Position numbers and translations under genes: made by a program. From assembly GCA_022496805.1 (NCBI GenBank), contig CM040088.1:2232001-2296000 (forward strand): a stretch of 64,000 nt of DNA, given 5' to 3'. The first letter of the stretch is position 1; each line of letters starts with the position of its first letter. This DNA is from Pohlia nutans. Its lineage: Eukaryota > Streptophyta > Bryopsida > Bryales > Mniaceae. The notes under the pieces were generated by a model that searched no databases, was not told the DNA's origin, and saw nothing but the letters and a program-made list of their open reading frames with translations. Shown here one piece after another: positions 1 to 64,000 of this stretch.

Positions 1-875
1 ACAATCGGCATTGTTGAAATTAAAAAGACTTAAGTACCTTTTGTATGAAAAATGAATTGACAAAACTGCACAATCCTTGAGAACATGCCACTGTTGAGAA
101 GATTGATGAAACTCGTTTGGGGTATTTGGTAGTTTGTACATATGCTAAAATCGGATAGTTCAAAATTGCTCCAAATGTCCTCAAATTTTTATCATGCATG
201 AAGATCATTATTTTGAGCACGTGTCAAAAACTTCACGTAATTTGGAGGTGTGAGGAGGAAGATACGAGGGTCTGAAGTGGTGCCAAGATAGCATCCTTGT
301 AGCTCAAAAAAATCATCAAAAATCGCGCACTTCATGTATTTCCAATTAGGAAGTACCTATGGATTCAACTCTCAAAAAGAGACAGGGTCTTTTGTTGCTC
401 ATTCTACAATTCACAGCCCAACAACTCAAATTTCCTCACTTTATAGTTCGAGAAGCCGCGTGGGAGCCTTATGGTTCTCTAGGGTTTAATTGGGACCATT
501 TTCATTTAAAATAAGGAACTAGGTGAAATTCAACATTTGACTGAAAATCAACCAAGTGTGGCCAGATTAGGCTCTTTAGACGCTTAGGGTCAATGTACGG
601 GGAGATCCGACAATTAGTGTAAAATCAACGGAATGGAATTGCCAAATTACCCGTTGAATCTCATAGTTTTAGGCTAAAATCCGATTAAAATCCGGATAAA
701 ATTTGTGCTACCTAGGTGAAACATGGGTAATAACGGGATGGACTCTTGTCTAAAACCGGTTGCTTTTGTAAAATATTAGATTTTAGTTGGTTTCTTTGGA
801 AAACTCCCCGTTTAGTGATTAGGGGTTAATTCAAGAGCATCTACTATAGATTGCAGATGGCATGACACATGAAAG
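1..875. other. Gene-free AT-rich DNA
   Basis: I see no reading frame with protein-like composition, no structural RNA and no clear repeat boundary here. The stretch is plain AT-rich intergenic sequence. A short 'attaggggttaatt' near 820-835 resembles the end of the TTAA-flanked MITEs found elsewhere in the window, but no matching second end was found. Confidence 0.4.
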
Positions 876-1318
876 TTGCTTTTGCAAATTGATGAAGGTC
901 TAGTCCAACTTTCAAGGACCCTACCGATGCATGAAATGAGGCCCTTCACGTTCAGAAACTACATTCACTACAAGGAAATTGGTTGTTTTTCATTGATTGA
1001 AACCGAGGAAACCCTTATTCTATGTGACCAAAAGCACTTAGTAACTCAAGATTCAGTGAAGGTGGGGAATATGTGGCTCATTAGCAAAAAGGCTTATGGG
1101 ATTTTTTTTCCAGCCTTAAAGGGTGATGCCACTTTGCTTTTGTTGAATACCGAAAGCTGCCTATCTTGTGGAAGTATGACGAATGGGCTACAATGGTGGA
1201 TTTTATCAAGAGCAAAACAGAGGAAGGGCATATGTTGTACGTTGAATCATACTTTGAATCTTCGGCGTGTACAACATATGACCTGCATGGGCTCAGGAGG
1301 AGGCGATTTAAGGTTTAG
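876..1318 (+). pseudogene. Frameshifted relic of an unrecognised protein-coding exon
   Basis: Two protein-like reading frames follow one another on the plus strand. The first covers about 876-1150 and includes residues such as FTFRNYIHYKEIGCFSLIE. The second takes over at about 1150 in another frame, includes LPILWKYDEWATMVDFIKSK, and runs to a TAG at 1316-1318. The switch happens with no convincing intron signals, which suggests one small indel in a former coding exon. There is no ATG at the start of the first frame, so the 5' part is missing or lies in another exon. I do not recognise the family. It could also be chance open sequence, though the even amino-acid mix in both frames argues mildly against that. 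Confidence 0.3.
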
Positions 1319-2854
1319 GGGGCGGATATCAGGGCCAACGAAGGTAGCTAGCAGCAGGTCACGATGATGTCACTAGGGCTAGGGTAGATCCAGCCAACCT
1401 GGCAATCAGACGAGACATCATGCGACGGTGGAAAGCATCATGCGACTATTCCATTAATTTTTATTTTTTTCCTTTGTTGAGATTAGCCATATGAATACAA
1501 ATGTAGCCACCTGGCGAATATTCGCTCAATTTAACCCTTTGAGGCGCATGCGTCTACATAGTGGACACTGAATAGATTCAAACTGTTCGAATTCCATCCA
1601 AATTGGACAATTTTCATCCACCAAAATTTCTCATGGTTCTTGTGCAAGTTGACTATCCTTTGTACGGTTTGGATCTTCAAAATAGGTTATTATGATTTTT
1701 GGAAAAACAACACAGTCAAGTGGTTTATGTCAAGTTTCATTCTTATTTCAAAAAGTGAGCCCTTAAAGATGATTTTCCAAAATAAGTAGAATCAAATAAT
1801 GGAAACCATACCATCTTGTAGTGCATGTTATTCCAATTTCATTACAATATTTAAAAAAAAATTCTGTTAATTCATGATTTTTAATTGATTTTCAAGAGAA
1901 AACCTTGCAAAATTAATTAAAAATATTAAAGAAATATATGATAAATCCAACCGTACAGATGTGATCTTCACATTGACAAAATGAAGCTTGCCAAGTCTAG
2001 TTTCTACTTCACTTTGAATTTTTGGAAAAATTTGAAAATTGAATGTTTTATTGTAGTTACAAGTTCGGTAGGTATTACCAAGGTGTAGCAAAAAAATCTA
2101 AATTTAGATACACGGATGATTTTCATTAACTAAACTTTTCTTCATTGTAATTTACACCTTTGGTAAAACATCGGAATTTTCTAATACATTTTGTAATTGA
2201 TATGAATTTTCTTTACAATCACTTCAAAAAACCATAGTAATTTCAAATTTTCACCAAAATTCATGAAAAATTCATGATTTGTAGTAGACATGTGGCTTCA
2301 TCTACTAAAAATATAAAGTTGAATTCTTGTATTAATTTTAGTCGCAAAATTAAGTGTGGCAGATAAAGCATGATTCCGTGGTCATAGGCCCAACCTTTAG
2401 AGGTTACAGGGTTAACTTCAATGCTCTGGATTGGCTCAAAATAGCAGTTTGAAGTGCCCAGTTTCCGTGTACCGGCGGTGTGTACCGACCACGCGGGTTC
2501 TGGAGTGAGTGGAAAATAGAAAATGATCGGTGGAAACGCACTGTCGTTGGGAGTATTTGGTGAGTGCCCCCGTGGTAGCTTGCTGTTTCGGAAAATTTCA
2601 GTTGGCGCCAACCCCATAACCGGCTTAACGGACGAACTAACGTGCATTATGTGCAGAAAATGGAAAAATATTAAAGAAGGAAAAGAACTATAGGATTTCG
2701 CGATCTCCTGTGAACCGTGGATCTGCAATGTAAAATAGCAAATGCCGGCTGGATGTGACCTGAGGAACGCGGCGAGGGAGCTATTTAGTGAGCTGTTTCA
2801 CGATCTTCTCTGCCGACGACTCGCCTCGATCTCCACGCCTGAGGAACGGGATTT
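1319..2854. other. Non-coding; contains one end of a TTAA-type repeat
   Basis: No gene was recognised. A TTAA followed by CCCTTTGAGGCGC at 1531-1547 looks like the left end of a TTAA-flanked element. The following 300 bases resemble those at 39,488-39,780, for example shared 'ggatcttcaaaata' and 'gaatcaaataatggaaa'. The right end could not be placed. Confidence 0.35.
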
Positions 2855-3134
2855 CTCTAAATGCCCCGGTGGTCTTCAATGAATGGGGACAAAGTGAATG
2901 GGGACAAAAGTGCCCCCTATTTTTGTCCTTGTACGGGCCCACCTTAAAAAACAACCCCTCCTCCAATGGTTTTTTATTCCCAAGTGGGTCCCCAGGGTAA
3001 TTTGGGGCCGTAGGTCCCAAATTTGTAAAGAAAATTGCCAAAAAAAGCACCGAATGTGCCCAAAATGGCAATTTCAGAAAAGGGGTGGGGGCCATGAACA
3101 CTAGCCGCATTCAAGACCACCGGGGGATTTAGAG
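2855..3134. mobile_element. Small element with 27-bp terminal inverted repeats
   Basis: The 27 bases at 2855-2881 (beginning CTCTAAATGCCCCGGTGG) recur inverted at 3108-3134 with two mismatches. They enclose about 225 bp of G/C-run-rich sequence. This is the structure of a non-autonomous TIR element. No target duplication was clear, and the superfamily is unknown. Confidence 0.45.
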
Positions 3135-3180
3135 GCGGGGGTCCTACCGTCATCTCTCATTGCTGAGTCTTTGCTTGTCA

Positions 3181-4290
3181 GCTGGCATCTTGGTTCTTAT
3201 GGTTGCTTTGAGAGACTGCGCATTCCTCGAAATTCTGCCGACTGACTCCAGGAATGCGTCTCTCTCAGCCAACCATACGAGCCAGGGTGTTGGCAGTGAC
3301 CCCTTCCAAATCCCGTATTCTCCAATGGTACAACCCCGCCAACAATGCCGACCGAGAATGCGAGGATGTCCATTCAAGCACCACCGGGTGTACAATATCT
3401 TACCCTGGGTGAACTTTCGCATTGCGGAGGGTATTGACTCGTAGTTTTCGTTTGTGTCTCGATGCTAATGATAATATTTGTATTTTTGTTTACTCTTAAT
3501 TTTGGGAAAAAATAAAAAGGATTATAAAAATAATACTGAAAAATTAATTATTTTAATGTTTTTCAGTCCAATCGAATCTTCTAGTATGTCATTGCCATTG
3601 ATGTCAGTGAACGTTGGCACAATATTCTTCCATAAGGGACTAAAGTGAAACTCCTACAATGACTGACCTTTGCATTGGATCCATGTGTATTGCACTGACG
3701 AGGATAGAGTTTTCTACCGCAGAAAATGTAGGTACACGTATTGCGATTGTGTGAGCGGTGCAGCAATGGGGCACATTGTTGCTACATTACGATGACGTTT
3801 GCGTCCGGTCTTGATGTGATGCGGCCAAATGCGCGTCATCGCTTCTGAGCTTTCATACGAGTCCAATGCTATAAATTTGTACTGCAATGAGATCGACACG
3901 GTGTGCCGGTGACAGGGATACAGCTATTGCCAGAGTATCCAGTACTCTGGTAATATTAGTATCAACATTAGTACTAGCAATATATTTGTATACGAACATT
4001 GCTTTCTAGGCGTGATTGGTTCCTTAGTTCATACATGTGTAGACCGTGTGGCGTTGGCGAAACATTTTCTTTTTTTTATGGTTCTCATGTTCGAAGAGTT
4101 TCAGCAACTGAATATTGCCTCACTCAACTGCTGGATTCTTGTAACACCCTTGATGCCTGCCAATAAACAGAATAACTTGCCTACAGGTCAATACGACACT
4201 CTTGAATGATTTGGATTTAGTAATGGGTCTCATGTTGAATATTGTCAGTCTCAGGGATTGGTATCGAATCTCACATACTGTAGGTGTGGT
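3181..4290. repeat. Tandem duplication, copy 1
   Basis: This stretch recurs in the same orientation at 4787-5780. Long blocks are nearly identical, for example 3241-3442 against 4853-5054 and 3564-3775 against 5079-5290. Copy 1 has about 97 extra bases (about 3466-3563), ending 'gtttttcag', that are absent from copy 2. The missing block ends like an intron acceptor, but its left edge is not a GT donor, so a simple deletion is as likely. Small frames occur on both strands, but I recognise no protein. Confidence 0.65.
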
Positions 4291-4339
4291 GAACCGCCTT
4301 TAGCGAGCCACTCCTGGCGCGGAACGGTGGGATGCTCTT

Positions 4340-4450
4340 AGCTGAACGGCTCAGGCCGCCCCGGTTACGAGGGGATCGGAGTCCCGCAAGATGTCTGAAC
4401 GGCTCAGGCCGCCCCGGTTACGACGGAGGGGATCGGAGTCCCGCAAGATG
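4340..4450. repeat. GC-rich 52-57 bp tandem pair
   Basis: The unit that begins CTGAACGGCTCAGGCCGCCC and ends CCGCAAGATGTCT occurs twice in a row. The second copy has a 4-5 base insertion (CGGA). The pair is far more GC-rich than its surroundings and lies between the two copies of the larger duplication. Confidence 0.55.
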
Positions 4451-4786
4451 TCTTGTATTTACAGCTCACAGACCACACCCTCCCTGTCACAAGGTGCTGA
4501 TTATATCAAATCAGAGAGAGTTTATTTATATATTTCTCACCCTCATCTTCAGCTCAAAGAGTAGGTGGTTCGAATCAGTGAGAGCTTGTTCGATCAGTGA
4601 GCGAGTTGTTGTTCGTGAGGGAGCTGTGTCATGTTCACGAGGTAGCTGTTTCACGGCGAGGGAGCTGATTCTCGGCGAGGGAGCTCCTTCTGTGCGAACT
4701 GTTAGTTAACTTGCAAGTTCCTCATTAGATTGAGCGTTTTCAGTTGTGAGTCCCTGCATGGCTCGAACTAGACCTGTGCTTAACTT

Positions 4787-5780
4787 GTCAGCATCTTGGT
4801 TCGTAGGTTGGTTGAGATAGACCCCTGACTGCGATATATCGATGCTGCCTACTGACTCCAGGAATGCGTCTGTCTCAGCTTCCTACGGGCCAGGGTGTTG
4901 GCCCTGACCCCTTCCAAATCCCGCAGTCTCCAATGGTACGACCCCGCCAACAATGCTGACCGAGAATGCGAGGATGTCCATTCGAGCACCACCGGGTGAC
5001 ATACAATATCTTACCCTGGGTGAACTTTCGCATTGCAGAGGGTACTGACTCGTAGTTTCTGTTTGTGACTCGATGCTACAGTCCAATCGAATCTTCTAGT
5101 ATGTCATTGCCATTGATGTCAGTGAGCGTTGGCACAATATTCTTCCATAAGGGACTAAAAATTAAACTCCTACAATGACTGACCTTTGCATTGGATCCAT
5201 GTGTATTGCACTGACGAGGATGGAGTTTTCTACCGCAGAAAATGTAGGTATACGTATTGCGATTGTGTGAGCGGTGCAGCAATGGGGCACATTGTACGAT
5301 GACGTTTGCGTCCGGTCTTGATGTGATGCGGCCAAATGCGCGTCATCGCTTCTGAGCTTCCATACGAGTCCAATGCTATAAATTGTACTGCAATGAGATC
5401 TGGAATACAGCTATTGCCAGAGTATCCAGTACTCTGGTAATAGTAGTATCAAGATTAGTACTAGCAATATATTTGTATACGAACATTGCTTTCTAGGCGT
5501 GATTGTTTCCTTAGTTCATACATGTGTAGACCGTGTGGCGTTGGCGAAACATTTTCTTTTTTTTATGGTTCTCGTGTTTAAAGAGTTTCAGCAACTGAAT
5601 ATTGCCTCACTCAACTGCTGGATTCTTGTAACACCCTTGATGCCTGCCAATAAACAGAATAACTTGCCTACAGGTCAATACGACACTCTTGAATGATTTG
5701 GATTTAGTAATGGGTCTCATGGTGAATATTGTCAGTCTCAGGGATTGATATCGAATCTCACATAGGTGTGGTGATGGACA
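4787..5780. repeat. Tandem duplication, copy 2
   Basis: This is the second copy of the 3181-4290 block. The right ends of the copies match through the 'cagtctcagggattg' stretch (about 4246 and 5734). Differences are scattered substitutions, the 97-base block missing here, and a few short indels such as the loss near 5290 of bases present at 3775. Confidence 0.65.
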
Positions 5781-6324
5781 TAGGTTCCACGACTTCGGAG
5801 TTATCGTTTTTAATATGTCTTACTGAGTCGATGATCATCAGAGGTTGGCTGTGTTGGTTGCACTTGCAGAGTCGGTAGCGCCAAGAAATCATTCATTGGC
5901 AAGCCCATTGACAAGCAAGAGCTTGAATAATGGACGTGTCAACAAAGTGGAGAGAACTCGTGAATGTGACTTTCTTTTCATCCTTTCGAGGGACGTCCAT
6001 TTGCTAGTTGAATTTTTTGGAATTTTGAAAATTGATAGCAAGTAATGATTGAATGATGAAATGTCAGTAGTCGCATTAAGTGATCAATTTGACATTTCAA
6101 GATCGCACATTTGGAAAATATATGATACCTGTTGTACCTGTTAATCGGTTAATGGAGTTGATTTTGTAAAACTTCAGTTGATCAATGTTGATGAATCGTT
6201 CATGCATTTTTCTCATGTTCAGAGTGAACTTATCACTGTAAAGCGTCAACAGAATACGTACTCAGTAGAGAATATTAATTATTAGATGAACTAGATTAGG
6301 AGGGATATGGCGATTGGCCAACAC
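5781..6324. other. Non-coding spacer
   Basis: A short frame at 5845-6045 has no recognisable features and I do not call it a gene. Nothing else was seen. Confidence 0.35.
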
Positions 6325-6328
6325 TTAA

Positions 6329-7129
6329 CCCTTTAGTGCCCAGCAAACCACATTATGGTCACTACAACGTCCGAAATGCAAATAGCAAAGAATCCGTGAA
6401 GAATTGGAAGTTCAGTTTTGAAGTTCAGATTTGCGCACATACATTTCGCACCTTCCAGAAAAAGAAATTTTCAATTTGGAATTGTACAACTATCAAAATA
6501 CCTATCAGTAGAACGCAAAAATACTGCAAATACTTGAAAATACAGTAAATACTTACAAATACAACATATGTATTGTGTAGTATTTCTTGTGTTTGGAAGT
6601 TTGTTATCTTGTTTTATTTTTTTGGATTGTGTTCTCTTCTTCATCTTCCATTAGTGTGTGTAATCCGATCTTGACTAATGTACCCACTCCTGTCAATTTT
6701 CAACGTATAAAATTTTGTCCTAAACCGTACATGGACAAGTCACTTCCACTTATAAATCTCACAATAATTATGTGTGAGTCTATTTTTGATATGAAAGATT
6801 GCAACGGAGAGGTGTTGACATAGGGCATAGCTGAACTTCTTTGCTTTTATTTTTGAAAATTTACCTCAAATTCTATTTAACTTTGAAGTCACACCCCCCA
6901 AAATTTCGTTTTTGAGCGTGCATTATACAGTTTAAATACATACTATAATCTTCCGCTCCCACCATCGGATGATTCTCAAATTTTAATAAAATGTGTGCTC
7001 TCGAGTTGAGAATAGAATTGTACGGTTACTTTCTAATTTAACCCATTCTATTTTTGGTAGTCTCAACCACAGTGAAAAAACCCACTGAAATCCAGAGTTG
7101 TCTGCTACAGTACCCTGGGCACTAAAGGG
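6329..7129. mobile_element. TTAA-flanked MITE (piggyBac-like ends), 801 bp
   Basis: The element has perfect 15-bp inverted ends, CCCTTTAGTGCCCAG at 6329-6343 and its complement at 7115-7129. It is flanked on both sides by TTAA (6325-6328 and 7130-7133). TTAA duplications with ends starting CCC are the mark of piggyBac-type elements. It has no transposase frame and is therefore non-autonomous. Relatives are at 42188, 51085, 51937, 56297 and 20535. Confidence 0.7.
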
Positions 7130-7133
7130 TTAA

Positions 7134-9006
7134 GTGCTATTGGCTATTGATATGTTTATCCAGACTGGTAGTGATTTATAAAGCGATCGCTTGTCAAAAA
7201 ATATATAAAATAGTATCTGTTTATCCAGATATGGGTCTGACAAACACTAATGTTTTTATTCTTTTAATTTTTAACACAAGTCAATGGTAACCATTTACTA
7301 CAACTTGATAAGAATAAAATACGAACTGAGATGACGAGGGTTGCCCAGGCTGGCCAACCTCTAAAACCGGATGCGTATTGAACAAAACATAGATGTGTTA
7401 TAATATGTGCCTTCCATGTGTTTAAAGTTTAGTTCAATAGACAATGTAGGGTATCATCTCTACAAATGATCAAACTTTCAAAAAGAACTTAAATGAATTT
7501 TAAAGCATTAACCTTTGAAAATTAATATGAATTAACTCCTAAAGGACCCCAAAAAAATGTTTTTTTACCTTCTAACTGTAAGATCTTGTCCTGAACTACT
7601 TCAAAAACATTCACAACAAATTTTGTTGAATTTTGACCAGATGGATTGGAAGATAATTGAGTTTGATGAAAAATAACACCCCAAAAAAACACCGGCCCGA
7701 AAATTTCAAATGCGTTTGACCGTGGCTACACCAAAAAAACTTTACTATTGAAACCTGTTGCACATCACTTTCACATTCTATATAATGTTACTTAGTTGTG
7801 TACCAATTTTCATTACGTTAGGAGATGTTTATTGTTTTGAATACGAATTTGAGTGTTGAAACATAAGTACATTCCACCCTCTATAGCATGGCGAAAAAAA
7901 AAAAAATTGAAAAAAAAATTTGATAAAAAACTTAAATTTCCAAGTTTTAGAAGACATGTATGTAGCATTTTTTCTAAGAACTTTTGGGGTTAGGGCGTTT
8001 GGGTGGAGGAAGGGAATTGAAGTGCCACCTCACCCAACCCATTCCAATGTTCATGACCCCACTAACTTCCAAGAGGGGGTTGAAGACCCTTAAGGTAGAC
8101 TGCCACGTGGCAGTCCTTCATTGGACGATTTGCCTTTTTAAAAATTTAAAAATTTTAACTTTAATTTTTAATTTTTAAGAATAATAATTTTTAATTTTAA
8201 CAATTTAATTTTTAGTTTAGAATAATATTTTTTAATTTTAAAATATTATTTTCAAATGTGTTGTTTTTTATTTAAAAAAATTTCAATTCAAAAAAATTAA
8301 TCTTTAAAAATTATTAATTAGAAAAAAAATGATAAAATAAAACCATTTTTAAAATTTTATTATTATTATTTTTTAATGGGACTCCCCACAGTCCACCCCA
8401 TTTTCCACACTCCGCCCTTCGTGTTGTCCCTCCCCCAAAATTCAACCATTTTTGTACTGCCCCGCTGCCCTTTTCTCTTGAAAAAAATCACATTCCACCC
8501 TTCATAACTTCCACATTCGTTGTCGGAATTCAAAAAATAAATAAATAATCCTAATTTTCGTGGCACATTGGGGAATCCACTATTAAATTTCTTCCAAAAT
8601 TTGATTGGAAAATGTGTTCACAGGAACCTATCTAAATCTTTAAATGTCCTAGTTAGGACACTTGGTCTATTAGGGGTTAAAATTATCACTTTTTGAGTTT
8701 AAAGATTGGTTAAAGTTGGTCTATCTAATTATTGTAAAATTCAAAAAAGCAATAGAAATAATGGAGGGGAAATTATTACTTTCTCTAAATAACAAAATAT
8801 AACACTAAGACAATGTTGAGGTGATCCACTTTGAAAAATTCTCCCGGGTGGAGTTTAACTCGAAGTGACAAAATTCAAATTGCTTTGGAAAATAGACTTG
8901 ATGTAGTATTTTAAAATATGTTTTATTTTTTCAATTTTCAGTTTTTTGATTTCTAGCAACCCGTTAGATTAGGGCAACGACTAGAAAATGGTCGTTTATG
9001 AGCATA
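7134..9006. other. Gene-free; remnant of an inverted TTAA-type repeat
   Basis: No gene was seen. Sequence near 7330-7500 and 8690-9000 resembles, in inverted order, the MITEs at 51085 and 20535, including a 'ctagaaaatggtcg' block at about 8981. This suggests an old copy broken by later insertions. The stretch 7880-8370 is very AT-rich with homopolymer runs. Confidence 0.35.
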
Positions 9007-9242
9007 TTCGTTAAACTGAGACAAAATGGACATTTTGAGACTTTAGCCCTATTATTTGAGATCTCTATTCTAACAAATAAAAAAATTATGAACATATCAA
9101 CCTCTATAAAATCAAAGGTTTGTGAGTGTATTAACATATTGAAGTCTCAATTCACCAAAAGATTTCAATATCATACACTAATCATCATCTAAATGTGAAG
9201 TCAAAGATAATATGAGAGTACAAATTGTCTCAGTTTAACGAA
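9007..9242. mobile_element. Stowaway/Tc1-mariner-like MITE, 236 bp
   Basis: The ends are perfect 18-bp inverted repeats, TTCGTTAAACTGAGACAA at 9007-9024 and its complement at 9225-9242. They are flanked by TA on both sides (9005-9006 and 9243-9244). A TA duplication and short length fit a non-autonomous Tc1/mariner element. It sits inside an older TTAA-type repeat whose end lies near 9258-9274. Confidence 0.7.
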
Positions 9243-9244
9243 TA

Positions 9245-10269
9245 TGGTCATGTTTGGGCTTTAGGAGTTAACCCTTTAGTGTCCATGGTCGTTTTGGAAA
9301 AACCATAGTTTTTTAGTGATGTTTTTAAAAGCATTTTCTGTTGAAATTAGGAATATTATTAATAGGGTTTAGGGTCTTACAAAACTTGGGAGAATATTAT
9401 TAATAGGGTTTGGGCCTTACAAAACTCAGGAACAATGCATGTAAAGGCCCTCAACTTAAAGAGGAAGGGTCGAAGGGTTGAAGAACATGATTAAAAAAAG
9501 TTTCAAACTCGATTTCAACTTCATGTCCGTGAACATTGTACATGTGGAAGGGTGTATTGTGTTTTAGGGGTTATTAAGGATATTCATGTAAGGGTGTCAT
9601 CAATGAGAAGGGTGCCGTGCCACTAAGGAAAACACCCTTAAATAACAGGGATAGTGGCTACATTAAAGATATTCAGGGTCCTTATAAGTATTATTCCATA
9701 CACATTTAGATTGAACCTTAGGCAATTTTTAGAAAGGGGAGGCACTATGTCCTGGATATATTTGATTCTAGGAATTGAATGAGGTTTTTTTCCTAGACGC
9801 AAGACCAGAAAATGATCTCAAATTCAGCATGCAGACAAAAATTCAAAAACTCCTAAAGTCCAGGCCTAGCTCGATGCTCGCTCATCTTCATCTTTGTACT
9901 CCCGGACAAAATCCTCTCATGGAAGAAATGAATGAGGGTTCCATTGTTAACAAACACAAGAAAGTGTTTTCGTAGGGCTACCTCAATATCAGTAGAAAGC
10001 GTGGGAGACAACACTATGTTATCAGTAACATCATCCTCCTCTTCAGAAGCTCTGCATGGCAATTCAGAGAATTCCTCACTATTGTTTCCATCATATTCCC
10101 TTGTCTCATCATCAAAATACTCTGCATGTGGAAGAATCATTTACAATATAGGAAACATAACGCTAAAGATACATGGTAAAATGTATGAAACATGCAACAC
10201 AAAAAGACTGACACCAAAAAAGATCACATATTAAAAAATATTAAAATTTGTATTAGCTGGTAGCCAACC
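9245..10269. other. Non-coding spacer
   Basis: Overlapping short frames on both strands near 9775-10234 are mirror images of one AT-balanced stretch and show no domain. I make no gene call. Confidence 0.35.
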
Positions 10270-10272
10270 TAA

Positions 10273-10604
10273 CACTATAACAAAACATGATAAAAAAAAA
10301 CTGCACTCAAAATTGACTGCGGTTCTTTTTGCCACATTTTTGTGCATGCGCGCGTAGTAGGCTGTTAACTTCTTTTGCAATTTTTGATTGAAATTTTTAG
10401 AATTTTGGGGTGTTTTATATATTTTTGGAAAGGTATTGAAAACATCTTTCTAATGGTACATTACAGGCCCCAAAGTTCCAAAAATTGAAGTCGTAAATTG
10501 CAAAAAACAGTGGCTGCGCGCGTGGTGGACCTATACAAAAACGTGGCAAAAAGAACCGCAGTCAATTTTGAGTGCGGTTTTTCATACCATGTTTTGTTTT
10601 AGTG
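10273..10604. mobile_element. MITE with about 65-bp TIRs and TAA duplication
   Basis: The left end begins CACTATAACAAAACATG and continues through TGCACTCAAAATTGACTGCG. The right end repeats this inverted (10540-10604). TAA stands on both sides (10270-10272 and 10605-10607). A 3-bp duplication with CACTA-type ends fits the CACTA superfamily; PIF/Harbinger (TWA target) is the alternative. There is no coding capacity. Confidence 0.65.
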
Positions 10605-10607
10605 TAA

Positions 10608-12437
10608 TTATCCATATCGGCTAGTAGCCGATACAAATTAAGAAGGAGCTTGTCCAAAGAGCATAGCGCTTATAGTAGACAAGACAGTACTAGAAAATGA
10701 CGACCAAACCAACAGAAAATCAACAATTCTTTGTTCTTCTGGGCAATGGCGTTCACGACTTGACATATTGAACAATTTTTTGTAAAGGGTTCAACGGACG
10801 TCTCATAGTTTCTGTTCGTTTTACCACTATAAGAAAAATTGTGACCGAATCAATAGAAATCCAACAAGTTTCTTAAATTACTGATTCTATAAATGTTGAA
10901 AAGCACATTATGAAATATCAATTTTTCAAAAACACTAAAAACTAGATTGCAAAATATAAAATTTATGGAATGTTTTTATGGAATGATTTTGGTATTTTTT
11001 TTCGGAATGCTTTTAGGAATGATTTTAGAATCTTTGGTGAATCTTTTTGGAATCTTTTATGGAATCTTTTATAGAATGCTTTCATAATCCTATTGGGAAT
11101 CTCTGGGGAATCTCTGGAGAAACGTTTGGAAATCTTTTTAATCATTTGAAACCTTTTGATTTTTTTAGAATCTTTGGGGATATTTGGGAATCTTTTGGAA
11201 TATTTTTAGAATAGTTTGGAAGCTTTAGGAATCTTTAGACATATTTGGAAATCTTTTGGAATGTATTAAGTATATATATAATGTGTTGGAGTCTTTTGGA
11301 ATCTTATGGAATATATTTACGCAAATTGTATATATGTCGATAGTAACAAATCAATAAGATTACACATAGGGATTCAAATGCTATTAAATGAATTTTTGAA
11401 ACACTTAATATGCAAAGTTCAGACATTGTTTTATAAAATAATTAAGCCTTCTATTTCAATGTTTTTATAAATAAATGTTTGACTATTATGAATGTCAACA
11501 AACTCTAACATCCCAACCTGTAACTCTATGTTTTCAACGCCGTACCACAAAAACACCCATCATAAAGCATCAAGTTATTAAAAACATTGAAAAGTAGAGT
11601 ACACATATTAATTTTACATTAAATCAATGAAAGTAGAGTGATTAAGTTTATTGCATATAATAATATGGGAAATTAGCTTCATGAATATATGAATTGATTA
11701 GAAAGATGATTTGTGAAATTTTTATGCCTCATTTCGTGTTGCAATGATTCATCAAAAGTCTATATTTTACTTCAAAATAGTTCAAAAGTTCTCTTAGAAA
11801 AGTCAACTCATTAAATTAGGCAACTAAAAAATCACTAGAAATCACTACAGTTAGGGTGTTTCATTTCAACCTATCACAGGAAAGTTCATCCAAACATTGT
11901 CAATATAATATTCGTGATCGAATACAAATATAATTTTGAATTTCAGTTTTGAAACTTTATACAAAATATTAGTGATTGCAATCATAGATCTATCCATATG
12001 GATACTAGATGAAATACATAATGTACAACTTTTATCCATACATAAAGTTCAAAATATCCCTCCTAGTTGCATTTGATATTGCATCATTACAATTCACCAA
12101 TTCTCAAGAGAGCTATGGGCATTTTGGGGTTAAACAAGAGAACAACACCAAAAATTTCATTGATGAAATGTCAAGAAGTAATTTTTTTTTTCAAAATAGT
12201 AAAAAACTAACAAAAGATAAATGGTTTTTGGCAGACCCCCTTCTAGTGAAATGCATGTTAGAACTTCAAAACATCTTGGATTCAAATAAAATTTTGATTG
12301 AAAAAATCAGACTAGAAGGCGCAACTTGCCACACAAGATTTATTGAAAACATACACTTTATGAAAGAGATACTGGCCGCCAAAGTCTACTGTCTTTTTTG
12401 CAAAATAGTAAAAAAATTACAAAATAGGCCATCAGGA
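10608..12437. other. Gene-free; includes GGAATCTTT-type minisatellite
   Basis: Between about 10,965 and 11,310 there is a degenerate array of units like 'ggaatctttt' or 'ggaatattttt'. Similar runs recur near 14,030 and 16,360. The frame at 12009-12551 overlaps the foldback repeat boundary and shows no family. No gene is supported. Confidence 0.4.
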
Positions 12438-15400
12438 ATTTCGGACCCCACTGATTTCGCACGATTTCAGTGCGATTTCCGATATTTCATGGGTGCGTGT
12501 ATTTTTCGCACTGATTCCGCATCGTTGCATCATTCATCGCAACTGCACTGATATGACATCATGATTGTACAAGCAGATATAGTACTGATTCGACACGATT
12601 GATACATCTATTGAAAACGTGGGAATTCTTCACTCTGTACAGTTGTCAAATGTCGTGTCTTAATCGTGTTTAAAGCCACACTGATTCAGTGTGTTTTTCG
12701 TGCGACATCATCTTTTCTATATCTAGATTTTTTTTCTTTCTATATCTAAATTTGGTCAAAATAATTTTATTAAAAAAATAATTTTTTTTTTTTTTTTCTC
12801 TACCCGAACATTATTTCGGGCTGCCCGGACCAACTACTCGCATTGCCCGAACCCACGGTGGGGCCCACCACGGTTTTCCAAGCTCTATTGTTGGTGGTAT
12901 GAATTGAATTTGAGACCTCCCAACTACAAACCATGCTTTAAACCACCAAACCACCTTAAAGTCTTGATGGAAGCACTTGAACTCTTTTGATAATTATAAA
13001 GGAATGAAACCATTGGCAATTCTTTTGCCATGTATATGTAATTCTTTTTTCAATTTTTTTTTGCACTACAACACGCAGACCTTTTTCTATATCTTGAAAT
13101 TTTTTCAGAATTTTTTTATTTTTTTATTTTTTTTGGCCAAAATCGTGATGGCAGATCATGGCTGTGAGCTGTTTTTTTTTTCTCAGCGGACTTGGAATGT
13201 TTTTAACAATGTGAAATTTTATTTTTTTCCAAACTTCTTTTTTGCACTAGATTATGCAGGACATTTTCTATATCCAGGATTTTTTTCAGAATATTATGAA
13301 TTTATTTATTTTTTGCCAAAATTGTGGTGGCTGTGAGCTATTTTTTTTCAGTAGATCATGCAAGAATTTTTCTATTTCTAAAAAGAATTTCAAATTTTTT
13401 TGAACTATATTTTTGTTTTGCCAAAATCTTAAAGGCTGTTAGCTGTTTTTTAATTTTCAATAGACTTTAGATGTTTTTAGCAATGTAAAAAACTCTTTCT
13501 ATTCCAAATTTGTTTTGCATTCCATTATACAAGCTTTTTTTCTATACGTGCATTTAGAAGTGTTGTTATTGTACGGAAGTGACATGCATTACTAGGATGT
13601 CGATGCAATGTCTTTTCAATGATTATGAAAAAGTGTTGTTTTCGCACGAAAGTCGTGCTTGACGGAATCCGTGCATTAATCGTGTATCTACATTACATAA
13701 CTAATAAGACACGGATAACATGCGGTTTTAGTTAATGCGGATTTAATATCGTATACGTATCATATTAACGCCTTTTATTATATCCGTGTGATTTCAGTAT
13801 CTATTATAATGCAAATTATAATCGTACGACATCCGTGTAGTTATCGTACAAGTTTTCAATTTGAGAATGAGTGACTTATATTTCTCGACGTCATTCGCGT
13901 TCAAGGATGTGTTTTCGCACTACAATAGCATGTCATACTTCTCGACAAAAAAAGTTTATAGTGTTTTAAAACTATTGATTTATTGATGAAATATAATAAA
14001 TAGAGAAAATACCAAAAATATTTTAATATTCTCTTTTTGAATCTTTTGGAATCTTTCAAAATATTTTATATTATTTTGGAATATTTTGGAAGATTCCAAG
14101 AATCATTTTAAATTATCCTTACGGTCTAATTTCCCAAAACATTTTTAGATCTTCATTTATAGAATTTAGAAGCAATGAACATTAAAATTTCAATGAAATT
14201 ACATTTTATATTTTTAGAATTCAAATTTGGTATTATTGGTTATCATTGTACTTTTCATCATGGGAGAAAAAAAATTGTACAGAAAAGGACAACATTACTT
14301 TTTCAAAATAGTAAAATTTGTAACACGAGACAATGTAGAGGTGTTGTTTTTTTGAAAGTTTCCCTAGGCGGAGTTTAACTTGGATTGGCACGATTCAAAT
14401 TGGGTTTGAAAGCATACTTGATTTCCTATTAGAAAATAATTATAATTTAATTTAATTTTTAATTCTTTTAGTCTCGGGCAGCTCATAAGGGGGCATCGAC
14501 CAAAACATCATCTCTCGAAAGCATTGCAAGTTAAATTGTGTTTAAAATCAGACTTTCCTTGAACTCAATTTGAGCAACTTTTCAAAAAATAAAATTGCAA
14601 GAGCTTTTAATTGCTTGCTACAACATTCAAACCATTGAATTTTTTTTCTAGGTATAGAAAAAAGCTTGTATAATGGAATGCAAAAAAAATTTGGAATAGA
14701 AAGAGTTTTTTACATTGCTAAAAACATCTAAAGTCTACTGAAAATAAAAAAAACAGCTAATAGCCTTTAAGATTTTGGCAAAACAAAAAAAAGTTCAAAA
14801 AAATTTGAATTTTTTTTTAGATATAGAAAAATGCTTGCATGATCTACTGAAAAAAAAAATTGGAATTTTTTTTTACATCGCAAAAAAGCATCCAAAGTCT
14901 GCTTAAAAAAAAATAGCTCACAGTCACCACAATTTTGGCAAAAAATAAATAAATTCATAATATTCTGAAAAAAATCCTAGATATAGAAAATGTCCTGCAT
15001 AATCTAGTGCAAAAAAGAAGTTTGGAAACAAAGTTTTTTTCACATTGTTAAAAACATTCAAAGTCCGCTGAGAAAAAAAAAATAGCTCACAGCCATGATT
15101 TGCCATCACGATTTTGGCCAAAAAAAATAAAAAAATAAAAAAATAAAAATATTCTGAAAAGATTTCAAGATATAGAAAAGGCTTGCGTGTTGTAGTGCAA
15201 AAAAAAAATTTTGAAAAAAAAATTACATATACATGGCAAAAGAATTGCCAATGGTTTCATTCCTTTATAATTATCAAAAGAGTTCAAGTGCTTCCATCAA
15301 GACTTTAAGGTGGTTTGGTGGTTTAAAGCATGGTTTGTAGTTGGGAGGTCTCAAGTTCAATTCATACCACCAATAATAGAGCTTGGGAAACCGTGGTGGA

Positions 15401-15826
15401 CTCCACCGTGGATTCGGGCAACGCGAGTAGTTGGTCCGGGCAGCCCGAAATAATGTTCGGGTAGAGAAAAAAAATTATTTTTTTATTTTTTTAATAAAAT
15501 TATTTTGACCAAATTTAGATATAGAAAGAAAAAAAATCTAGATATAGAAAAGATGATGTCGCACGAAAAACACACTGAATCAATGTGGCTTTAAACACAA
15601 TTAAGACACGACATTTGACAACTATACAGAGTGAAGAATTCCCACGTTTTCAATAGATGTATCAATCGTGTCGAATTAGTACTATATCTGCTTGTACAAT
15701 CATGATGTCATATCAGTGCAGTTGCGATGAATGATGCAACGATGCGGAATCAGTGCGAAAAATACACGCACCCATGAAATATCGGAAATCGCACTGAAAT
15801 CGTGCGAAATCAGTGGGGTCCGAAAT
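12438..15826. mobile_element. Large foldback element A, about 1.1-kb inverted arms
   Basis: The arms at about 12438-13545 and 14654-15826 are inverted copies of each other. The outer ends read ATTTCGGACCCCACTGATTT and its complement. The arms contain tRNA-like SINE sequence (about 12830-12965 and 15300-15445) and runs of A or T. The central spacer of about 1.1 kb reappears in element B. No transposase frame was found; the frames inside are low-complexity. This is a foldback-type non-autonomous element. Confidence 0.6.
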
Positions 15827-15980
15827 CAGTGGGAATCTCGGGGCGTGTAATATACCGTTGGAAAGGTATTGTTTCTTGAAATTACTTTTCCAACAATATA
15901 TTATACGCCCTGAAATTCTCAAAATTGCAGTTGAAAAACAGACATGAAAAATTTGTAGTCGTCTAGGGACTGTACATCAG

Positions 15981-17716
15981 GAATTTCCGACCCCACTGAT
16001 TCTGCACTGATTCAGTGCGTTTATCGTTAAACACTGATTCCGCACGTCATACGTGCATTTAGAAGTGTCGTTACGGTACGGAAGTGACATGCATTACTAG
16101 AGTGTCGATGCAATGTCTTTTCAATGATTATCAAAAAAGTGTTGTTTCCGCACGAAAGTCGTGCTTGACGGAATCCATGCGTTAATCGTGTATCTACATT
16201 ACATGGCTAATAAGACACGGATAACATGCGGTTTTAGTTAATGCGGATTCAGTATCGTATACGTATCATATTAATGCCATTTACTATATTCATGCGATTT
16301 CAATATCTATTATAATGCAAATTATTTTCGTACGACATCCGTGTACAATATTTTAATATATTTTTGGAATCATTGGGAATCTTTGGGAATCTTTTGGAAT
16401 ATTTCAAAATATTTTATATTATTTTGGAATATGTTGGAATATTCCAAGAATCTTCTTTAAATTATACTTACGGTTTAATTTCCCAAAACATTTTTAGATC
16501 TACATTTATAGAGTTTAGAAGCAATACACATTAAAATTTCAAAGAAATAACATTTTATATTTTTAGAATTCAAATTTGGTATTATTGGTTATCATTGTAC
16601 TTTTCATCATAGGAGCAAAAAAAAAATAGCTCACAACCACCACGATTTTGGCAAAAAATAAAAAAATTCAAAATATTATGAAAAAAATCCTAGATATAGA
16701 AAACGTCCTGCATAATCTAGTGCAAAAAAAAATTTGGAAAAAAAGTTTTTTTCACATAGTTAAAAACATTCAAAGTCCGCTGGAAAAAAAAAAACAGCTC
16801 ACAGCCATGATCTGCCATCACAATTTTGGCAAAAAATTCAAAAATTCAAAATATTATGAAAAAAACCCTAGATATAGAAAAAGTCCTGCATAATCTAATG
16901 CAAAAAAAAATTTGGAAAAATAGTTTTTTTCACATAGTTAAAAACATTCAAAGTCCGCTGAAAAAAAAAGAACAGCTCACAGCCATGATCTGCCATCACA
17001 ATTTTGGCAAAAAAAAATACAAACTCAAAATATTCTTAAATTTTTTGTAGATGTAGGAAAAGCCCTGCATGTTGTAGTGCAAAAAAAAAATTTGAAAAAA
17101 GAATTATATACACATGGCAAAAAATAGCCAATGGTTTCATTCTTTTATAATTACCAAAAGAGTTCCTTTCTATGCATGAAGAGTTTGAGGTGGTTTGGTG
17201 GTTTGGAGCTTCATCGGCAACCGGGAGGTCGTGAGTTCAAATCCCACTGTTGGCGATAGAGCTTGGGAAGCTATGGTGGGCCCTACCGTGCGTTCGGGCA
17301 ATTTCCGTGTAGTTGAAGTGGGTAGCGAGGAAAATAATTATTTTATATTATTTTATTATTTTATTTTATTCTATATTTTTTAATAATATTAATTTGATCA
17401 AATTTAGATATAGAAAGAAAAGAAAATCTAGATATGGAAAAGATGATGTCGCACGAAAAACGCACTGAATCAGTGTAGTTTTAAAGACGATTAAAACACG
17501 ACATTTGACGAGTATAAAGAGTGCTGAATTCATACGTTTTCAATGGATGTATCAATTGTGTCGAATCAGTACTATATCCGCTTGTACGAACATCGTGTCA
17601 TATCAGTGTAGTTGCGATGAATGTCGCAACGATGCGGAATCAGTGCGAAAATCGTACGAACCCTTGAAATATTGGAAATCGCACTGAATCAGTGCAGAAT
17701 CAGTGGGGTCCGAAAT
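15981..17716. mobile_element. Related TIR element B, about 1.74 kb
   Basis: The ends match those of element A: AATTTCCGACCCCACTGATT at the left and its near complement at 17697-17716. Positions 15981-16600 resemble the central spacer of element A (13545-14270). Positions 16600-17716 resemble its right arm, with one block ('gctcacagccatgatctgcc') present twice. Both ends carry a GCACTGATTCAGTGC-like palindrome. It is probably a shorter family member. A target duplication could not be fixed. Confidence 0.5.
17185..17330 (+). repeat. tRNA-derived SINE-like segment
   Basis: The segment 'gtggtttggtggtttggagc' followed by 'gtgagttcaaatccca' resembles RNA polymerase III A and B boxes, the latter close to GTTCRANNC. 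Related segments lie at about 15300-15445 (same strand) and 12830-12965 (opposite strand), each embedded in the foldback repeats. I infer a SINE captured by that family. Confidence 0.4.
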
Positions 17717-17719
17717 TCT

Positions 17720-18248
17720 TAATGTAGATCAGGCTGGTCAAAAGAACTGCAACCGATTTTGGCTAATTTTTTTTGACGTAGTTTTCTACTAATGCATTTA
17801 TCTATGTCTGTATATTTCTTCATGTCTCTCCAAATATTGCAAACAATGGCTGGAGAGAAAGAACGTCCCAAAATATGACGTATATGTTTGCCAGTTGTCA
17901 TCATGGACGTTGGCTATGTTTTATTGAATGTCGTCATCAACATCGGTGAGAAAGTTTAAGTTCCCGGCGTGGATGTCGTTGTCAATGTTGTCTGTGACAT
18001 TGGCATTGACAATTTATGGCTTTTCCACGAATCGACTTTGTCATTATGGATGTCAACATGGACATCAGGATGTCATTACGGACATAATTAGTTTGGGCGT
18101 CTTTTGAAAAATGTAAATAGCGTTGTCACGTTGTTGGAGCTAGTGTTGTATGTGACGTTGGCCATGATATAGTACGACTATTTAGCTCGTTCAACGTGGA
18201 ATTTTCCATGCCACATAGATGAAGAGTTATAAATTATAACACTAATAA
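17720..18248. other. Non-coding spacer
   Basis: The stretch is rich in 'gtcattgtcaatgttg'-like words repeating GACAT/GTCAT, which gives it a weakly repetitive look. No gene was found. Confidence 0.3.
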
Positions 18249-18252
18249 TATT

Positions 18253-19022
18253 GGGTGATTGCAAGCTACGGTCTACCAAGTGGGGAGTGCAGCTTGTGCA
18301 GCTAAAGGCCATGCAGCTCGTGCACTAGCGTAGTAATGCGCACCTCTCAACTTTCAATTAGATCAAAAATTTCACCATTCCAAATAGGGTTTATGCTAAT
18401 ACTTTCACTTTAGCAATTGTTAAGTTAATTTCAAGTCTTTGGGCATTACTCAATAGCCTTTTCTGTTTTTTACCGAGTAGGGGTAATTAGAGCCTTTTTT
18501 ACATAACATCCTTAGCTAGGTTTTATGAAAAATGCATTTCATATCCCACCTCTGAAATTGAACCATTATTTCATTTCCAAAAAAAAAAATCCAAAAAAAA
18601 GTTTTAACTGCACGAAAATCTTAAAAAACAAAAACATCACCAAAAAATTAATTAAAAAATAAGTAAGCGTAGTACCCAAAAAAATAAAATATGGTAGCTT
18701 TGTACACACTTGTGGTATGTTGCTATAAATTTTTGAAGTTCAAATTTGACCCCCTTCTAGCATTTCCCATAAAATAGGTGCACTTTTGACAAGCGACACA
18801 CTACCAAATCTAAGTAGAAATGCTTAATTTGGATAGAAAGATTGAAAATTTGAAAACTTTATTGTGGTAGACATCTTAACTTTAGAATTCTAGAAACAAT
18901 GCAATTTGTTTCGTCACAAAATTCCATTCCAATATTTATTGATGATTTTCCAAAGATTGAGTAAGTGCACCAATTTGCATGCCGCGACAAAAAGTTTGGG
19001 TGACCGTAGCTTGCAACCACCC
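18253..19022. mobile_element. GGGTG-ended MITE, copy 1 (770 bp)
   Basis: The ends are inverted repeats beginning GGGTGATTGCAAGCTACGG, complementary to the right end 'gaccgtagcttgcaaccaccc' with one mismatch over 21 bases. TATT stands on both sides (18249-18252 and 19023-19026). A second copy is at 39781-40267, with its own 4-bp duplication CATT. There is no transposase frame and I assign no superfamily. Confidence 0.65.
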
Positions 19023-19026
19023 TATT

Positions 19027-20530
19027 TCCACGTATTCTAAGTTCCAAGAAAACTATAAAATCATCATATGTTATAAATAATGATTTCTAACAAAAATCAA
19101 CATAATAATAAAATAATACTAAAATAAAATATTAATATTAAAATATTAAAATATTTTAAAAATATGATATAATATTAAAATATTAAAATATTAAAATTTG
19201 ATGCAAAACAGATGATTAGAAAATATTGAGATATTAAAATAAAAATGAAGAATAATAATATAAAATAATATTATAGAATAAAAAATAAAATAATAATAAT
19301 AATAATAATAATGTACAAAACAAAAGATTATAGAAAGATTATAAAATAGGATGGAGTCTAAAATTGTAGAGTAAGATGTCACATACAAAATTAGGAGATT
19401 CTAGAAGACAAAAAATTATGATGAAATAATAATTTAAAATAAAAATCTAAAACAAGGGTAAAAATCAGATAATGCAATTTATTTAAATGTATGAATTAGT
19501 GACGCAATTTCAACAACTCGAGGGGATTGGAATTAGTGAAGCCCAGGTTTAGAATAATTGCAAAAAGTGTGTCCCGTTTCACTTTGTATTGATCCCTACA
19601 TGAAAATATTTTAAATAAAGAAATGAAATAAATATTTCACGTTGCAACACAAGACAATAATTGAATAGTCATCTGCTACTGACAGTAAGCAATGTTGATT
19701 TGCGCAATGTATGGGAAAACGCAAATAAATGATTAGATTTATCACATATGCGATAAAAATAAATAAATTATTAGGACACACTTACGCATTTTCTAATTTT
19801 TTGGAACCTATAGAAAAAATCTCAACAGTGGAAAACTTGCACATTAGTAGATAATGATATATTTATAGTGCACTAAAAGACCCAACCCTTTTTTTTTTTT
19901 TTTTCACATCCGAGTTGAGTTTTACTTCAAATTACATTGATTTTCAAAGAGTTATCCATAGTCGAACCGAAATCCCTTGCCAACGTGGCACTTTCGTGTC
20001 TTAGTTGATGTTCCTCGTGACGTCCCGTTGAATGTCTATGGTTTTGCTAACATCCCCAAATTTCTCCTCTAAACACCCCCCCTCCCCCCCCACCCCCCAC
20101 CCAAAAAATAAAAAACAAAAAAAACGTAAGTGCTTTTAGCTAACATCAAAAAAAAAACATGGGTTTCTTGTAGTAGTTAGGTGTGAGTGATATGGGCCGA
20201 TTCTAGTATACTAGGAGTAGTAGAATGGGTTGATATTCCATATGGGTTGTCAAGGTGACTTCCTACTGTGCACTATTTAAAAAGGGCATCCATTAGTAAA
20301 GGCCATCTTTTCCTATGCATTTACATGTCTTTGTAAATGCATTGTGCAATTTACATTATGTATCATACATCAAGTTCAAAATATTCTTCTTTGTTGCATT
20401 TTATAATGCATCTTAGCAAAACTGTCCAATCTGGAGAAGGCTTTGGGCATTTAGGGGTTAAGTGATGATAAAAAAAAAATTATTATCATAGATGATTTGG
20501 GGTATATACTTGCCACGAATATGGTCTTTA
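19027..20530. other. Gene-free; AT microsatellite and poly-C tract
   Basis: Positions 19080-19330 are almost pure A/T (AATATT and AATAAT runs). Positions 20075-20102 are a C-rich tract. A right end of a TTAA-type MITE (ttaggggttaa) lies at 20451-20461 without a matched left end. No gene was found. Confidence 0.45.
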
Positions 20531-20534
20531 TTAA

Positions 20535-21124
20535 CCCCTAAACGCTCAAACGACCATTTTCTGGTCGCTGTCGAAATCTAACAAGTTGCCCAAAACAAAA
20601 GAAAAGTTTTTGAAAAAATAAAAATATATTTTAAAGTACTCCATCAAGTCTACTTTCCAATGCAATTTGAATTAGGTCAATTCGAGTTAAATTCCACCAA
20701 GGAGAATTCTTCAAAGTGAATCACCTCAACATTGTTTTAGTGTTACAAAATTTGCTATTTGGGGAAAGTAATGATGTTCCTTCTATCATATCTTTTGCTT
20801 TTTTGAAGTTTACAATAGATAAACCAACTTTAATCAATTCTACTAAATTTTAAACTCTAAAAGTGAAAATTGTAATTTATACAAATTTTCAAAGGTTAAT
20901 GCTTTTAAATTCATTATATATAAATATAAATATAAATATAAATATAAATATAAATATATATATTTATATATATATATATATATATATTTTGGAAGTTTGA
21001 TTGTACGGATAATTTGTAGAAATGATGCCCTACATTTTGTCTATTCAACCAAACTTCATCAAACAATTGGAAAGCACATATTATAGCACATCTATGTTTT
21101 GTTCAATACCCTTCGGATTTTTAG
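20535..21124. mobile_element. TTAA-flanked MITE split by the giant element (left part)
   Basis: TTAA at 20531-20534 is followed by CCCCTAAACGCTC. The body matches the MITE at 51085-51626 (shared 'gaccattttctggtcg', 'tcaaccaaacttcatcaaa' and 'catctatgttttg'-like blocks). The expected right end is missing here. It reappears at 50760-50766, followed by TTAA (50767-50770), after the giant element. A simple (ATATAA)n microsatellite lies at 20914-20987 within it. The split shows that the giant element inserted later. Confidence 0.75.
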
Positions 21125-21149
21125 ATGCGATATTTAACTAAATATGGAC
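21125..21149 (+). repeat. Left terminal inverted repeat of giant element
   Basis: The sequence starts ATGCGA and continues into TATTTAACTAAATATGGAC (21131-21149). It matches the complement of 50735-50759 at 24 of 25 positions and is preceded by TTAG. Confidence 0.8.
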
Positions 21150-21804
21150 TTTGGCGTCAATTCTGGACTGAACATGGTGCAAGGGATCGGGGGATCTCCT
21201 GATTTCCTACAAAACATAGGACAAATGATATAACAATACACAAGATCAAACTGAAAAAGCCATGTATACCAAGAAATACTGTAAGTATTTGACTATGTAA
21301 TGGCTCTGCTAAGAATACGGGGATCCCCCGATGACCTTTGGACGTTTAGTGTCATTTGGACGATTCATAGTATAACATGTAGCAATGGTAATTGAAGGAC
21401 ATGAGGGAAACGTGTGATCGAATTGAAGACGTAAATCCTTAAAAGATAAGGAACTCTGAAATTATTCTACATAGAATTATTATATTCTAAAGTTAATTGA
21501 AACAATTTTCTAAATAAAAGTGACAAGTACCAATGCACTATGACTAAAAGAGTTAGGAAAGAAAATTATAAACCTCACTCACTAACAGCATTCAATTTGA
21601 AGGCTTCAAACTAAGAATTTATATTGAATATATGACAATATCCCCGCCTGGAATTAGTGGCGATAAATTGTACAAATCTTGAATGGTGGACCTCTCCATC
21701 CATGCCATAAACGAACTATCGGGGGATCCCCCGATAAAACCGTCAAAAACTATATACACATTGTAATGACTGCCTTGAGCGTCAATTCCATCTATACATA
21801 CAGA

Positions 21805-22398
21805 CTACAAGCGCGGCCTAGCCTCACGCAAGAGTCGGCGACGGAATTTGCCATCCATCTCAGAGTTCAAGAGGAATTGACTAACACTTTCATAGGAGAA
21901 AAGAGGCATAATAAAGGGCAGCAACGCTGTAGAGATATTTGGAATGACGTTCCGAGAATTTGGAAACTCCAGCTCCCCTTTCCAGGACCTCGGAAAATAG
22001 CAGCACAAATTTCCATTCGCCCTATTCCTCCATTGGCTGTCATCCACCATCAATATACGATCCGGACGACAAATTTCCCGAGTCCTGAAATCTTTCGTCA
22101 GGCGCTGAATCCGCTTCTTGCAGTAAGGGTACCAGTCTGGGTTATGGCACTTATTTCGTCCATAAACAAATAGTAGTTGAGAGGTAATGTCCCGTGGCAG
22201 CAAAAATTGAATAACATGCCGGAGTCGTCCAGCACGCATCGAAGACCAGATGCCGATATGAAAATAGTTGAGGAGGTTCTGGAAAAAACCATGCAGTCCG
22301 GGACGTCCACGGATTCTCTTCGAGTCGAACACCGCAGGGTTGATGCCCTCGTAATCCTCGAAGCAAAGTACACCGTTGACAGAAAACACAATCACATT
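21805..22398 (-). CDS. FCP1/NIF-type HAD-like protein lacking the nucleophile Asp (partial exon)
   Basis: One exon of about 197 codons follows a good acceptor (CTTCTTGCAG, exon from 22398). It contains FSVNGVLC, then HIGIWSS, then RILMVDDS. These match HAD motif I, motif II and motif IV in order, as in FCP1/SCP-type phosphatases. In motif I the first Asp is Ser (codon 22381-22383) and the second is Asn, so the normal aspartyl-phosphate chemistry should be lost. The neighbouring gene at 23325-24391 is related but keeps the first Asp. The 5' exon was not found. The frame stops at 21805, but a GTGAGG donor at about 21827 may end the exon earlier. It is probably a pseudo-enzyme or a decaying paralogue. 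Confidence 0.55.
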   Translation of the reverse strand, partial: NVIVFSVNGVLCFEDYEGINPAVFDSKRIRGRPGLHGFFQNLLNYFHIGIWSSMRAGRLRHVIQFLLPRDITSQLLFVYGRNKCHNPDWYPYCKKRIQRLTKDFRTREICRPDRILMVDDSQWRNRANGNLCCYFPRSWKGELEFPNSRNVIPNISTALLPFIMPLFSYESVSQFLLNSEMDGKFRRRLLREARPRL

Positions 22399-23324
22399 CT
22401 GCAAGAAGTCGATGCAAAGTGTCAACGTGATATCAATTCCGTAATGAGTTACAATAGCAGAAGAATATTGGGGGATCGCCCAATCCTCTCAGACCGAGCA
22501 AATCAATATATCCCACTGTCCTAAACTTCAATAAGAAAAAAACAAAAGATATCTGCTGAAAAATTGTGATAGGAAGATGTATTCAGATGCTTCGAACCAA
22601 AATACTAAGTTCAAGAAAAATACAAGTATGTGTATCATCGATACGGTGCTCAGCTTCATTCCTGTGTATAAAACTCTTAGATATTATAAAATAATGGTGA
22701 TCATGCATCTGCATGCCAAATGAGACTCCCCACAATTGGTATACGTAATTAACCTTACAACTATAAAATTCATTCCATTAAGCATTGCACAAAAATGAAA
22801 ATTAGACAACATTATGCTACGGCGAGACACAGAACGACGAAACCAGTATATTCACTCTCTTTGTCCCAAAGTTATTGTCCAACATGTTGGCTTGGAATAT
22901 CCTTGAGCCCATTTCATTGATCATATTCAAAGAAACATGATTAAGAAAGGTTCCAAATTATGTCACTAAAATGATTCAAGAACATTGCGTATGTAAATTG
23001 CACACTAAATAAAATTAGCCACAAGGAAGTATTTCTTTGACCAATTTATGAAAATACTATTCCACGATAGGTACCAGTAAACATATCGAGCAATAGTCCA
23101 TGATTATGGTCAACATCCTAAGAAGTGTAATTAGGAGTAAACTTCACAGCTAATTATGAAAGTTGAATTCCACGATAGGGATCATTGAACATATCGGGGG
23201 ATCGCCCGATGTAAGGAAGCAACCAAAAAATCCGGCAGGGGTCAGCGAAGTCCAAGAAAATAGGACTATGAATATACAACAGTGAATCCATCGGGAGATC
23301 GCCCCATCGTCGTCCGTGGCCGCG

Positions 23325-24391
23325 CTAGCTCAGACTACTCAGTTCAAAGTACTGAATACACGTAACAAAAACTGAAACATTTAACAAAAACTGCAAAAGA
23401 GCACAATTACATTTATCAATCCACATCACTTCCTACTTACTGTTTTCAAATTCGTCTTAACATCCATTTCTGACGGCAACTGCTGGCCATCTGTAAGCGG
23501 ATTGGTCTTCGGAAACTGCACACAAGCCCAATTACATTTATCAAATTACATCACCTCCTTCTTACTGATTTCATAATCTTCTCAACAACCTCCTCTGACG
23601 GCAACTGCTGGCCACCTGTAAGCGGATTGGTCTTCACATAATCCTTAACTGATAATCCTGACTCGAAAAGGCCTCGTAGCCAAGGCCTTAAGACGGAATC
23701 TAAGAAGGTATCAGCTCCGTTATCCTTCCAAGTTGGAGGGTGGATTGCAGTATGCTTCACGTTCAGGACAGACTTCGTGGGAGTATCGTCAACTAATAGA
23801 ATATGATCAAGAGTACTTAAAGACAGTCGCCTCTGCACTACGGTTAGATCCTTGAGAAACAACGGTTTCTTTTCATCGACCACGATATCCTCGACCGTGC
23901 AATCATCTTGAGTTAGCCGAAGAAGCTCCTGTGGGTTGAAGGAGCAACCCTTGGTGGTCTCATTGACCATGTCCGTAACATTCCTCACGTTGGCGGAACT
24001 CCAGATCACGATTTTCGCATTGCTATTAACAAAATTCAAGAACTCCGCACAACCAGGTCTAAGATGTACTATCCGCTTCTTACCTACTTCAAAGGGGCTT
24101 CTAGAACAGAGGACCCCATTCAAGTCAATCACAACTATGTATCGCGGTGGCGGTACCTGGATTTTTTCTTCTGGGAGCTTGGGCCCAATAACTGCATCTG
24201 GGAGATTCCCTGCGATAAATTCAAAAGTTTGAGACAACAACATTGGGATAGGGCAGGATTAATGAGCAACATAACAAGACAAGCCGTAATTATGTGCAAT
24301 ATCATGCAGGTATTAAACAAAAACTTCGTACCCTTGGGATCATTACACAGTTTCACCACTTCAACAGGCCTAACCGCACTTGGTGCAGCAC
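23325..24391 (-). CDS. FCP1/NIF-type HAD-like protein (four exons, 5' end open)
   Basis: Four exons join in phase with GT-AG borders: 24391-24332, 24209-23566, 23515-23441 and 23390-23325 (stop TAG). The second exon carries VVIDLNGVLCSR (motif I; Asp codon 24124-24126, Asn at 24118-24120), VIWSSANV (motif II), a Lys-containing FLKDL segment (motif III) and HILLVDD (motif IV). DLNG instead of DxDG is typical of a plant branch of FCP1-domain proteins whose catalysis is uncertain. The third exon is a tandem copy of the end of the second. The first exon begins in mid-codon, so an upstream exon must exist. It might even splice to the large gene just upstream, which ends at 24525. The role in the element is unknown. 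Confidence 0.6.
23401..23636 (-). repeat. 125-bp tandem exon duplication
   Basis: Blocks 23401-23511 and 23526-23636 match at a 125-base offset. Both carry an exon end coding TNPLTxGQQLPSE, a GTAAG-type donor and the following intron start. As a result the HAD-like gene has two successive, similar small coding blocks. Confidence 0.6.
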
Positions 24392-24524
24392 CTGAGATCG
24401 GGCGACCCCCCGATAAGGTGTTTACATCGTGTAAGTGCTCCCCCTGGGAACCAATAGTTGTTAATCCCAGATTCTCATTTACAAGTCAGCCCTAGAAGCA
24501 TTTACAAGTCAACCTAACAAGCAT

Positions 24525-26039
24525 TTATAAGTCAGCCTTAGGAAACAAGTTAAGGCTAAAGCATTCATGTTCATCATAAGCAGACAGGCTTTTAGTCTTG
24601 AAAATATCTTCTATAGCCGCCTCAATTGCACAAACCTCATCCGACTTAACGCGCAATACCTCGGAAATAATTTTCGAACTGTCCTTTCGAAGTTTAGCCG
24701 TGACGGGAGTCCTTAGCTTCATCCTGACTTCTTCCTCCCGCCACATGGCAGACTTTTCAGCTCTCATGAAGTCCTTGACGTTCCCAGTACGCTTGCTCAA
24801 AACCTCGGACTCGTGCGACTTTGCCAGGGATTTTTCCGGGGATGATGCGTCCAAAGGAGGACCTGCAGGAAGAGCTGTGGCGTCCGGCTCCATCTCCGCA
24901 GCATGATGAACCTCCATTATTTTGCCAGAAGATTCCTCCAGTCCACCAACTCCATCCTCCGCAGGAACGTCCTTTTCCATAGGAACTATCGGGCCACCGC
25001 CCGATACTGAATCTGGACCATCCTTGACGACGTCGTCTCGGATGACTTCTCCCCCCGATACTGAATTTGGATCATCGATGACGACGTCGTCTCGGATGAC
25101 TTCCTCTACATGCATAATGGACTCTATATTCGACAGGTCATCCCGATTCTCTTGATCTGGAGTATCAGCTTCATCAGGACGCGCAGTCTCAGGATTGCGA
25201 GCTGGACTCATTCTGTCGAGGTCACGCATGGAGTCAACCAAGCATGGGTCGAGAGGTTCTGCCTGGCCCACACCATCATATACTTCAATTGACGGGGCAG
25301 AGTCGCCAAAGAGTATCATGGGGGGATCCCCCCATGACCCATCTACCGTCTCCACAGTTAATGGCACTGAACCCTCAATATCCAGTGATTGCCCCTGAAC
25401 AGAAGCATCAACATCGGCATTCCCATCATGAAAGGGGGACATTGGCGCAGGTGGACCGTCGATGGCATCCGCAACTCCTTGCGATGCCCCGACGTCGATT
25501 GAATCAGATGATGATTTCCTCTTTCGTCCGACTCGACGCACCTGTATTGAGGTCGATGTAGTGGGGTTAGCTACGTCGTCACCGACTGAATGGAGACGTT
25601 GCACTTTTATATGCATGGATGTGCATAGGCGGCTGCGTTCTCCAAAATGCACCGCAAAATTACTATCTATAGAGATGGGATCCCTGTAGCCGGATCCCGG
25701 CAACTGAGCCCAAGAGATCTCATCAGAGAGATCATCATCACACTCAGGTAGATCCCAGACATACATATTTGCACGGAATGACTGAGCCTGCATTGACCAG
25801 TACAGAGTAACATATAAACTCGGGGAATGCTCATCAAATATGAATTGAGATTTACACTTTATTACAATTAAGAAATGCATAAAAGTCATCATCATACCGG
25901 GCTTGAGTCCCTGCCAGCACCGATTTCACTTTCATCATTGCCCGATCCAAAGAGATTCTTAGCCACAGACTTGGTAGTGCCTGCACTTGGCTGTTCGTGC
26001 GGTACATGATCGGGGGGATCAAGCCGGATGCGCTTCCTG
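24525..26039 (-). pseudogene. 3' part of the ParB-like gene, cut off by copia
   Basis: Exon 26039-25898 and exon 25787-24525 (stop) join in phase through a GTATGA...TGCAG intron. The first exon is the direct continuation of the exon broken by the copia insertion at 26040. Across the break the frame reads an acidic run (SDDSDEIESEGDE) and then a basic stretch (RKRIRLD). The last exon encodes about 420 residues that are mostly disordered and acidic. It has a basic VGRKRKSSS, which looks like a nuclear localisation signal, and a degenerate internal repeat VIRDDVV...DSVSGG. Two of the 18-bp palindromes lie in its coding sequence. There is no recognised domain in this part. It might form a separate gene, but phase and spacing favour one gene with 31497-34969. 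Confidence 0.55.
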
Positions 26040-29000
26040 TATTGAAGGTAGAGAAGATTGCACAAGGCACACACACAAACACAAGGAATGCGTAGAAAGA
26101 GATGATCTTTACTCAAAGGCCTTCCACCTTAAGTAGTGTACACTAGGAGGTCACCATGGACAAACCATATGGGATAACTCATCACAAGGACACTCTAGAG
26201 ATCAGCCCATGCCTAACCCCTCCTCCCACACACCATTATTTAGCACCCGTACGTCTTTGGCTTCTAGCAATACTACGTTGCATCAATTACCTCAATACTC
26301 CCACTTTGCGTAGAGCCAAAGCCTCTAAGTCCAAATGCTATTACTAATCGTTGGTGTCGGTCTCTACAAAGACCCTTTGTGAGCACATCCGCCACTATGT
26401 GCTCCGTTGGGCAATACTCCAAATGTATAACTCCCAATTCCAACTTCTCCCGAATGAAGTGGTATTGCACATCAATGTGCTTCGTGCGTGAATGATGTGT
26501 AGGGTTCTTTGCAAGTGAAATGCACCCTTGGTTGTCACACATAATCGTTGTAGCCTCACCTTGTGTGCAACCCACATCCACCATTAGTTGCCTCAACCAA
26601 ATGGCCTCCTTCGTGGCATGGCTCGTAGCCATGTACTCGGCCTCCACCGTTGATGTCGCCGTCGTTTGTTGCCGCTTGCTATTCCACGACACTGCTCCCG
26701 ATCCGACCTTGAACATGTAGCCCGTTGTCGATCTTCGATCGCTCGTGTCTCCCGCGTAGTCCGCGTCACAATAGCCGCTCAACACAATGTCTTTGCCTCC
26801 AAGACACAACTTCACATCGCTTGTGCCCCTCAAATAACGCATGATCCTCTTGACCGTCATCCAATGCATCGAGCCCGGTCTCGCCATGTGTTGACTCACC
26901 ACGCTAATTGGATACGCAAGGTCGGGCCGTGTCGCAATCATCGCATACATCAACGACCCCACCGCTTGCTTGTATGGCACCTCCGCCATCGATTTAGCCT
27001 CCATCGCATACTCCTCCTCCGAAAGCTTGACGAGCTTGGAGTTTGCATCCAATGGTGTTGCCACGGGCTTACAATCCTCCATCCCGAATCTCTTGAGCAC
27101 GTCCATCACATACTTGCCTTGACTCATGGTGATAGTGCGTGTAGCCCTATCACGCACAAACTCAACACCAAGACAAAAGTGCAATTCTCCAAGATCACTC
27201 ATCTCGTACTCTCTCTCAAGCATGCCTTTTAATGCATTCATTAAACTCATGAGGCTTGCAAGAATGATCAAATCATCAACATATATGATCACAATCACCA
27301 CATTTTGCCCCTCTTGCATGAAGTAGAGACTATGATCCGCAATGCTCCTAGTAAACCCGTGTGCAAGCAAGAACGTGTCAATCTTTTGGTACCACGCTCT
27401 TGGAGATTGTTTCAACCCATACAATGATTTTTGCAACTTACAAACAAGGTGCTCTTTACCTTGTTGCACAAACCCCTCAGGTTGCACCATGTAGATGTCC
27501 TCCTCCAAATCGCCATTCAAAAATGCGGTCTTCACATCCATTTGATGCATCTCCAAGTCCAAGGCCGCTCCAATGGCAAGAATGCATCGAATGGTGGTGA
27601 ACTTGGCCACGGGAGCAAATGTCTCGTGAAAGTCCACCCCATGCACTTGCGCGAATCCCTTGGCTACTAATCTTGCCTTGTGACGCACAACAATACCCGA
27701 AACATCCCTCTTTGTCCGAAACACCCATTTGCAACCAATGGGGTTGCGATCCTTTGGATTGGGAGTTAATTGCCACGTACCGTTAGCAATTAGAGAGTCG
27801 TACTCCTCTTGCATGGCGCGCTCCCACTTGACCGCATCCTCACCTTGCATGGCTTCTCGAATGGTCAATGGACCATCCGATAATGCCACATTCGCATGCT
27901 CGTCCTCCACTTGAGGGAAGATGTGGTTCTTCCACCATTCTCCAGGTGGCTTGCGCGATCTCTCGGGGTACCGCCGCTCGCTTGAAGAAACTTGCTCCTC
28001 TTGCGTGCCCTTTGCGCCATTCTTGGCCTTTGAGCTCGATGGCGCTTCAACAACCTCCGTGTCGCCAGCTTCGTCATCACCGTCATCATCACCTACATCA
28101 ACAACACTAGGAGACTTGGAGGGTGTGTCCACCAAAACGTCTCCACTACTCCCACTTGGACCAACCTCCAAAGGAGCCTCCATCGTAGACTCCTCACAAA
28201 ATGTCACATCACGTGACCGAATGATCTTCCTCGTGTCCACCGACATGAGTCTATACGCCTTGGTACCTTCACAATACCCAAGAAACACACATTTCAAGGC
28301 CTTAGCCTCGAGTTTCGTCCTCCGTTCGTCGGGAACCTTCGCATATGCAATGCATCCGAAGATGCGCATGTGTGCAACACATGGTTGCCTCCCACTCCAC
28401 GCTTGCTCCGGCGTCATGCCTTCAACCGCGCTTGTTGGACACCGATTGCGTGTGTATACCGCATTCACCACCGCTTCCGCCCAAAGGTCCAACTTCAAGT
28501 TTTGAGCGTGCAACATGCTCCTCGCCATCTCTACAATGGTGCGATTTGCGCGCTCCGCAACTCCATTTTGTTGAGGCGTGTACGGGGCCGAAGTTTGGCG
28601 TGCGATGCCTTCATTCTTCAAAAGCTCGTCAAATTTCTTGGACATGTACTCGCCGCCATTGTCCGACCGAAACACCTTGATCTTCAACTCGGATTGGTTC
28701 TCCACCAATGTCTTGAACTCCTTGAACTTCTCAAAGCACTCACTCTTGGCTTTGATAGGGTAGAGCCATATCTTCCTTGAAAAATCATCGATGAAGGTCA
28801 CAAAGTACTTGCAACCTCCCATCGATGTGGTCTTCATGGGGCCACACACATCCGAATGCACGATCTCCAAAACTTTTGTGGCCCGTGTCGCCCCTTCACC
28901 CGCAAATGGCAACCGTTGTTGCTTGCCTTCAATGCAACCTTCACACGTGAATGTAGAAGCATCCACTTTCAATTGATGAAGATCCATACCGCTTACCATG

Positions 29001-31496
29001 CCGCGTAGTGTCTTCACACTCTTGATGTTCAAATGGCCAAGTCGACGATGCCACAACGCCAACTTGTCGTCCTTCAAGTTTGAATGCGCCAACGCCGCCG
29101 ATTCCTTCGAATGCACCTTGGAGAACTTGATGTGGTACAAGCCCTCGTGTTCTTCAATGATGGCCACCTCATCTCGACTCGGTGACAACACATAACACCC
29201 CTTATCACTAAACTCTACTCTCAAGTGCTTTGCCACTAGTTGCCTCACCGATAGTAAATTTGCCGTTAGTTTGGGAACGTGGAGGATATCTTTGATAGTG
29301 ATTGTCTTCACACGACCCCTCACCTCGGTGTCTACAACAATTTGGCCCTTGCCAACGGCCTCAAGCACCGTATCATCTCCCAAAATCACTCTCCTTGGAT
29401 TAATGAGAGCATACGAATGAAAACAAGTTTTATGTGGTGACATGTGGCTTGTAGCCCCCGAATCAACAATCCAATCACTCGTACTACCATTGCACGATAC
29501 ATTGCTTGCCATGTTTGCATACTCATCACCAACCTCAATCCAATCACTCATGCTTGCATCACCCTCGATACCATCACTCATGCTTGCATCACCCTCGATG
29601 CCATCGCTCATGCTTGCCTCATATCTAGCCGTAAATGCGTACTCATCATCGTCACGAGTTTTAGTGTTGTTTGCACTCTCCCCTTTCTCATCCCTCTTGC
29701 GTTTGAAGCAAAATTTGGCAATGTGGCCCTTCTTACCACAATAGAAGCACACCTTGTCGCTTGAGCTCCCACCGCCTCCATTCTTGGATTGCTTCGCCAC
29801 GAGTGCCGCTCCATCTTCTCGAGACTCGTTCTCCTTTCGCCGCGAAAGCTCGTGCAACAACCGTGAGGTCACATAGTCCAATGTGAGCTCCGTAATGGGT
29901 CTTGACTCCATCGCCACGATGAGGTACTCGTATGATGATGGAAGGCTCTCCAAAAGTGTCATCACGATGTCACCATCCGTAACCGACACGTCGCAACCGT
30001 TGAGTTGATCCGCGAGAGCTTTGACCTTGTTGATGTGCGCCAACATGTCATCTTCTTCGCCCATCTTGATGGTGAAGAACTTGCGCCTCAAAAACAAAAT
30101 GTTGGCCAATGTTTTCGCTTCGTGAATGTTGCAAAGCTTGGACCATGCTTCCGCGGGTGTCTTGCACAAACGAATGTGCGCAAGTTGCGAATCCGCGAGG
30201 TTGAGTGCCAAAATGGCAAATGCCTTCTTCTCCCTCCTCGTGTACGCTTGCATGATCCTAGGATCCGTAGAAGAGAAAGGAGGTTCCTCACTACCCTCGA
30301 CAATCTCCCACAACTCCTTCTCGGCCATCACCATCTCCATTTTGAACTTCCACAAGTGGAAATTCACCCCATCGAACTTGTCCACGACCTTGGGACCCTC
30401 ACCCTCAAAAGATGCCATGATCCTCACTTACGTATGCCTCCCCACACAAATGAAACCTCAAACTCAAACACACAACTTTGTTTTTGTGATTTTTTTGCTT
30501 TGATATTGCACCTTTGTGCACCCAATGGGTTTAAAACAACCCCAAACACTAGATCAGCACTTTTGTGCTCCACACACGCCTCCCAACACTCAAATGTGAG
30601 AACCCTCACCCAAAAATGCAAAGAGGCTCACCAAAACCCCTCAAATCACTCAATGGAGCTCAAAACAACTCCAAATGCTTCAATACGACGCCTTAGTGTC
30701 CCCAAACACTCAATGCACGTCAATGACACCTTTGTGTCCTTCAAGAGCACTCACTCAATGCACATGAACTCACACAAGTCCCTCAAAACCCCAATCGCAT
30801 TGAAATTGCTCAAAACCGCACCTTTGTGCACAAACTAGCTCCAAATGAAAATTTGAGCACCCCAAGAGCATGAAACACATGCAACACCTCAAAGCAAGTG
30901 CCTAATCACTAGGATCAGATGGTAGACCCTCCACGAGAGCCTTCACACCTCACAAATCACTTGCATTTACTCAAATGCTCACAATTGAACCAAACGAAGT
31001 TCCACTCGCAACGAAGAGATAGAAGAAAGAAAAGAAGGAGATCAAGGGAAGAAATTGACCAAAGAGAGTGCTCCAACATGTAACTTCAGCCCATGCACAC
31101 CTCCAAGAAACACCAACGCTTCAACAAGCTCCAAAACCTCCAACAATGCTCCAAAACCGCCCGTTGCGCACCGACCTCAAAATACTTGCACAAATGCAAT
31201 CTAATACTCATGAAACACACATGAGTGGGCCCATAACCTATTGAAGGTAGAGAAGATTGCACAAGGCACACACACAAACACAAGGAATGCGTAGAAAGAG
31301 ATGATCTTTACTCAAAGGCCTTCCACCTTAAGTAGTGTACACTAGGAGGTCACCATGGACAAACCATATGGGATAACTCATCACAAGGACACTCTAGAGA
31401 TCAGCCCATGCCTAACCCCTCCTCCCACACACCATTATTTAGCACCCGTACGTCTTTGGCTTCTAGCAATACTACGTTGCATCAATTACCTCAATA
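26040..31496 (-). mobile_element. Ty1-copia LTR retrotransposon, full length, recent
   Basis: Two LTRs of 258 bp, 26040-26297 and 31239-31496, appear identical on reading. Their ends are TATTGAAGG and CCTCAATA. The target duplication TCCTG is at 26035-26039 and 31497-31501. A purine tract (AAAGTGGGAG on the minus strand) adjoins the left LTR, which is the 3' LTR. The primer-binding stretch beside the right LTR reads GGTTATGGGCCCA, not the usual plant initiator-Met form. Identical LTRs point to recent insertion. It lies inside a coding exon of the ParB-like gene, in the same orientation. Confidence 0.93.
26273..30418 (-). CDS. Copia Gag-Pol polyprotein
   Basis: One uninterrupted frame of 1,381 codons. 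In order it has a UBN2-type Gag region, a zinc knuckle (CFYCGKKGHIAKFC, about residue 225), a short repeated EGDASMSDGI-like stretch, an aspartic protease site (DSGATSHM), the GAG-pre-integrase (LWHRRLGHLN), an integrase core with spaced D, D and E, a reverse transcriptase (IYVDDLIILA) and an RNase H region (GYCDADYAGD). The order protease-integrase-RT-RNase H defines copia. I chose the Met at 30418 (MASFEGEG) over the one three codons upstream, because it matches the usual Gag start. The stop lies within the 3' LTR. All key motifs are present, so it looks capable of function. Confidence 0.93.
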   Translation of the reverse strand: MASFEGEGPKVVDKFDGVNFHLWKFKMEMVMAEKELWEIVEGSEEPPFSSTDPRIMQAYTRREKKAFAILALNLADSQLAHIRLCKTPAEAWSKLCNIHEAKTLANILFLRRKFFTIKMGEEDDMLAHINKVKALADQLNGCDVSVTDGDIVMTLLESLPSSYEYLIVAMESRPITELTLDYVTSRLLHELSRRKENESREDGAALVAKQSKNGGGGSSSDKVCFYCGKKGHIAKFCFKRKRDEKGESANNTKTRDDDEYAFTARYEASMSDGIEGDASMSDGIEGDASMSDWIEVGDEYANMASNVSCNGSTSDWIVDSGATSHMSPHKTCFHSYALINPRRVILGDDTVLEAVGKGQIVVDTEVRGRVKTITIKDILHVPKLTANLLSVRQLVAKHLRVEFSDKGCYVLSPSRDEVAIIEEHEGLYHIKFSKVHSKESAALAHSNLKDDKLALWHRRLGHLNIKSVKTLRGMVSGMDLHQLKVDASTFTCEGCIEGKQQRLPFAGEGATRATKVLEIVHSDVCGPMKTTSMGGCKYFVTFIDDFSRKIWLYPIKAKSECFEKFKEFKTLVENQSELKIKVFRSDNGGEYMSKKFDELLKNEGIARQTSAPYTPQQNGVAERANRTIVEMARSMLHAQNLKLDLWAEAVVNAVYTRNRCPTSAVEGMTPEQAWSGRQPCVAHMRIFGCIAYAKVPDERRTKLEAKALKCVFLGYCEGTKAYRLMSVDTRKIIRSRDVTFCEESTMEAPLEVGPSGSSGDVLVDTPSKSPSVVDVGDDDGDDEAGDTEVVEAPSSSKAKNGAKGTQEEQVSSSERRYPERSRKPPGEWWKNHIFPQVEDEHANVALSDGPLTIREAMQGEDAVKWERAMQEEYDSLIANGTWQLTPNPKDRNPIGCKWVFRTKRDVSGIVVRHKARLVAKGFAQVHGVDFHETFAPVAKFTTIRCILAIGAALDLEMHQMDVKTAFLNGDLEEDIYMVQPEGFVQQGKEHLVCKLQKSLYGLKQSPRAWYQKIDTFLLAHGFTRSIADHSLYFMQEGQNVVIVIIYVDDLIILASLMSLMNALKGMLEREYEMSDLGELHFCLGVEFVRDRATRTITMSQGKYVMDVLKRFGMEDCKPVATPLDANSKLVKLSEEEYAMEAKSMAEVPYKQAVGSLMYAMIATRPDLAYPISVVSQHMARPGSMHWMTVKRIMRYLRGTSDVKLCLGGKDIVLSGYCDADYAGDTSDRRSTTGYMFKVGSGAVSWNSKRQQTTATSTVEAEYMATSHATKEAIWLRQLMVDVGCTQGEATTIMCDNQGCISLAKNPTHHSRTKHIDVQYHFIREKLELGVIHLEYCPTEHIVADVLTKGLCRDRHQRLVIAFGLRGFGSTQSGSIEVIDAT

Positions 31497-34400
31497 TCCT
31501 GGCAGTCTCGTCGCCCTCGCTTTCGATCTCGTCTGAATCATCGCTGACAGATACGGAAAGGTTATCCTCCATGACAGGGGAAGTTGTGGCATTATGTGGG
31601 ACAATTGCGTCTAGATAGTTGGCCGGGGAAGAGTTCGAGGCACGGGATTCTCAAACAAAGCCTCTTTGCTGATGACGTCCCACATTCTCTGTGTTCGACT
31701 TCTGGCGTCGTCGAGCCTACTATCACTCTCCACAAACTCCAAGACACTGGCGTCGTTTCTCTACACAAATCAGTCCCAGCGTCATTGGTCGATCCCCCGA
31801 TCTAGTGACAAATAGTCTCAACATTGATGGGGCGATCCCCCCATGAACAGGCAGATATTTTCAACATAGATGAAGCTAAATAATATAAATCTGAACTATT
31901 GAATTGTGAAGGAATATGAGAACATACCAATCCCACGTATGTAATATTGGGGCCCCCATGCAAATTGATAAGAAGTATATCCTTCTTCAGAAAACATCTG
32001 AACATTGCAGAGGCAGTGTTCAAATTCAAAGATGCAATTCCCTGAATTCGCCATTGTCGGTCGACGGTTTCATCCGAAGAGTCCACGGCGGAATATACTG
32101 CCGAAAGTCTATCCCTCTTGCCTCTGTCCCTCTCGAAGTAGAAGTCGAAGTCTGCACGTCTCCCACGCCCACTCCTCCCGAATATAAAAACAGCATACAC
32201 TATAACTTGAGTGCTGATTTCGCATGGAGGGAATTCATCATCAGGCTGTGGCAGGTAGTGCACGACATGATAATCCCATGCAAAACATTTCGATCTTCTC
32301 TTCCGCACTTCGATCTCCCTCGCAATCTGTGTCATCCCGTGCACGTCCGTGATGAGGATTGCTGGTGAGTGTATAGTGGTGGTCCCACTCTTCTTCTCCT
32401 CGCATGCGTCAAGAATCACTGAAAGTCTTTTGTCTTCCAACAATCTAGCCTTAGTCTTGCCAGGTTCTAAGGTTGCAAAGCACAAACATACAAAAAGAAA
32501 CCGAAGATCTTCCGAATTGTCATGCATCCAGGCCCGAACGTCGGCATCATCGTTCATTGCTGCACTCAGGTTCCCTTTGAACCAGTCATAAGTGACGCAT
32601 TTGTACTTTTTGGAAAAATAGTCAACGGCTTGAAGTTCAGGACGGTCTGAATCCTGTGCACCGAATGACATATATACGCTCTTGATGTTGTCGGGGAGGT
32701 CGCCGGGTTTGGGATTCTTCACCAGATTGTCAAGGCGCTTATTGAAGTATGCCTCTCCCTCTGGTAGTTTCAGTATTTGCGGAAGAAGAGCCATCATGGT
32801 CTCGCGAGTGTAACCCCGTTTCGTCGCCAGAGCATCCCAATCCGCAGCTGAATATGGGACGTACTCCTTCTTCTTGCTAGGTAGGGGTTTATTCTTGAAA
32901 AGATTCAATAGCTCATCTTTCATGGCCCGAATTTTCCTTTCTTGATTACAGAAATCCACCAATGACATCATGGTCGCAGGTGCGCTCTTGGAGTTCGTGC
33001 TCTTCACGCAGATTTTCCTCTCCAGGATCTGAGTTGCAACGAAATCGACGTCCTCATTCCGCATCCCATGCAGAATCTTCAAGTCGTTCTCTACGAAGTT
33101 CTTCCTCCCGCTAATTCCTTGAGCATGCGGAGCAACAGATCTTCCCCATTGGTCAGGAAGTGTGCCTGCTAACCACTTGTTCTCAATCGAAACCCACTTG
33201 TCAAAATCGACGTCCTCTAGATATAGCAATGGCAGTCTTCCATCACCTGCATTCTTGGATTTCACTGATTTCCCCGCGAATATAAGCTTTACTTTCGGGA
33301 GGAAGTCATTCTGAAAACAAAAGAGAAAACGCCATGAGAATACTTCTATGAGATGGAGGGATCGCCCCATGATAATGCTTACTTATCAGTGAATCTCCAG
33401 AAGCATGGGGCGATCGCCCCATGAGATATTCCAATTCAAGTAGGCTCTAGAAAAAGGTTTTAGATTTCAAGAAATACCATGGGTTCAAGAGGGAATCACC
33501 TATTGAGTATATCGGGCGATCGCCCCATGATGTATGGTAGAACTCAATTATGCACTGCACAATCGATATTGAGATGCATGATGACTTCATCTCACCTTAA
33601 ATTTCGAGGAATGCACGCGTCCACATAACGCAGGCATGGGCCGATCCATCTTGTGCCAAGCCACTCGAGCGTTTCCGAGCTGCTGCATAAACGTCTGTTC
33701 CGTTCTCTCGCGCGCTACATCTTGATTCAATACTCGGGATAGAAACAGGAGCTTCTCGAAATTACTCTCCTCGCACCAGACTGGGATGATACTAAATTTT
33801 GACAGCAAGCCTATCTTATGGTCAGAAATATGGTCCTTCGTGCTCAGGACCTTCTGATGAGCTGCTACGGTGTGCTGGCCCCCAATGATATAGTAGTGGG
33901 TGCTTGCGGTAATGTCCTTCTCCGGTCTGCTCGAAAAGTAGATCGGCTTCTCGTTAGAAAATCCCTTCAGGGGCAACACGATCACCTGAGCTCTGACAAG
34001 GCTAATATCCGGAACTATTTCCACTTGCATCGCAATGCGATCTACTCTGTCCTGGACGAGTCCTCGGTAGACGATCGTCCCCGGCTCTGCCCGGTGAAGA
34101 TGGTCGAAGTGCACGTGCAGCTCCTGGCCTGCTGGATTTTTCCATGATTCCATCCCGATTGAGTTCTCTGAATGATGAATATAAAGTGGGGAGAACTCGG
34201 TATCGTAAAGCTTCCTGATTTCTTCTCTCAATTCAGGAGTCAAGCGTTTACTATCGTCAGAACCGAAGTTCACAGCATCTGCGAGGGACAACCCTGGTTT
34301 CTTCCCAGCGTCATCTTTATCGATTGTAGGCTTCTTCGGACGCTTCGGCTTTATTGGTGACTTGCGCTTCTTGCTCGAAGTTGGAATATTTGCCGGCGGG

Positions 34401-34969
34401 TCCTCTCCTACAACAGCAGATTCGTTTTGGGCATCCACCAGAAGATCCCAAGACTTTTCCAAATCCTCGACTGTGCGCTCCGGATCCTCGTAAATTTCAA
34501 ACCCCCTCTCCGTCACAGATGTGCAGAGTGCTGAATCCAATTTGTTTGCATTTACAAGTAGTCCATACATTCGGGTATCTTTGTCCCTCCCAAGTGGCTG
34601 TTCTTCGATAACTAAGAAAATATTGAATCTACGATTGTGAGGCACATGTACCCCCACTACTTGGACACCTACAGCAGTACTCTTAGATTTCCCCCCGGCT
34701 GCAACCATTACTGGCACGATTGTCGCACGCTGGTCCGACTTCTTTTGCCACATCAACCCCCACGCTTGAAGATGTGGATCGGCCCTGAATGTAATTCTAA
34801 CGGGGGTCCCATCTACCAGCACAATGTTTTCATTTCGCAGCCACACATCGACATACCGAGATAACCGTTTAGGTTGAAGCTCAGGAGGTGCCTCCGAATA
34901 ATTTGGATGCCTGCGTGGAACACTCACTCTCATTAGATTTGTCGTCTTACATTCTATGAACTCCGGCAT
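31497..34969 (-). pseudogene. Large ParB/DGQHR-like protein gene, 5' part, broken by copia
   Basis: Three exons join in phase: 34969-33596 (458 codons), 33310-31928 (461 codons) and 31760 to the copia junction. The first has a basic cluster (KKRKSPIKPKRPKK, a likely nuclear signal) and, near residue 363, YYIIGGQHTVAAHQ. That motif resembles the GGxHR core of ParB/DGQHR-type nuclease-fold domains. The family link is my inference from this motif only. The rest is unrecognised. Around 31,630-31,660 the frame shifts between ...EALFENPV and the following SSPANYLDAI with no clean intron, so a small indel is likely. The ATG at 34969 follows a good acceptor (GTTTGCAG, about 35,010), so a non-coding first exon is likely near 36.7-36.9 kb. 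Palindromes lie in both introns. Confidence 0.55.
31784..33528. promoter_or_regulatory. Dispersed 18-bp palindromes within the ParB-like gene (5 sites)
   Basis: Sites start at 31784 (weak), 31827, 33353, 33405 and 33511. The one at 33405, ATGGGGCGATCGCCCCAT, is a perfect dyad. Three are in the intron between exons 1 and 2, and two are in the intron after exon 2. None is in this gene's first two exons. Confidence 0.6.
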
Positions 34970-34970
34970 T

Positions 34971-35995
34971 CCAATTCCATCTCAGCCAAATGAATGCTAC
35001 CAACTCTGCAAACGCTCTTAGTATCAGATGCTTAACTGCATCGGGCGACCTCCCGATCGTAGCGGACTGAACCTCTACTGATGGAAATCTATCTCATGCA
35101 ATAATTAGCATTGAGCATCGGGCGACCCCCCCATGGTCCATGACTGATTTTCTAATGTTCTGAGATAGAGAGGATAGCCTCATCTTCTCATAGGGGGGTC
35201 GCCCCATCCTCTACAATCGTCGGGGGGTCTCCCCATTATCCCAATGGGGGATGGCCCCATCTTCTCCAGTAGAGTGCTTAAGTTCTACACTGGAGACATG
35301 AAATATAGCTCTGGCTAGTACTGACAAATTATTATCGGGCGACCCCCCTATGCATAACGACTCACAATCTATTGATTTTAATTCACTCATGCGCATTGCA
35401 CATCGGGCGACCGCCCCATGAGGATTGAGCTAAATGGTATATTCTACAAAGATGGCAAATTATAATTTAGACGATATTGTGACCGACATTCCAATTCACT
35501 CACAGCCTAAAGAATGCTACCAACTCTTACCCTTGCCAAACACTCATAGTATCAGATCCATAATTCGATCGGGGGATCCCCCGATGGTCACTGACTGAAT
35601 CTCTACAGATGGAAATCTATCTCATGCAATAGTTAGCATTTAGAATCGGGCGACCCCCCCATGGTTAATGACTAATTTTCTATTGTGCTGAGATTAAGAG
35701 GATAGCCTCATCCTCTCATGGGGGGGTCGCCCCATCCTCCACAACCGTCGGGTGGTCACCCCATCATCCCATCGGGGGATCGCCCCATCATCTCCAATAG
35801 AGCGCTCAAATTCTACATTGGAGGGATGGATATAATGCTCTGGCTATAATTGAAAATTTAGTATCGGGCGATCCCCCGATGCATATTGACTGACTATCAA
35901 TTTAGTTCACTCCTGCGCACTTCACATCGGGCGACCGCCCCATGAAGATTGAGCTAAATGCTAGATTCTACAAAGAAGGCGAATAATAATCTAGA
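34971..35995. repeat. 528-bp tandem duplication carrying 14 palindromes
   Basis: Palindrome starts at 35040, 35117, 35190, 35219, 35244, 35334 and 35402 are repeated at 35568, 35645, 35718, 35747, 35771, 35863 and 35926. That is a constant offset of 524-529 bases with matching flanks (for example 'ggaaatctatctcatgcaat'). Most sites here are of the form ATCGGGCGACCxCCCCAT. The block stands directly upstream of the ATG of the ParB-like gene and probably lies in its first intron. Confidence 0.75.
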
Positions 35996-36002
35996 CGCTA
36001 TC

Positions 36003-36068
36003 GGTTTAGGGTTTAGGGGGATCTCTACCCAAAACCCTAAACCCTAAACCCGAAACCCTAAACCCTCA
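36003..36068. repeat. Interstitial telomere-type repeats, inverted
   Basis: A short G-strand stretch (ggtttagggtttagg) is followed by a C-strand stretch (ccctaaaccctaaacccg). This is the plant telomere unit TTTAGGG in head-to-head orientation. It may be a healed break or a promoter telo-box cluster. Confidence 0.6.
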
Positions 36069-36680
36069 AACTAACAGTTTTCCCGAATGAACAGTACGGA
36101 TCCAACATCCGTGGATCCCTCGGTGTACTCTACCGTCTGTTTCACAGTGATTGAACATCAGAATAGGAGCGCGGTTTGGCAACTTACTCCATTTCTGGTC
36201 GATCCTCACTATCGGTGGATTTTTCGACTACTAGCTTTCGCCGCTGCTCAAACACCGTTTTGATTTTGTCAGGGCTGGTCCTCGTTATCCGAGCGGTTTT
36301 CTTTGTTCGCGCCAGACTTGAATGTTGGAAGTTGCTGCCGTTCTGACTTCAGAATCTATACATCAATCCTGCGGGATCACAATCTCACACTCAGTCCTGA
36401 CATCTATCCATGTGGGTGCACCGGTGAAATGTCAACACTAATACCTGTGAAATGTCAACACTAATACCAGTGAAATGTCAACACTTATACTTCAGTAACA
36501 ATTGAGGTTGCAAAGCATCAATTACCGCAAGATTCACCCTAAACCCTAAACCTACATGTTCTGCCATTACTAAGTGATGAATGATCAACATTAAACCCTA
36601 CACCGCGTACGTGAGAGAAGAATAAAGCCAAGAATAATGCACAGATCAGAAAAGCAAAACCCTAGAACTACAAAGTTACC
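36069..36680 (-). other. Probable first-intron DNA of the ParB-like gene
   Basis: No coding frame was found. The complement of 36676-36686 reads CACCAG followed by GTAAC, a plausible donor ending a first exon at 36681. Short near-repeats 'gtgaaatgtcaacactaatacc' occur three times at about 36425-36490. A second small telomere-type stretch lies at 36536-36552. Confidence 0.35.
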
Positions 36681-36905
36681 TGGTGCGATGCAAATCAGAG
36701 CCTTCAACAGCAGCAGCAGCAAGCGTCCATCACCAACAGCAGCGCAACTTCAACCGCAACCAATAATAAGTGAAATTCAAGCACTAAACAAGCTAAACAA
36801 GGACTAAACAAGCTCCCTGAATCACGCAGCAAGAGCGGAAAAAACAGGAGTTTGGAGGAAACTGGAGGAAGGAACATTCAGAGTGAGGGAGCGCGGGAAA
36901 TTGGC
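36681..36905 (-). promoter_or_regulatory. Candidate non-coding first exon of the leftward transcript
   Basis: On the minus strand this is a C/T-rich leader followed by a CTG-rich run (GCTGCTGCTGCTG near 36715) and then the donor CACCAG/GTAACT. The rightward gene has a matching plan at 43.05-43.25 kb: CTG-rich leader, donor, then an intron with a palindrome array. The transcription start is not determined; GC-rich sequence at about 36,900-36,950 may be the promoter. Confidence 0.35.
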
Positions 36906-36974
36906 TGTACGTACGCCCGCCCCCGTCACCAGCCCCTCTCGATCCCATGAGTGTTGCCAATTCAATCATTTAAA

Positions 36975-37134
36975 GTAATTAAGCTACTAATGAGGTAATT
37001 AAGCTATTTATGAGGTAATTAAGCTACTTATGATGTAATTAAGCTACTTATGAGGTAATTAAGCTACTTATGAGGTAATTAAGCTACTTATGGGGTAATT
37101 AAGCTACTTATGAGGTAATTAAGCTACTTATGAG
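36975..37134. repeat. 20-bp minisatellite, 8 copies
   Basis: The unit GTAATTAAGCTACTTATGAG is repeated eight times in exact 20-base steps, with one or two substitutions in some copies. The last unit is also the outer end of the left inverted arm at 37115. The right arm at 39201-39326 carries only one unit. Confidence 0.85.
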
Positions 37135-37924
37135 GGATGTGATCGACCAAGAGTCAAGTTAGTTAGAACACCAAAATACTAGTCTAGTTAGTCTGTACAT
37201 ATTCTTAGAATGTACACAGACGGTATGAGGAATATAAGTGTGGCTTGGCGGGTGAAGGATATACGATTGTTTATCGAACAAGATCTCATGGTTGGGTGGC
37301 AAGTCACATAATAATCATTGTTTACCTAAAGTCTAGAAGATAGATAGATATCAACACCGGACCCCTTAAGTTTCAAGGCCGGCGTGAATCAAGTGTCTGT
37401 TCGTCCTGACAATGAGCCAATGCCCACCGGGCAAAGGTCCATTGGTACAAGACTACTCACCTCTTTCGAGAATAGACACTTTAGTGACCAGAGATAAATA
37501 CTAGTAACACTAGTAAAATACGCTCGGGGGGTTTACTCTTAGTATATTTTGCGCATCATGTGTGAAAAAGGTACTTAAAAGTACCCTTAAGAATAAAAGT
37601 AAATTTTACTATAATTAGTAATATTTCAAAAATATTCTCATAATTATTCTTGTGATTTTCCTATAATTAGTAATATTCTCATAGTTATTCTCATAATTTT
37701 TAGCATCCTGTATTAATGTAAATAATTAATTTATAGAATTAATTTATTAATTTATAGAATTAATTTATTAATTTATTAATTTATTAATTAATTTATTAAT
37801 TACCTTCCTAGATTTATTTGGACCCTATATTTTTTTGCACGCCATTTGTAATTTTTTGGAAGTAAACCCCCCGAGAAAATACGTTAGATTATAACTTGCA
37901 CGGGTATAAATTGGTATTTGTTTT

Positions 37925-38035
37925 GCTGGAGGTCGCCAAGTCATGGTTCCAAGGTTGGTTGGAGAAGGGTGTTTATGTTACAATTGTACGGTCCGGGTTC
38001 GGTTCCCGTGGAGTCCGTCTGAGCATTTATTGTGA
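37925..38035 (+). repeat. Possible tRNA-derived SINE head
   Basis: The stretch 'gtcgccaagtcatgg' followed about 65 bases later by 'gggttcggttcccg' resembles A and B boxes of a tRNA promoter. The cloverleaf is not convincing, so a SINE head is likelier than a real tRNA gene. Confidence 0.25.
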
Positions 38036-38212
38036 TATACATAACTTGCTGTTGCTAGTGAATTATTCATAAGCAGGAAAGTTTGTACCAACCAACCGGC
38101 CCCGTCCCACCTACCTGAGACAAGGGTGTACTGTGAGCTAATCAAAAAATTCAAAAGAAATAAGTAGTGGTCTTCACCATTACCCTCCTTTTGTTTGTTT
38201 GTTTTGTCTTAA

Positions 38213-38980
38213 TCAGTAATCTATTGGGAGTGGTTGATTATTTTCTATTTTTCTTTTAATATGTAGAATAATTGATCCGGCATGATGTATAGCAATGGTG
38301 TTTATTTCTTTAAATGTGTGTTTAATGGCGGTTTCTGGTAGTTTAAATTTTGTTTCAAGGAGTTTCATTGAGGGGATATGTGTTGTGCCTCTAGCTCCTG
38401 CCGTGATGTCTATGAGTGGGTCAACTTTCCATCCTAAATTAATAATGTTGTTAATAAGTGGTTGGTATTTTTTATTTTTGATATCTATTGTTGTTTGTGG
38501 GAATCTGTCATTACAATATGTAAATTCAATAAATTGAATTGTGAGATGGTTTGATGGATGTGATGGTGGGTCATTTTTGTATGGGAGTCCTTTTACATAG
38601 AGGATGTCTGGTTTGAATCTAGCGTTGCAATGGCATCTTTGTTGTTCACATGTGCATGGGAGTAGCCATGGGGGTACTGTGTTTTCTTGGGGGTTATTGT
38701 TGAATGTTCATGCGTTCATGAGGGTGTAACATCTAGATTTTTGTGATGAGAGGATTGGTTTCCTGATTTCCCAAACTGCTTTGTTATGTCTTTTGACTCT
38801 AATGGCGTGAATATGGTGATGACTACATTTTAGAAGTGCATGTAGCCATGATGTGTCTGCGTCTACAGAGTTGCAGATAGAACATGATATTGAGGGGAAT
38901 CTTTCTCTTCCAAAAAATAGTTGTTTTCTAGCATTACCCATATATTGGCCGGTACGAAGTTTTAATATGATTGTTTTGGC
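38213..38980 (-). pseudogene. 3' end of a LINE reverse transcriptase polyprotein
   Basis: The minus-strand frame starts near 38980 with KLRTGQYMGNARK. It continues through a CxxC...H...C...H zinc-binding stretch and a RHNKAV motif, meets one in-frame TGA at 38708-38710, and stays in the same frame to a TGA at 38213-38215. The later part has RFKPDILYV, then FIEFTYCNDRF, then KNKKYQPLI. This resembles the C-terminal domain of some non-LTR elements, with a PD...E...K pattern as in restriction-like endonucleases. The fragment is truncated at its 5' side, where a 22-base duplicate 'ggccggtacgaagttttaatat' marks the break. Confidence 0.6.
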
Positions 38981-39487
38981 CGGTACGAAGTTTTAATATC
39001 AAAACCATTGTTCAAATAATTAGTTTATCCGATTAGAAGATAAGAATTGAGGTCTCAATAACTACACATGCTCCACCCATTTCGAGACAAATGAAATATA
39101 TACTCTTGAATCCTCCCGTTTCTACCCATTTCGGTGGAGCTTCCTCCTTTTAAGGACCGGCCACCCACTGCCCCCATATATGGAAGGAGGCCCTTATAGT
39201 CCTCGTACCGTCTGTCTACATTCTAAGAATATGTACAGACTAACTAGACTAGTATTTTGGTGTTCTAACTAACTTGAAATCATAGACTCTTGGTCTATCA
39301 CTTCCCTCATAAGTAGCTTAATTACCACATGAAAAACTTAATTCCAACAAAATGAATATTTTCACTAGGTGCTAAAATTAATGTCAACTACACTTTTAGA
39401 AATGGATGCAAGTACAATTTTCAACTAAATCCATATTGCATGTACATTCTTTTTTACTTTAAATGATTCAATTTCATTTATCATTAA

Positions 39488-39780
39488 CCCTTTAACGCGC
39501 CAACATCTATATTCTAGATGTTGGATGCTTTCTAATGCGCCCCATTACCGTTAACTTTGCAATGGTGTTTTTTATCCATCCAATTTTCTATTGGTTCTTA
39601 AGTCAGTTGACTACCAAATTTCTATTGGTTCTTAAGTCATATGTACAATATGGATCTTCAAAATAAGATAATGTGATTTTTTTAAATTAACAAAAGTAGT
39701 TTATGTCAAGTTTCAAAAAGCGAGATATTAAAGATGATTTTTTAAAATAAGTGGAATCAAATAATGGAAATTATAGCATT
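39488..39780. mobile_element. Left part of a TTAA-type repeat interrupted by a MITE
   Basis: TTAA (39484-39487) is followed by CCCTTTAACGCGCC, and the body matches 1535-1830. At 39780 it is interrupted by the GGGTG-ended MITE. The body resumes at 40268 with 'atttcatagtgcat', which aligns with 'atcttgtagtgcat' in the uninterrupted copy near 1820. Its right end was not placed. Confidence 0.5.
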
Positions 39781-40267
39781 GGGTGATTGCAAGCTACGGT
39801 CTACCAAGTGGTGAGTGCAGCTTGTGCAGCTAAAGGCCGTGCAGCTCGTTAGGTGCATAGTAGTGCGCACCTCTCAACTTTCAATGAGATCAAAAATTTC
39901 ACCATCCCAAATAGGGTTTATGCTAATACTTTCACTTTAGCAATTGTTAAGTTAATTTCAAGACTTTGGGCATTACTCAATAGCCTTTTCTGTTTTTTAC
40001 CAAACAAGGGTAATTAGAGCCTTTTTTACATAACATCCTTAGCTAGGTTTTATGAAAAATGCACCATTATTTCATTTCCAGAAAAATGGAAATTTTGCAA
40101 AATTTATTGTGGTAGACATCGTAACTTTGGAATTATAGAAACAATGCAATTTGTTTCGTCACAAAATTCCATTCCACTATTTATTGATGATTTTCCAAAG
40201 ATTGGGTAAGTGCACAAAAGTGTAGACCGCGACAAAAAGTTTGGGTGACCGTAGCTTACAACGACCC
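39781..40267. mobile_element. GGGTG-ended MITE, copy 2 (487 bp)
   Basis: It matches the copy at 18253-19022 over most of its length, with an internal deletion. The ends are GGGTGATTGCAAGC at the left and 'gtagcttacaacgaccc' at the right. CATT stands on both sides (39777-39780 and 40268-40271). It inserted into the TTAA-type repeat. Confidence 0.65.
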
Positions 40268-40271
40268 CATT

Positions 40272-42043
40272 TCATAGTGCATATTAATCCAAATTCATCA
40301 CAAGAATTGTAGATGTGAGATTTATCGTAGCCGTCCATCACAACGAAGGGATCAGATTGCACGAGCACTTCCTCGAACTCGAGAGGGGTCAGTCGCTAGG
40401 TACGCCGCCAGCTTTTCCATCATTTGCACATGTCAAATCACTTCCATGTCAACTTCAGTCGGCCTCGAAGCCACCAGAATCCACCACTGAGGTGCGGCCA
40501 CGTGGAGGCGGTGAAGTCACCTTTTTGTCTATAATTTTCCAAATTAAACGTATTAATCAATTACGGTATTCCATGCGTATTTACTATTAACGGATTTACT
40601 ATTAACTTATTTACTACAAACCATGGTAAATTAACCTAGTAAAAACTTAACCAAAAACTAATTTTTCTATAATTATTTAGTAACTTCGACTAATTGAATT
40701 ATTTTACTTATTACAAAATTAACGAATGGCTCGGTGATAGATGACGGTCTACACCGCTATCAATCTCGATAATAAGTTTGCTTCCCACTAGTTTGTACCG
40801 TCACCGTGTACACCGAGTCATGGTACTTTAAAATATTTTCTACACATTTTAAAATTCAAATATCGCTCTCAAGTTTCTGATTCAAGTAGCAAGTGTTGCC
40901 AATTATTGAGAGTTTCTCTCACTCAAATTATAATTCTTCATTATAACTTATTTATTTCTAAGAGATGTTTTGATGCTATACATGAATGATGAGTATCCGT
41001 CATGATAATTATACATGAGTGATGAGTTTCATGAATCATGACATAAATTATGGATGATGATTGCACAATTATCTATGAATCTAGGGCAATAATTGAGTCC
41101 ACAAGTTGCAAATAGCTTGGACCATTGAGTGATGTTGTTGCTTTTAAGCAAACTTGTCACCATACCTTAAATTTGCCATGCAAAAATTGAAAACACAACT
41201 TTCTTGTAAGTTGACTGTAGATATAATGAACATTCTAGAATCATTTACTAATGAAGTCTTTCATGTCATGGAGTACTGAATTGTCATGAATCATTCATAA
41301 TTAAAAGTATTATGTTTGATTATTAATCATTGTTTTCTAATTTTAATCATGCATGATTTATCTTTTTGGAATAATCCTATTACAAAATACCCTTTTTGGA
41401 ATTACTCTATTTTTGGAATAATCCTATTACAAAATTCACAAACTCCAGAAATCAGCAAATGGTGGATATGGAAGGATTTTGGCCAACGGAGGATCCTCCG
41501 ATAGATCACCGCATACTTGCAGCTTGACCACAGACTGAATTCGACTACCGTGTAAATTCATGAAGGCCAAAGGATTCTCCTAGAGGGCAACGTCTGCGAA
41601 AAGACAAGCACCATATAGCAAAAAGTCTCAACAGTGATACTAACACTGTCTTTCATGAATAGGGAAGGAAAGAATAGCTTCGAAGTACAATGTGAAATGC
41701 TAATTTGTAATCAGCTGAGTTCTATTAATTGTGGAATATTAATTATTGTGGAATTCATACATATTAATTGTGGAATACTCACTCCATTTATGTTCATTAA
41801 AGCAAATATTCCATTTATTAATTAAATATTATGGAACTAATTAAAGCGAATATTCCATGATTTCTAATTGTGAAATAATATCATATTTATGATTGTGAAA
41901 TAATCTTACTAATAGTAGCGAATTCATGTTGTAGCACTTGTAATCTTCTAAGTTCTATTTGTGCCCCTAAATTCATACATATTAATTGTGTCAATTTCCA
42001 TTTATAATAGTTCTTAGATTAATTTTCAAAGGTCCTACCTTAT
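40272..42043. other. Non-coding interior of the giant element
   Basis: No gene was recognised. A weak relative of the 18-bp palindrome (aacggaggatcctccgat) is at about 41485-41502. The rest is AT-rich, with repeated words such as 'atgattgtgaaataat'. The frame at 40315-40590 shows no domain. Confidence 0.35.
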
Positions 42044-42149
42044 CCTAAACCCTAAACCCTAAACCGTGAACCCTAAACCCTAAACCCTAAACCCTAAACC
42101 CTAAACCCTAAACCCTAAACCCTAAACCCTGAACCTAAACCCTGAACCT
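42044..42149. repeat. Interstitial telomere repeats (CCCTAAA)n
   Basis: About fourteen units of the plant telomere sequence lie in one orientation, with a few variants (CCGTGAA, CCTGAA). Their position just left of a TTAA MITE mirrors the short telomere stretch at 36003. Confidence 0.85.
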
Positions 42150-42187
42150 CAGAACATTAAGTACTCTCATATACAATCAAGTATTAA

Positions 42188-42760
42188 CCCCTAAACGTCC
42201 TCGCCCTTGTCCAGTTTGGGCAGTTTTGAAAAGATGAATTATAAAATGCATCTGACAGAGATGAATATTTTGAACTTGATATATGAATAAAAGTTGTACA
42301 CTTTGAATTTTAGATTCTATCCATATGGTTAGATTTACGATTGCTTTCACCAATATTTTTCTATAAATTCTGAAATATAAAATTCAAAATTATTTTGTAA
42401 TTTGATTAGGAATATGATATTGACAATCTGTGGATGAAATTTGTTGTGGTGGGTTAAATTGTAATACTCTAAGTGTACTGATTTTTGGAGATTGTTTGGT
42501 TGCTTAATATTACGAGCTTTCCTTTTCAAGAGCACTTCTAGACTAAAATCTTCAATTTTTTTGGTGAAACAATACAACTTAAACTGAGGCATGAAGTTCC
42601 ACAAATCATCCCATTTCTAATCGGATCAAACATTCACAAAACTAACTTCCCATAATAGAATTCCGTAAAAAAAATTTATTGCAAAAAGTGCAGGATGGAT
42701 GAGAAATCGGAGTTTGATTCTGTACATCATGCAAAATATGCATGGTTGGGCAGTTAAGGG
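42188..42760. mobile_element. TTAA-flanked MITE, 573 bp
   Basis: TTAA stands at 42184-42187 and 42761-42764. The ends read CCCCTAAACGTCC and, inverted, CCCTTAACTGCCC. The sequence near its left end is related, inverted, to the stretches before 12,135 and 20,457. It has no coding capacity and inserted into the giant element. Confidence 0.6.
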
Positions 42761-43048
42761 TTAAAAAAGGCCTCCAATGGATTTTACACATTGTCCCTCG
42801 GGCCCTTGCCAGGGAATTTCCCTCCGTTTCTGAATTACTCTTGGGAAGGAGACTACTTCCTAGGTGCAATGACTATGAGGAATTGAAATATGAGCCAAGG
42901 TAGTCGTACTCGTACAAGACACTCATGAAGTAAGCCGAAGTGCGGTTGAGGGCGACTCCCATGTTTTCTAAATATGCATATTAAATTTCTCTCCCAATGT
43001 CCTAGCTATAAGAGACGGCTCCGTCCTTTTTTTAAAAGCGGAAAAGAA

Positions 43049-43253
43049 TATAAAAAACACACTCTCTCCCGCTAAATCTCTCATCACTTCATCAAAACTT
43101 GAGCTTGTCTTCTTGTCTTACTTCACTTTGAGACTCAAGTTTGCAGTTTCAAGTCTCATTCCGTTTCAAGTTTCATCGTCGTTTGCTGTTGCTGCTACCG
43201 TTGTCGCAATTGCTACTGGTGCTGCTGTTGGTGGAGTTGCAGCTGTTGCTGCT
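43049..43253 (+). promoter_or_regulatory. Candidate promoter and leader exon of the transposase-like gene
   Basis: TATAAAA at 43049-43055 is followed by a C/T-rich leader and a CTG-rich run (43185-43330). GTAAGT at 43254 is a strong donor. A matching acceptor (GGGCTGCAG) ends at about 44279, 40 bases before the ATG. If used, the palindrome array would lie in a first intron. This is inferred from signals only. Confidence 0.4.
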
Positions 43254-43588
43254 GTAAGTTGCTCCAGTTGCAGCTGCTACTGCTGCTGTTGATGCTGTTC
43301 CTGCTGTTGCTGCTGAGTTTGGAAGCAACACCCCACATTCTGATATATCGAGGTAATGTTCAAATTATTGTAGGCCATTACATCCAGCAGCTTGGACTAT
43401 TAGGATAGGACTCGCAGAATCTTAATTCATCTTCCACTATTTAGAGATATTAGTAGTCTCTAAACCATTCAATCAATAATGAATTGTGTCTTTACTCCAA
43501 GCAATTGTATAAATCATCAGTTTGCAATGTCAAAATTATGGAGATGTGATGACGTGGACATGTACGGATACCATCCCGAGTTTATATC

Positions 43589-44301
43589 ATCGGGGGATCG
43601 CCCGATGATAACTCTCAGACTAGGAATGCATGTAGTATTGATACATCGGGCGATCCCCCGATGCAGAAAGTTGAGGTGGTATTGTTCTCGTACTAAGACA
43701 TCGGGCGACCGCTCCATACAATATGTGCAGGAAGTGTAGCACGACCAACCTAAACATCGGGCGACCCCCCGATGCAAGTCAGACGCCAAGCTTGCATATA
43801 AGCATCGGGAGATCCCCTCATCCACGCCTCAATTTATTGAGGCCGCTCCAGCATCGGGCGATCCCCCGATCCACCTCAGGATGTCAGGCTGGAGACCAGC
43901 ATCGGGCGATCCCCCGATCCACCTCAGGACGTCAGGCTGGAGACCAGCATCGGGCGATCCCCCCATACACCACAGACCTACGTGTTCAAGACATGCATCG
44001 GGCGATCCCCCCATGCACCTGAGCTCTGCTGGTTGCCGACAACCATCGGGCGATCCCCCGATCCTACTCAGAACTACAGTTTGCATATCTGCATCGGGCG
44101 ATCCCCCCATCCACCTTTGGCCTCCGGTCACAGACCAGCATCGGGCGATCCCCCGATACTCCTCAGCGCCGTTGGATACATAGCACCATCGGGAGATCCC
44201 CCCATCCTGTATAGGACTATTTGTTTCATACAAGCATCGGGCGATCCCCCGATCTCCATTGGGGGTAAGGGCTGCAGAACACCATCGGGCGATCCCCGGA
44301 T
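43589..44301 (+). repeat. Regular array of 15 palindromic 18-mers (CRISPR-like layout)
   Basis: Cores start at 43589, 43645, 43700, 43756, 43804, 43853, 43901, 43949, 43997, 44045, 44093, 44140, 44188, 44236 and 44284. The first steps are 55-56 bases and the rest are 47-49. The usual core is ATCGGGCGATCCCCCGAT; the first copy is in the opposite sense. Spacers are about 30 bases. Two (43871-43900 and 43919-43948) differ at one base, and others keep traces such as CCACCTCAG at the left and CAGACCAGC at the right. So the array is a tandem 48-bp repeat whose spacers have diverged while the core is kept. It ends 18 bases before the ATG of the transposase-like gene. Confidence 0.88.
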
Positions 44302-44319
44302 ACCTTCTGGCGCCGGGCC

Positions 44320-47300
44320 ATGGCCTCTGGGAGCGGCTCGAATTCTGACTCGACCAATGCGAGGTCTACACCCGGAATTCAGCTCCGCAATGGGATGGAC
44401 GTCACACTCCTATATCCCGATATCGGTGACGTCGGATCCGGTTTTATCCTTGAAACTCGACCAGCTGGGATCTGGCTTGGAGTGTGTTATCCGGATGATA
44501 TTCAGGAATATGTTCTGCTACGGCCATCTGAGTTTTTTCCAGAGTTCGAGACTCTTCCATTACATCCTCGCCATCTTGGCATCAGTGTGATTGGCCAAGC
44601 CTTAGATAAGACTGTTCTCTGGAAAGTTGTCGATTTGATCATACCATCGGGCGATCCCCCGATCGATGAGGATGTCGCCAACGCGGATTATCCCTTCCTT
44701 GCAAGATCGCAGTGGGTGGGGCATGAAATCCTGAAGAAGGCGGAGAATAAATGGGTTGTGGCGTCGGGAAGAATCAATTGCTGCTTGCCAACAGATCATT
44801 TCCAGGACAGTACTTTGGGCGATGGGTTTGTTGGGGTCATTGTCCTTCAAGTAATGGACGGGGACGTAATGACGATCATGACGCACCAGAAGTGGCCAAT
44901 TTCAGAATGCTCTTTTGCTTTCGGTGGTCGCGGTCTCAATGCCACTCTTCTTCACCTTGCTTCACTTCCTGAAGTTGACGACCCTGACGCATATCTCGGA
45001 GGTATTCAGAAAGCTCCGTATTGATTTCTCAATAGAAAGCGCTGTGAAGATCCAAAGGTATCCCTGTATACCAAGAAGACGGAAGACGCTGAGATTCGAT
45101 TGGTTAGCGCTGAGAAGTGCTGCAGTTTTCGATGCTGCCAGGTATTCCCTTGGGCTGATACTCGCTCTGTCAGACAGTTGTTCTATCTGAAGAGTTATGA
45201 GGATCGTCGTGAGTATGCCATCGCGGCTGGTGGACAGATGCACGCAAAGGAGGGGGTGAGAGCTAAGTATCTTACACTCATGGGAAGTGAGGTTTGCGCA
45301 ACGGCTTGGTATAAAATTCATGGTATTACGAAGTCCACATTCCATTTGTACATGGAGAAGTACAATGAAGGTGTACTTTCTGGTCAGCATGGAAATAAAG
45401 GCTACAAGCGTCCCTGGATTGGGACAGTTCAGGCTATGGGCACAATTGCGGCGATCGTCGCTGAGAACGCTGATCAAATGCCTAACCAGATGCGTGGAAC
45501 AGGAAAGCACGGGCGAATGGATACTTTGAAGTATCTTCCGTCTGGAAACAATTGGACTCAAGTCCACGCTGATGCAAATGAGGTACGTTCCATGAGCATC
45601 TTACTATTGGTATCGGGGGATCCCCCCATGCTTCCATGGAATTGTGTCCGTGATTACGATAATTTCCATTCATTTGTTTTGTAAGCTAATTTGTACACTA
45701 TTGTCACTCACAGACCAACGTGTCTTACGGCCTTCCGCCGGTCAGTCAGTCTGCAATTAGCCGGATCAAGAAAGGCATGTTCAACAACGTTGCTATCAAA
45801 CCTGTTGGAAGCAGTTTTGCCAAATGTACTAAGTGCGACACACTTCAGCAGTTTCTTCTAAGGTGTCCCAAGGGCAGCCCCGAGTATGTTTCATTTCTGA
45901 AACAACGAACCTCTCATTTGAATCATCAGGCATCATGCCGTCGACTCTACACTACTTGGCGAGAAGAATCGAAGCGAAATCCGCAGGAATTTCTTTGCGT
46001 AATTCACGACAAAATGGATACAGCCAAGACAGCTCTTCCAAGGATGCGGACTACAACAAAGGCAACCTCCGGCTTGGGCCAGCTTCCTATGAACGTTATT
46101 GGAATGGTTGCTCATGGCCACTGCGACGGCGCGTACGCGCATTACTCACCTGATTGCTGGCCGTGCGATTCCAATGCCACCATCTCTTCTCTTGCCAGAC
46201 TATTCAGGCAGCTTTTAGAGCCACCTCTCCGAGAATCACGGGCGCTTTTTCCCCATCCCCCAGCTAATGCTCTATTTGAAGCATTATTACGCGGAAAGTC
46301 CAGGTGCATCGATGCTTTGACGGTGATGGATCCAAACAAATGTACTGGCCGATCCCGGCTTCCTCCGAACTTGTATCTTCAGTTAGATAATTCCGCGAAG
46401 GACAACAAGAACCAGTTCTTGATGGCCTTTCTATCATTGCTCACGGCAAAGGGGGTGTTCAAGGAAATCCAGGCGGGGTTCCTTTTGGTGGGACATACCC
46501 ATGAAGATATTGATGCGTATTTCAGCCATCTCTCGAAGGCACTCAAAAACAAAAATACTTTTGTGCTAGCGGACCTCATGAAGGCATTCATGCAGTCCCA
46601 GGAATTGTCATTCATGCCAGAGTTTGTGCAGGAGATTGCAGATTTCAAGTCCTATATCAAGGGCTTCCAATGCGATGGGGCAACTCAATTAATTGGCCTT
46701 GGCGACATGCACCTCTTCAAATTCTATGTTGACTCTGACGGCTGGCTGGTCATGAGATGGAAGAAATTTGCAGTGGATACCGAGTGGCAACCGCAGAACA
46801 AGCTAGCAATTCGACTTTGGAAAGAGGATGACAACGGGCGCCCGTTACTACTGTATGGTCCGTTAAACCCAGTCCTTTTCAAGCACATGTGGGGCAGCGA
46901 AGTTCCATCAGCAACGGGGAATCAGAAGAAGGCAAGAGAGTCTGCAGCAAAGGCGACAGAGAGGCGGACTTTCATGATGCACGGAATCCGCAAGTACATT
47001 GAGTACTGGGAGAGTGGTCGGAGAAGGTGCTCGTCGTTTGCTGCTGCATTCGAACCTTATGTGCAATACTGGTCTCGAGTCCTCGATGAACTGCAGAAGC
47101 CTCTCCCGCCAACACCGTCGCGCCTTGTGGAGGGCTTTTGGCCCCTACACGATTGGAGAGGGCCGTCGTTGACCATCCCACGCTTGACTCTGTTACCATT
47201 CGACGAGACTCCTGAGGACGGAGAACCTCAGGCGTACTGCGGGCCAGCAAACGAACGGCCCGAAGAACGATTTAATCCCTGGCGCCAGATCGCCCCTCTC

Positions 47301-47642
47301 TGGTGGGTCATTCTCAGACCTGAAAACACAGTAGTGTGTCCTGTGTGGATGGGAAGGGCTGTGTCTTCAGTGTGTAGGGATGAAGGGGACGATAAATATG
47401 GAAAGTTCCTTATCCAGTACTGGGAGCCCCTGAACGCAGCACGAGATATGGCTAAGAAGTATGAGAATTGCTGGTCAGCTAAGTGGGTTGTGGAGGACCG
47501 CCGTCCCGAATGGATCGACGTTGCTGCTGTATTGTACGCGTCTTATTCTAGGATCGCTAATCCAAAGTCACGTACCATTCCCAAGAGGGATAAAGCTCGT
47601 GCGTTAGACAACTTGACGAGAGCGAACATTGCAGATCCCTGA
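44320..47642 (+). CDS. Putative transposase, RNase H-like fold (DUF7869-like), with in-frame stop
   Basis: Exon 44320-45582 and exon 45714-47642 join in phase (ATGAG/GTACG...CACAG) to about 1,062 codons. The ATG sits in a good context (GCCATGG). An in-frame TGA at 45022-45024 breaks exon 1, but the frame stays open on both sides. An intron hiding it would be only about 34 bases from the nearest GT. The region after it has an HTH-like stretch (VCATAWYKIHGITKSTFHLY). Exon 2 has a Cys pair (CTKC), HDKMDTAKTALPR (Asp at 46008), LQLDNSAKDNKN (Asp at 46386) and GHTHEDIDAYF (46491-46523), which looks like an Asp-Asp-Glu/Asp metal site. The match to DUF7869-type element proteins is from memory. One palindrome is in exon 1 (44646) and one in the intron (45612). 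Confidence 0.65.
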
Positions 47643-48844
47643 CTGGGACTTCCGTGACAATGCAGCTGGGTGGTGCATCATCGGGGGATCCCCCGATGAG
47701 CACTATGTCATATTTCTGACAACCTACTACCGTCGTTCACGCCGAGATGTCGTGGACTGGGGTTCACTTCTCGGGGTTGAGTGTGGATTTATTTTGTGTT
47801 TTCCTTCTTGTCGTATTTGGGTTTTATGTAGTACAGTACTTTTGCACCCAACCGTATTACATATTGTGGGGAATATAATTATATCCCAACTATGAATCCA
47901 TGCGATTTTATATTATTCAACTTACTGTTCTTTGCCTCGTTGGATGGGATGTTCATTTTTCTTTGCTGTTAGATGTTTTGTGCACTAGGGTTGTGGCAGG
48001 TTTAGGGCTTTGGGCCAGAGCCACCAAAGTGTAATGTTGTCCACTGAGTTCTCCACATGGCATCCAGCAGACGACGTAGTACATGCATCACCGGCGTGCT
48101 TCTCTGTTTAAATTCGCATTATGTCGTCGTTTTCATTACTTGTATGCACTCACTTGATGATTTTACTTTAGCGGCCAGGTTTTTTGAGATTCTAATTCTG
48201 TTGTGCATTGCTTTGCTTGCACGGGATCAAATTCTCAGGTTGCACCTGCTTAGAGTTGTCTACTGTGGGTGCTTCTCATCGTGGTTCACTTACTACTAGA
48301 CTATTGTACTGTGTTGCGAACGAGGGCAGGTCCACAATATATCAGGGATTTGGCGCTTCTCTGTGTTTGTATCTGTACTTTAGGAATCCTGCTGTTACTG
48401 TCCACTAATATTAACCTTGTCTATTAGCCAGTCTTACCAAAATCAAGGATAGTCTATTTCTTTTTTTATTTACTCTCACTTATGAATGTGTAGTATTGAG
48501 ATTTCATATGTATAATTGTCTATCATGAATTTTGGGAATTAGATCTGCAATTGAGTACAATTGGGGACAATTATTAGCCGTCATTGTGATTGCATGCAGT
48601 TGAGAGGGCTACGTACATTGCCTATTGTAGGGTAATCTACGTACTTTGTGTAGAATGGCGGCTCACATGAGAGTGCAATTCATTTGAAGTGTGAGCTCCC
48701 CTCTTCCTAGACTTTTATATCTGGATGTCTGAGTTTCTTCTCCTTCACCATTCACTGCATTCCCTTCCTCAGTCACCTCCCTTGCTTCTGTTGTTCAACA
48801 TCTGGCCTCCTCCATATCTTTGCATCATCTGCGTAGCCATCTCC
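47643..48844 (+). other. 3' region of the transposase-like gene and spacer
   Basis: A near-perfect palindrome (47680-47697) lies 38 bases after the stop codon. The rest is T-rich and without a convincing frame, as expected for a 3' UTR and the promoter of the next gene. No clear terminator signal can be read for this kind of genome. Confidence 0.4.
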
Positions 48845-49312
48845 ATGGACTCTAGACTCCCTGCCCAAGTTGAGCCACCTCTCCCTCCTCATCCAGGGAC
48901 TCGGGGTGCATTGACTGGATACCTGTGGTTTGTCTACAATTCTGATGCAGTTGGTCGTCTTCCTCCTCATCCATTGTTGCAAGGGCTTGTTAGTGGCAAG
49001 CCCTGGCACTGGAACTACAACTATACTCTAGAGATGGCACGTCTGGAGGGTCATTCTGACATTGCATGGGATGATGTTTCCGACCTTGTGAATCGTCCAT
49101 CCTCAGATATGCTTCGGGCCGTGTCTGTGATATACCAGGCTTGCGGGTGCGTGCTCCTTGATTTCTGCGATTGTTCTTCGACACCAGCGCCTGAATGCAC
49201 CAGGAACGAAGTCATTGACATATCATCGGATGCATCTTTCCACATCAATGAGCAGATCGATGAGGCAGGAGCTTTGGATACTGCATCGGTGGGGAGCAAC
49301 CGCCAAACTTAG
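48845..49312 (+). CDS. Orphan small protein of the giant element
   Basis: A frame of 155 codons starts at ATG 48845 (context CTCCATGGAC). An in-frame start 40 codons upstream exists, but the extra part is a hydrophobic C/T-rich translation typical of leader sequence. The protein is neutral to acidic with no membrane segment. It has a Trp/Tyr-rich middle (GYLWFVYNSD, KPWHWNYNY) and a Cys-rich stretch (CGCVLLDFCDC). I recognise no family. It is on the same strand as the transposase-like gene, about 1.2 kb downstream, inside the palindrome-bearing zone, so it may be an accessory protein of the element. Confidence 0.45.
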   Translation: MDSRLPAQVEPPLPPHPGTRGALTGYLWFVYNSDAVGRLPPHPLLQGLVSGKPWHWNYNYTLEMARLEGHSDIAWDDVSDLVNRPSSDMLRAVSVIYQACGCVLLDFCDCSSTPAPECTRNEVIDISSDASFHINEQIDEAGALDTASVGSNRQT

Positions 49313-49576
49313 AATTCGCATTGCCACCCTCAACCGGATTACTCGTCTGGCGTTTGATTTTGGGATTCGACCGGCTGCTTTCGGGTTTGCGCGTGATAGA
49401 GTTTTGCCCTACTCATACCAGTATTGCGAATTTTGAGGCACCAGGGTATTTTAATTTTGCTGTTGTGAAGTACTGTATGATTTTTGGTTCCCAGCTTGGT
49501 GGCCTTTTGCTCACTGGTGAGGAGCATGTACATTTGTTTTATGAATATACTGTAATTATACTACTTCTGTGATCGG

Positions 49577-50459
49577 GTCGGGGGTTCGCCCGGTGTGTAA
49601 TCAGAGCTTTGTGTTCTTCTTTTTAGACGTTCTTATTTTATCCTGCATCTGATGTTCCGAATAGTATCGGTGGATCGCCCCATTTCGACCGGATACTGGA
49701 GTTCGGTATTCGTAATGGACTGAATTTCCTACTTCGGATCGGGGGATCGACCCATGGGATCCTGTGATCTGCTGTGGCGGTTTCTTTTTAATTTCATTAC
49801 TCATTATGGAAAATGATCTTCTAGTAAGAGGAAGTCATTTTCTGGTACCCCGCCCATCAAGCTAGTGCATGGTGACTGGTGTCTATGGTTTTGTTCTGAG
49901 GAATTCTTTTCTCTTCCTACATCTGATGCTCTGTAGAGGATCGGTGGATCCCCCCATGTGATTTGCATACTGGACTTCTTTGTTCTCCATGCACTAAATG
50001 TCCTACTTAGGACCGGGGGATCGACCGATGTGTATTATTTCCATTTGATATTTTGCAGACTATCGGTGGTCCAGATCAGGAGGTCGCCCCATGTTTACAG
50101 GGAACTCTCTGTTCTTATTCTAAGGAATTCTTGTATGTACCTGCATCTCATGCTCTGGAGAGGATATGCAGGAACAGACAAGAATTCCTTAGATGCATCT
50201 AATGCTCTGCAATGAGTATGCTCCTGCATCTAATGCTCTGCAGAGGATACCTATGAGGTATTGGAGGCGACGTGGAGCTCGACAAATGTGCTGGGGCGTT
50301 TTATTTTTGAATCCTTTTACTTGAATCGATTCTTTACATTTTCCACTTTCACACGTAAGATAATGAAGCGCACTTCATTATAGTTTCGTTGTTTTAAGAC
50401 TCGCTCTATTTCCAGACACTCTCTTGTAAGTATAGTCAATCACCGGGGGATCTCTCCAT
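49577..50459. promoter_or_regulatory. Right subterminal palindromes (7 sites) and CATCTGATGCTCTG repeats
   Basis: Sites start at 49577, 49666, 49738, 49940, 50012, 50075 and 50442. They are more degenerate than the central array (often ATCGGTGGATCGCCCCAT). A second repeated word, roughly CATCTRATGCTCTGYAGAGGAT, occurs near 49645, 49921, 50142, 50196 and 50226. Twice it leads straight into a palindrome. This resembles the subterminal binding-site zones of large DNA transposons. Confidence 0.6.
50122..50191. repeat. 13-bp inverted repeat (possible stem-loop)
   Basis: AAGGAATTCTTGT at 50122-50134 is matched inverted at about 50179-50191 (acaagaattcctt), with a loop of about 44 bases that contains one CATCTCATGCTCTG repeat. 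Confidence 0.45.
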
Positions 50460-50734
50460 AATTCTCAGAATATTATATGTTTATCTATAAGGTTAGAGTC
50501 CATTTACTCACAAAATTTCAGAAATCAATGTATCGGCTAGGAGATCTTGGTGCCCACACTCAATTGAAGAATTTTAGAAGTTTGAAAATTGTCACTCTGA
50601 ATTTCCAAGGTTTAGGTTTTAGGAAACTCCTTCTATCCCATTACATCGGTGTATCCATCGGTTCGTGCCCTCGCTTGGTGCATTACTGGTTGATCGATAT
50701 ATTATGGCTGTTTGTTATTCCTGGACTCTGGACT

Positions 50735-50759
50735 GTCCATATTTAGTTAAATAACGCAT
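50735..50759 (-). repeat. Right terminal inverted repeat of giant element
   Basis: The complement reads ATGCGT and then TATTTAACTAAATATGGAC, matching the left end at 24 of 25 positions. TTAG (50760-50763) follows and then the missing end of the split MITE (to 50766) and its TTAA. Confidence 0.8.
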
Positions 50760-51084
50760 TTAGGGGTTAATCAAACCAATTTTTCAACTATGACAAATAC
50801 GAAATTTGAGAAGTCACCTCAATGGTCTTCATATTGGAAGATGCAATAAAGTAGGAAAAATGTGAGTTGTCATGTCAATGGATCAAAAGTTGTATGTTGT
50901 TTATCCACCCATTATCTATCTTTGACCATATGGTGCAAATAAAGATGTATGAGTTTGAAATTAGATACAAAGTTGATAATTTATTGATTTTGTTTTGTTT
51001 ACAAGTGTGGAAAATATGTAAAGTTTTCTAAGTTATCAAGAAATTAAAGGTTGGATTATAACATTCATGAATAGTATTGATTAA

Positions 51085-51626
51085 CCCCTAAGTGACCGAT
51101 CAACCATTTTCTGGTCGTAGCCTAAACAGCAGTGATTACCCATGGGCAGGAAATGATGTTTTTCAAGTTTTGATTTTTTGTTTAAATTGGGGGTTGAGAT
51201 TATGTTCTAGTGCATTTTGGTACATTTCATTTGCAACATTGAGGTTCACTAAGGAATTTTTCAAAGACAAAGACCTCAATATTGTCCTAGTGTTATAAAA
51301 CTTACTATTTTGGGAAACTAATGATGTTCATTCATTTGAAAAAATTTCCTTTTTAAATTTTAAAATAGAATGTCTAGTTTTAACCAATGATACCAAAATT
51401 TCAAATTCTAAAAATAAAATTTATAATTTTGGTGAATTTTAAATGGTAAATGCTCTTAAACTCATTAAATGAGTATCTAAAACTATTTTTGGAACTTTGA
51501 CCGTACAGATAATTACTAAACATCATGCTTCTTATTTTCTCTTTTGGACCAAACTTCATCAAATTTGCAAAGTAACATTTTATAACACATCTAGGTTTTG
51601 CCCTTACCCCCTTTGTCATTTAGGGG
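51085..51626. mobile_element. TTAA-flanked MITE, 542 bp
   Basis: TTAA stands at 51081-51084 and 51627-51630. The ends are CCCCTAAGTGACC and, inverted, CCCCTAAATGAC. It is the same family as the MITE split by the giant element at 20535 and lies only about 315 bases beyond that element. It serves as the intact reference for the split copy. Confidence 0.7.
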
Positions 51627-51936
51627 TTAAACTAAACAAATGGCACCTCCTAAATAACTGAGACTTTGATAGGTACACTACGCTATTGTCAAATTCATTA
51701 ATAATTAATTCAATAATTAATTTAAAATGGCATTTATTGAAGTTTTCAAAAATTATAAATTCGTATTATTGAATAGTGTAGAAAATATCATTGGAAAAAA
51801 AAATCTAAATTCATAAAAATTATAGATTTTTGCACACTTACCCAAGTATAAATTACAACAATTTTGATAAAAAAAACCATCACAAATTGCAAAAGGAGGA
51901 GAATGGAATCATCTTATGCTATATCAATGTTATTAA

Positions 51937-52505
51937 CCCCTAAAGGTTATATGGTGTCACTAGAATTGATGATTTTATAAAAGCCATCATAAAGTACTAT
52001 TTGGAAGTGTATTTTGGAATTGATTTACAAGTGAAAGTTGTAGAGTTAGAATTATAGATTCCATCCAACCAGTTAGATTCACTAATGCTGTCACCGTTAT
52101 TCTATCATAAGATTTGAAAGTTAAAATTAAAATTTCCTCCTAAATTTGTTTACAAATAAAATATTATCATTTTTCGAGTAAAATTTGTTGAAATAGATTT
52201 GAAATGAGAACTCTTGACGTGGTAATTTTTTGAAATTTTTGTGTTCCTTAAATCTATAACCTCGTTTTTGCAAGGCCACTTTTGAACTAAAATCCATGTA
52301 ATTTTGGCTTGGTCAAAATCTGACATACTTCCACATTTGTAATTCTTGATAAATATATATTCTAATAACACCAAATCCAACCATTGAATAGGACAATGTG
52401 ATGAAGTATCTCCAAAAAACGTTTCATGGTGAAAAATGTTTATAAGAAGATATGAAAGAACAAAAGATGTCATCAACCCAAAACAAGTTGCTAAAACCTT
52501 TAGGG
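51937..52505. mobile_element. TTAA-flanked MITE, 569 bp
   Basis: TTAA stands at 51933-51936 and 52506-52509. The ends are CCCCTAAAGGTT and, inverted, CCCTAAAGGTT. The frame at 52150-52476 is not considered coding. Confidence 0.65.
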
Positions 52506-52509
52506 TTAA

Positions 52510-53119
52510 TGTCCTAAATTCAATTTAACAATGAAAAGATCAATGAGGTTAGGGGTTAATGGCCTAAAATTAATTCATTTTGTATGAGACCTCATGAACC
52601 TAACTTGAGGGTACAGTAACATTTTTTTGTTTTTTTAATCAACTGGACATTCTAATCTCAACAAATTTCTTACTCACGGAAGCACACATTCATGAATCAT
52701 TGCCTCTCGGCTTTTTTTCCTCTCATTTTTTAACATCATCTCCACCTCTATCTTCATTTTATTTTAATATCACAGATTTATTTTGAAATATATTAAAATT
52801 TTCAAAAATAATCTAGCATATTTCTTAAACAACATTTACATTCACATTGAGTTTCGCATAGTATTGAATCTCAAAATTGATGTTTAAATTGTTTCATATT
52901 TCATTCATTTGTAAGGAAAGATAAAATCTGATGTGGAAATTCCGAATCAGACCCTCACGAATCATACCTCATGTATGGTACACAACCCCACAAACACATT
53001 CCAAGCCATTTCATGTCTTCTGTTACACACATATACATATTCAATTTTATTATTGATTCAAAACCTTTACTGTCAAGCATTTATTTATCATGTACTGTAC
53101 AAATCCCAATACAGATGAA
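52510..53119. other. Non-coding spacer
   Basis: Another 'ggggttaatggcc' end-like word occurs at about 52552. Otherwise there is only AT-rich sequence without a gene. Confidence 0.35.
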
Positions 53120-53830
53120 TACCTTCTCATCAGAGATGCAAACCTTCCATCTTTCATCATAAGGTGCATATTTAGTGAAGAACAAAAGATTTGCATTCGT
53201 GATGGCAAGGAGCCAAATTTATCCTCAAAGAATCCTCAAATTAGTAACTTGTATCTTCTCATCAAAAATGCAAACCTTCCACCAGCCATCAATCCATACA
53301 TCAATTAGTACATAGTTGTTGCAGGCTGGGATGGGAGGTTTGCATTTGTGATAGGTGTCAAATTGTACCCAAATTATACCTTATTGTAAAAAAAGGCTTA
53401 ACAATGCTTGACCATCCGCCCCCCCATAATCACCAACATCAACTGGTACATAGTTGTTCAAAGATGGAAGGTTTACATTCGTAACAAAGTCCTAAATGGT
53501 CCCTAAACTCATCAAAAATGCAGACCCTCCATCCTTCATCAATATGTACATCACTTGTACATACTCGTTGAAGGATGGAAGGTTTGCATTTGTGATAGCA
53601 AAGTCCCCAATCAATCCCGATAATTTCATATCATTTCACAGTAAAACACAAACCTTTCATCCTTCATCAATTGACAAATATGTTGACAGAGGAAACTAAA
53701 GGTTCTGCATTCCTATTCCAAAACGCACACCATGCACCTCCTCATCAAAAATGTAAACCTTCCATCCTTCGCCCCATACCAAACAACATATTTGTTGAAG
53801 GATGGAAGATTTGCATTTGTGATGACGAGG
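53120..53830. repeat. Tandem array of imperfect palindromes (about 6 units)
   Basis: The words AAATGCAAACCTTCCATCC and TTCATCA alternate with their complements (TGAAGGATGGAAGGTTTGCA) along the stretch. Examples are the pairs near 53515/53570 and 53745/53790. Units are roughly 90-130 bases and each can fold into a hairpin. The short frames on the plus strand are by-products of the repeat. Confidence 0.55.
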
Positions 53831-53994
53831 TGCGATATTCATCTTCCAAAGTCGCACTTCCTCGTCCGTGTGCTTTCCAAACTCTGGCCATGACCTCCTT
53901 CAATAATCACCTTCCTTTCCGCTCAAAAATATCTGTCGAACCACAAAGTTATCACTGTCGTACTATCACTACTAAAGCTTGAAATTACCAACAA

Positions 53995-54234
53995 ACAGAA
54001 GCAGTGGCACAGCTCAAACTTGCCCATCGCTTCAGAGTCAATAGAGAGCAGTCAAGGATGCCTGCAAAAGTGAAGAACCGCGAGACATGCAACGCATTGC
54101 TAAACTAGAGCAGCTTCTCCATCAACAGGCCGTTCAACTGAGTTACAAGATGCTCAACCTCGGAAGTGATGGTCGTCTTATTAGCTTTGCAGGCAAGGCA
54201 AAGCACAGTCGACGCGGTTTGGCAGACGCGGTGT
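53995..54234 (+). pseudogene. Possible relic of a small coding exon
   Basis: A frame ending in TAG near 54234 encodes a helical, Gln/Leu-rich stretch (RIAKLEQLLHQQAVQLSYKM). Just before it, another frame reads AQLKLAHRFRVNREQSR, as if one indel separated two parts of one exon. GC content is higher than around. No family was recognised. Confidence 0.25.
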
Positions 54235-56292
54235 AGGCACTTGCGCAGCAAGTGTCGTCAAACAGACTGGTCTGCAAGGAAATGAATAAGTCTATTTCTT
54301 AATTTCTTTTATTCTTTTGATGTTTGCATAAGTCAATTGAAAGCAGCTTTGTTTCAGTCGGCAGCGACTTCTTCAAGAGACCCAGCTAATAGCATGACAC
54401 CACGTGTCCTATTGGAAATAAATTTTGTTATATCTTATGATTCCTGTTCAATAATTGCTATTGAAAATGATGCTGTACAAGTACTGGTAACTGCTATGAA
54501 AGTCCTGCCTGATGAGAGGATGTATATGGCCAACCAACCCACACTCGTACCTCAAGAGATACAAAGGGCCCTCGTAGTATTTTATTTTTTAAAATTCTTC
54601 ACAATTTTCTATTTGTCAAATTGAAAAAGTTATTATTGGTAGTCCAAAAAAAATCAAGAGTTTGTAAATAAACCTTGAGACTAAGACGGCTAAACCAGGT
54701 AGAACACTAAATCGTAAGTCCAGATATCTCAAACCAGAACCTCATAGTTTAAAAAGGGTTATGTCAAAAGTGTTGTTTTTTGAACACAATGGACAGTTCA
54801 TGCCTCAAAGGCCAAAAAAAAACAAAACCCTTATTGACATGTTGGGTCATTCTAAACAAAATTAGGTTCATTGACCCATGAAATATAGAATTAAAATTTC
54901 CAAAAACCACCCAAACCTCCAAAATGAAAAAAAACCAAAAGAATGACTTGTATAAGTATGGAGGTTGGTTCGCCCTCCTCATGAGAGGAAGCATGGATTT
55001 TCTCCAATTTTTCATTTTTCAAATAGGTGGCACTGTAGTCCGAGGAGTTCTTTTACAAAATTTAGTGGATTTCCCTTTTTTACTTCGGTCTACTCGGTGG
55101 TTTTTTTGGGAATCAGCAGTGTCCTAGTTTTTGAGATTTTGAACAAGACAAACTATGAAACTTTGTATATTTGAATTTTTGAATGAAAATTTACTGATGG
55201 TAGTTCTTATTTGTCATCTTCTACATGTCAAACTCTGTTTCATGCAATTCTCATATGTTGCAAAAATTATAAGGTTTTTTCAATTTTAGAGTCAATGACT
55301 CAACTTGGGCAACTTAAAATTTTACTTCTAATTAAAAACATGATTTTCGTTACATAGACATGTATCTACATCACTAGTAGGAAGGGTGGCCTTTGGGCAC
55401 CAAGGATTAGTGTCGGAGCATGGTGCCCATATTGGGACTAGCTTGGTGTCAATATGGGCCTTGGAATTCATGCTATAACGTTATTCTTTGGTGTTCAAGT
55501 ACGAGTTTTTAACTAGTGAGAAAGCTTTAAATCATTTTATTTTGAATAGTCTAATGAAAGTTATGAGGAGTTTTGTTTTGCGAGCAATCATAGAAAGCCT
55601 TATATGAAATAATACTTGAAATTCCTTTTTAACATCAATTTTCAAGATTTTCCAATTAAAAATAAATTGTGGGATGAATGTTGTATACTAGAACATTCTT
55701 ACCATTAGAGTTCATATTTTTCAATTCTTTGTAAGAATTAGTAATTTTTTCTTTCATTTCATCACGTACGTCCTTATTTTTCTATTAATTTCTTTTACTT
55801 GTAAGACACACATTTTTTGTTAGAAGTTTGGAAAGATGAAATTTCACCTTTGAGAAGGTTAGAAAATAGTCTTTTTGAAGTTCAAACATTATGATCTTAC
55901 AATCAATGAAGATTGTCGTCCTAAAATTCTAGGAAAATATGGCTAAAGTTAAGTTTTTATTTTACAATTATATCCATAAAAAATCAAACAAAATGATGAT
56001 TTTAGTACTCCCTACACTAGTAGGAATTTGGTCCTTTGTGACTTGTCTTTTGTGATTCAAACAGTCCTTTAGGACTCATTTAAAAAAACTTGAGTCACAA
56101 GGGACCATTTTAGTCACACAAGACCAGTTACAAACACAAACTCAAATGACACAAAGGACCAAATTTTTATTAGTGCTATGTCCAAAAATAGTTGTCCTAA
56201 TTAAAAAATAATTCAACTTAACACTGTGATTGCCCAAAAACAATCCGTCTCAATATTTGAAAAGTGGAGAAGATGTTTATAAAATTACCTCT
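54235..56292. other. Gene-free stretch
   Basis: Several 60-95 residue frames are present (54337, 54764, 54924) but none shows domain-like features. 'actagtaggaa' and 'ttagtgct' words near 55375 and 56020 may mark small hairpin elements (the segments 56025-56180 can fold on themselves through 'gtcctttgtgac' and its complement). Confidence 0.3.
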
Positions 56293-56296
56293 TTAA

Positions 56297-57104
56297 CCCC
56301 TAAGCGTCCCGGCATCCATATTTTGGACGTTTTTGAGGGACATTCACCTTCAAAGAGCTGTAACTTTTGCAAACGTGTCCGATTTTTCTGAAATTTTGAA
56401 AAAACTCCCCGCATGATGTATGGAATGTGTGGTAAGAATTTCAAATCAATCCGAGATGTATTGAATTTTTGGTGATCATTTGAAAGCAGGTATCTTTTTT
56501 TTTGGACAGTTCTGTGAATTTTGATGGCAGCAACTTCGGGGGCTTGTATCTCCTTCATCCCAAGTTTGTTTTCAATAAAACTTGTTGGGTTAAATTTCCT
56601 TTGAAGTCTGGTTATCATGGTAAAATTTTCAGGTCAATCCATGTTGTTATGAATGTTTGGGAGTCATTTTAGTGCACGGGTCTAGTTTGAACACTTTTTG
56701 CTTTTTGGTTCAAATGGGTCACTTTTTGGGCTACTTTTTGACATTGCAAGGCCATTTTAGGGCACATTAAATTTTTTCATGAGGCCTTTTTTGGTACCAA
56801 TGTGTTTACATGATGATTTTGAACTCCTTTATAGTTGAAAGTATTTTCATTTGAGTAATTTTGAAAACGAATTTCACCTCTAACTGTGTTGCTAGGAAGA
56901 TTTCAGCATCCTTTTTTAGCACTAAAACACTATGATCTTGCAATCTATATGGCCAAATGACCCCAAAATTGATCCACATGATCTACAATATGTATGTTAC
57001 AAGATTGTACGGTTGAGATTTCTATACCTCACTTACATTTAGACCTATAACACATCAAAAGCGATGATGATTTTAAGCCCAACAAAGCTAGGGACCCTTA
57101 GGGG
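56297..57104. mobile_element. TTAA-flanked MITE, 808 bp
   Basis: TTAA stands at 56293-56296 and 57105-57108. The ends CCCCTAAGCGTCCC and, inverted, CCCCTAAGGGTCCC differ at one base. The minus-strand frame at 56277-56618 begins outside the element and is not considered a gene. Confidence 0.72.
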
Positions 57105-57108
57105 TTAA

Positions 57109-60100
57109 AGAGTGTCTCTTTGTAGAAAAAAATTCATGATAAAACCCATTTAAATTTTGAAAAGTCATGATTTTTGAATTTCAACTCATAAGATTTGAAT
57201 TCATTTGAATTTTGAAAATCTTATGAGTTGCAATTCAAAAGTCTTGAAATTCATAATAGAACCCAATTGGAAAATCTTACGAGTTGCAAAATGGTTCACA
57301 CCATTTGAAGTGAACATGGTTCATGTTTTAAGTATAAAGCATAGGATAGTTATTTTGGAACAAAAAAGGCCAAATCATAGGACAATTATTTTTGGATAGT
57401 GGGAGCATTGTTTAAAGAATAAGTATTTTGAGACAATTTTAGGCCTAAATGCATCAACAACTAAAGTTGATTTAAAATCATTTAAAATCATGGTACGAAA
57501 GAAAGGAGAATTGGTACGAATGTTTGAAGTAATAAATGTGTTGTTGCTTATATAGAGTCTACTTGTGCAATGAGGCACCAAGAATAGACTTTGCTACCTA
57601 TGCCCCTAAGGTGCAATATTTTAGCGTACTCGAGGTTATTTCCTGAATATTTGAGTATTTTCACAAAACATTCCTATCAAAATCCTAATTTATTCAATTC
57701 TAAAATAACAAAAGAACTATCTCGTCCATCTATCTGTGTTGAATGATCCAAACCAACCGGCTATTTGTGCAATGTATAAATCATATATATCTTTTCAAAT
57801 ATGTAAAAAGAAAAATAGGAGAAAATTTTCAGCATAGAGGGTGAAGAACAGAGAATGTTGGTTTTAGAGCATTGCCACTCATGTACATCATACTGATTTG
57901 TCATATCCTCTTTGACAAGGTTGTATTTCAAAATCCACTAGTAGAAATTTGGTCTTTTACAATTAGTCACAAACAACTCTCATTCGGAATAACTCGTCCA
58001 AAGCAACTTGTTTTTGCAAAAAACAAGTTGTTTATGGATGGTGAGAGTTGTTTCTGACCGGTTGCAAAAAAATCAAATATCTACTAGTGATTTGAGTCCT
58101 TCATGCCACTTTCCCCACCTTTAATCACGGCATAAAGTCCACTCTACAAATGAATTTTACATAAATAGGTCGACGGATAAGAGATTGGTACATAATTGTA
58201 GAGTTCGAGGCTGCTTGAAGAGGCGCTCTCGTCCTTGCATCCTATTGGGATGGAACTCACGTTTGAAGTGGCTGGGCTACTTTATCTGTTGGTAGCACGT
58301 TTGCAATGTGGAAAAAGTAGGGTTGTAACCGCGCCACTTGCAGATGTAAGTATGTTCAAGACACACGATGGCAATGAACTTAAATATTACTAGATGGTGA
58401 AGGATGGATGATGCAAACAATACAACATCCTCCAAAATTTGAACATTCCAATAATATAGAACATTCCTTCTTTCTATTGTTTTAATTATGCATGATTTTT
58501 TTGAAACTTTCCAAATTATTAGCAAGTGGGCTTTTGGAAGCATTTTCCAGATGTCCACTTTGTCAAGGATTAGATTGTGTTCAACTCCAATACTTTCACT
58601 AGTTAGTCTGGTTTCCTTTGCCCCGTGGCGGTTCGGCCACCGTGGCTTTGTATTTTATTCCCCTTACAATTGATTCTTTTCAATTTGTGCCAAAAAAAAT
58701 AAAAAAATAAGACTATGGGATCAAACCAATAATAACAACCATGATACTACGATCAATCCTAGTTAAAAGGTGGAGGAATTCAATGAGTGTTTCTTATGTC
58801 TCCACCTGCCCCCTTATACCCTAAACCCAACTAATAATTTTATTATTATTAACGAGTGCCATCCTAGAAGAGACATGTCAAAAGAAAAGACTGCAAAATT
58901 AGTTTATGGTGAGTTGAAGAGTAATTTAAAGCAAGGCCCTGCACCGCCATGGGGTGTGGAACTTGAGACCTCTCCAATGCTAAAGGAGAGTTCCCACAAA
59001 TTCCCTGAAACCAAAAGACCCGACCATGGGGATTATTCATGAACAATGCTAGTCAAAAATTGTTAATATTGAATGCAAACTCCACTTGAACTCCTCTTGA
59101 ACTCTTCATTTGTTTTCAAATAACTCTATTAGTATTGTGTTTACATTAATCATTTTTGCACATTCATTCATTATTTTATCTATAGATAGAAACGTTCATC
59201 CAAAAATTGGCAACTCTTATATTTTTCAGAGATGATTTTGACAATTTCATCCATTTTTTCTCAAAATTTTTAGTGTTGAATTTTCCTAGCAAGTAAGATT
59301 TTGATAAAAATTCCCAAGGGATATTTTATTGTCTAAACCCCTCTCTCTTTTCTTTGGTGTGCATGAATTAGACAACCTTTGAGGGAGTTCAAGAGCTTGG
59401 AGGCTCAAGAATTTTTTTGTATGTAATGCTAAGTTGAATCTTTGAATCAATAACATATGGCTCACATTGAACACAATGTTATAACCTTCTCCCTCTCAAC
59501 CAAAGTAAACTTGATGCACACGTGTTGATTGGTCAACTTAGCATTATCAATCAGGGCAATGGCACGATATGGTATCACTTCCTAGATTCTCCGGACTTTA
59601 GAAAAATGTCCTTCCGGAAATGAAAAAAATATTGACAAATTACAAAAATTACATGGTGTTATAGAAGGCTTGTTGGTACACGACAATCATGTGGTATATA
59701 GGTCAAATTCAAAAATTGAATATTTTCCTAACTTAACATATTCATCGCCTGGTCACATTGTATTAGTGAAAGGACTACATCCTTAAGGTTTTCTATTAAA
59801 ACAAATAGTCTTGCACTTTATTAAGTTTGTATTTAAGTAGATCATATGGTTTTATGATGAAGATGTTATGAAATCATAGTCCTGTTAAATTGTGTAAAAA
59901 TATGTGATTTTTGAAAGTTCTCATAAACAAGGAAATATAGAAATATATCAAATTAGAAGTTGAAATTAAACATATAATTATATGACCAAAACATTGTTTT
60001 AGCTAAATTTCATGTACATAAACAACTTTGCTATAAATTAGTATTCCGGATTGTTCCTTTTGCCTCAAATTTGAAACATGGACAATTTTGGATTTGAGAA

Positions 60101-60249
60101 TAAAGGAATGAAAAGGAATATTAGATTTGTTCAATTTTTCATACTCAATAGTATTTTGGATGAAAAATTAGAAATTTCTCATGATTTTGTTATCAAATTC
60201 ATATAAATTGAAAATTTGTAATTTCTAACACACGTTAAATGAGTCAAAA
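57109..60249. other. Gene-free AT-rich DNA
   Basis: No coding exon was recognised. A small inverted repeat around 'tcttatgagttgcaattcaaaag' (57150-57250) and repeated 'aaacaactc' or 'gagttgttt' words (57960-58060) suggest short hairpin elements. Frames of 60-93 residues at 57205, 58277 and 58770 show no features. Confidence 0.3.
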
Positions 60250-61373
60250 GGGCAATAGTCTGATATGGGTACCCCGAAAAGCCCTTTTAACATCTGAAAT
60301 CAACTCCCATAGCAACTTTGAATGAGTTCCTTTTTCAAAATAAAATAAAAATGAATTCATTGGATGTGGTTTTGATTTCCTATGCTAATGAAATACACAA
60401 AAAAAATTCACGTAAAAATTGAAGAGTTTTGAAGATTTTAAAAGAGATCATTTGTAAAAAATTAGAATTTGTCCCACCTACTTAAGAAAATCTAAAACAT
60501 TTGTTTAAAATATCCAATGACGTTATTTTGGTACCAACGTTTGATGTGAAGTACATATAGATATGTGATATTTGAAATGAATAATTTGAAGAATTAAAAA
60601 TATTATTTATTTAGTACAACAATGCTTGCAAATGCTAATTTTGGGCATTTTTTTTCACAAAGCATAAAAACATGAAAATTAATTTATTCAATTAAAATTT
60701 TGACTTGAATTAAAGTATTTTATGTCATCTAGGTGTGAATGTTTTTAAAACTTATATTTATAATTTTTATTCAATTGAAATGGACCAATTCATCAAAATT
60801 TGGAAAAACAAATATATGTTCAAAATTTTGAAATTTTAAGAAATTTGTTCACTTCAATTAACTAAAATTAATTTTTTGAATAAAAATATATCTACACTTG
60901 GATGATATGAAATATTTTAATTCAAGTTCAAAATTTGAATTGAATAAATTAACTTTCATGTTTTTATGCTTTGTGGGAAAACTTTGCAAAAATCAGCATT
61001 TGCAGGCATTGTAGTACAAAATAAAAAATCTTTTTAATCCTTCAAATCTATAATTTCAAATAATTCATATCTAGATGTACTTCATATCAAAAATTGGTAC
61101 CAAAATGACATCATTGGATATTTTTGGATTTTCTTAAGTAGGTGGGACAAATTTTGATTTTTGTACAAAAGGCCTTTTTTAAAATCTTTAAAACTCTTCA
61201 ATTTTTAGATGAATTTATTTTTGTATACTTCATGAGGGTAGGAAATCAAAACCACATTTTGTCGATTCATTTTTTTTTTCAAATTTTTAAAAAGGGATTC
61301 ATTAAAAGTTGCCATAGGGGTTGATTTTAGAGTTAAAAGGGTTTTTTGGGATACCCATATCATACCATTGCCC
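60250..61373. mobile_element. Long near-complete palindrome (1.1-kb hairpin element)
   Basis: The left half 60250-60810 and right half 60812-61373 are inverted copies. The outer ends are GGGCAATAGTCTGATATGGG and 'cccatatcataccattgccc'. Inner blocks such as 'gtggttttgatttcctatgc', 'caaagcataaaaacatgaaa' and 'cttgaattaaag' pair along almost the whole length, with scattered mismatches. It has no coding capacity. Its transcript would be a long double-stranded RNA. Confidence 0.65.
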
Positions 61374-62064
61374 AAAAAGTGACAGTGTTTTGGTGAGACA
61401 ATCCTTTTTGTCACCTATATTGTGCATTCGTTCCATTGCCCATCAACGTTCAAACCATGGTTGTTGGCGAGGTTGTTGGGGCGTTTGGCGGACTACCTAT
61501 CTGCCCATCCGCTCATGCCTACTAGATTTTCCTACTTGCTCAATATTGAAAAATCAAAGTATAATGTTTTAACATATTTTCAAAATATTTGAACATGTCC
61601 ACAGATCGTTTATATTAAAACCCTAATTTGTTCAATCCTGATGAGACAAAAGGACTATTTTGCTCACCCATTTACCCAAAGAGCACATCTAATGATCCAA
61701 ACCCACCCAATATGACAACCTTGAATCAAATCGTTTACCCTTGCGTTTACCACAAATAACATACTTAAGTAGTAGGGTACTACACCTCCTACTGTTTGGT
61801 TGGTTTTTTTACTGATACAATAACTTTTGCTGAAATATAGAGTGAAAGATGACACTTGCCATTATATGAGGAAATTTAGTAGGAGTCAAGCAAATAAGAC
61901 AAACTTAAGATGTGAAAACAAAAAGCATCCAAGAGCATCTAAAAAAATCTTGGAAACTTTAGTAGGGGTACAAAGTCTAGGGCTTAAGAATGTTATGCAA
62001 TCTACACACACTTATAGATTTTGAAAAAAATGACCATATTACTTTGGCCATAAAATCTAGGATT
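61374..62064. other. Non-coding spacer
   Basis: No gene or clear repeat boundary was seen. Confidence 0.3.
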
Positions 62065-62178
62065 GTGTTTGAATATGGCAAGTTGCGGGCAACTGTGTTT
62101 GAATATGGCAAGTTACGGGCAACTGTGTTTGAATATGGCAAGTTACAGGCAACTATGTCTGAATATGGCAAGTTTTGT
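62065..62178. repeat. 30-bp minisatellite, almost 4 copies
   Basis: The unit GTGTTTGAATATGGCAAGTT followed by ACGGGCAACT repeats at 62065, 62095 and 62125, with a diverged fourth copy from 62155. The step is a multiple of three, so a frame through it reads a repeated VFEYGKLRAT, but I see no other sign of a gene. Confidence 0.7.
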
Positions 62179-62839
62179 GATCTTGCAACAATCCGTTCTA
62201 CCTTGAGTTTGAAGGGTGGAAGTATGCTACGGGTACAAAAAAAGTACATAAGAAGTACAGTTTTTTTGGAGGTGCTAAACTTTAGGTGTAAAAGTGAGTG
62301 GTTAAATATTGTTGAAATGAGATTTTGTTTTTTTTAATAGAGGAGGGATACCTTATAAACATTATATTCAAGTGTTTGGAAGAGTATTTGAAACATTAAT
62401 TACCTTTCATTTTAGTACTTTTATTCAAAATGAAAGTACTATAAGAAGTTTCAAAATTGGCAAAAGTACTCTGTATCTTCTAAAGTATAATATATTTAGA
62501 TTTGTTGTTTTGCATGTGAAAAGAGTGTTACAATAGTTTCTTGAATTTGTAGTATGTGATGGCCTAAGGTCTTTGCTTGAAAAGATATTGTTCGTTTCGT
62601 GCAATTATTTTCTGTAGTAAGTTTTGACACGATGGTAGCAAACTTCCAACCATCAATTAGTGCTACGAGACTATCATACTCTTTTCTAAAATGGCTTATG
62701 TTGAAAACCGAAAAAAACCTCTTAGTTGATTTGGAAATTGAGCTCAAAGTATATGAAGTACTAAATAGTACTGAAATAGTATTGAAAAGTACTGAATTTT
62801 TTTGTCCAAAGTGTGGCACCCGTAGTGTACTTCAACCCT

Positions 62840-63141
62840 GAATAAGATACCGTGAATTTTGCTTTAATGTAGTCTTATTTGTTCACCCCAAATAGTTAAA
62901 AGGTATCGAAGAGCTTGGTGGTCTATCATTATTAGGTGTGTAAGAGTTTGGTGGTCTTTAAACTCAAGGAAAACTAGTTTAGCCGTCAAAAAAGACGACT
63001 AAACTAAATTTCCATGAGTTTGAAAACCACCAAGCTCTTACACACCTAATAATGAGAGACCATTAGGCTCTTCCATACTTTTTAACTATTTGAGGTGAAC
63101 AAATAAGAGTATATTAAAGCAAAATTCACGATATTTTATTC
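62840..63141. mobile_element. 302-bp hairpin MITE
   Basis: Arms of about 148 bases are inverted copies around a centre at about 62990. The outer ends read 'gaataagataccgtgaattt' and, inverted, 'aaaattcacgatattttattc'. Inner blocks such as 'aagagtttggtggt' pair with 'accaccaagctctt'. No target duplication was fixed. Confidence 0.65.
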
Positions 63142-63537
63142 AATCACAAGGTGACTTTAAGAATAACTCTAACAAAGTTATCTTGCAATAATCCCCAAGA
63201 TCTAGATGTCATTTCGCAACATGCAATCCTTGCCAGATGTCATCTCGATACTTTAATAGAATATGGCCATTTTTTTCGAAATTTCCTTTAAATCCAACCA
63301 AAAAATGATGCAAGAGCATCGAAATTGCAAACGCAAGATGAAAGAAATGTTGGTGGTTTCAATCCAGACAATTGCTGATAGGCTTGATTGCGCCATTTTC
63401 TTTATACCTCAGGCTGTACACTCGGATGTTCAATGTTGGAAAATCACAAAATTCTGCAAGAACAATATATCTTCTAAGGCATGTAAACTGTACATCTACA
63501 TGGGCTCCATGAGAAGTTGCTAGCTATACATCTGAAT
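63142..63537. other. Non-coding spacer
   Basis: A plus-strand frame at 63263-63523 lacks features. It may be the 3' flank of the minus-strand exon that follows. Confidence 0.3.
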
Positions 63538-63894
63538 TTACAGATTTAAGGGTGAACGATATGACTTTGACAAAGACAGCGTTGTTGTTGTCTGGCGTTG
63601 CAGCTCCCTGATCTGTCGCTGAGCTTCACCCACTAGACGTTGCCACTCATCTATCTTCTGAAAAAGTACAAGTTGTTGTAGGTCCACTTCCATGGTGCTG
63701 GAAATGATATCGTCTGACCCAAGTACTGCCGATGCCTGTTGGGGGCTCAGCACGGGATTCTCATCAAGCGCAACATCGTCTGTTGGAAGAATTATGGAAT
63801 CACCTTCGCAGGGCCAGGTTGGACTGCCACTCCAGGTTCTCCCTTCCCACGGCAGAGCATGTGAATCGAACCCATCCCTGTGATCGAACCCATC
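63538..63894 (-). CDS. Candidate last exon of an unrecognised gene
   Basis: On the minus strand an acceptor-like GGAATCAG precedes an open frame of 118 codons that ends with TAA or TGA at 63538. The sequence is balanced and protein-like, with two DGFDxH-type near repeats at the start. It ends in a helix likely to form a coiled coil (LVLFQKIDEWQRLVGEAQRQ followed by IRELQRQ). GC content is above that of the surroundings. The rest of the gene would lie beyond the window edge (above 64,000). I recognise no family. Confidence 0.35.
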   Translation of the reverse strand, partial: DGFDHRDGFDSHALPWEGRTWSGSPTWPCEGDSIILPTDDVALDENPVLSPQQASAVLGSDDIISSTMEVDLQQLVLFQKIDEWQRLVGEAQRQIRELQRQTTTTLSLSKSYRSPLNL

Positions 63895-64000
63895 CTGATT
63901 CCGTTAATAAATGGAATTGTCACGTTCATATTTAAAGGTTAGTGAATGTGACAATGTAGAAGAGCTGAAGAATAGAAATCCTACTAGTACTCACAATTTT

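Follow-up and report, generated by a model that had tools for sequence, protein, structure and literature searches.

Among described elements, the one most like the locus reported here is Sola1-1_Ec32 of Ectocarpus, a giant Sola1 element of 21.5 kb that carries a ParB-like gene on the strand opposite its transposase, as is also the case here (PMC12477816). The giant families of Ectocarpus are described as mostly containing nested transposable elements, with a transposase gene that is often predicted to be pseudogenized, and it has been proposed that, in giant transposons of eukaryotes, ParB-like accessory proteins bind the element that encodes them (PMC12477816). Sola elements have a 4-bp target-site duplication (TSD), terminal inverted repeats (TIRs) of 11-1124 bp (PMC10741241) and a DDD transposase, and Sola1 is known from the moss Physcomitrella (PMC10741241, PMC9033089, PMC6875170). 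Most are 2-9 kb long, with some >15 kb, and in these sources they are described without accessory genes or dispersed palindromes, unlike the element examined here (PMC10741241, PMC9033089, PMC6875170).

We analysed a window of 64,000 nucleotides, the whole stretch of DNA under study, and found that positions 21125-50759 (29,635 bp, later nested insertions included) form one mobile unit with exactly those ends (strands are given below where a feature has one). This assignment is well supported by the TIRs, the TSD, the empty site and the confinement of a palindrome family to the interval. The left TIR (21125-21149, forward strand) and the reverse complement of the right TIR (50735-50759, reverse strand) match at 24 of 25 bases, and no further 25-mer within six mismatches of the TIR was found on either strand of the window. 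The TSD, TTAG, was read at both joins (21121-21124 and 50760-50763). The unit interrupts a TTAA-bounded MITE, the left part of which lies at 20531-21124 (forward strand) and the remainder at 50764-50770; when the flanks are joined and a single TTAG is retained, the rebuilt empty site starts with TTAACCCCTAA and finishes with TTAGGGGTTAA. This rebuilt MITE (601 bp) aligns over its full length with the MITE at about 51081-51630 (548 bp), with 397 of 527 aligned columns identical, and the insertion point is likewise read through in a further copy near 7.3-9.0 kb, which is inverted and interrupted. The first-pass annotation of this DNA had proposed the inverted ends with one mismatch, the duplication and the restoration of the MITE upon removal of the unit, all of which held; its start for the MITE, 20535, moves to 20531 once the TTAA is counted. 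The unit represents a base-exact case of a giant DNA transposon of land-plant type.

The description of the unit as a 29.6-kb transposon stands for the occupied interval but not for the size of the element, as at least 9 kb is younger, nested DNA. The later insertions that we identified total 9,039 bp and comprise a copia element, a TIR element, a repeat and a TTAA-MITE. The Ty1/copia retrotransposon (26040-31496, reverse strand) has the expected pair of LTRs, identical over 258 bp, a 5-bp duplication (TCCTG) and an open gag-pol frame of 1384 aa; the LTRs and duplication were measured, and gag-pol was identified by eye from the translation. The nested TIR element (36975-39343, limits approximate) contains a TRF array of 20-bp tandem repeats, and its inverted arms (37097-37238 and 39193-39343) are 87% identical. 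A dispersed repeat at 39642-40273 has pieces that match 1661-1814 (74%) and 18250-19028 (90-94%), both outside the unit, and a MITE of the same TTAA family as the insertion target occupies 42184-42764, with its right limit set by eye. The element's own DNA amounts to about 17-21 kb, the remainder having been brought in afterwards by other mobile elements.

An RNase H-like protein had been predicted from the sequence, and the prediction is confirmed by a match to PF25273 (DUF7869), with an RNase H fold, in the catalytic exon of a transposase gene (45714-47642, forward strand). The N-terminal exon (44320-45582, forward strand) was delimited by translation and by tblastn with moss homologues, its start codon being placed from the frame, and a putative phase-0 GT...AG intron (45583-45713, forward strand) separates the two. 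The candidate catalytic triad in P0005 is D107 (or D110), D233 and D273 (or D275). The N-terminal exon contains an in-frame TGA stop codon (45022-45024, forward strand), so the present copy is probably not autonomous.

On the reverse strand, the putative first exon of a second gene (33587-34981) encodes a protein with a PH/PTB-like N-terminal part and a putative ParB-like domain. Bacterial ParB binds palindromic parS sites and partners ParA. A ParB/Srx fold is predicted for residues ~277-424, although the structure model is weak, and the structure comparison is confined to the families listed, with others possible. The protein contains a GGQH motif, which we take to be like that of bacterial ParB/Noc and sulfiredoxin; with these it would share the predicted fold (a weak model), the motif and a palindromic site (18 bp here), but it differs from ParB/Noc in its extra N-terminal part, its setting in a eukaryotic transposon and the lack of a sequence match. 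None of the six members of the ParB-like set (alignment A1, five of five rows used) matched ParB families in Pfam at E 10, no PDB chain matched the protein at E 1, and ParA was not found among ten ORFs scanned at E 0.1. As regards the fold, the earlier claim of a ParB-like protein is likely, as judged from this weak model; it gains no sequence match to ParB families. An ORF at 31802-33382 (reverse strand), 3' of this exon, is probably the next exon, and another at 24525-25925 (reverse strand) is possibly a distal one; neither has a Pfam match at E 0.1. The 1104-aa ParB-like protein of Sola1-1_Ec32 differs in having an additional DNA methyltransferase domain (PMC12477816); here, neither a Pfam scan of the pair of long ORFs that follow the ParB-like exon nor a motif search revealed one, a degenerate one being possible.

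The proposed pair of HAD-fold proteins was likewise recovered, both being of the NIF/FCP1 type (PF03031; 65.0 and 28.6 bits against a curated cut-off of 21.8 bits). ORF 1 (21805-22488, reverse strand) matches at E 1.3e-6 and ORF 2 (23551-24258, reverse strand) at E 8.3e-18. HAD phosphatases have a motif I of the form DxDx with a nucleophilic Asp. This form is absent from ORF 2 (IDLNGVL), which, like the ten aligned homologues with letters at that position, reads DLN and keeps the first Asp (14 homologues, the best at 98%; alignment A3 uses 11 of the 14). In ORF 1 (FSVNGVL) the aligned residues are SVN and the nucleophile is missing; phosphatase activity is thus doubtful, at least for ORF 1, which, judging from its residues, is probably a pseudo-enzyme. 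A further ORF (48695-49312, forward strand) has no Pfam match at E 0.1, ten flanking ORFs gave none at E 0.01, and no Rfam family reached its gathering score in the window. Elsewhere, a linkage of HAD and transposase genes was considered for P0044 and P0148, whose contigs coincide exactly in length (1,184,779), the one such case; it was set aside, as the signal is weak on contigs of that length.

The array of palindromes noticed in the first pass proved to be confined to the unit. Allowing up to five mismatches to the 18-bp palindrome ATCGGGSGATCSCCCGAT, which has GATC at its centre, all 56 sites fall inside it and none in the 34,365 bp of flank, against a chance expectation of 0.6 sites (maximum 3, in 20 first-order Markov shuffles of the element); 55 of the 56 lie in DNA taken to be the element's own. 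Sites are found at both ends, in an array before each of the two main genes, which are opposed, and in intergenic and intronic DNA, and rarely in coding sequence. Three are subterminal on the left (21186, 21315 and 21718, within 21186-21735) and eight on the right (49577-50662). The array upstream of the ParB-like gene (35040-35943) has 14 sites, which lie in a tandem duplication of ~520 bp, and that upstream of the transposase gene (43589-44301) has 15, chiefly at 48-bp spacing. One palindrome (45612) falls inside the putative transposase intron, and two (31827 and 33353) in the margins of the ORF at 31802-33382. Together with the ParB-like protein, this confinement suggests a system by which the transposon recognises its own DNA.

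With regard to the combination of features, for which the first-pass annotation knew no precedent, a ParB-like gene is already present in the giant Sola1 of Ectocarpus; the literature searched yielded no description of the HAD pair or of dispersed palindromes. The description of Sola1-1_Ec32, whose host is a brown alga and not a plant as here, includes no HAD pair, and the main text on it contains neither 'palindrom*' nor 'subterminal' (PMC12477816). Nor do the relevant passages of that source name a binding site for the ParB-like accessory proteins; the 18-bp palindrome is a candidate, and it makes own-element binding testable at the bench.

Among 36 candidate stretches in contigs of prokaryote genomes, three contained transposase relatives (L008-L010); all are from metagenome bins and are probably eukaryotic contamination. 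One of them, L008 (a contig of 4.3 kb), has its own, different palindrome family around the transposase ORF, a pattern that was clear in one of three distant relatives in a post-hoc test. Self-specific palindromes may accordingly be a family trait, as far as such sequence comparisons indicate. In viral contigs, none of 52 pattern matches for the transposase and 29 for the ParB-like protein was confirmed as a relative, and no relatives of P0005 were found in phages. Six viral contigs with one palindrome place each (L001-L006) are GC-rich and were taken as chance, and a seventh with the TIR word (L007) is phage-like by eye and has no palindromes.

We consider it probable that the unit is a copy of a giant DNA transposon that moves by cut-and-paste, that it belongs most likely to Sola and resides in a bryophyte-like plant, and that its palindromes are read by a dimer encoded by the element. 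We infer the mobility mechanism, the Sola membership, the ParB-like assignment, the palindrome binder and the exon joins as follows. A DDD/RNase H transposase of ~1000 aa would cut at the 25-bp inverted ends and insert the element at a target staggered by 4 bp, here TTAG, and so produce the duplication. There would be two opposed gene sets, the transposase and a small ORF on the right, and the ParB-like gene, an ORF without a family and the two HAD-type ORFs on the left. A dimer of a protein that the element encodes, most likely the ParB-like protein, would bind the palindromes and so recognise the DNA of the element, whether to pair its ends, to control transcription or to protect it from silencing. 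More tentatively, giant PF25273/Sola-like elements may each possess a palindromic word of their lineage, dispersed over their own DNA and mostly outside coding sequence, and a dimer of an element-encoded ParB-like protein (or of the transposase) would read this word and mark, pair or protect that DNA; this would be a transposon-borne eukaryotic counterpart of ParB-parS, in which word and reader co-evolve.

The transposase itself could instead bind the palindromes as dispersed subterminal or regulatory sites, leaving the ParB-like protein an unrelated job, and we regard this as a possible but not a favoured explanation. The subterminal repeats of CACTA plant DNA transposons offer a parallel for transposase-bound sites, the palindromes crowd the vicinity of the right end and the region before the transposase gene, and L008 has its palindromes around a transposase ORF on a contig that shows no ParB gene. 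However, the density upstream of the ParB-like gene is nearly equal (14 versus 15 sites), palindromes also occur in the DNA that follows its first exon, and the L008 contig is short enough for a ParB gene to lie outside it.

The unit is probably a giant Sola (Sola1-type) element, matched by its 4-bp TSD (one copy), its 25-bp TIRs, which fall within the described range, and its DDD-type transposase with an RNase H fold. As this placement was made from the described features of the superfamily, and as giant KDZ and EnSpm elements occur in algae (PMC12477816), the unit might belong to KDZ, CACTA/EnSpm or a superfamily of its own, which we think rather unlikely. Giant KDZ transposons are likewise large and have accessory genes, but their duplications are 7-8 bp (8 bp in Zisupton and Dileera, 7 bp in Kyakuja) and those of some EnSpm-like elements 3 bp, as against 4 bp in the one copy here (PMC12730594).

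We give still less weight to the view that the palindromes are a structural or proliferating repeat, hairpin-forming and tandemly expanding, that is carried passively and does not serve as protein sites. The array with 48-bp spacing and the duplication of 520 bp show local tandem expansion; against this, lone palindromes occur at both ends, in the intron and beyond the stop codon of the transposase, and the like layout with a different sequence in one distant relative suits a co-evolving binder. Finally, it is very improbable that the interval consists of several repeats placed side by side by chance or by the assembly, for although several elements are nested here and contiguity is taken from the assembly, the TIRs and TSD match, the MITE is restored across both joins, and a single palindrome family is present on both arms and nowhere outside.

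Among the matches listed, the nearest named relatives of the transposase are moss proteins (alignment A2 has 33 rows of 120 listed homologues). The best moss PF25273 proteins show 50-54% identity at 55-58% query coverage, and the upstream exon matches as well. The catalytic domain is common to PF25273 proteins of Physcomitrium, Ceratodon and Riccia, none of which is labelled a transposase among the matches listed, and the name DUF7869 was not found in the literature searched; this DUF domain of several bryophyte proteins gains a likely role as a transposase. VGxPPT/GGPPT runs are present in three of the homologues from mosses (P0032, P0034 and P0045); in P0045 the run falls roughly where the intron with the palindrome lies in our element, and these runs are perhaps the homologues' own palindrome in translated form.

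By direct reading, 21125-21149 and the reverse complement of 50735-50759 are identical at 24 of 25 bases, and TTAG adjoins the element at both ends; the limits given for this mobile unit in the first-pass annotation are thus correct to the base. No other 25-mer within six mismatches of the element end was found on either strand of the window. When 20531-21124 and 50764-50770 are joined and a single TTAG is kept, both ends of the TTAA-bounded MITE are present (TTAACCCCTAA ... TTAGGGGTTAA), and the joined flanks can be aligned over their full length with the MITE copy at ~51081-51630 (397 of 527 aligned columns identical), which bears out the proposal that removing the element restores the MITE. 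An inverted, interrupted copy at ~7.3-9.0 kb likewise spans the insertion point. To judge from the anatomy of this single copy, the transposase very probably cleaves at the terminal inverted repeats and integrates the element through a 4-bp stagger.

The interval of the proposed 29.6-kb transposon is exact, but the nested DNA identified within it sums to 9,039 bp, and the element's own DNA therefore amounts to ~17-21 kb. On the minus strand, 26040-31496 is a copia retrotransposon, a young insertion given its identical 258-bp LTRs, TCCTG duplication and open 1384-aa gag-pol frame. The others are an element between inverted arms that are 87% identical (~36975-39343), a repeat matching repeats beyond the element (39642-40273) and a TTAA-MITE of the same family as the target (~42184-42764). 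Within the inverted-arm element, a 164-aa minus-strand ORF (38213-38707) has no match in Pfam; by eye, we take it to be similar to an endonuclease-like tail that some plant reverse-transcriptase proteins carry. Plant-type telomere repeats (AAACCCT; ~6 units at 36027-36071, ~15 at 42044-42148) flank most nested repeats of this middle block, one on each side.

The palindrome array that had been noted in the element proved to be confined to it: allowing up to five mismatches from the core ATCGGGGGATCCCCCGAT, all 56 sites in the window lie inside the unit and none in the 34,365 bp outside, while 20 first-order Markov shuffles of the unit gave a mean of 0.6 sites and a maximum of 3. At the same threshold the copia contains none, and 36201-43500, mostly other repeats, has a single site (41485, three mismatches); the presumed own DNA (16,873 bp) holds 55 of the 56. 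The consensus is approximately ATSGGGSGATCSCCCSAT, with a central GATC, and as only five of the 56 sites are fully self-complementary, this would be a tolerant two-fold site.

Three sites lie at the left end and eight at the right; 14 form an array upstream of the ParB-like gene (minus strand, first exon 33587-34981) and 15, mostly at 48-bp spacing, another upstream of the transposase gene (plus strand, 44320-45582 and 45714-47642). Further sites are intergenic or in the inferred intron (45583-45713). Palindromes avoid coding sequence under both counting schemes. With hand-set exon limits (coding 54% of own DNA), three of 55 are coding (P = 1.6e-14), or three of 26 without the arrays (P = 3.6e-7); with whole stop-to-stop ORFs, including margins and part of the intron, the counts are 8 of 55 against 58% expected (P = 4.5e-11) and 7 of 26 against 65% (P = 1.2e-4). 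An ORF at 24525-25925, lying between the copia and HAD ORF 2, is acidic and partly repeated in its middle part; two of the three palindromes well within coding frames fall in it. On balance we favour the palindromes as candidate binding sites for an element-encoded dimer, the ParB-like protein being a likelier candidate than the transposase; they may help to pair the ends, to regulate the opposed genes or to evade silencing.

Among distant transposase relatives, L008 (4,327 bp, from a cyanobacterial (Synechococcales) metagenome bin and probably eukaryotic contamination of it) encodes a PF25273-type protein, its 963-aa frame matching the query at 35% identity. A repeat listing showed palindromic repeats surrounding this frame; a prior 18-bp test had missed them (one copy), and at 21 bp, a length picked after that listing, eight copies of TTTAGCTCGANTCGAGCTAAA-like sites were found, where none of 20 shuffles gave more than 2. 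The ten sites that come within six mismatches all lie outside the frame. In L010 a small tandem palindrome lies at the end of the contig (18 bp: four, with no more than 3 in any of 10 shuffles; 21 bp: two against at most 2), and in L009 no palindrome family was found at either length. In AT-rich repeat DNA the test gives false positives: two window flank pieces exceeded their shuffles (7 vs 6 and 11 vs 8 at 18 bp; 9 vs 6 at 21 bp). One clear case among three relatives, at a post hoc length, supports a lineage-specific palindrome.

Assignment to KDZ is unsupported, as duplications there are described as 7- to 8-bp (PMC12730594), against the 4-bp TTAG here. Sola transposons are described as combining DDD transposases with 4-bp duplications and TIRs 11-1124 bp long, and as known in Physcomitrella (PMC10741241, PMC9033089); for one choanoflagellate Sola1, a 32-bp ITR and 4-bp TSD are given (PMC6875170). 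The element is likely a Sola member, which it resembles in ends, duplication, fold and gene layout; it has no recognisable methyltransferase and carries the HAD pair and the palindromes in addition. Its homologues suggest a bryophyte-like plant as the host. HAD ORFs 2 (23551-24258) and 1 (21805-22488), both on the minus strand, score 65.0 and 28.6 bits, respectively, against PF03031 (cut-off 21.8). The DLN form of motif I is shared by HAD ORF 2 and the ten aligned homologues that have letters at this position; HAD ORF 1 has SVN instead, and its protein is therefore probably not an active phosphatase. Of the 14 homologues of HAD ORF 2, nine are 197 aa long and come from clusters with 1 to 28 members, which would suit, but does not show, a repeated, element-borne gene. 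A 125-bp tandem duplication (23388-23635, 84%) overlaps the 3' end of HAD ORF 2.

To the left of the element, 12430-17724 holds clustered repeats that resemble one another, both direct and inverted, with 79-93% identity in many pairs; to the right of the element, 60250-61373 (80%) and 62839-63142 (86%) are self-complementary and possibly inverted-repeat elements.
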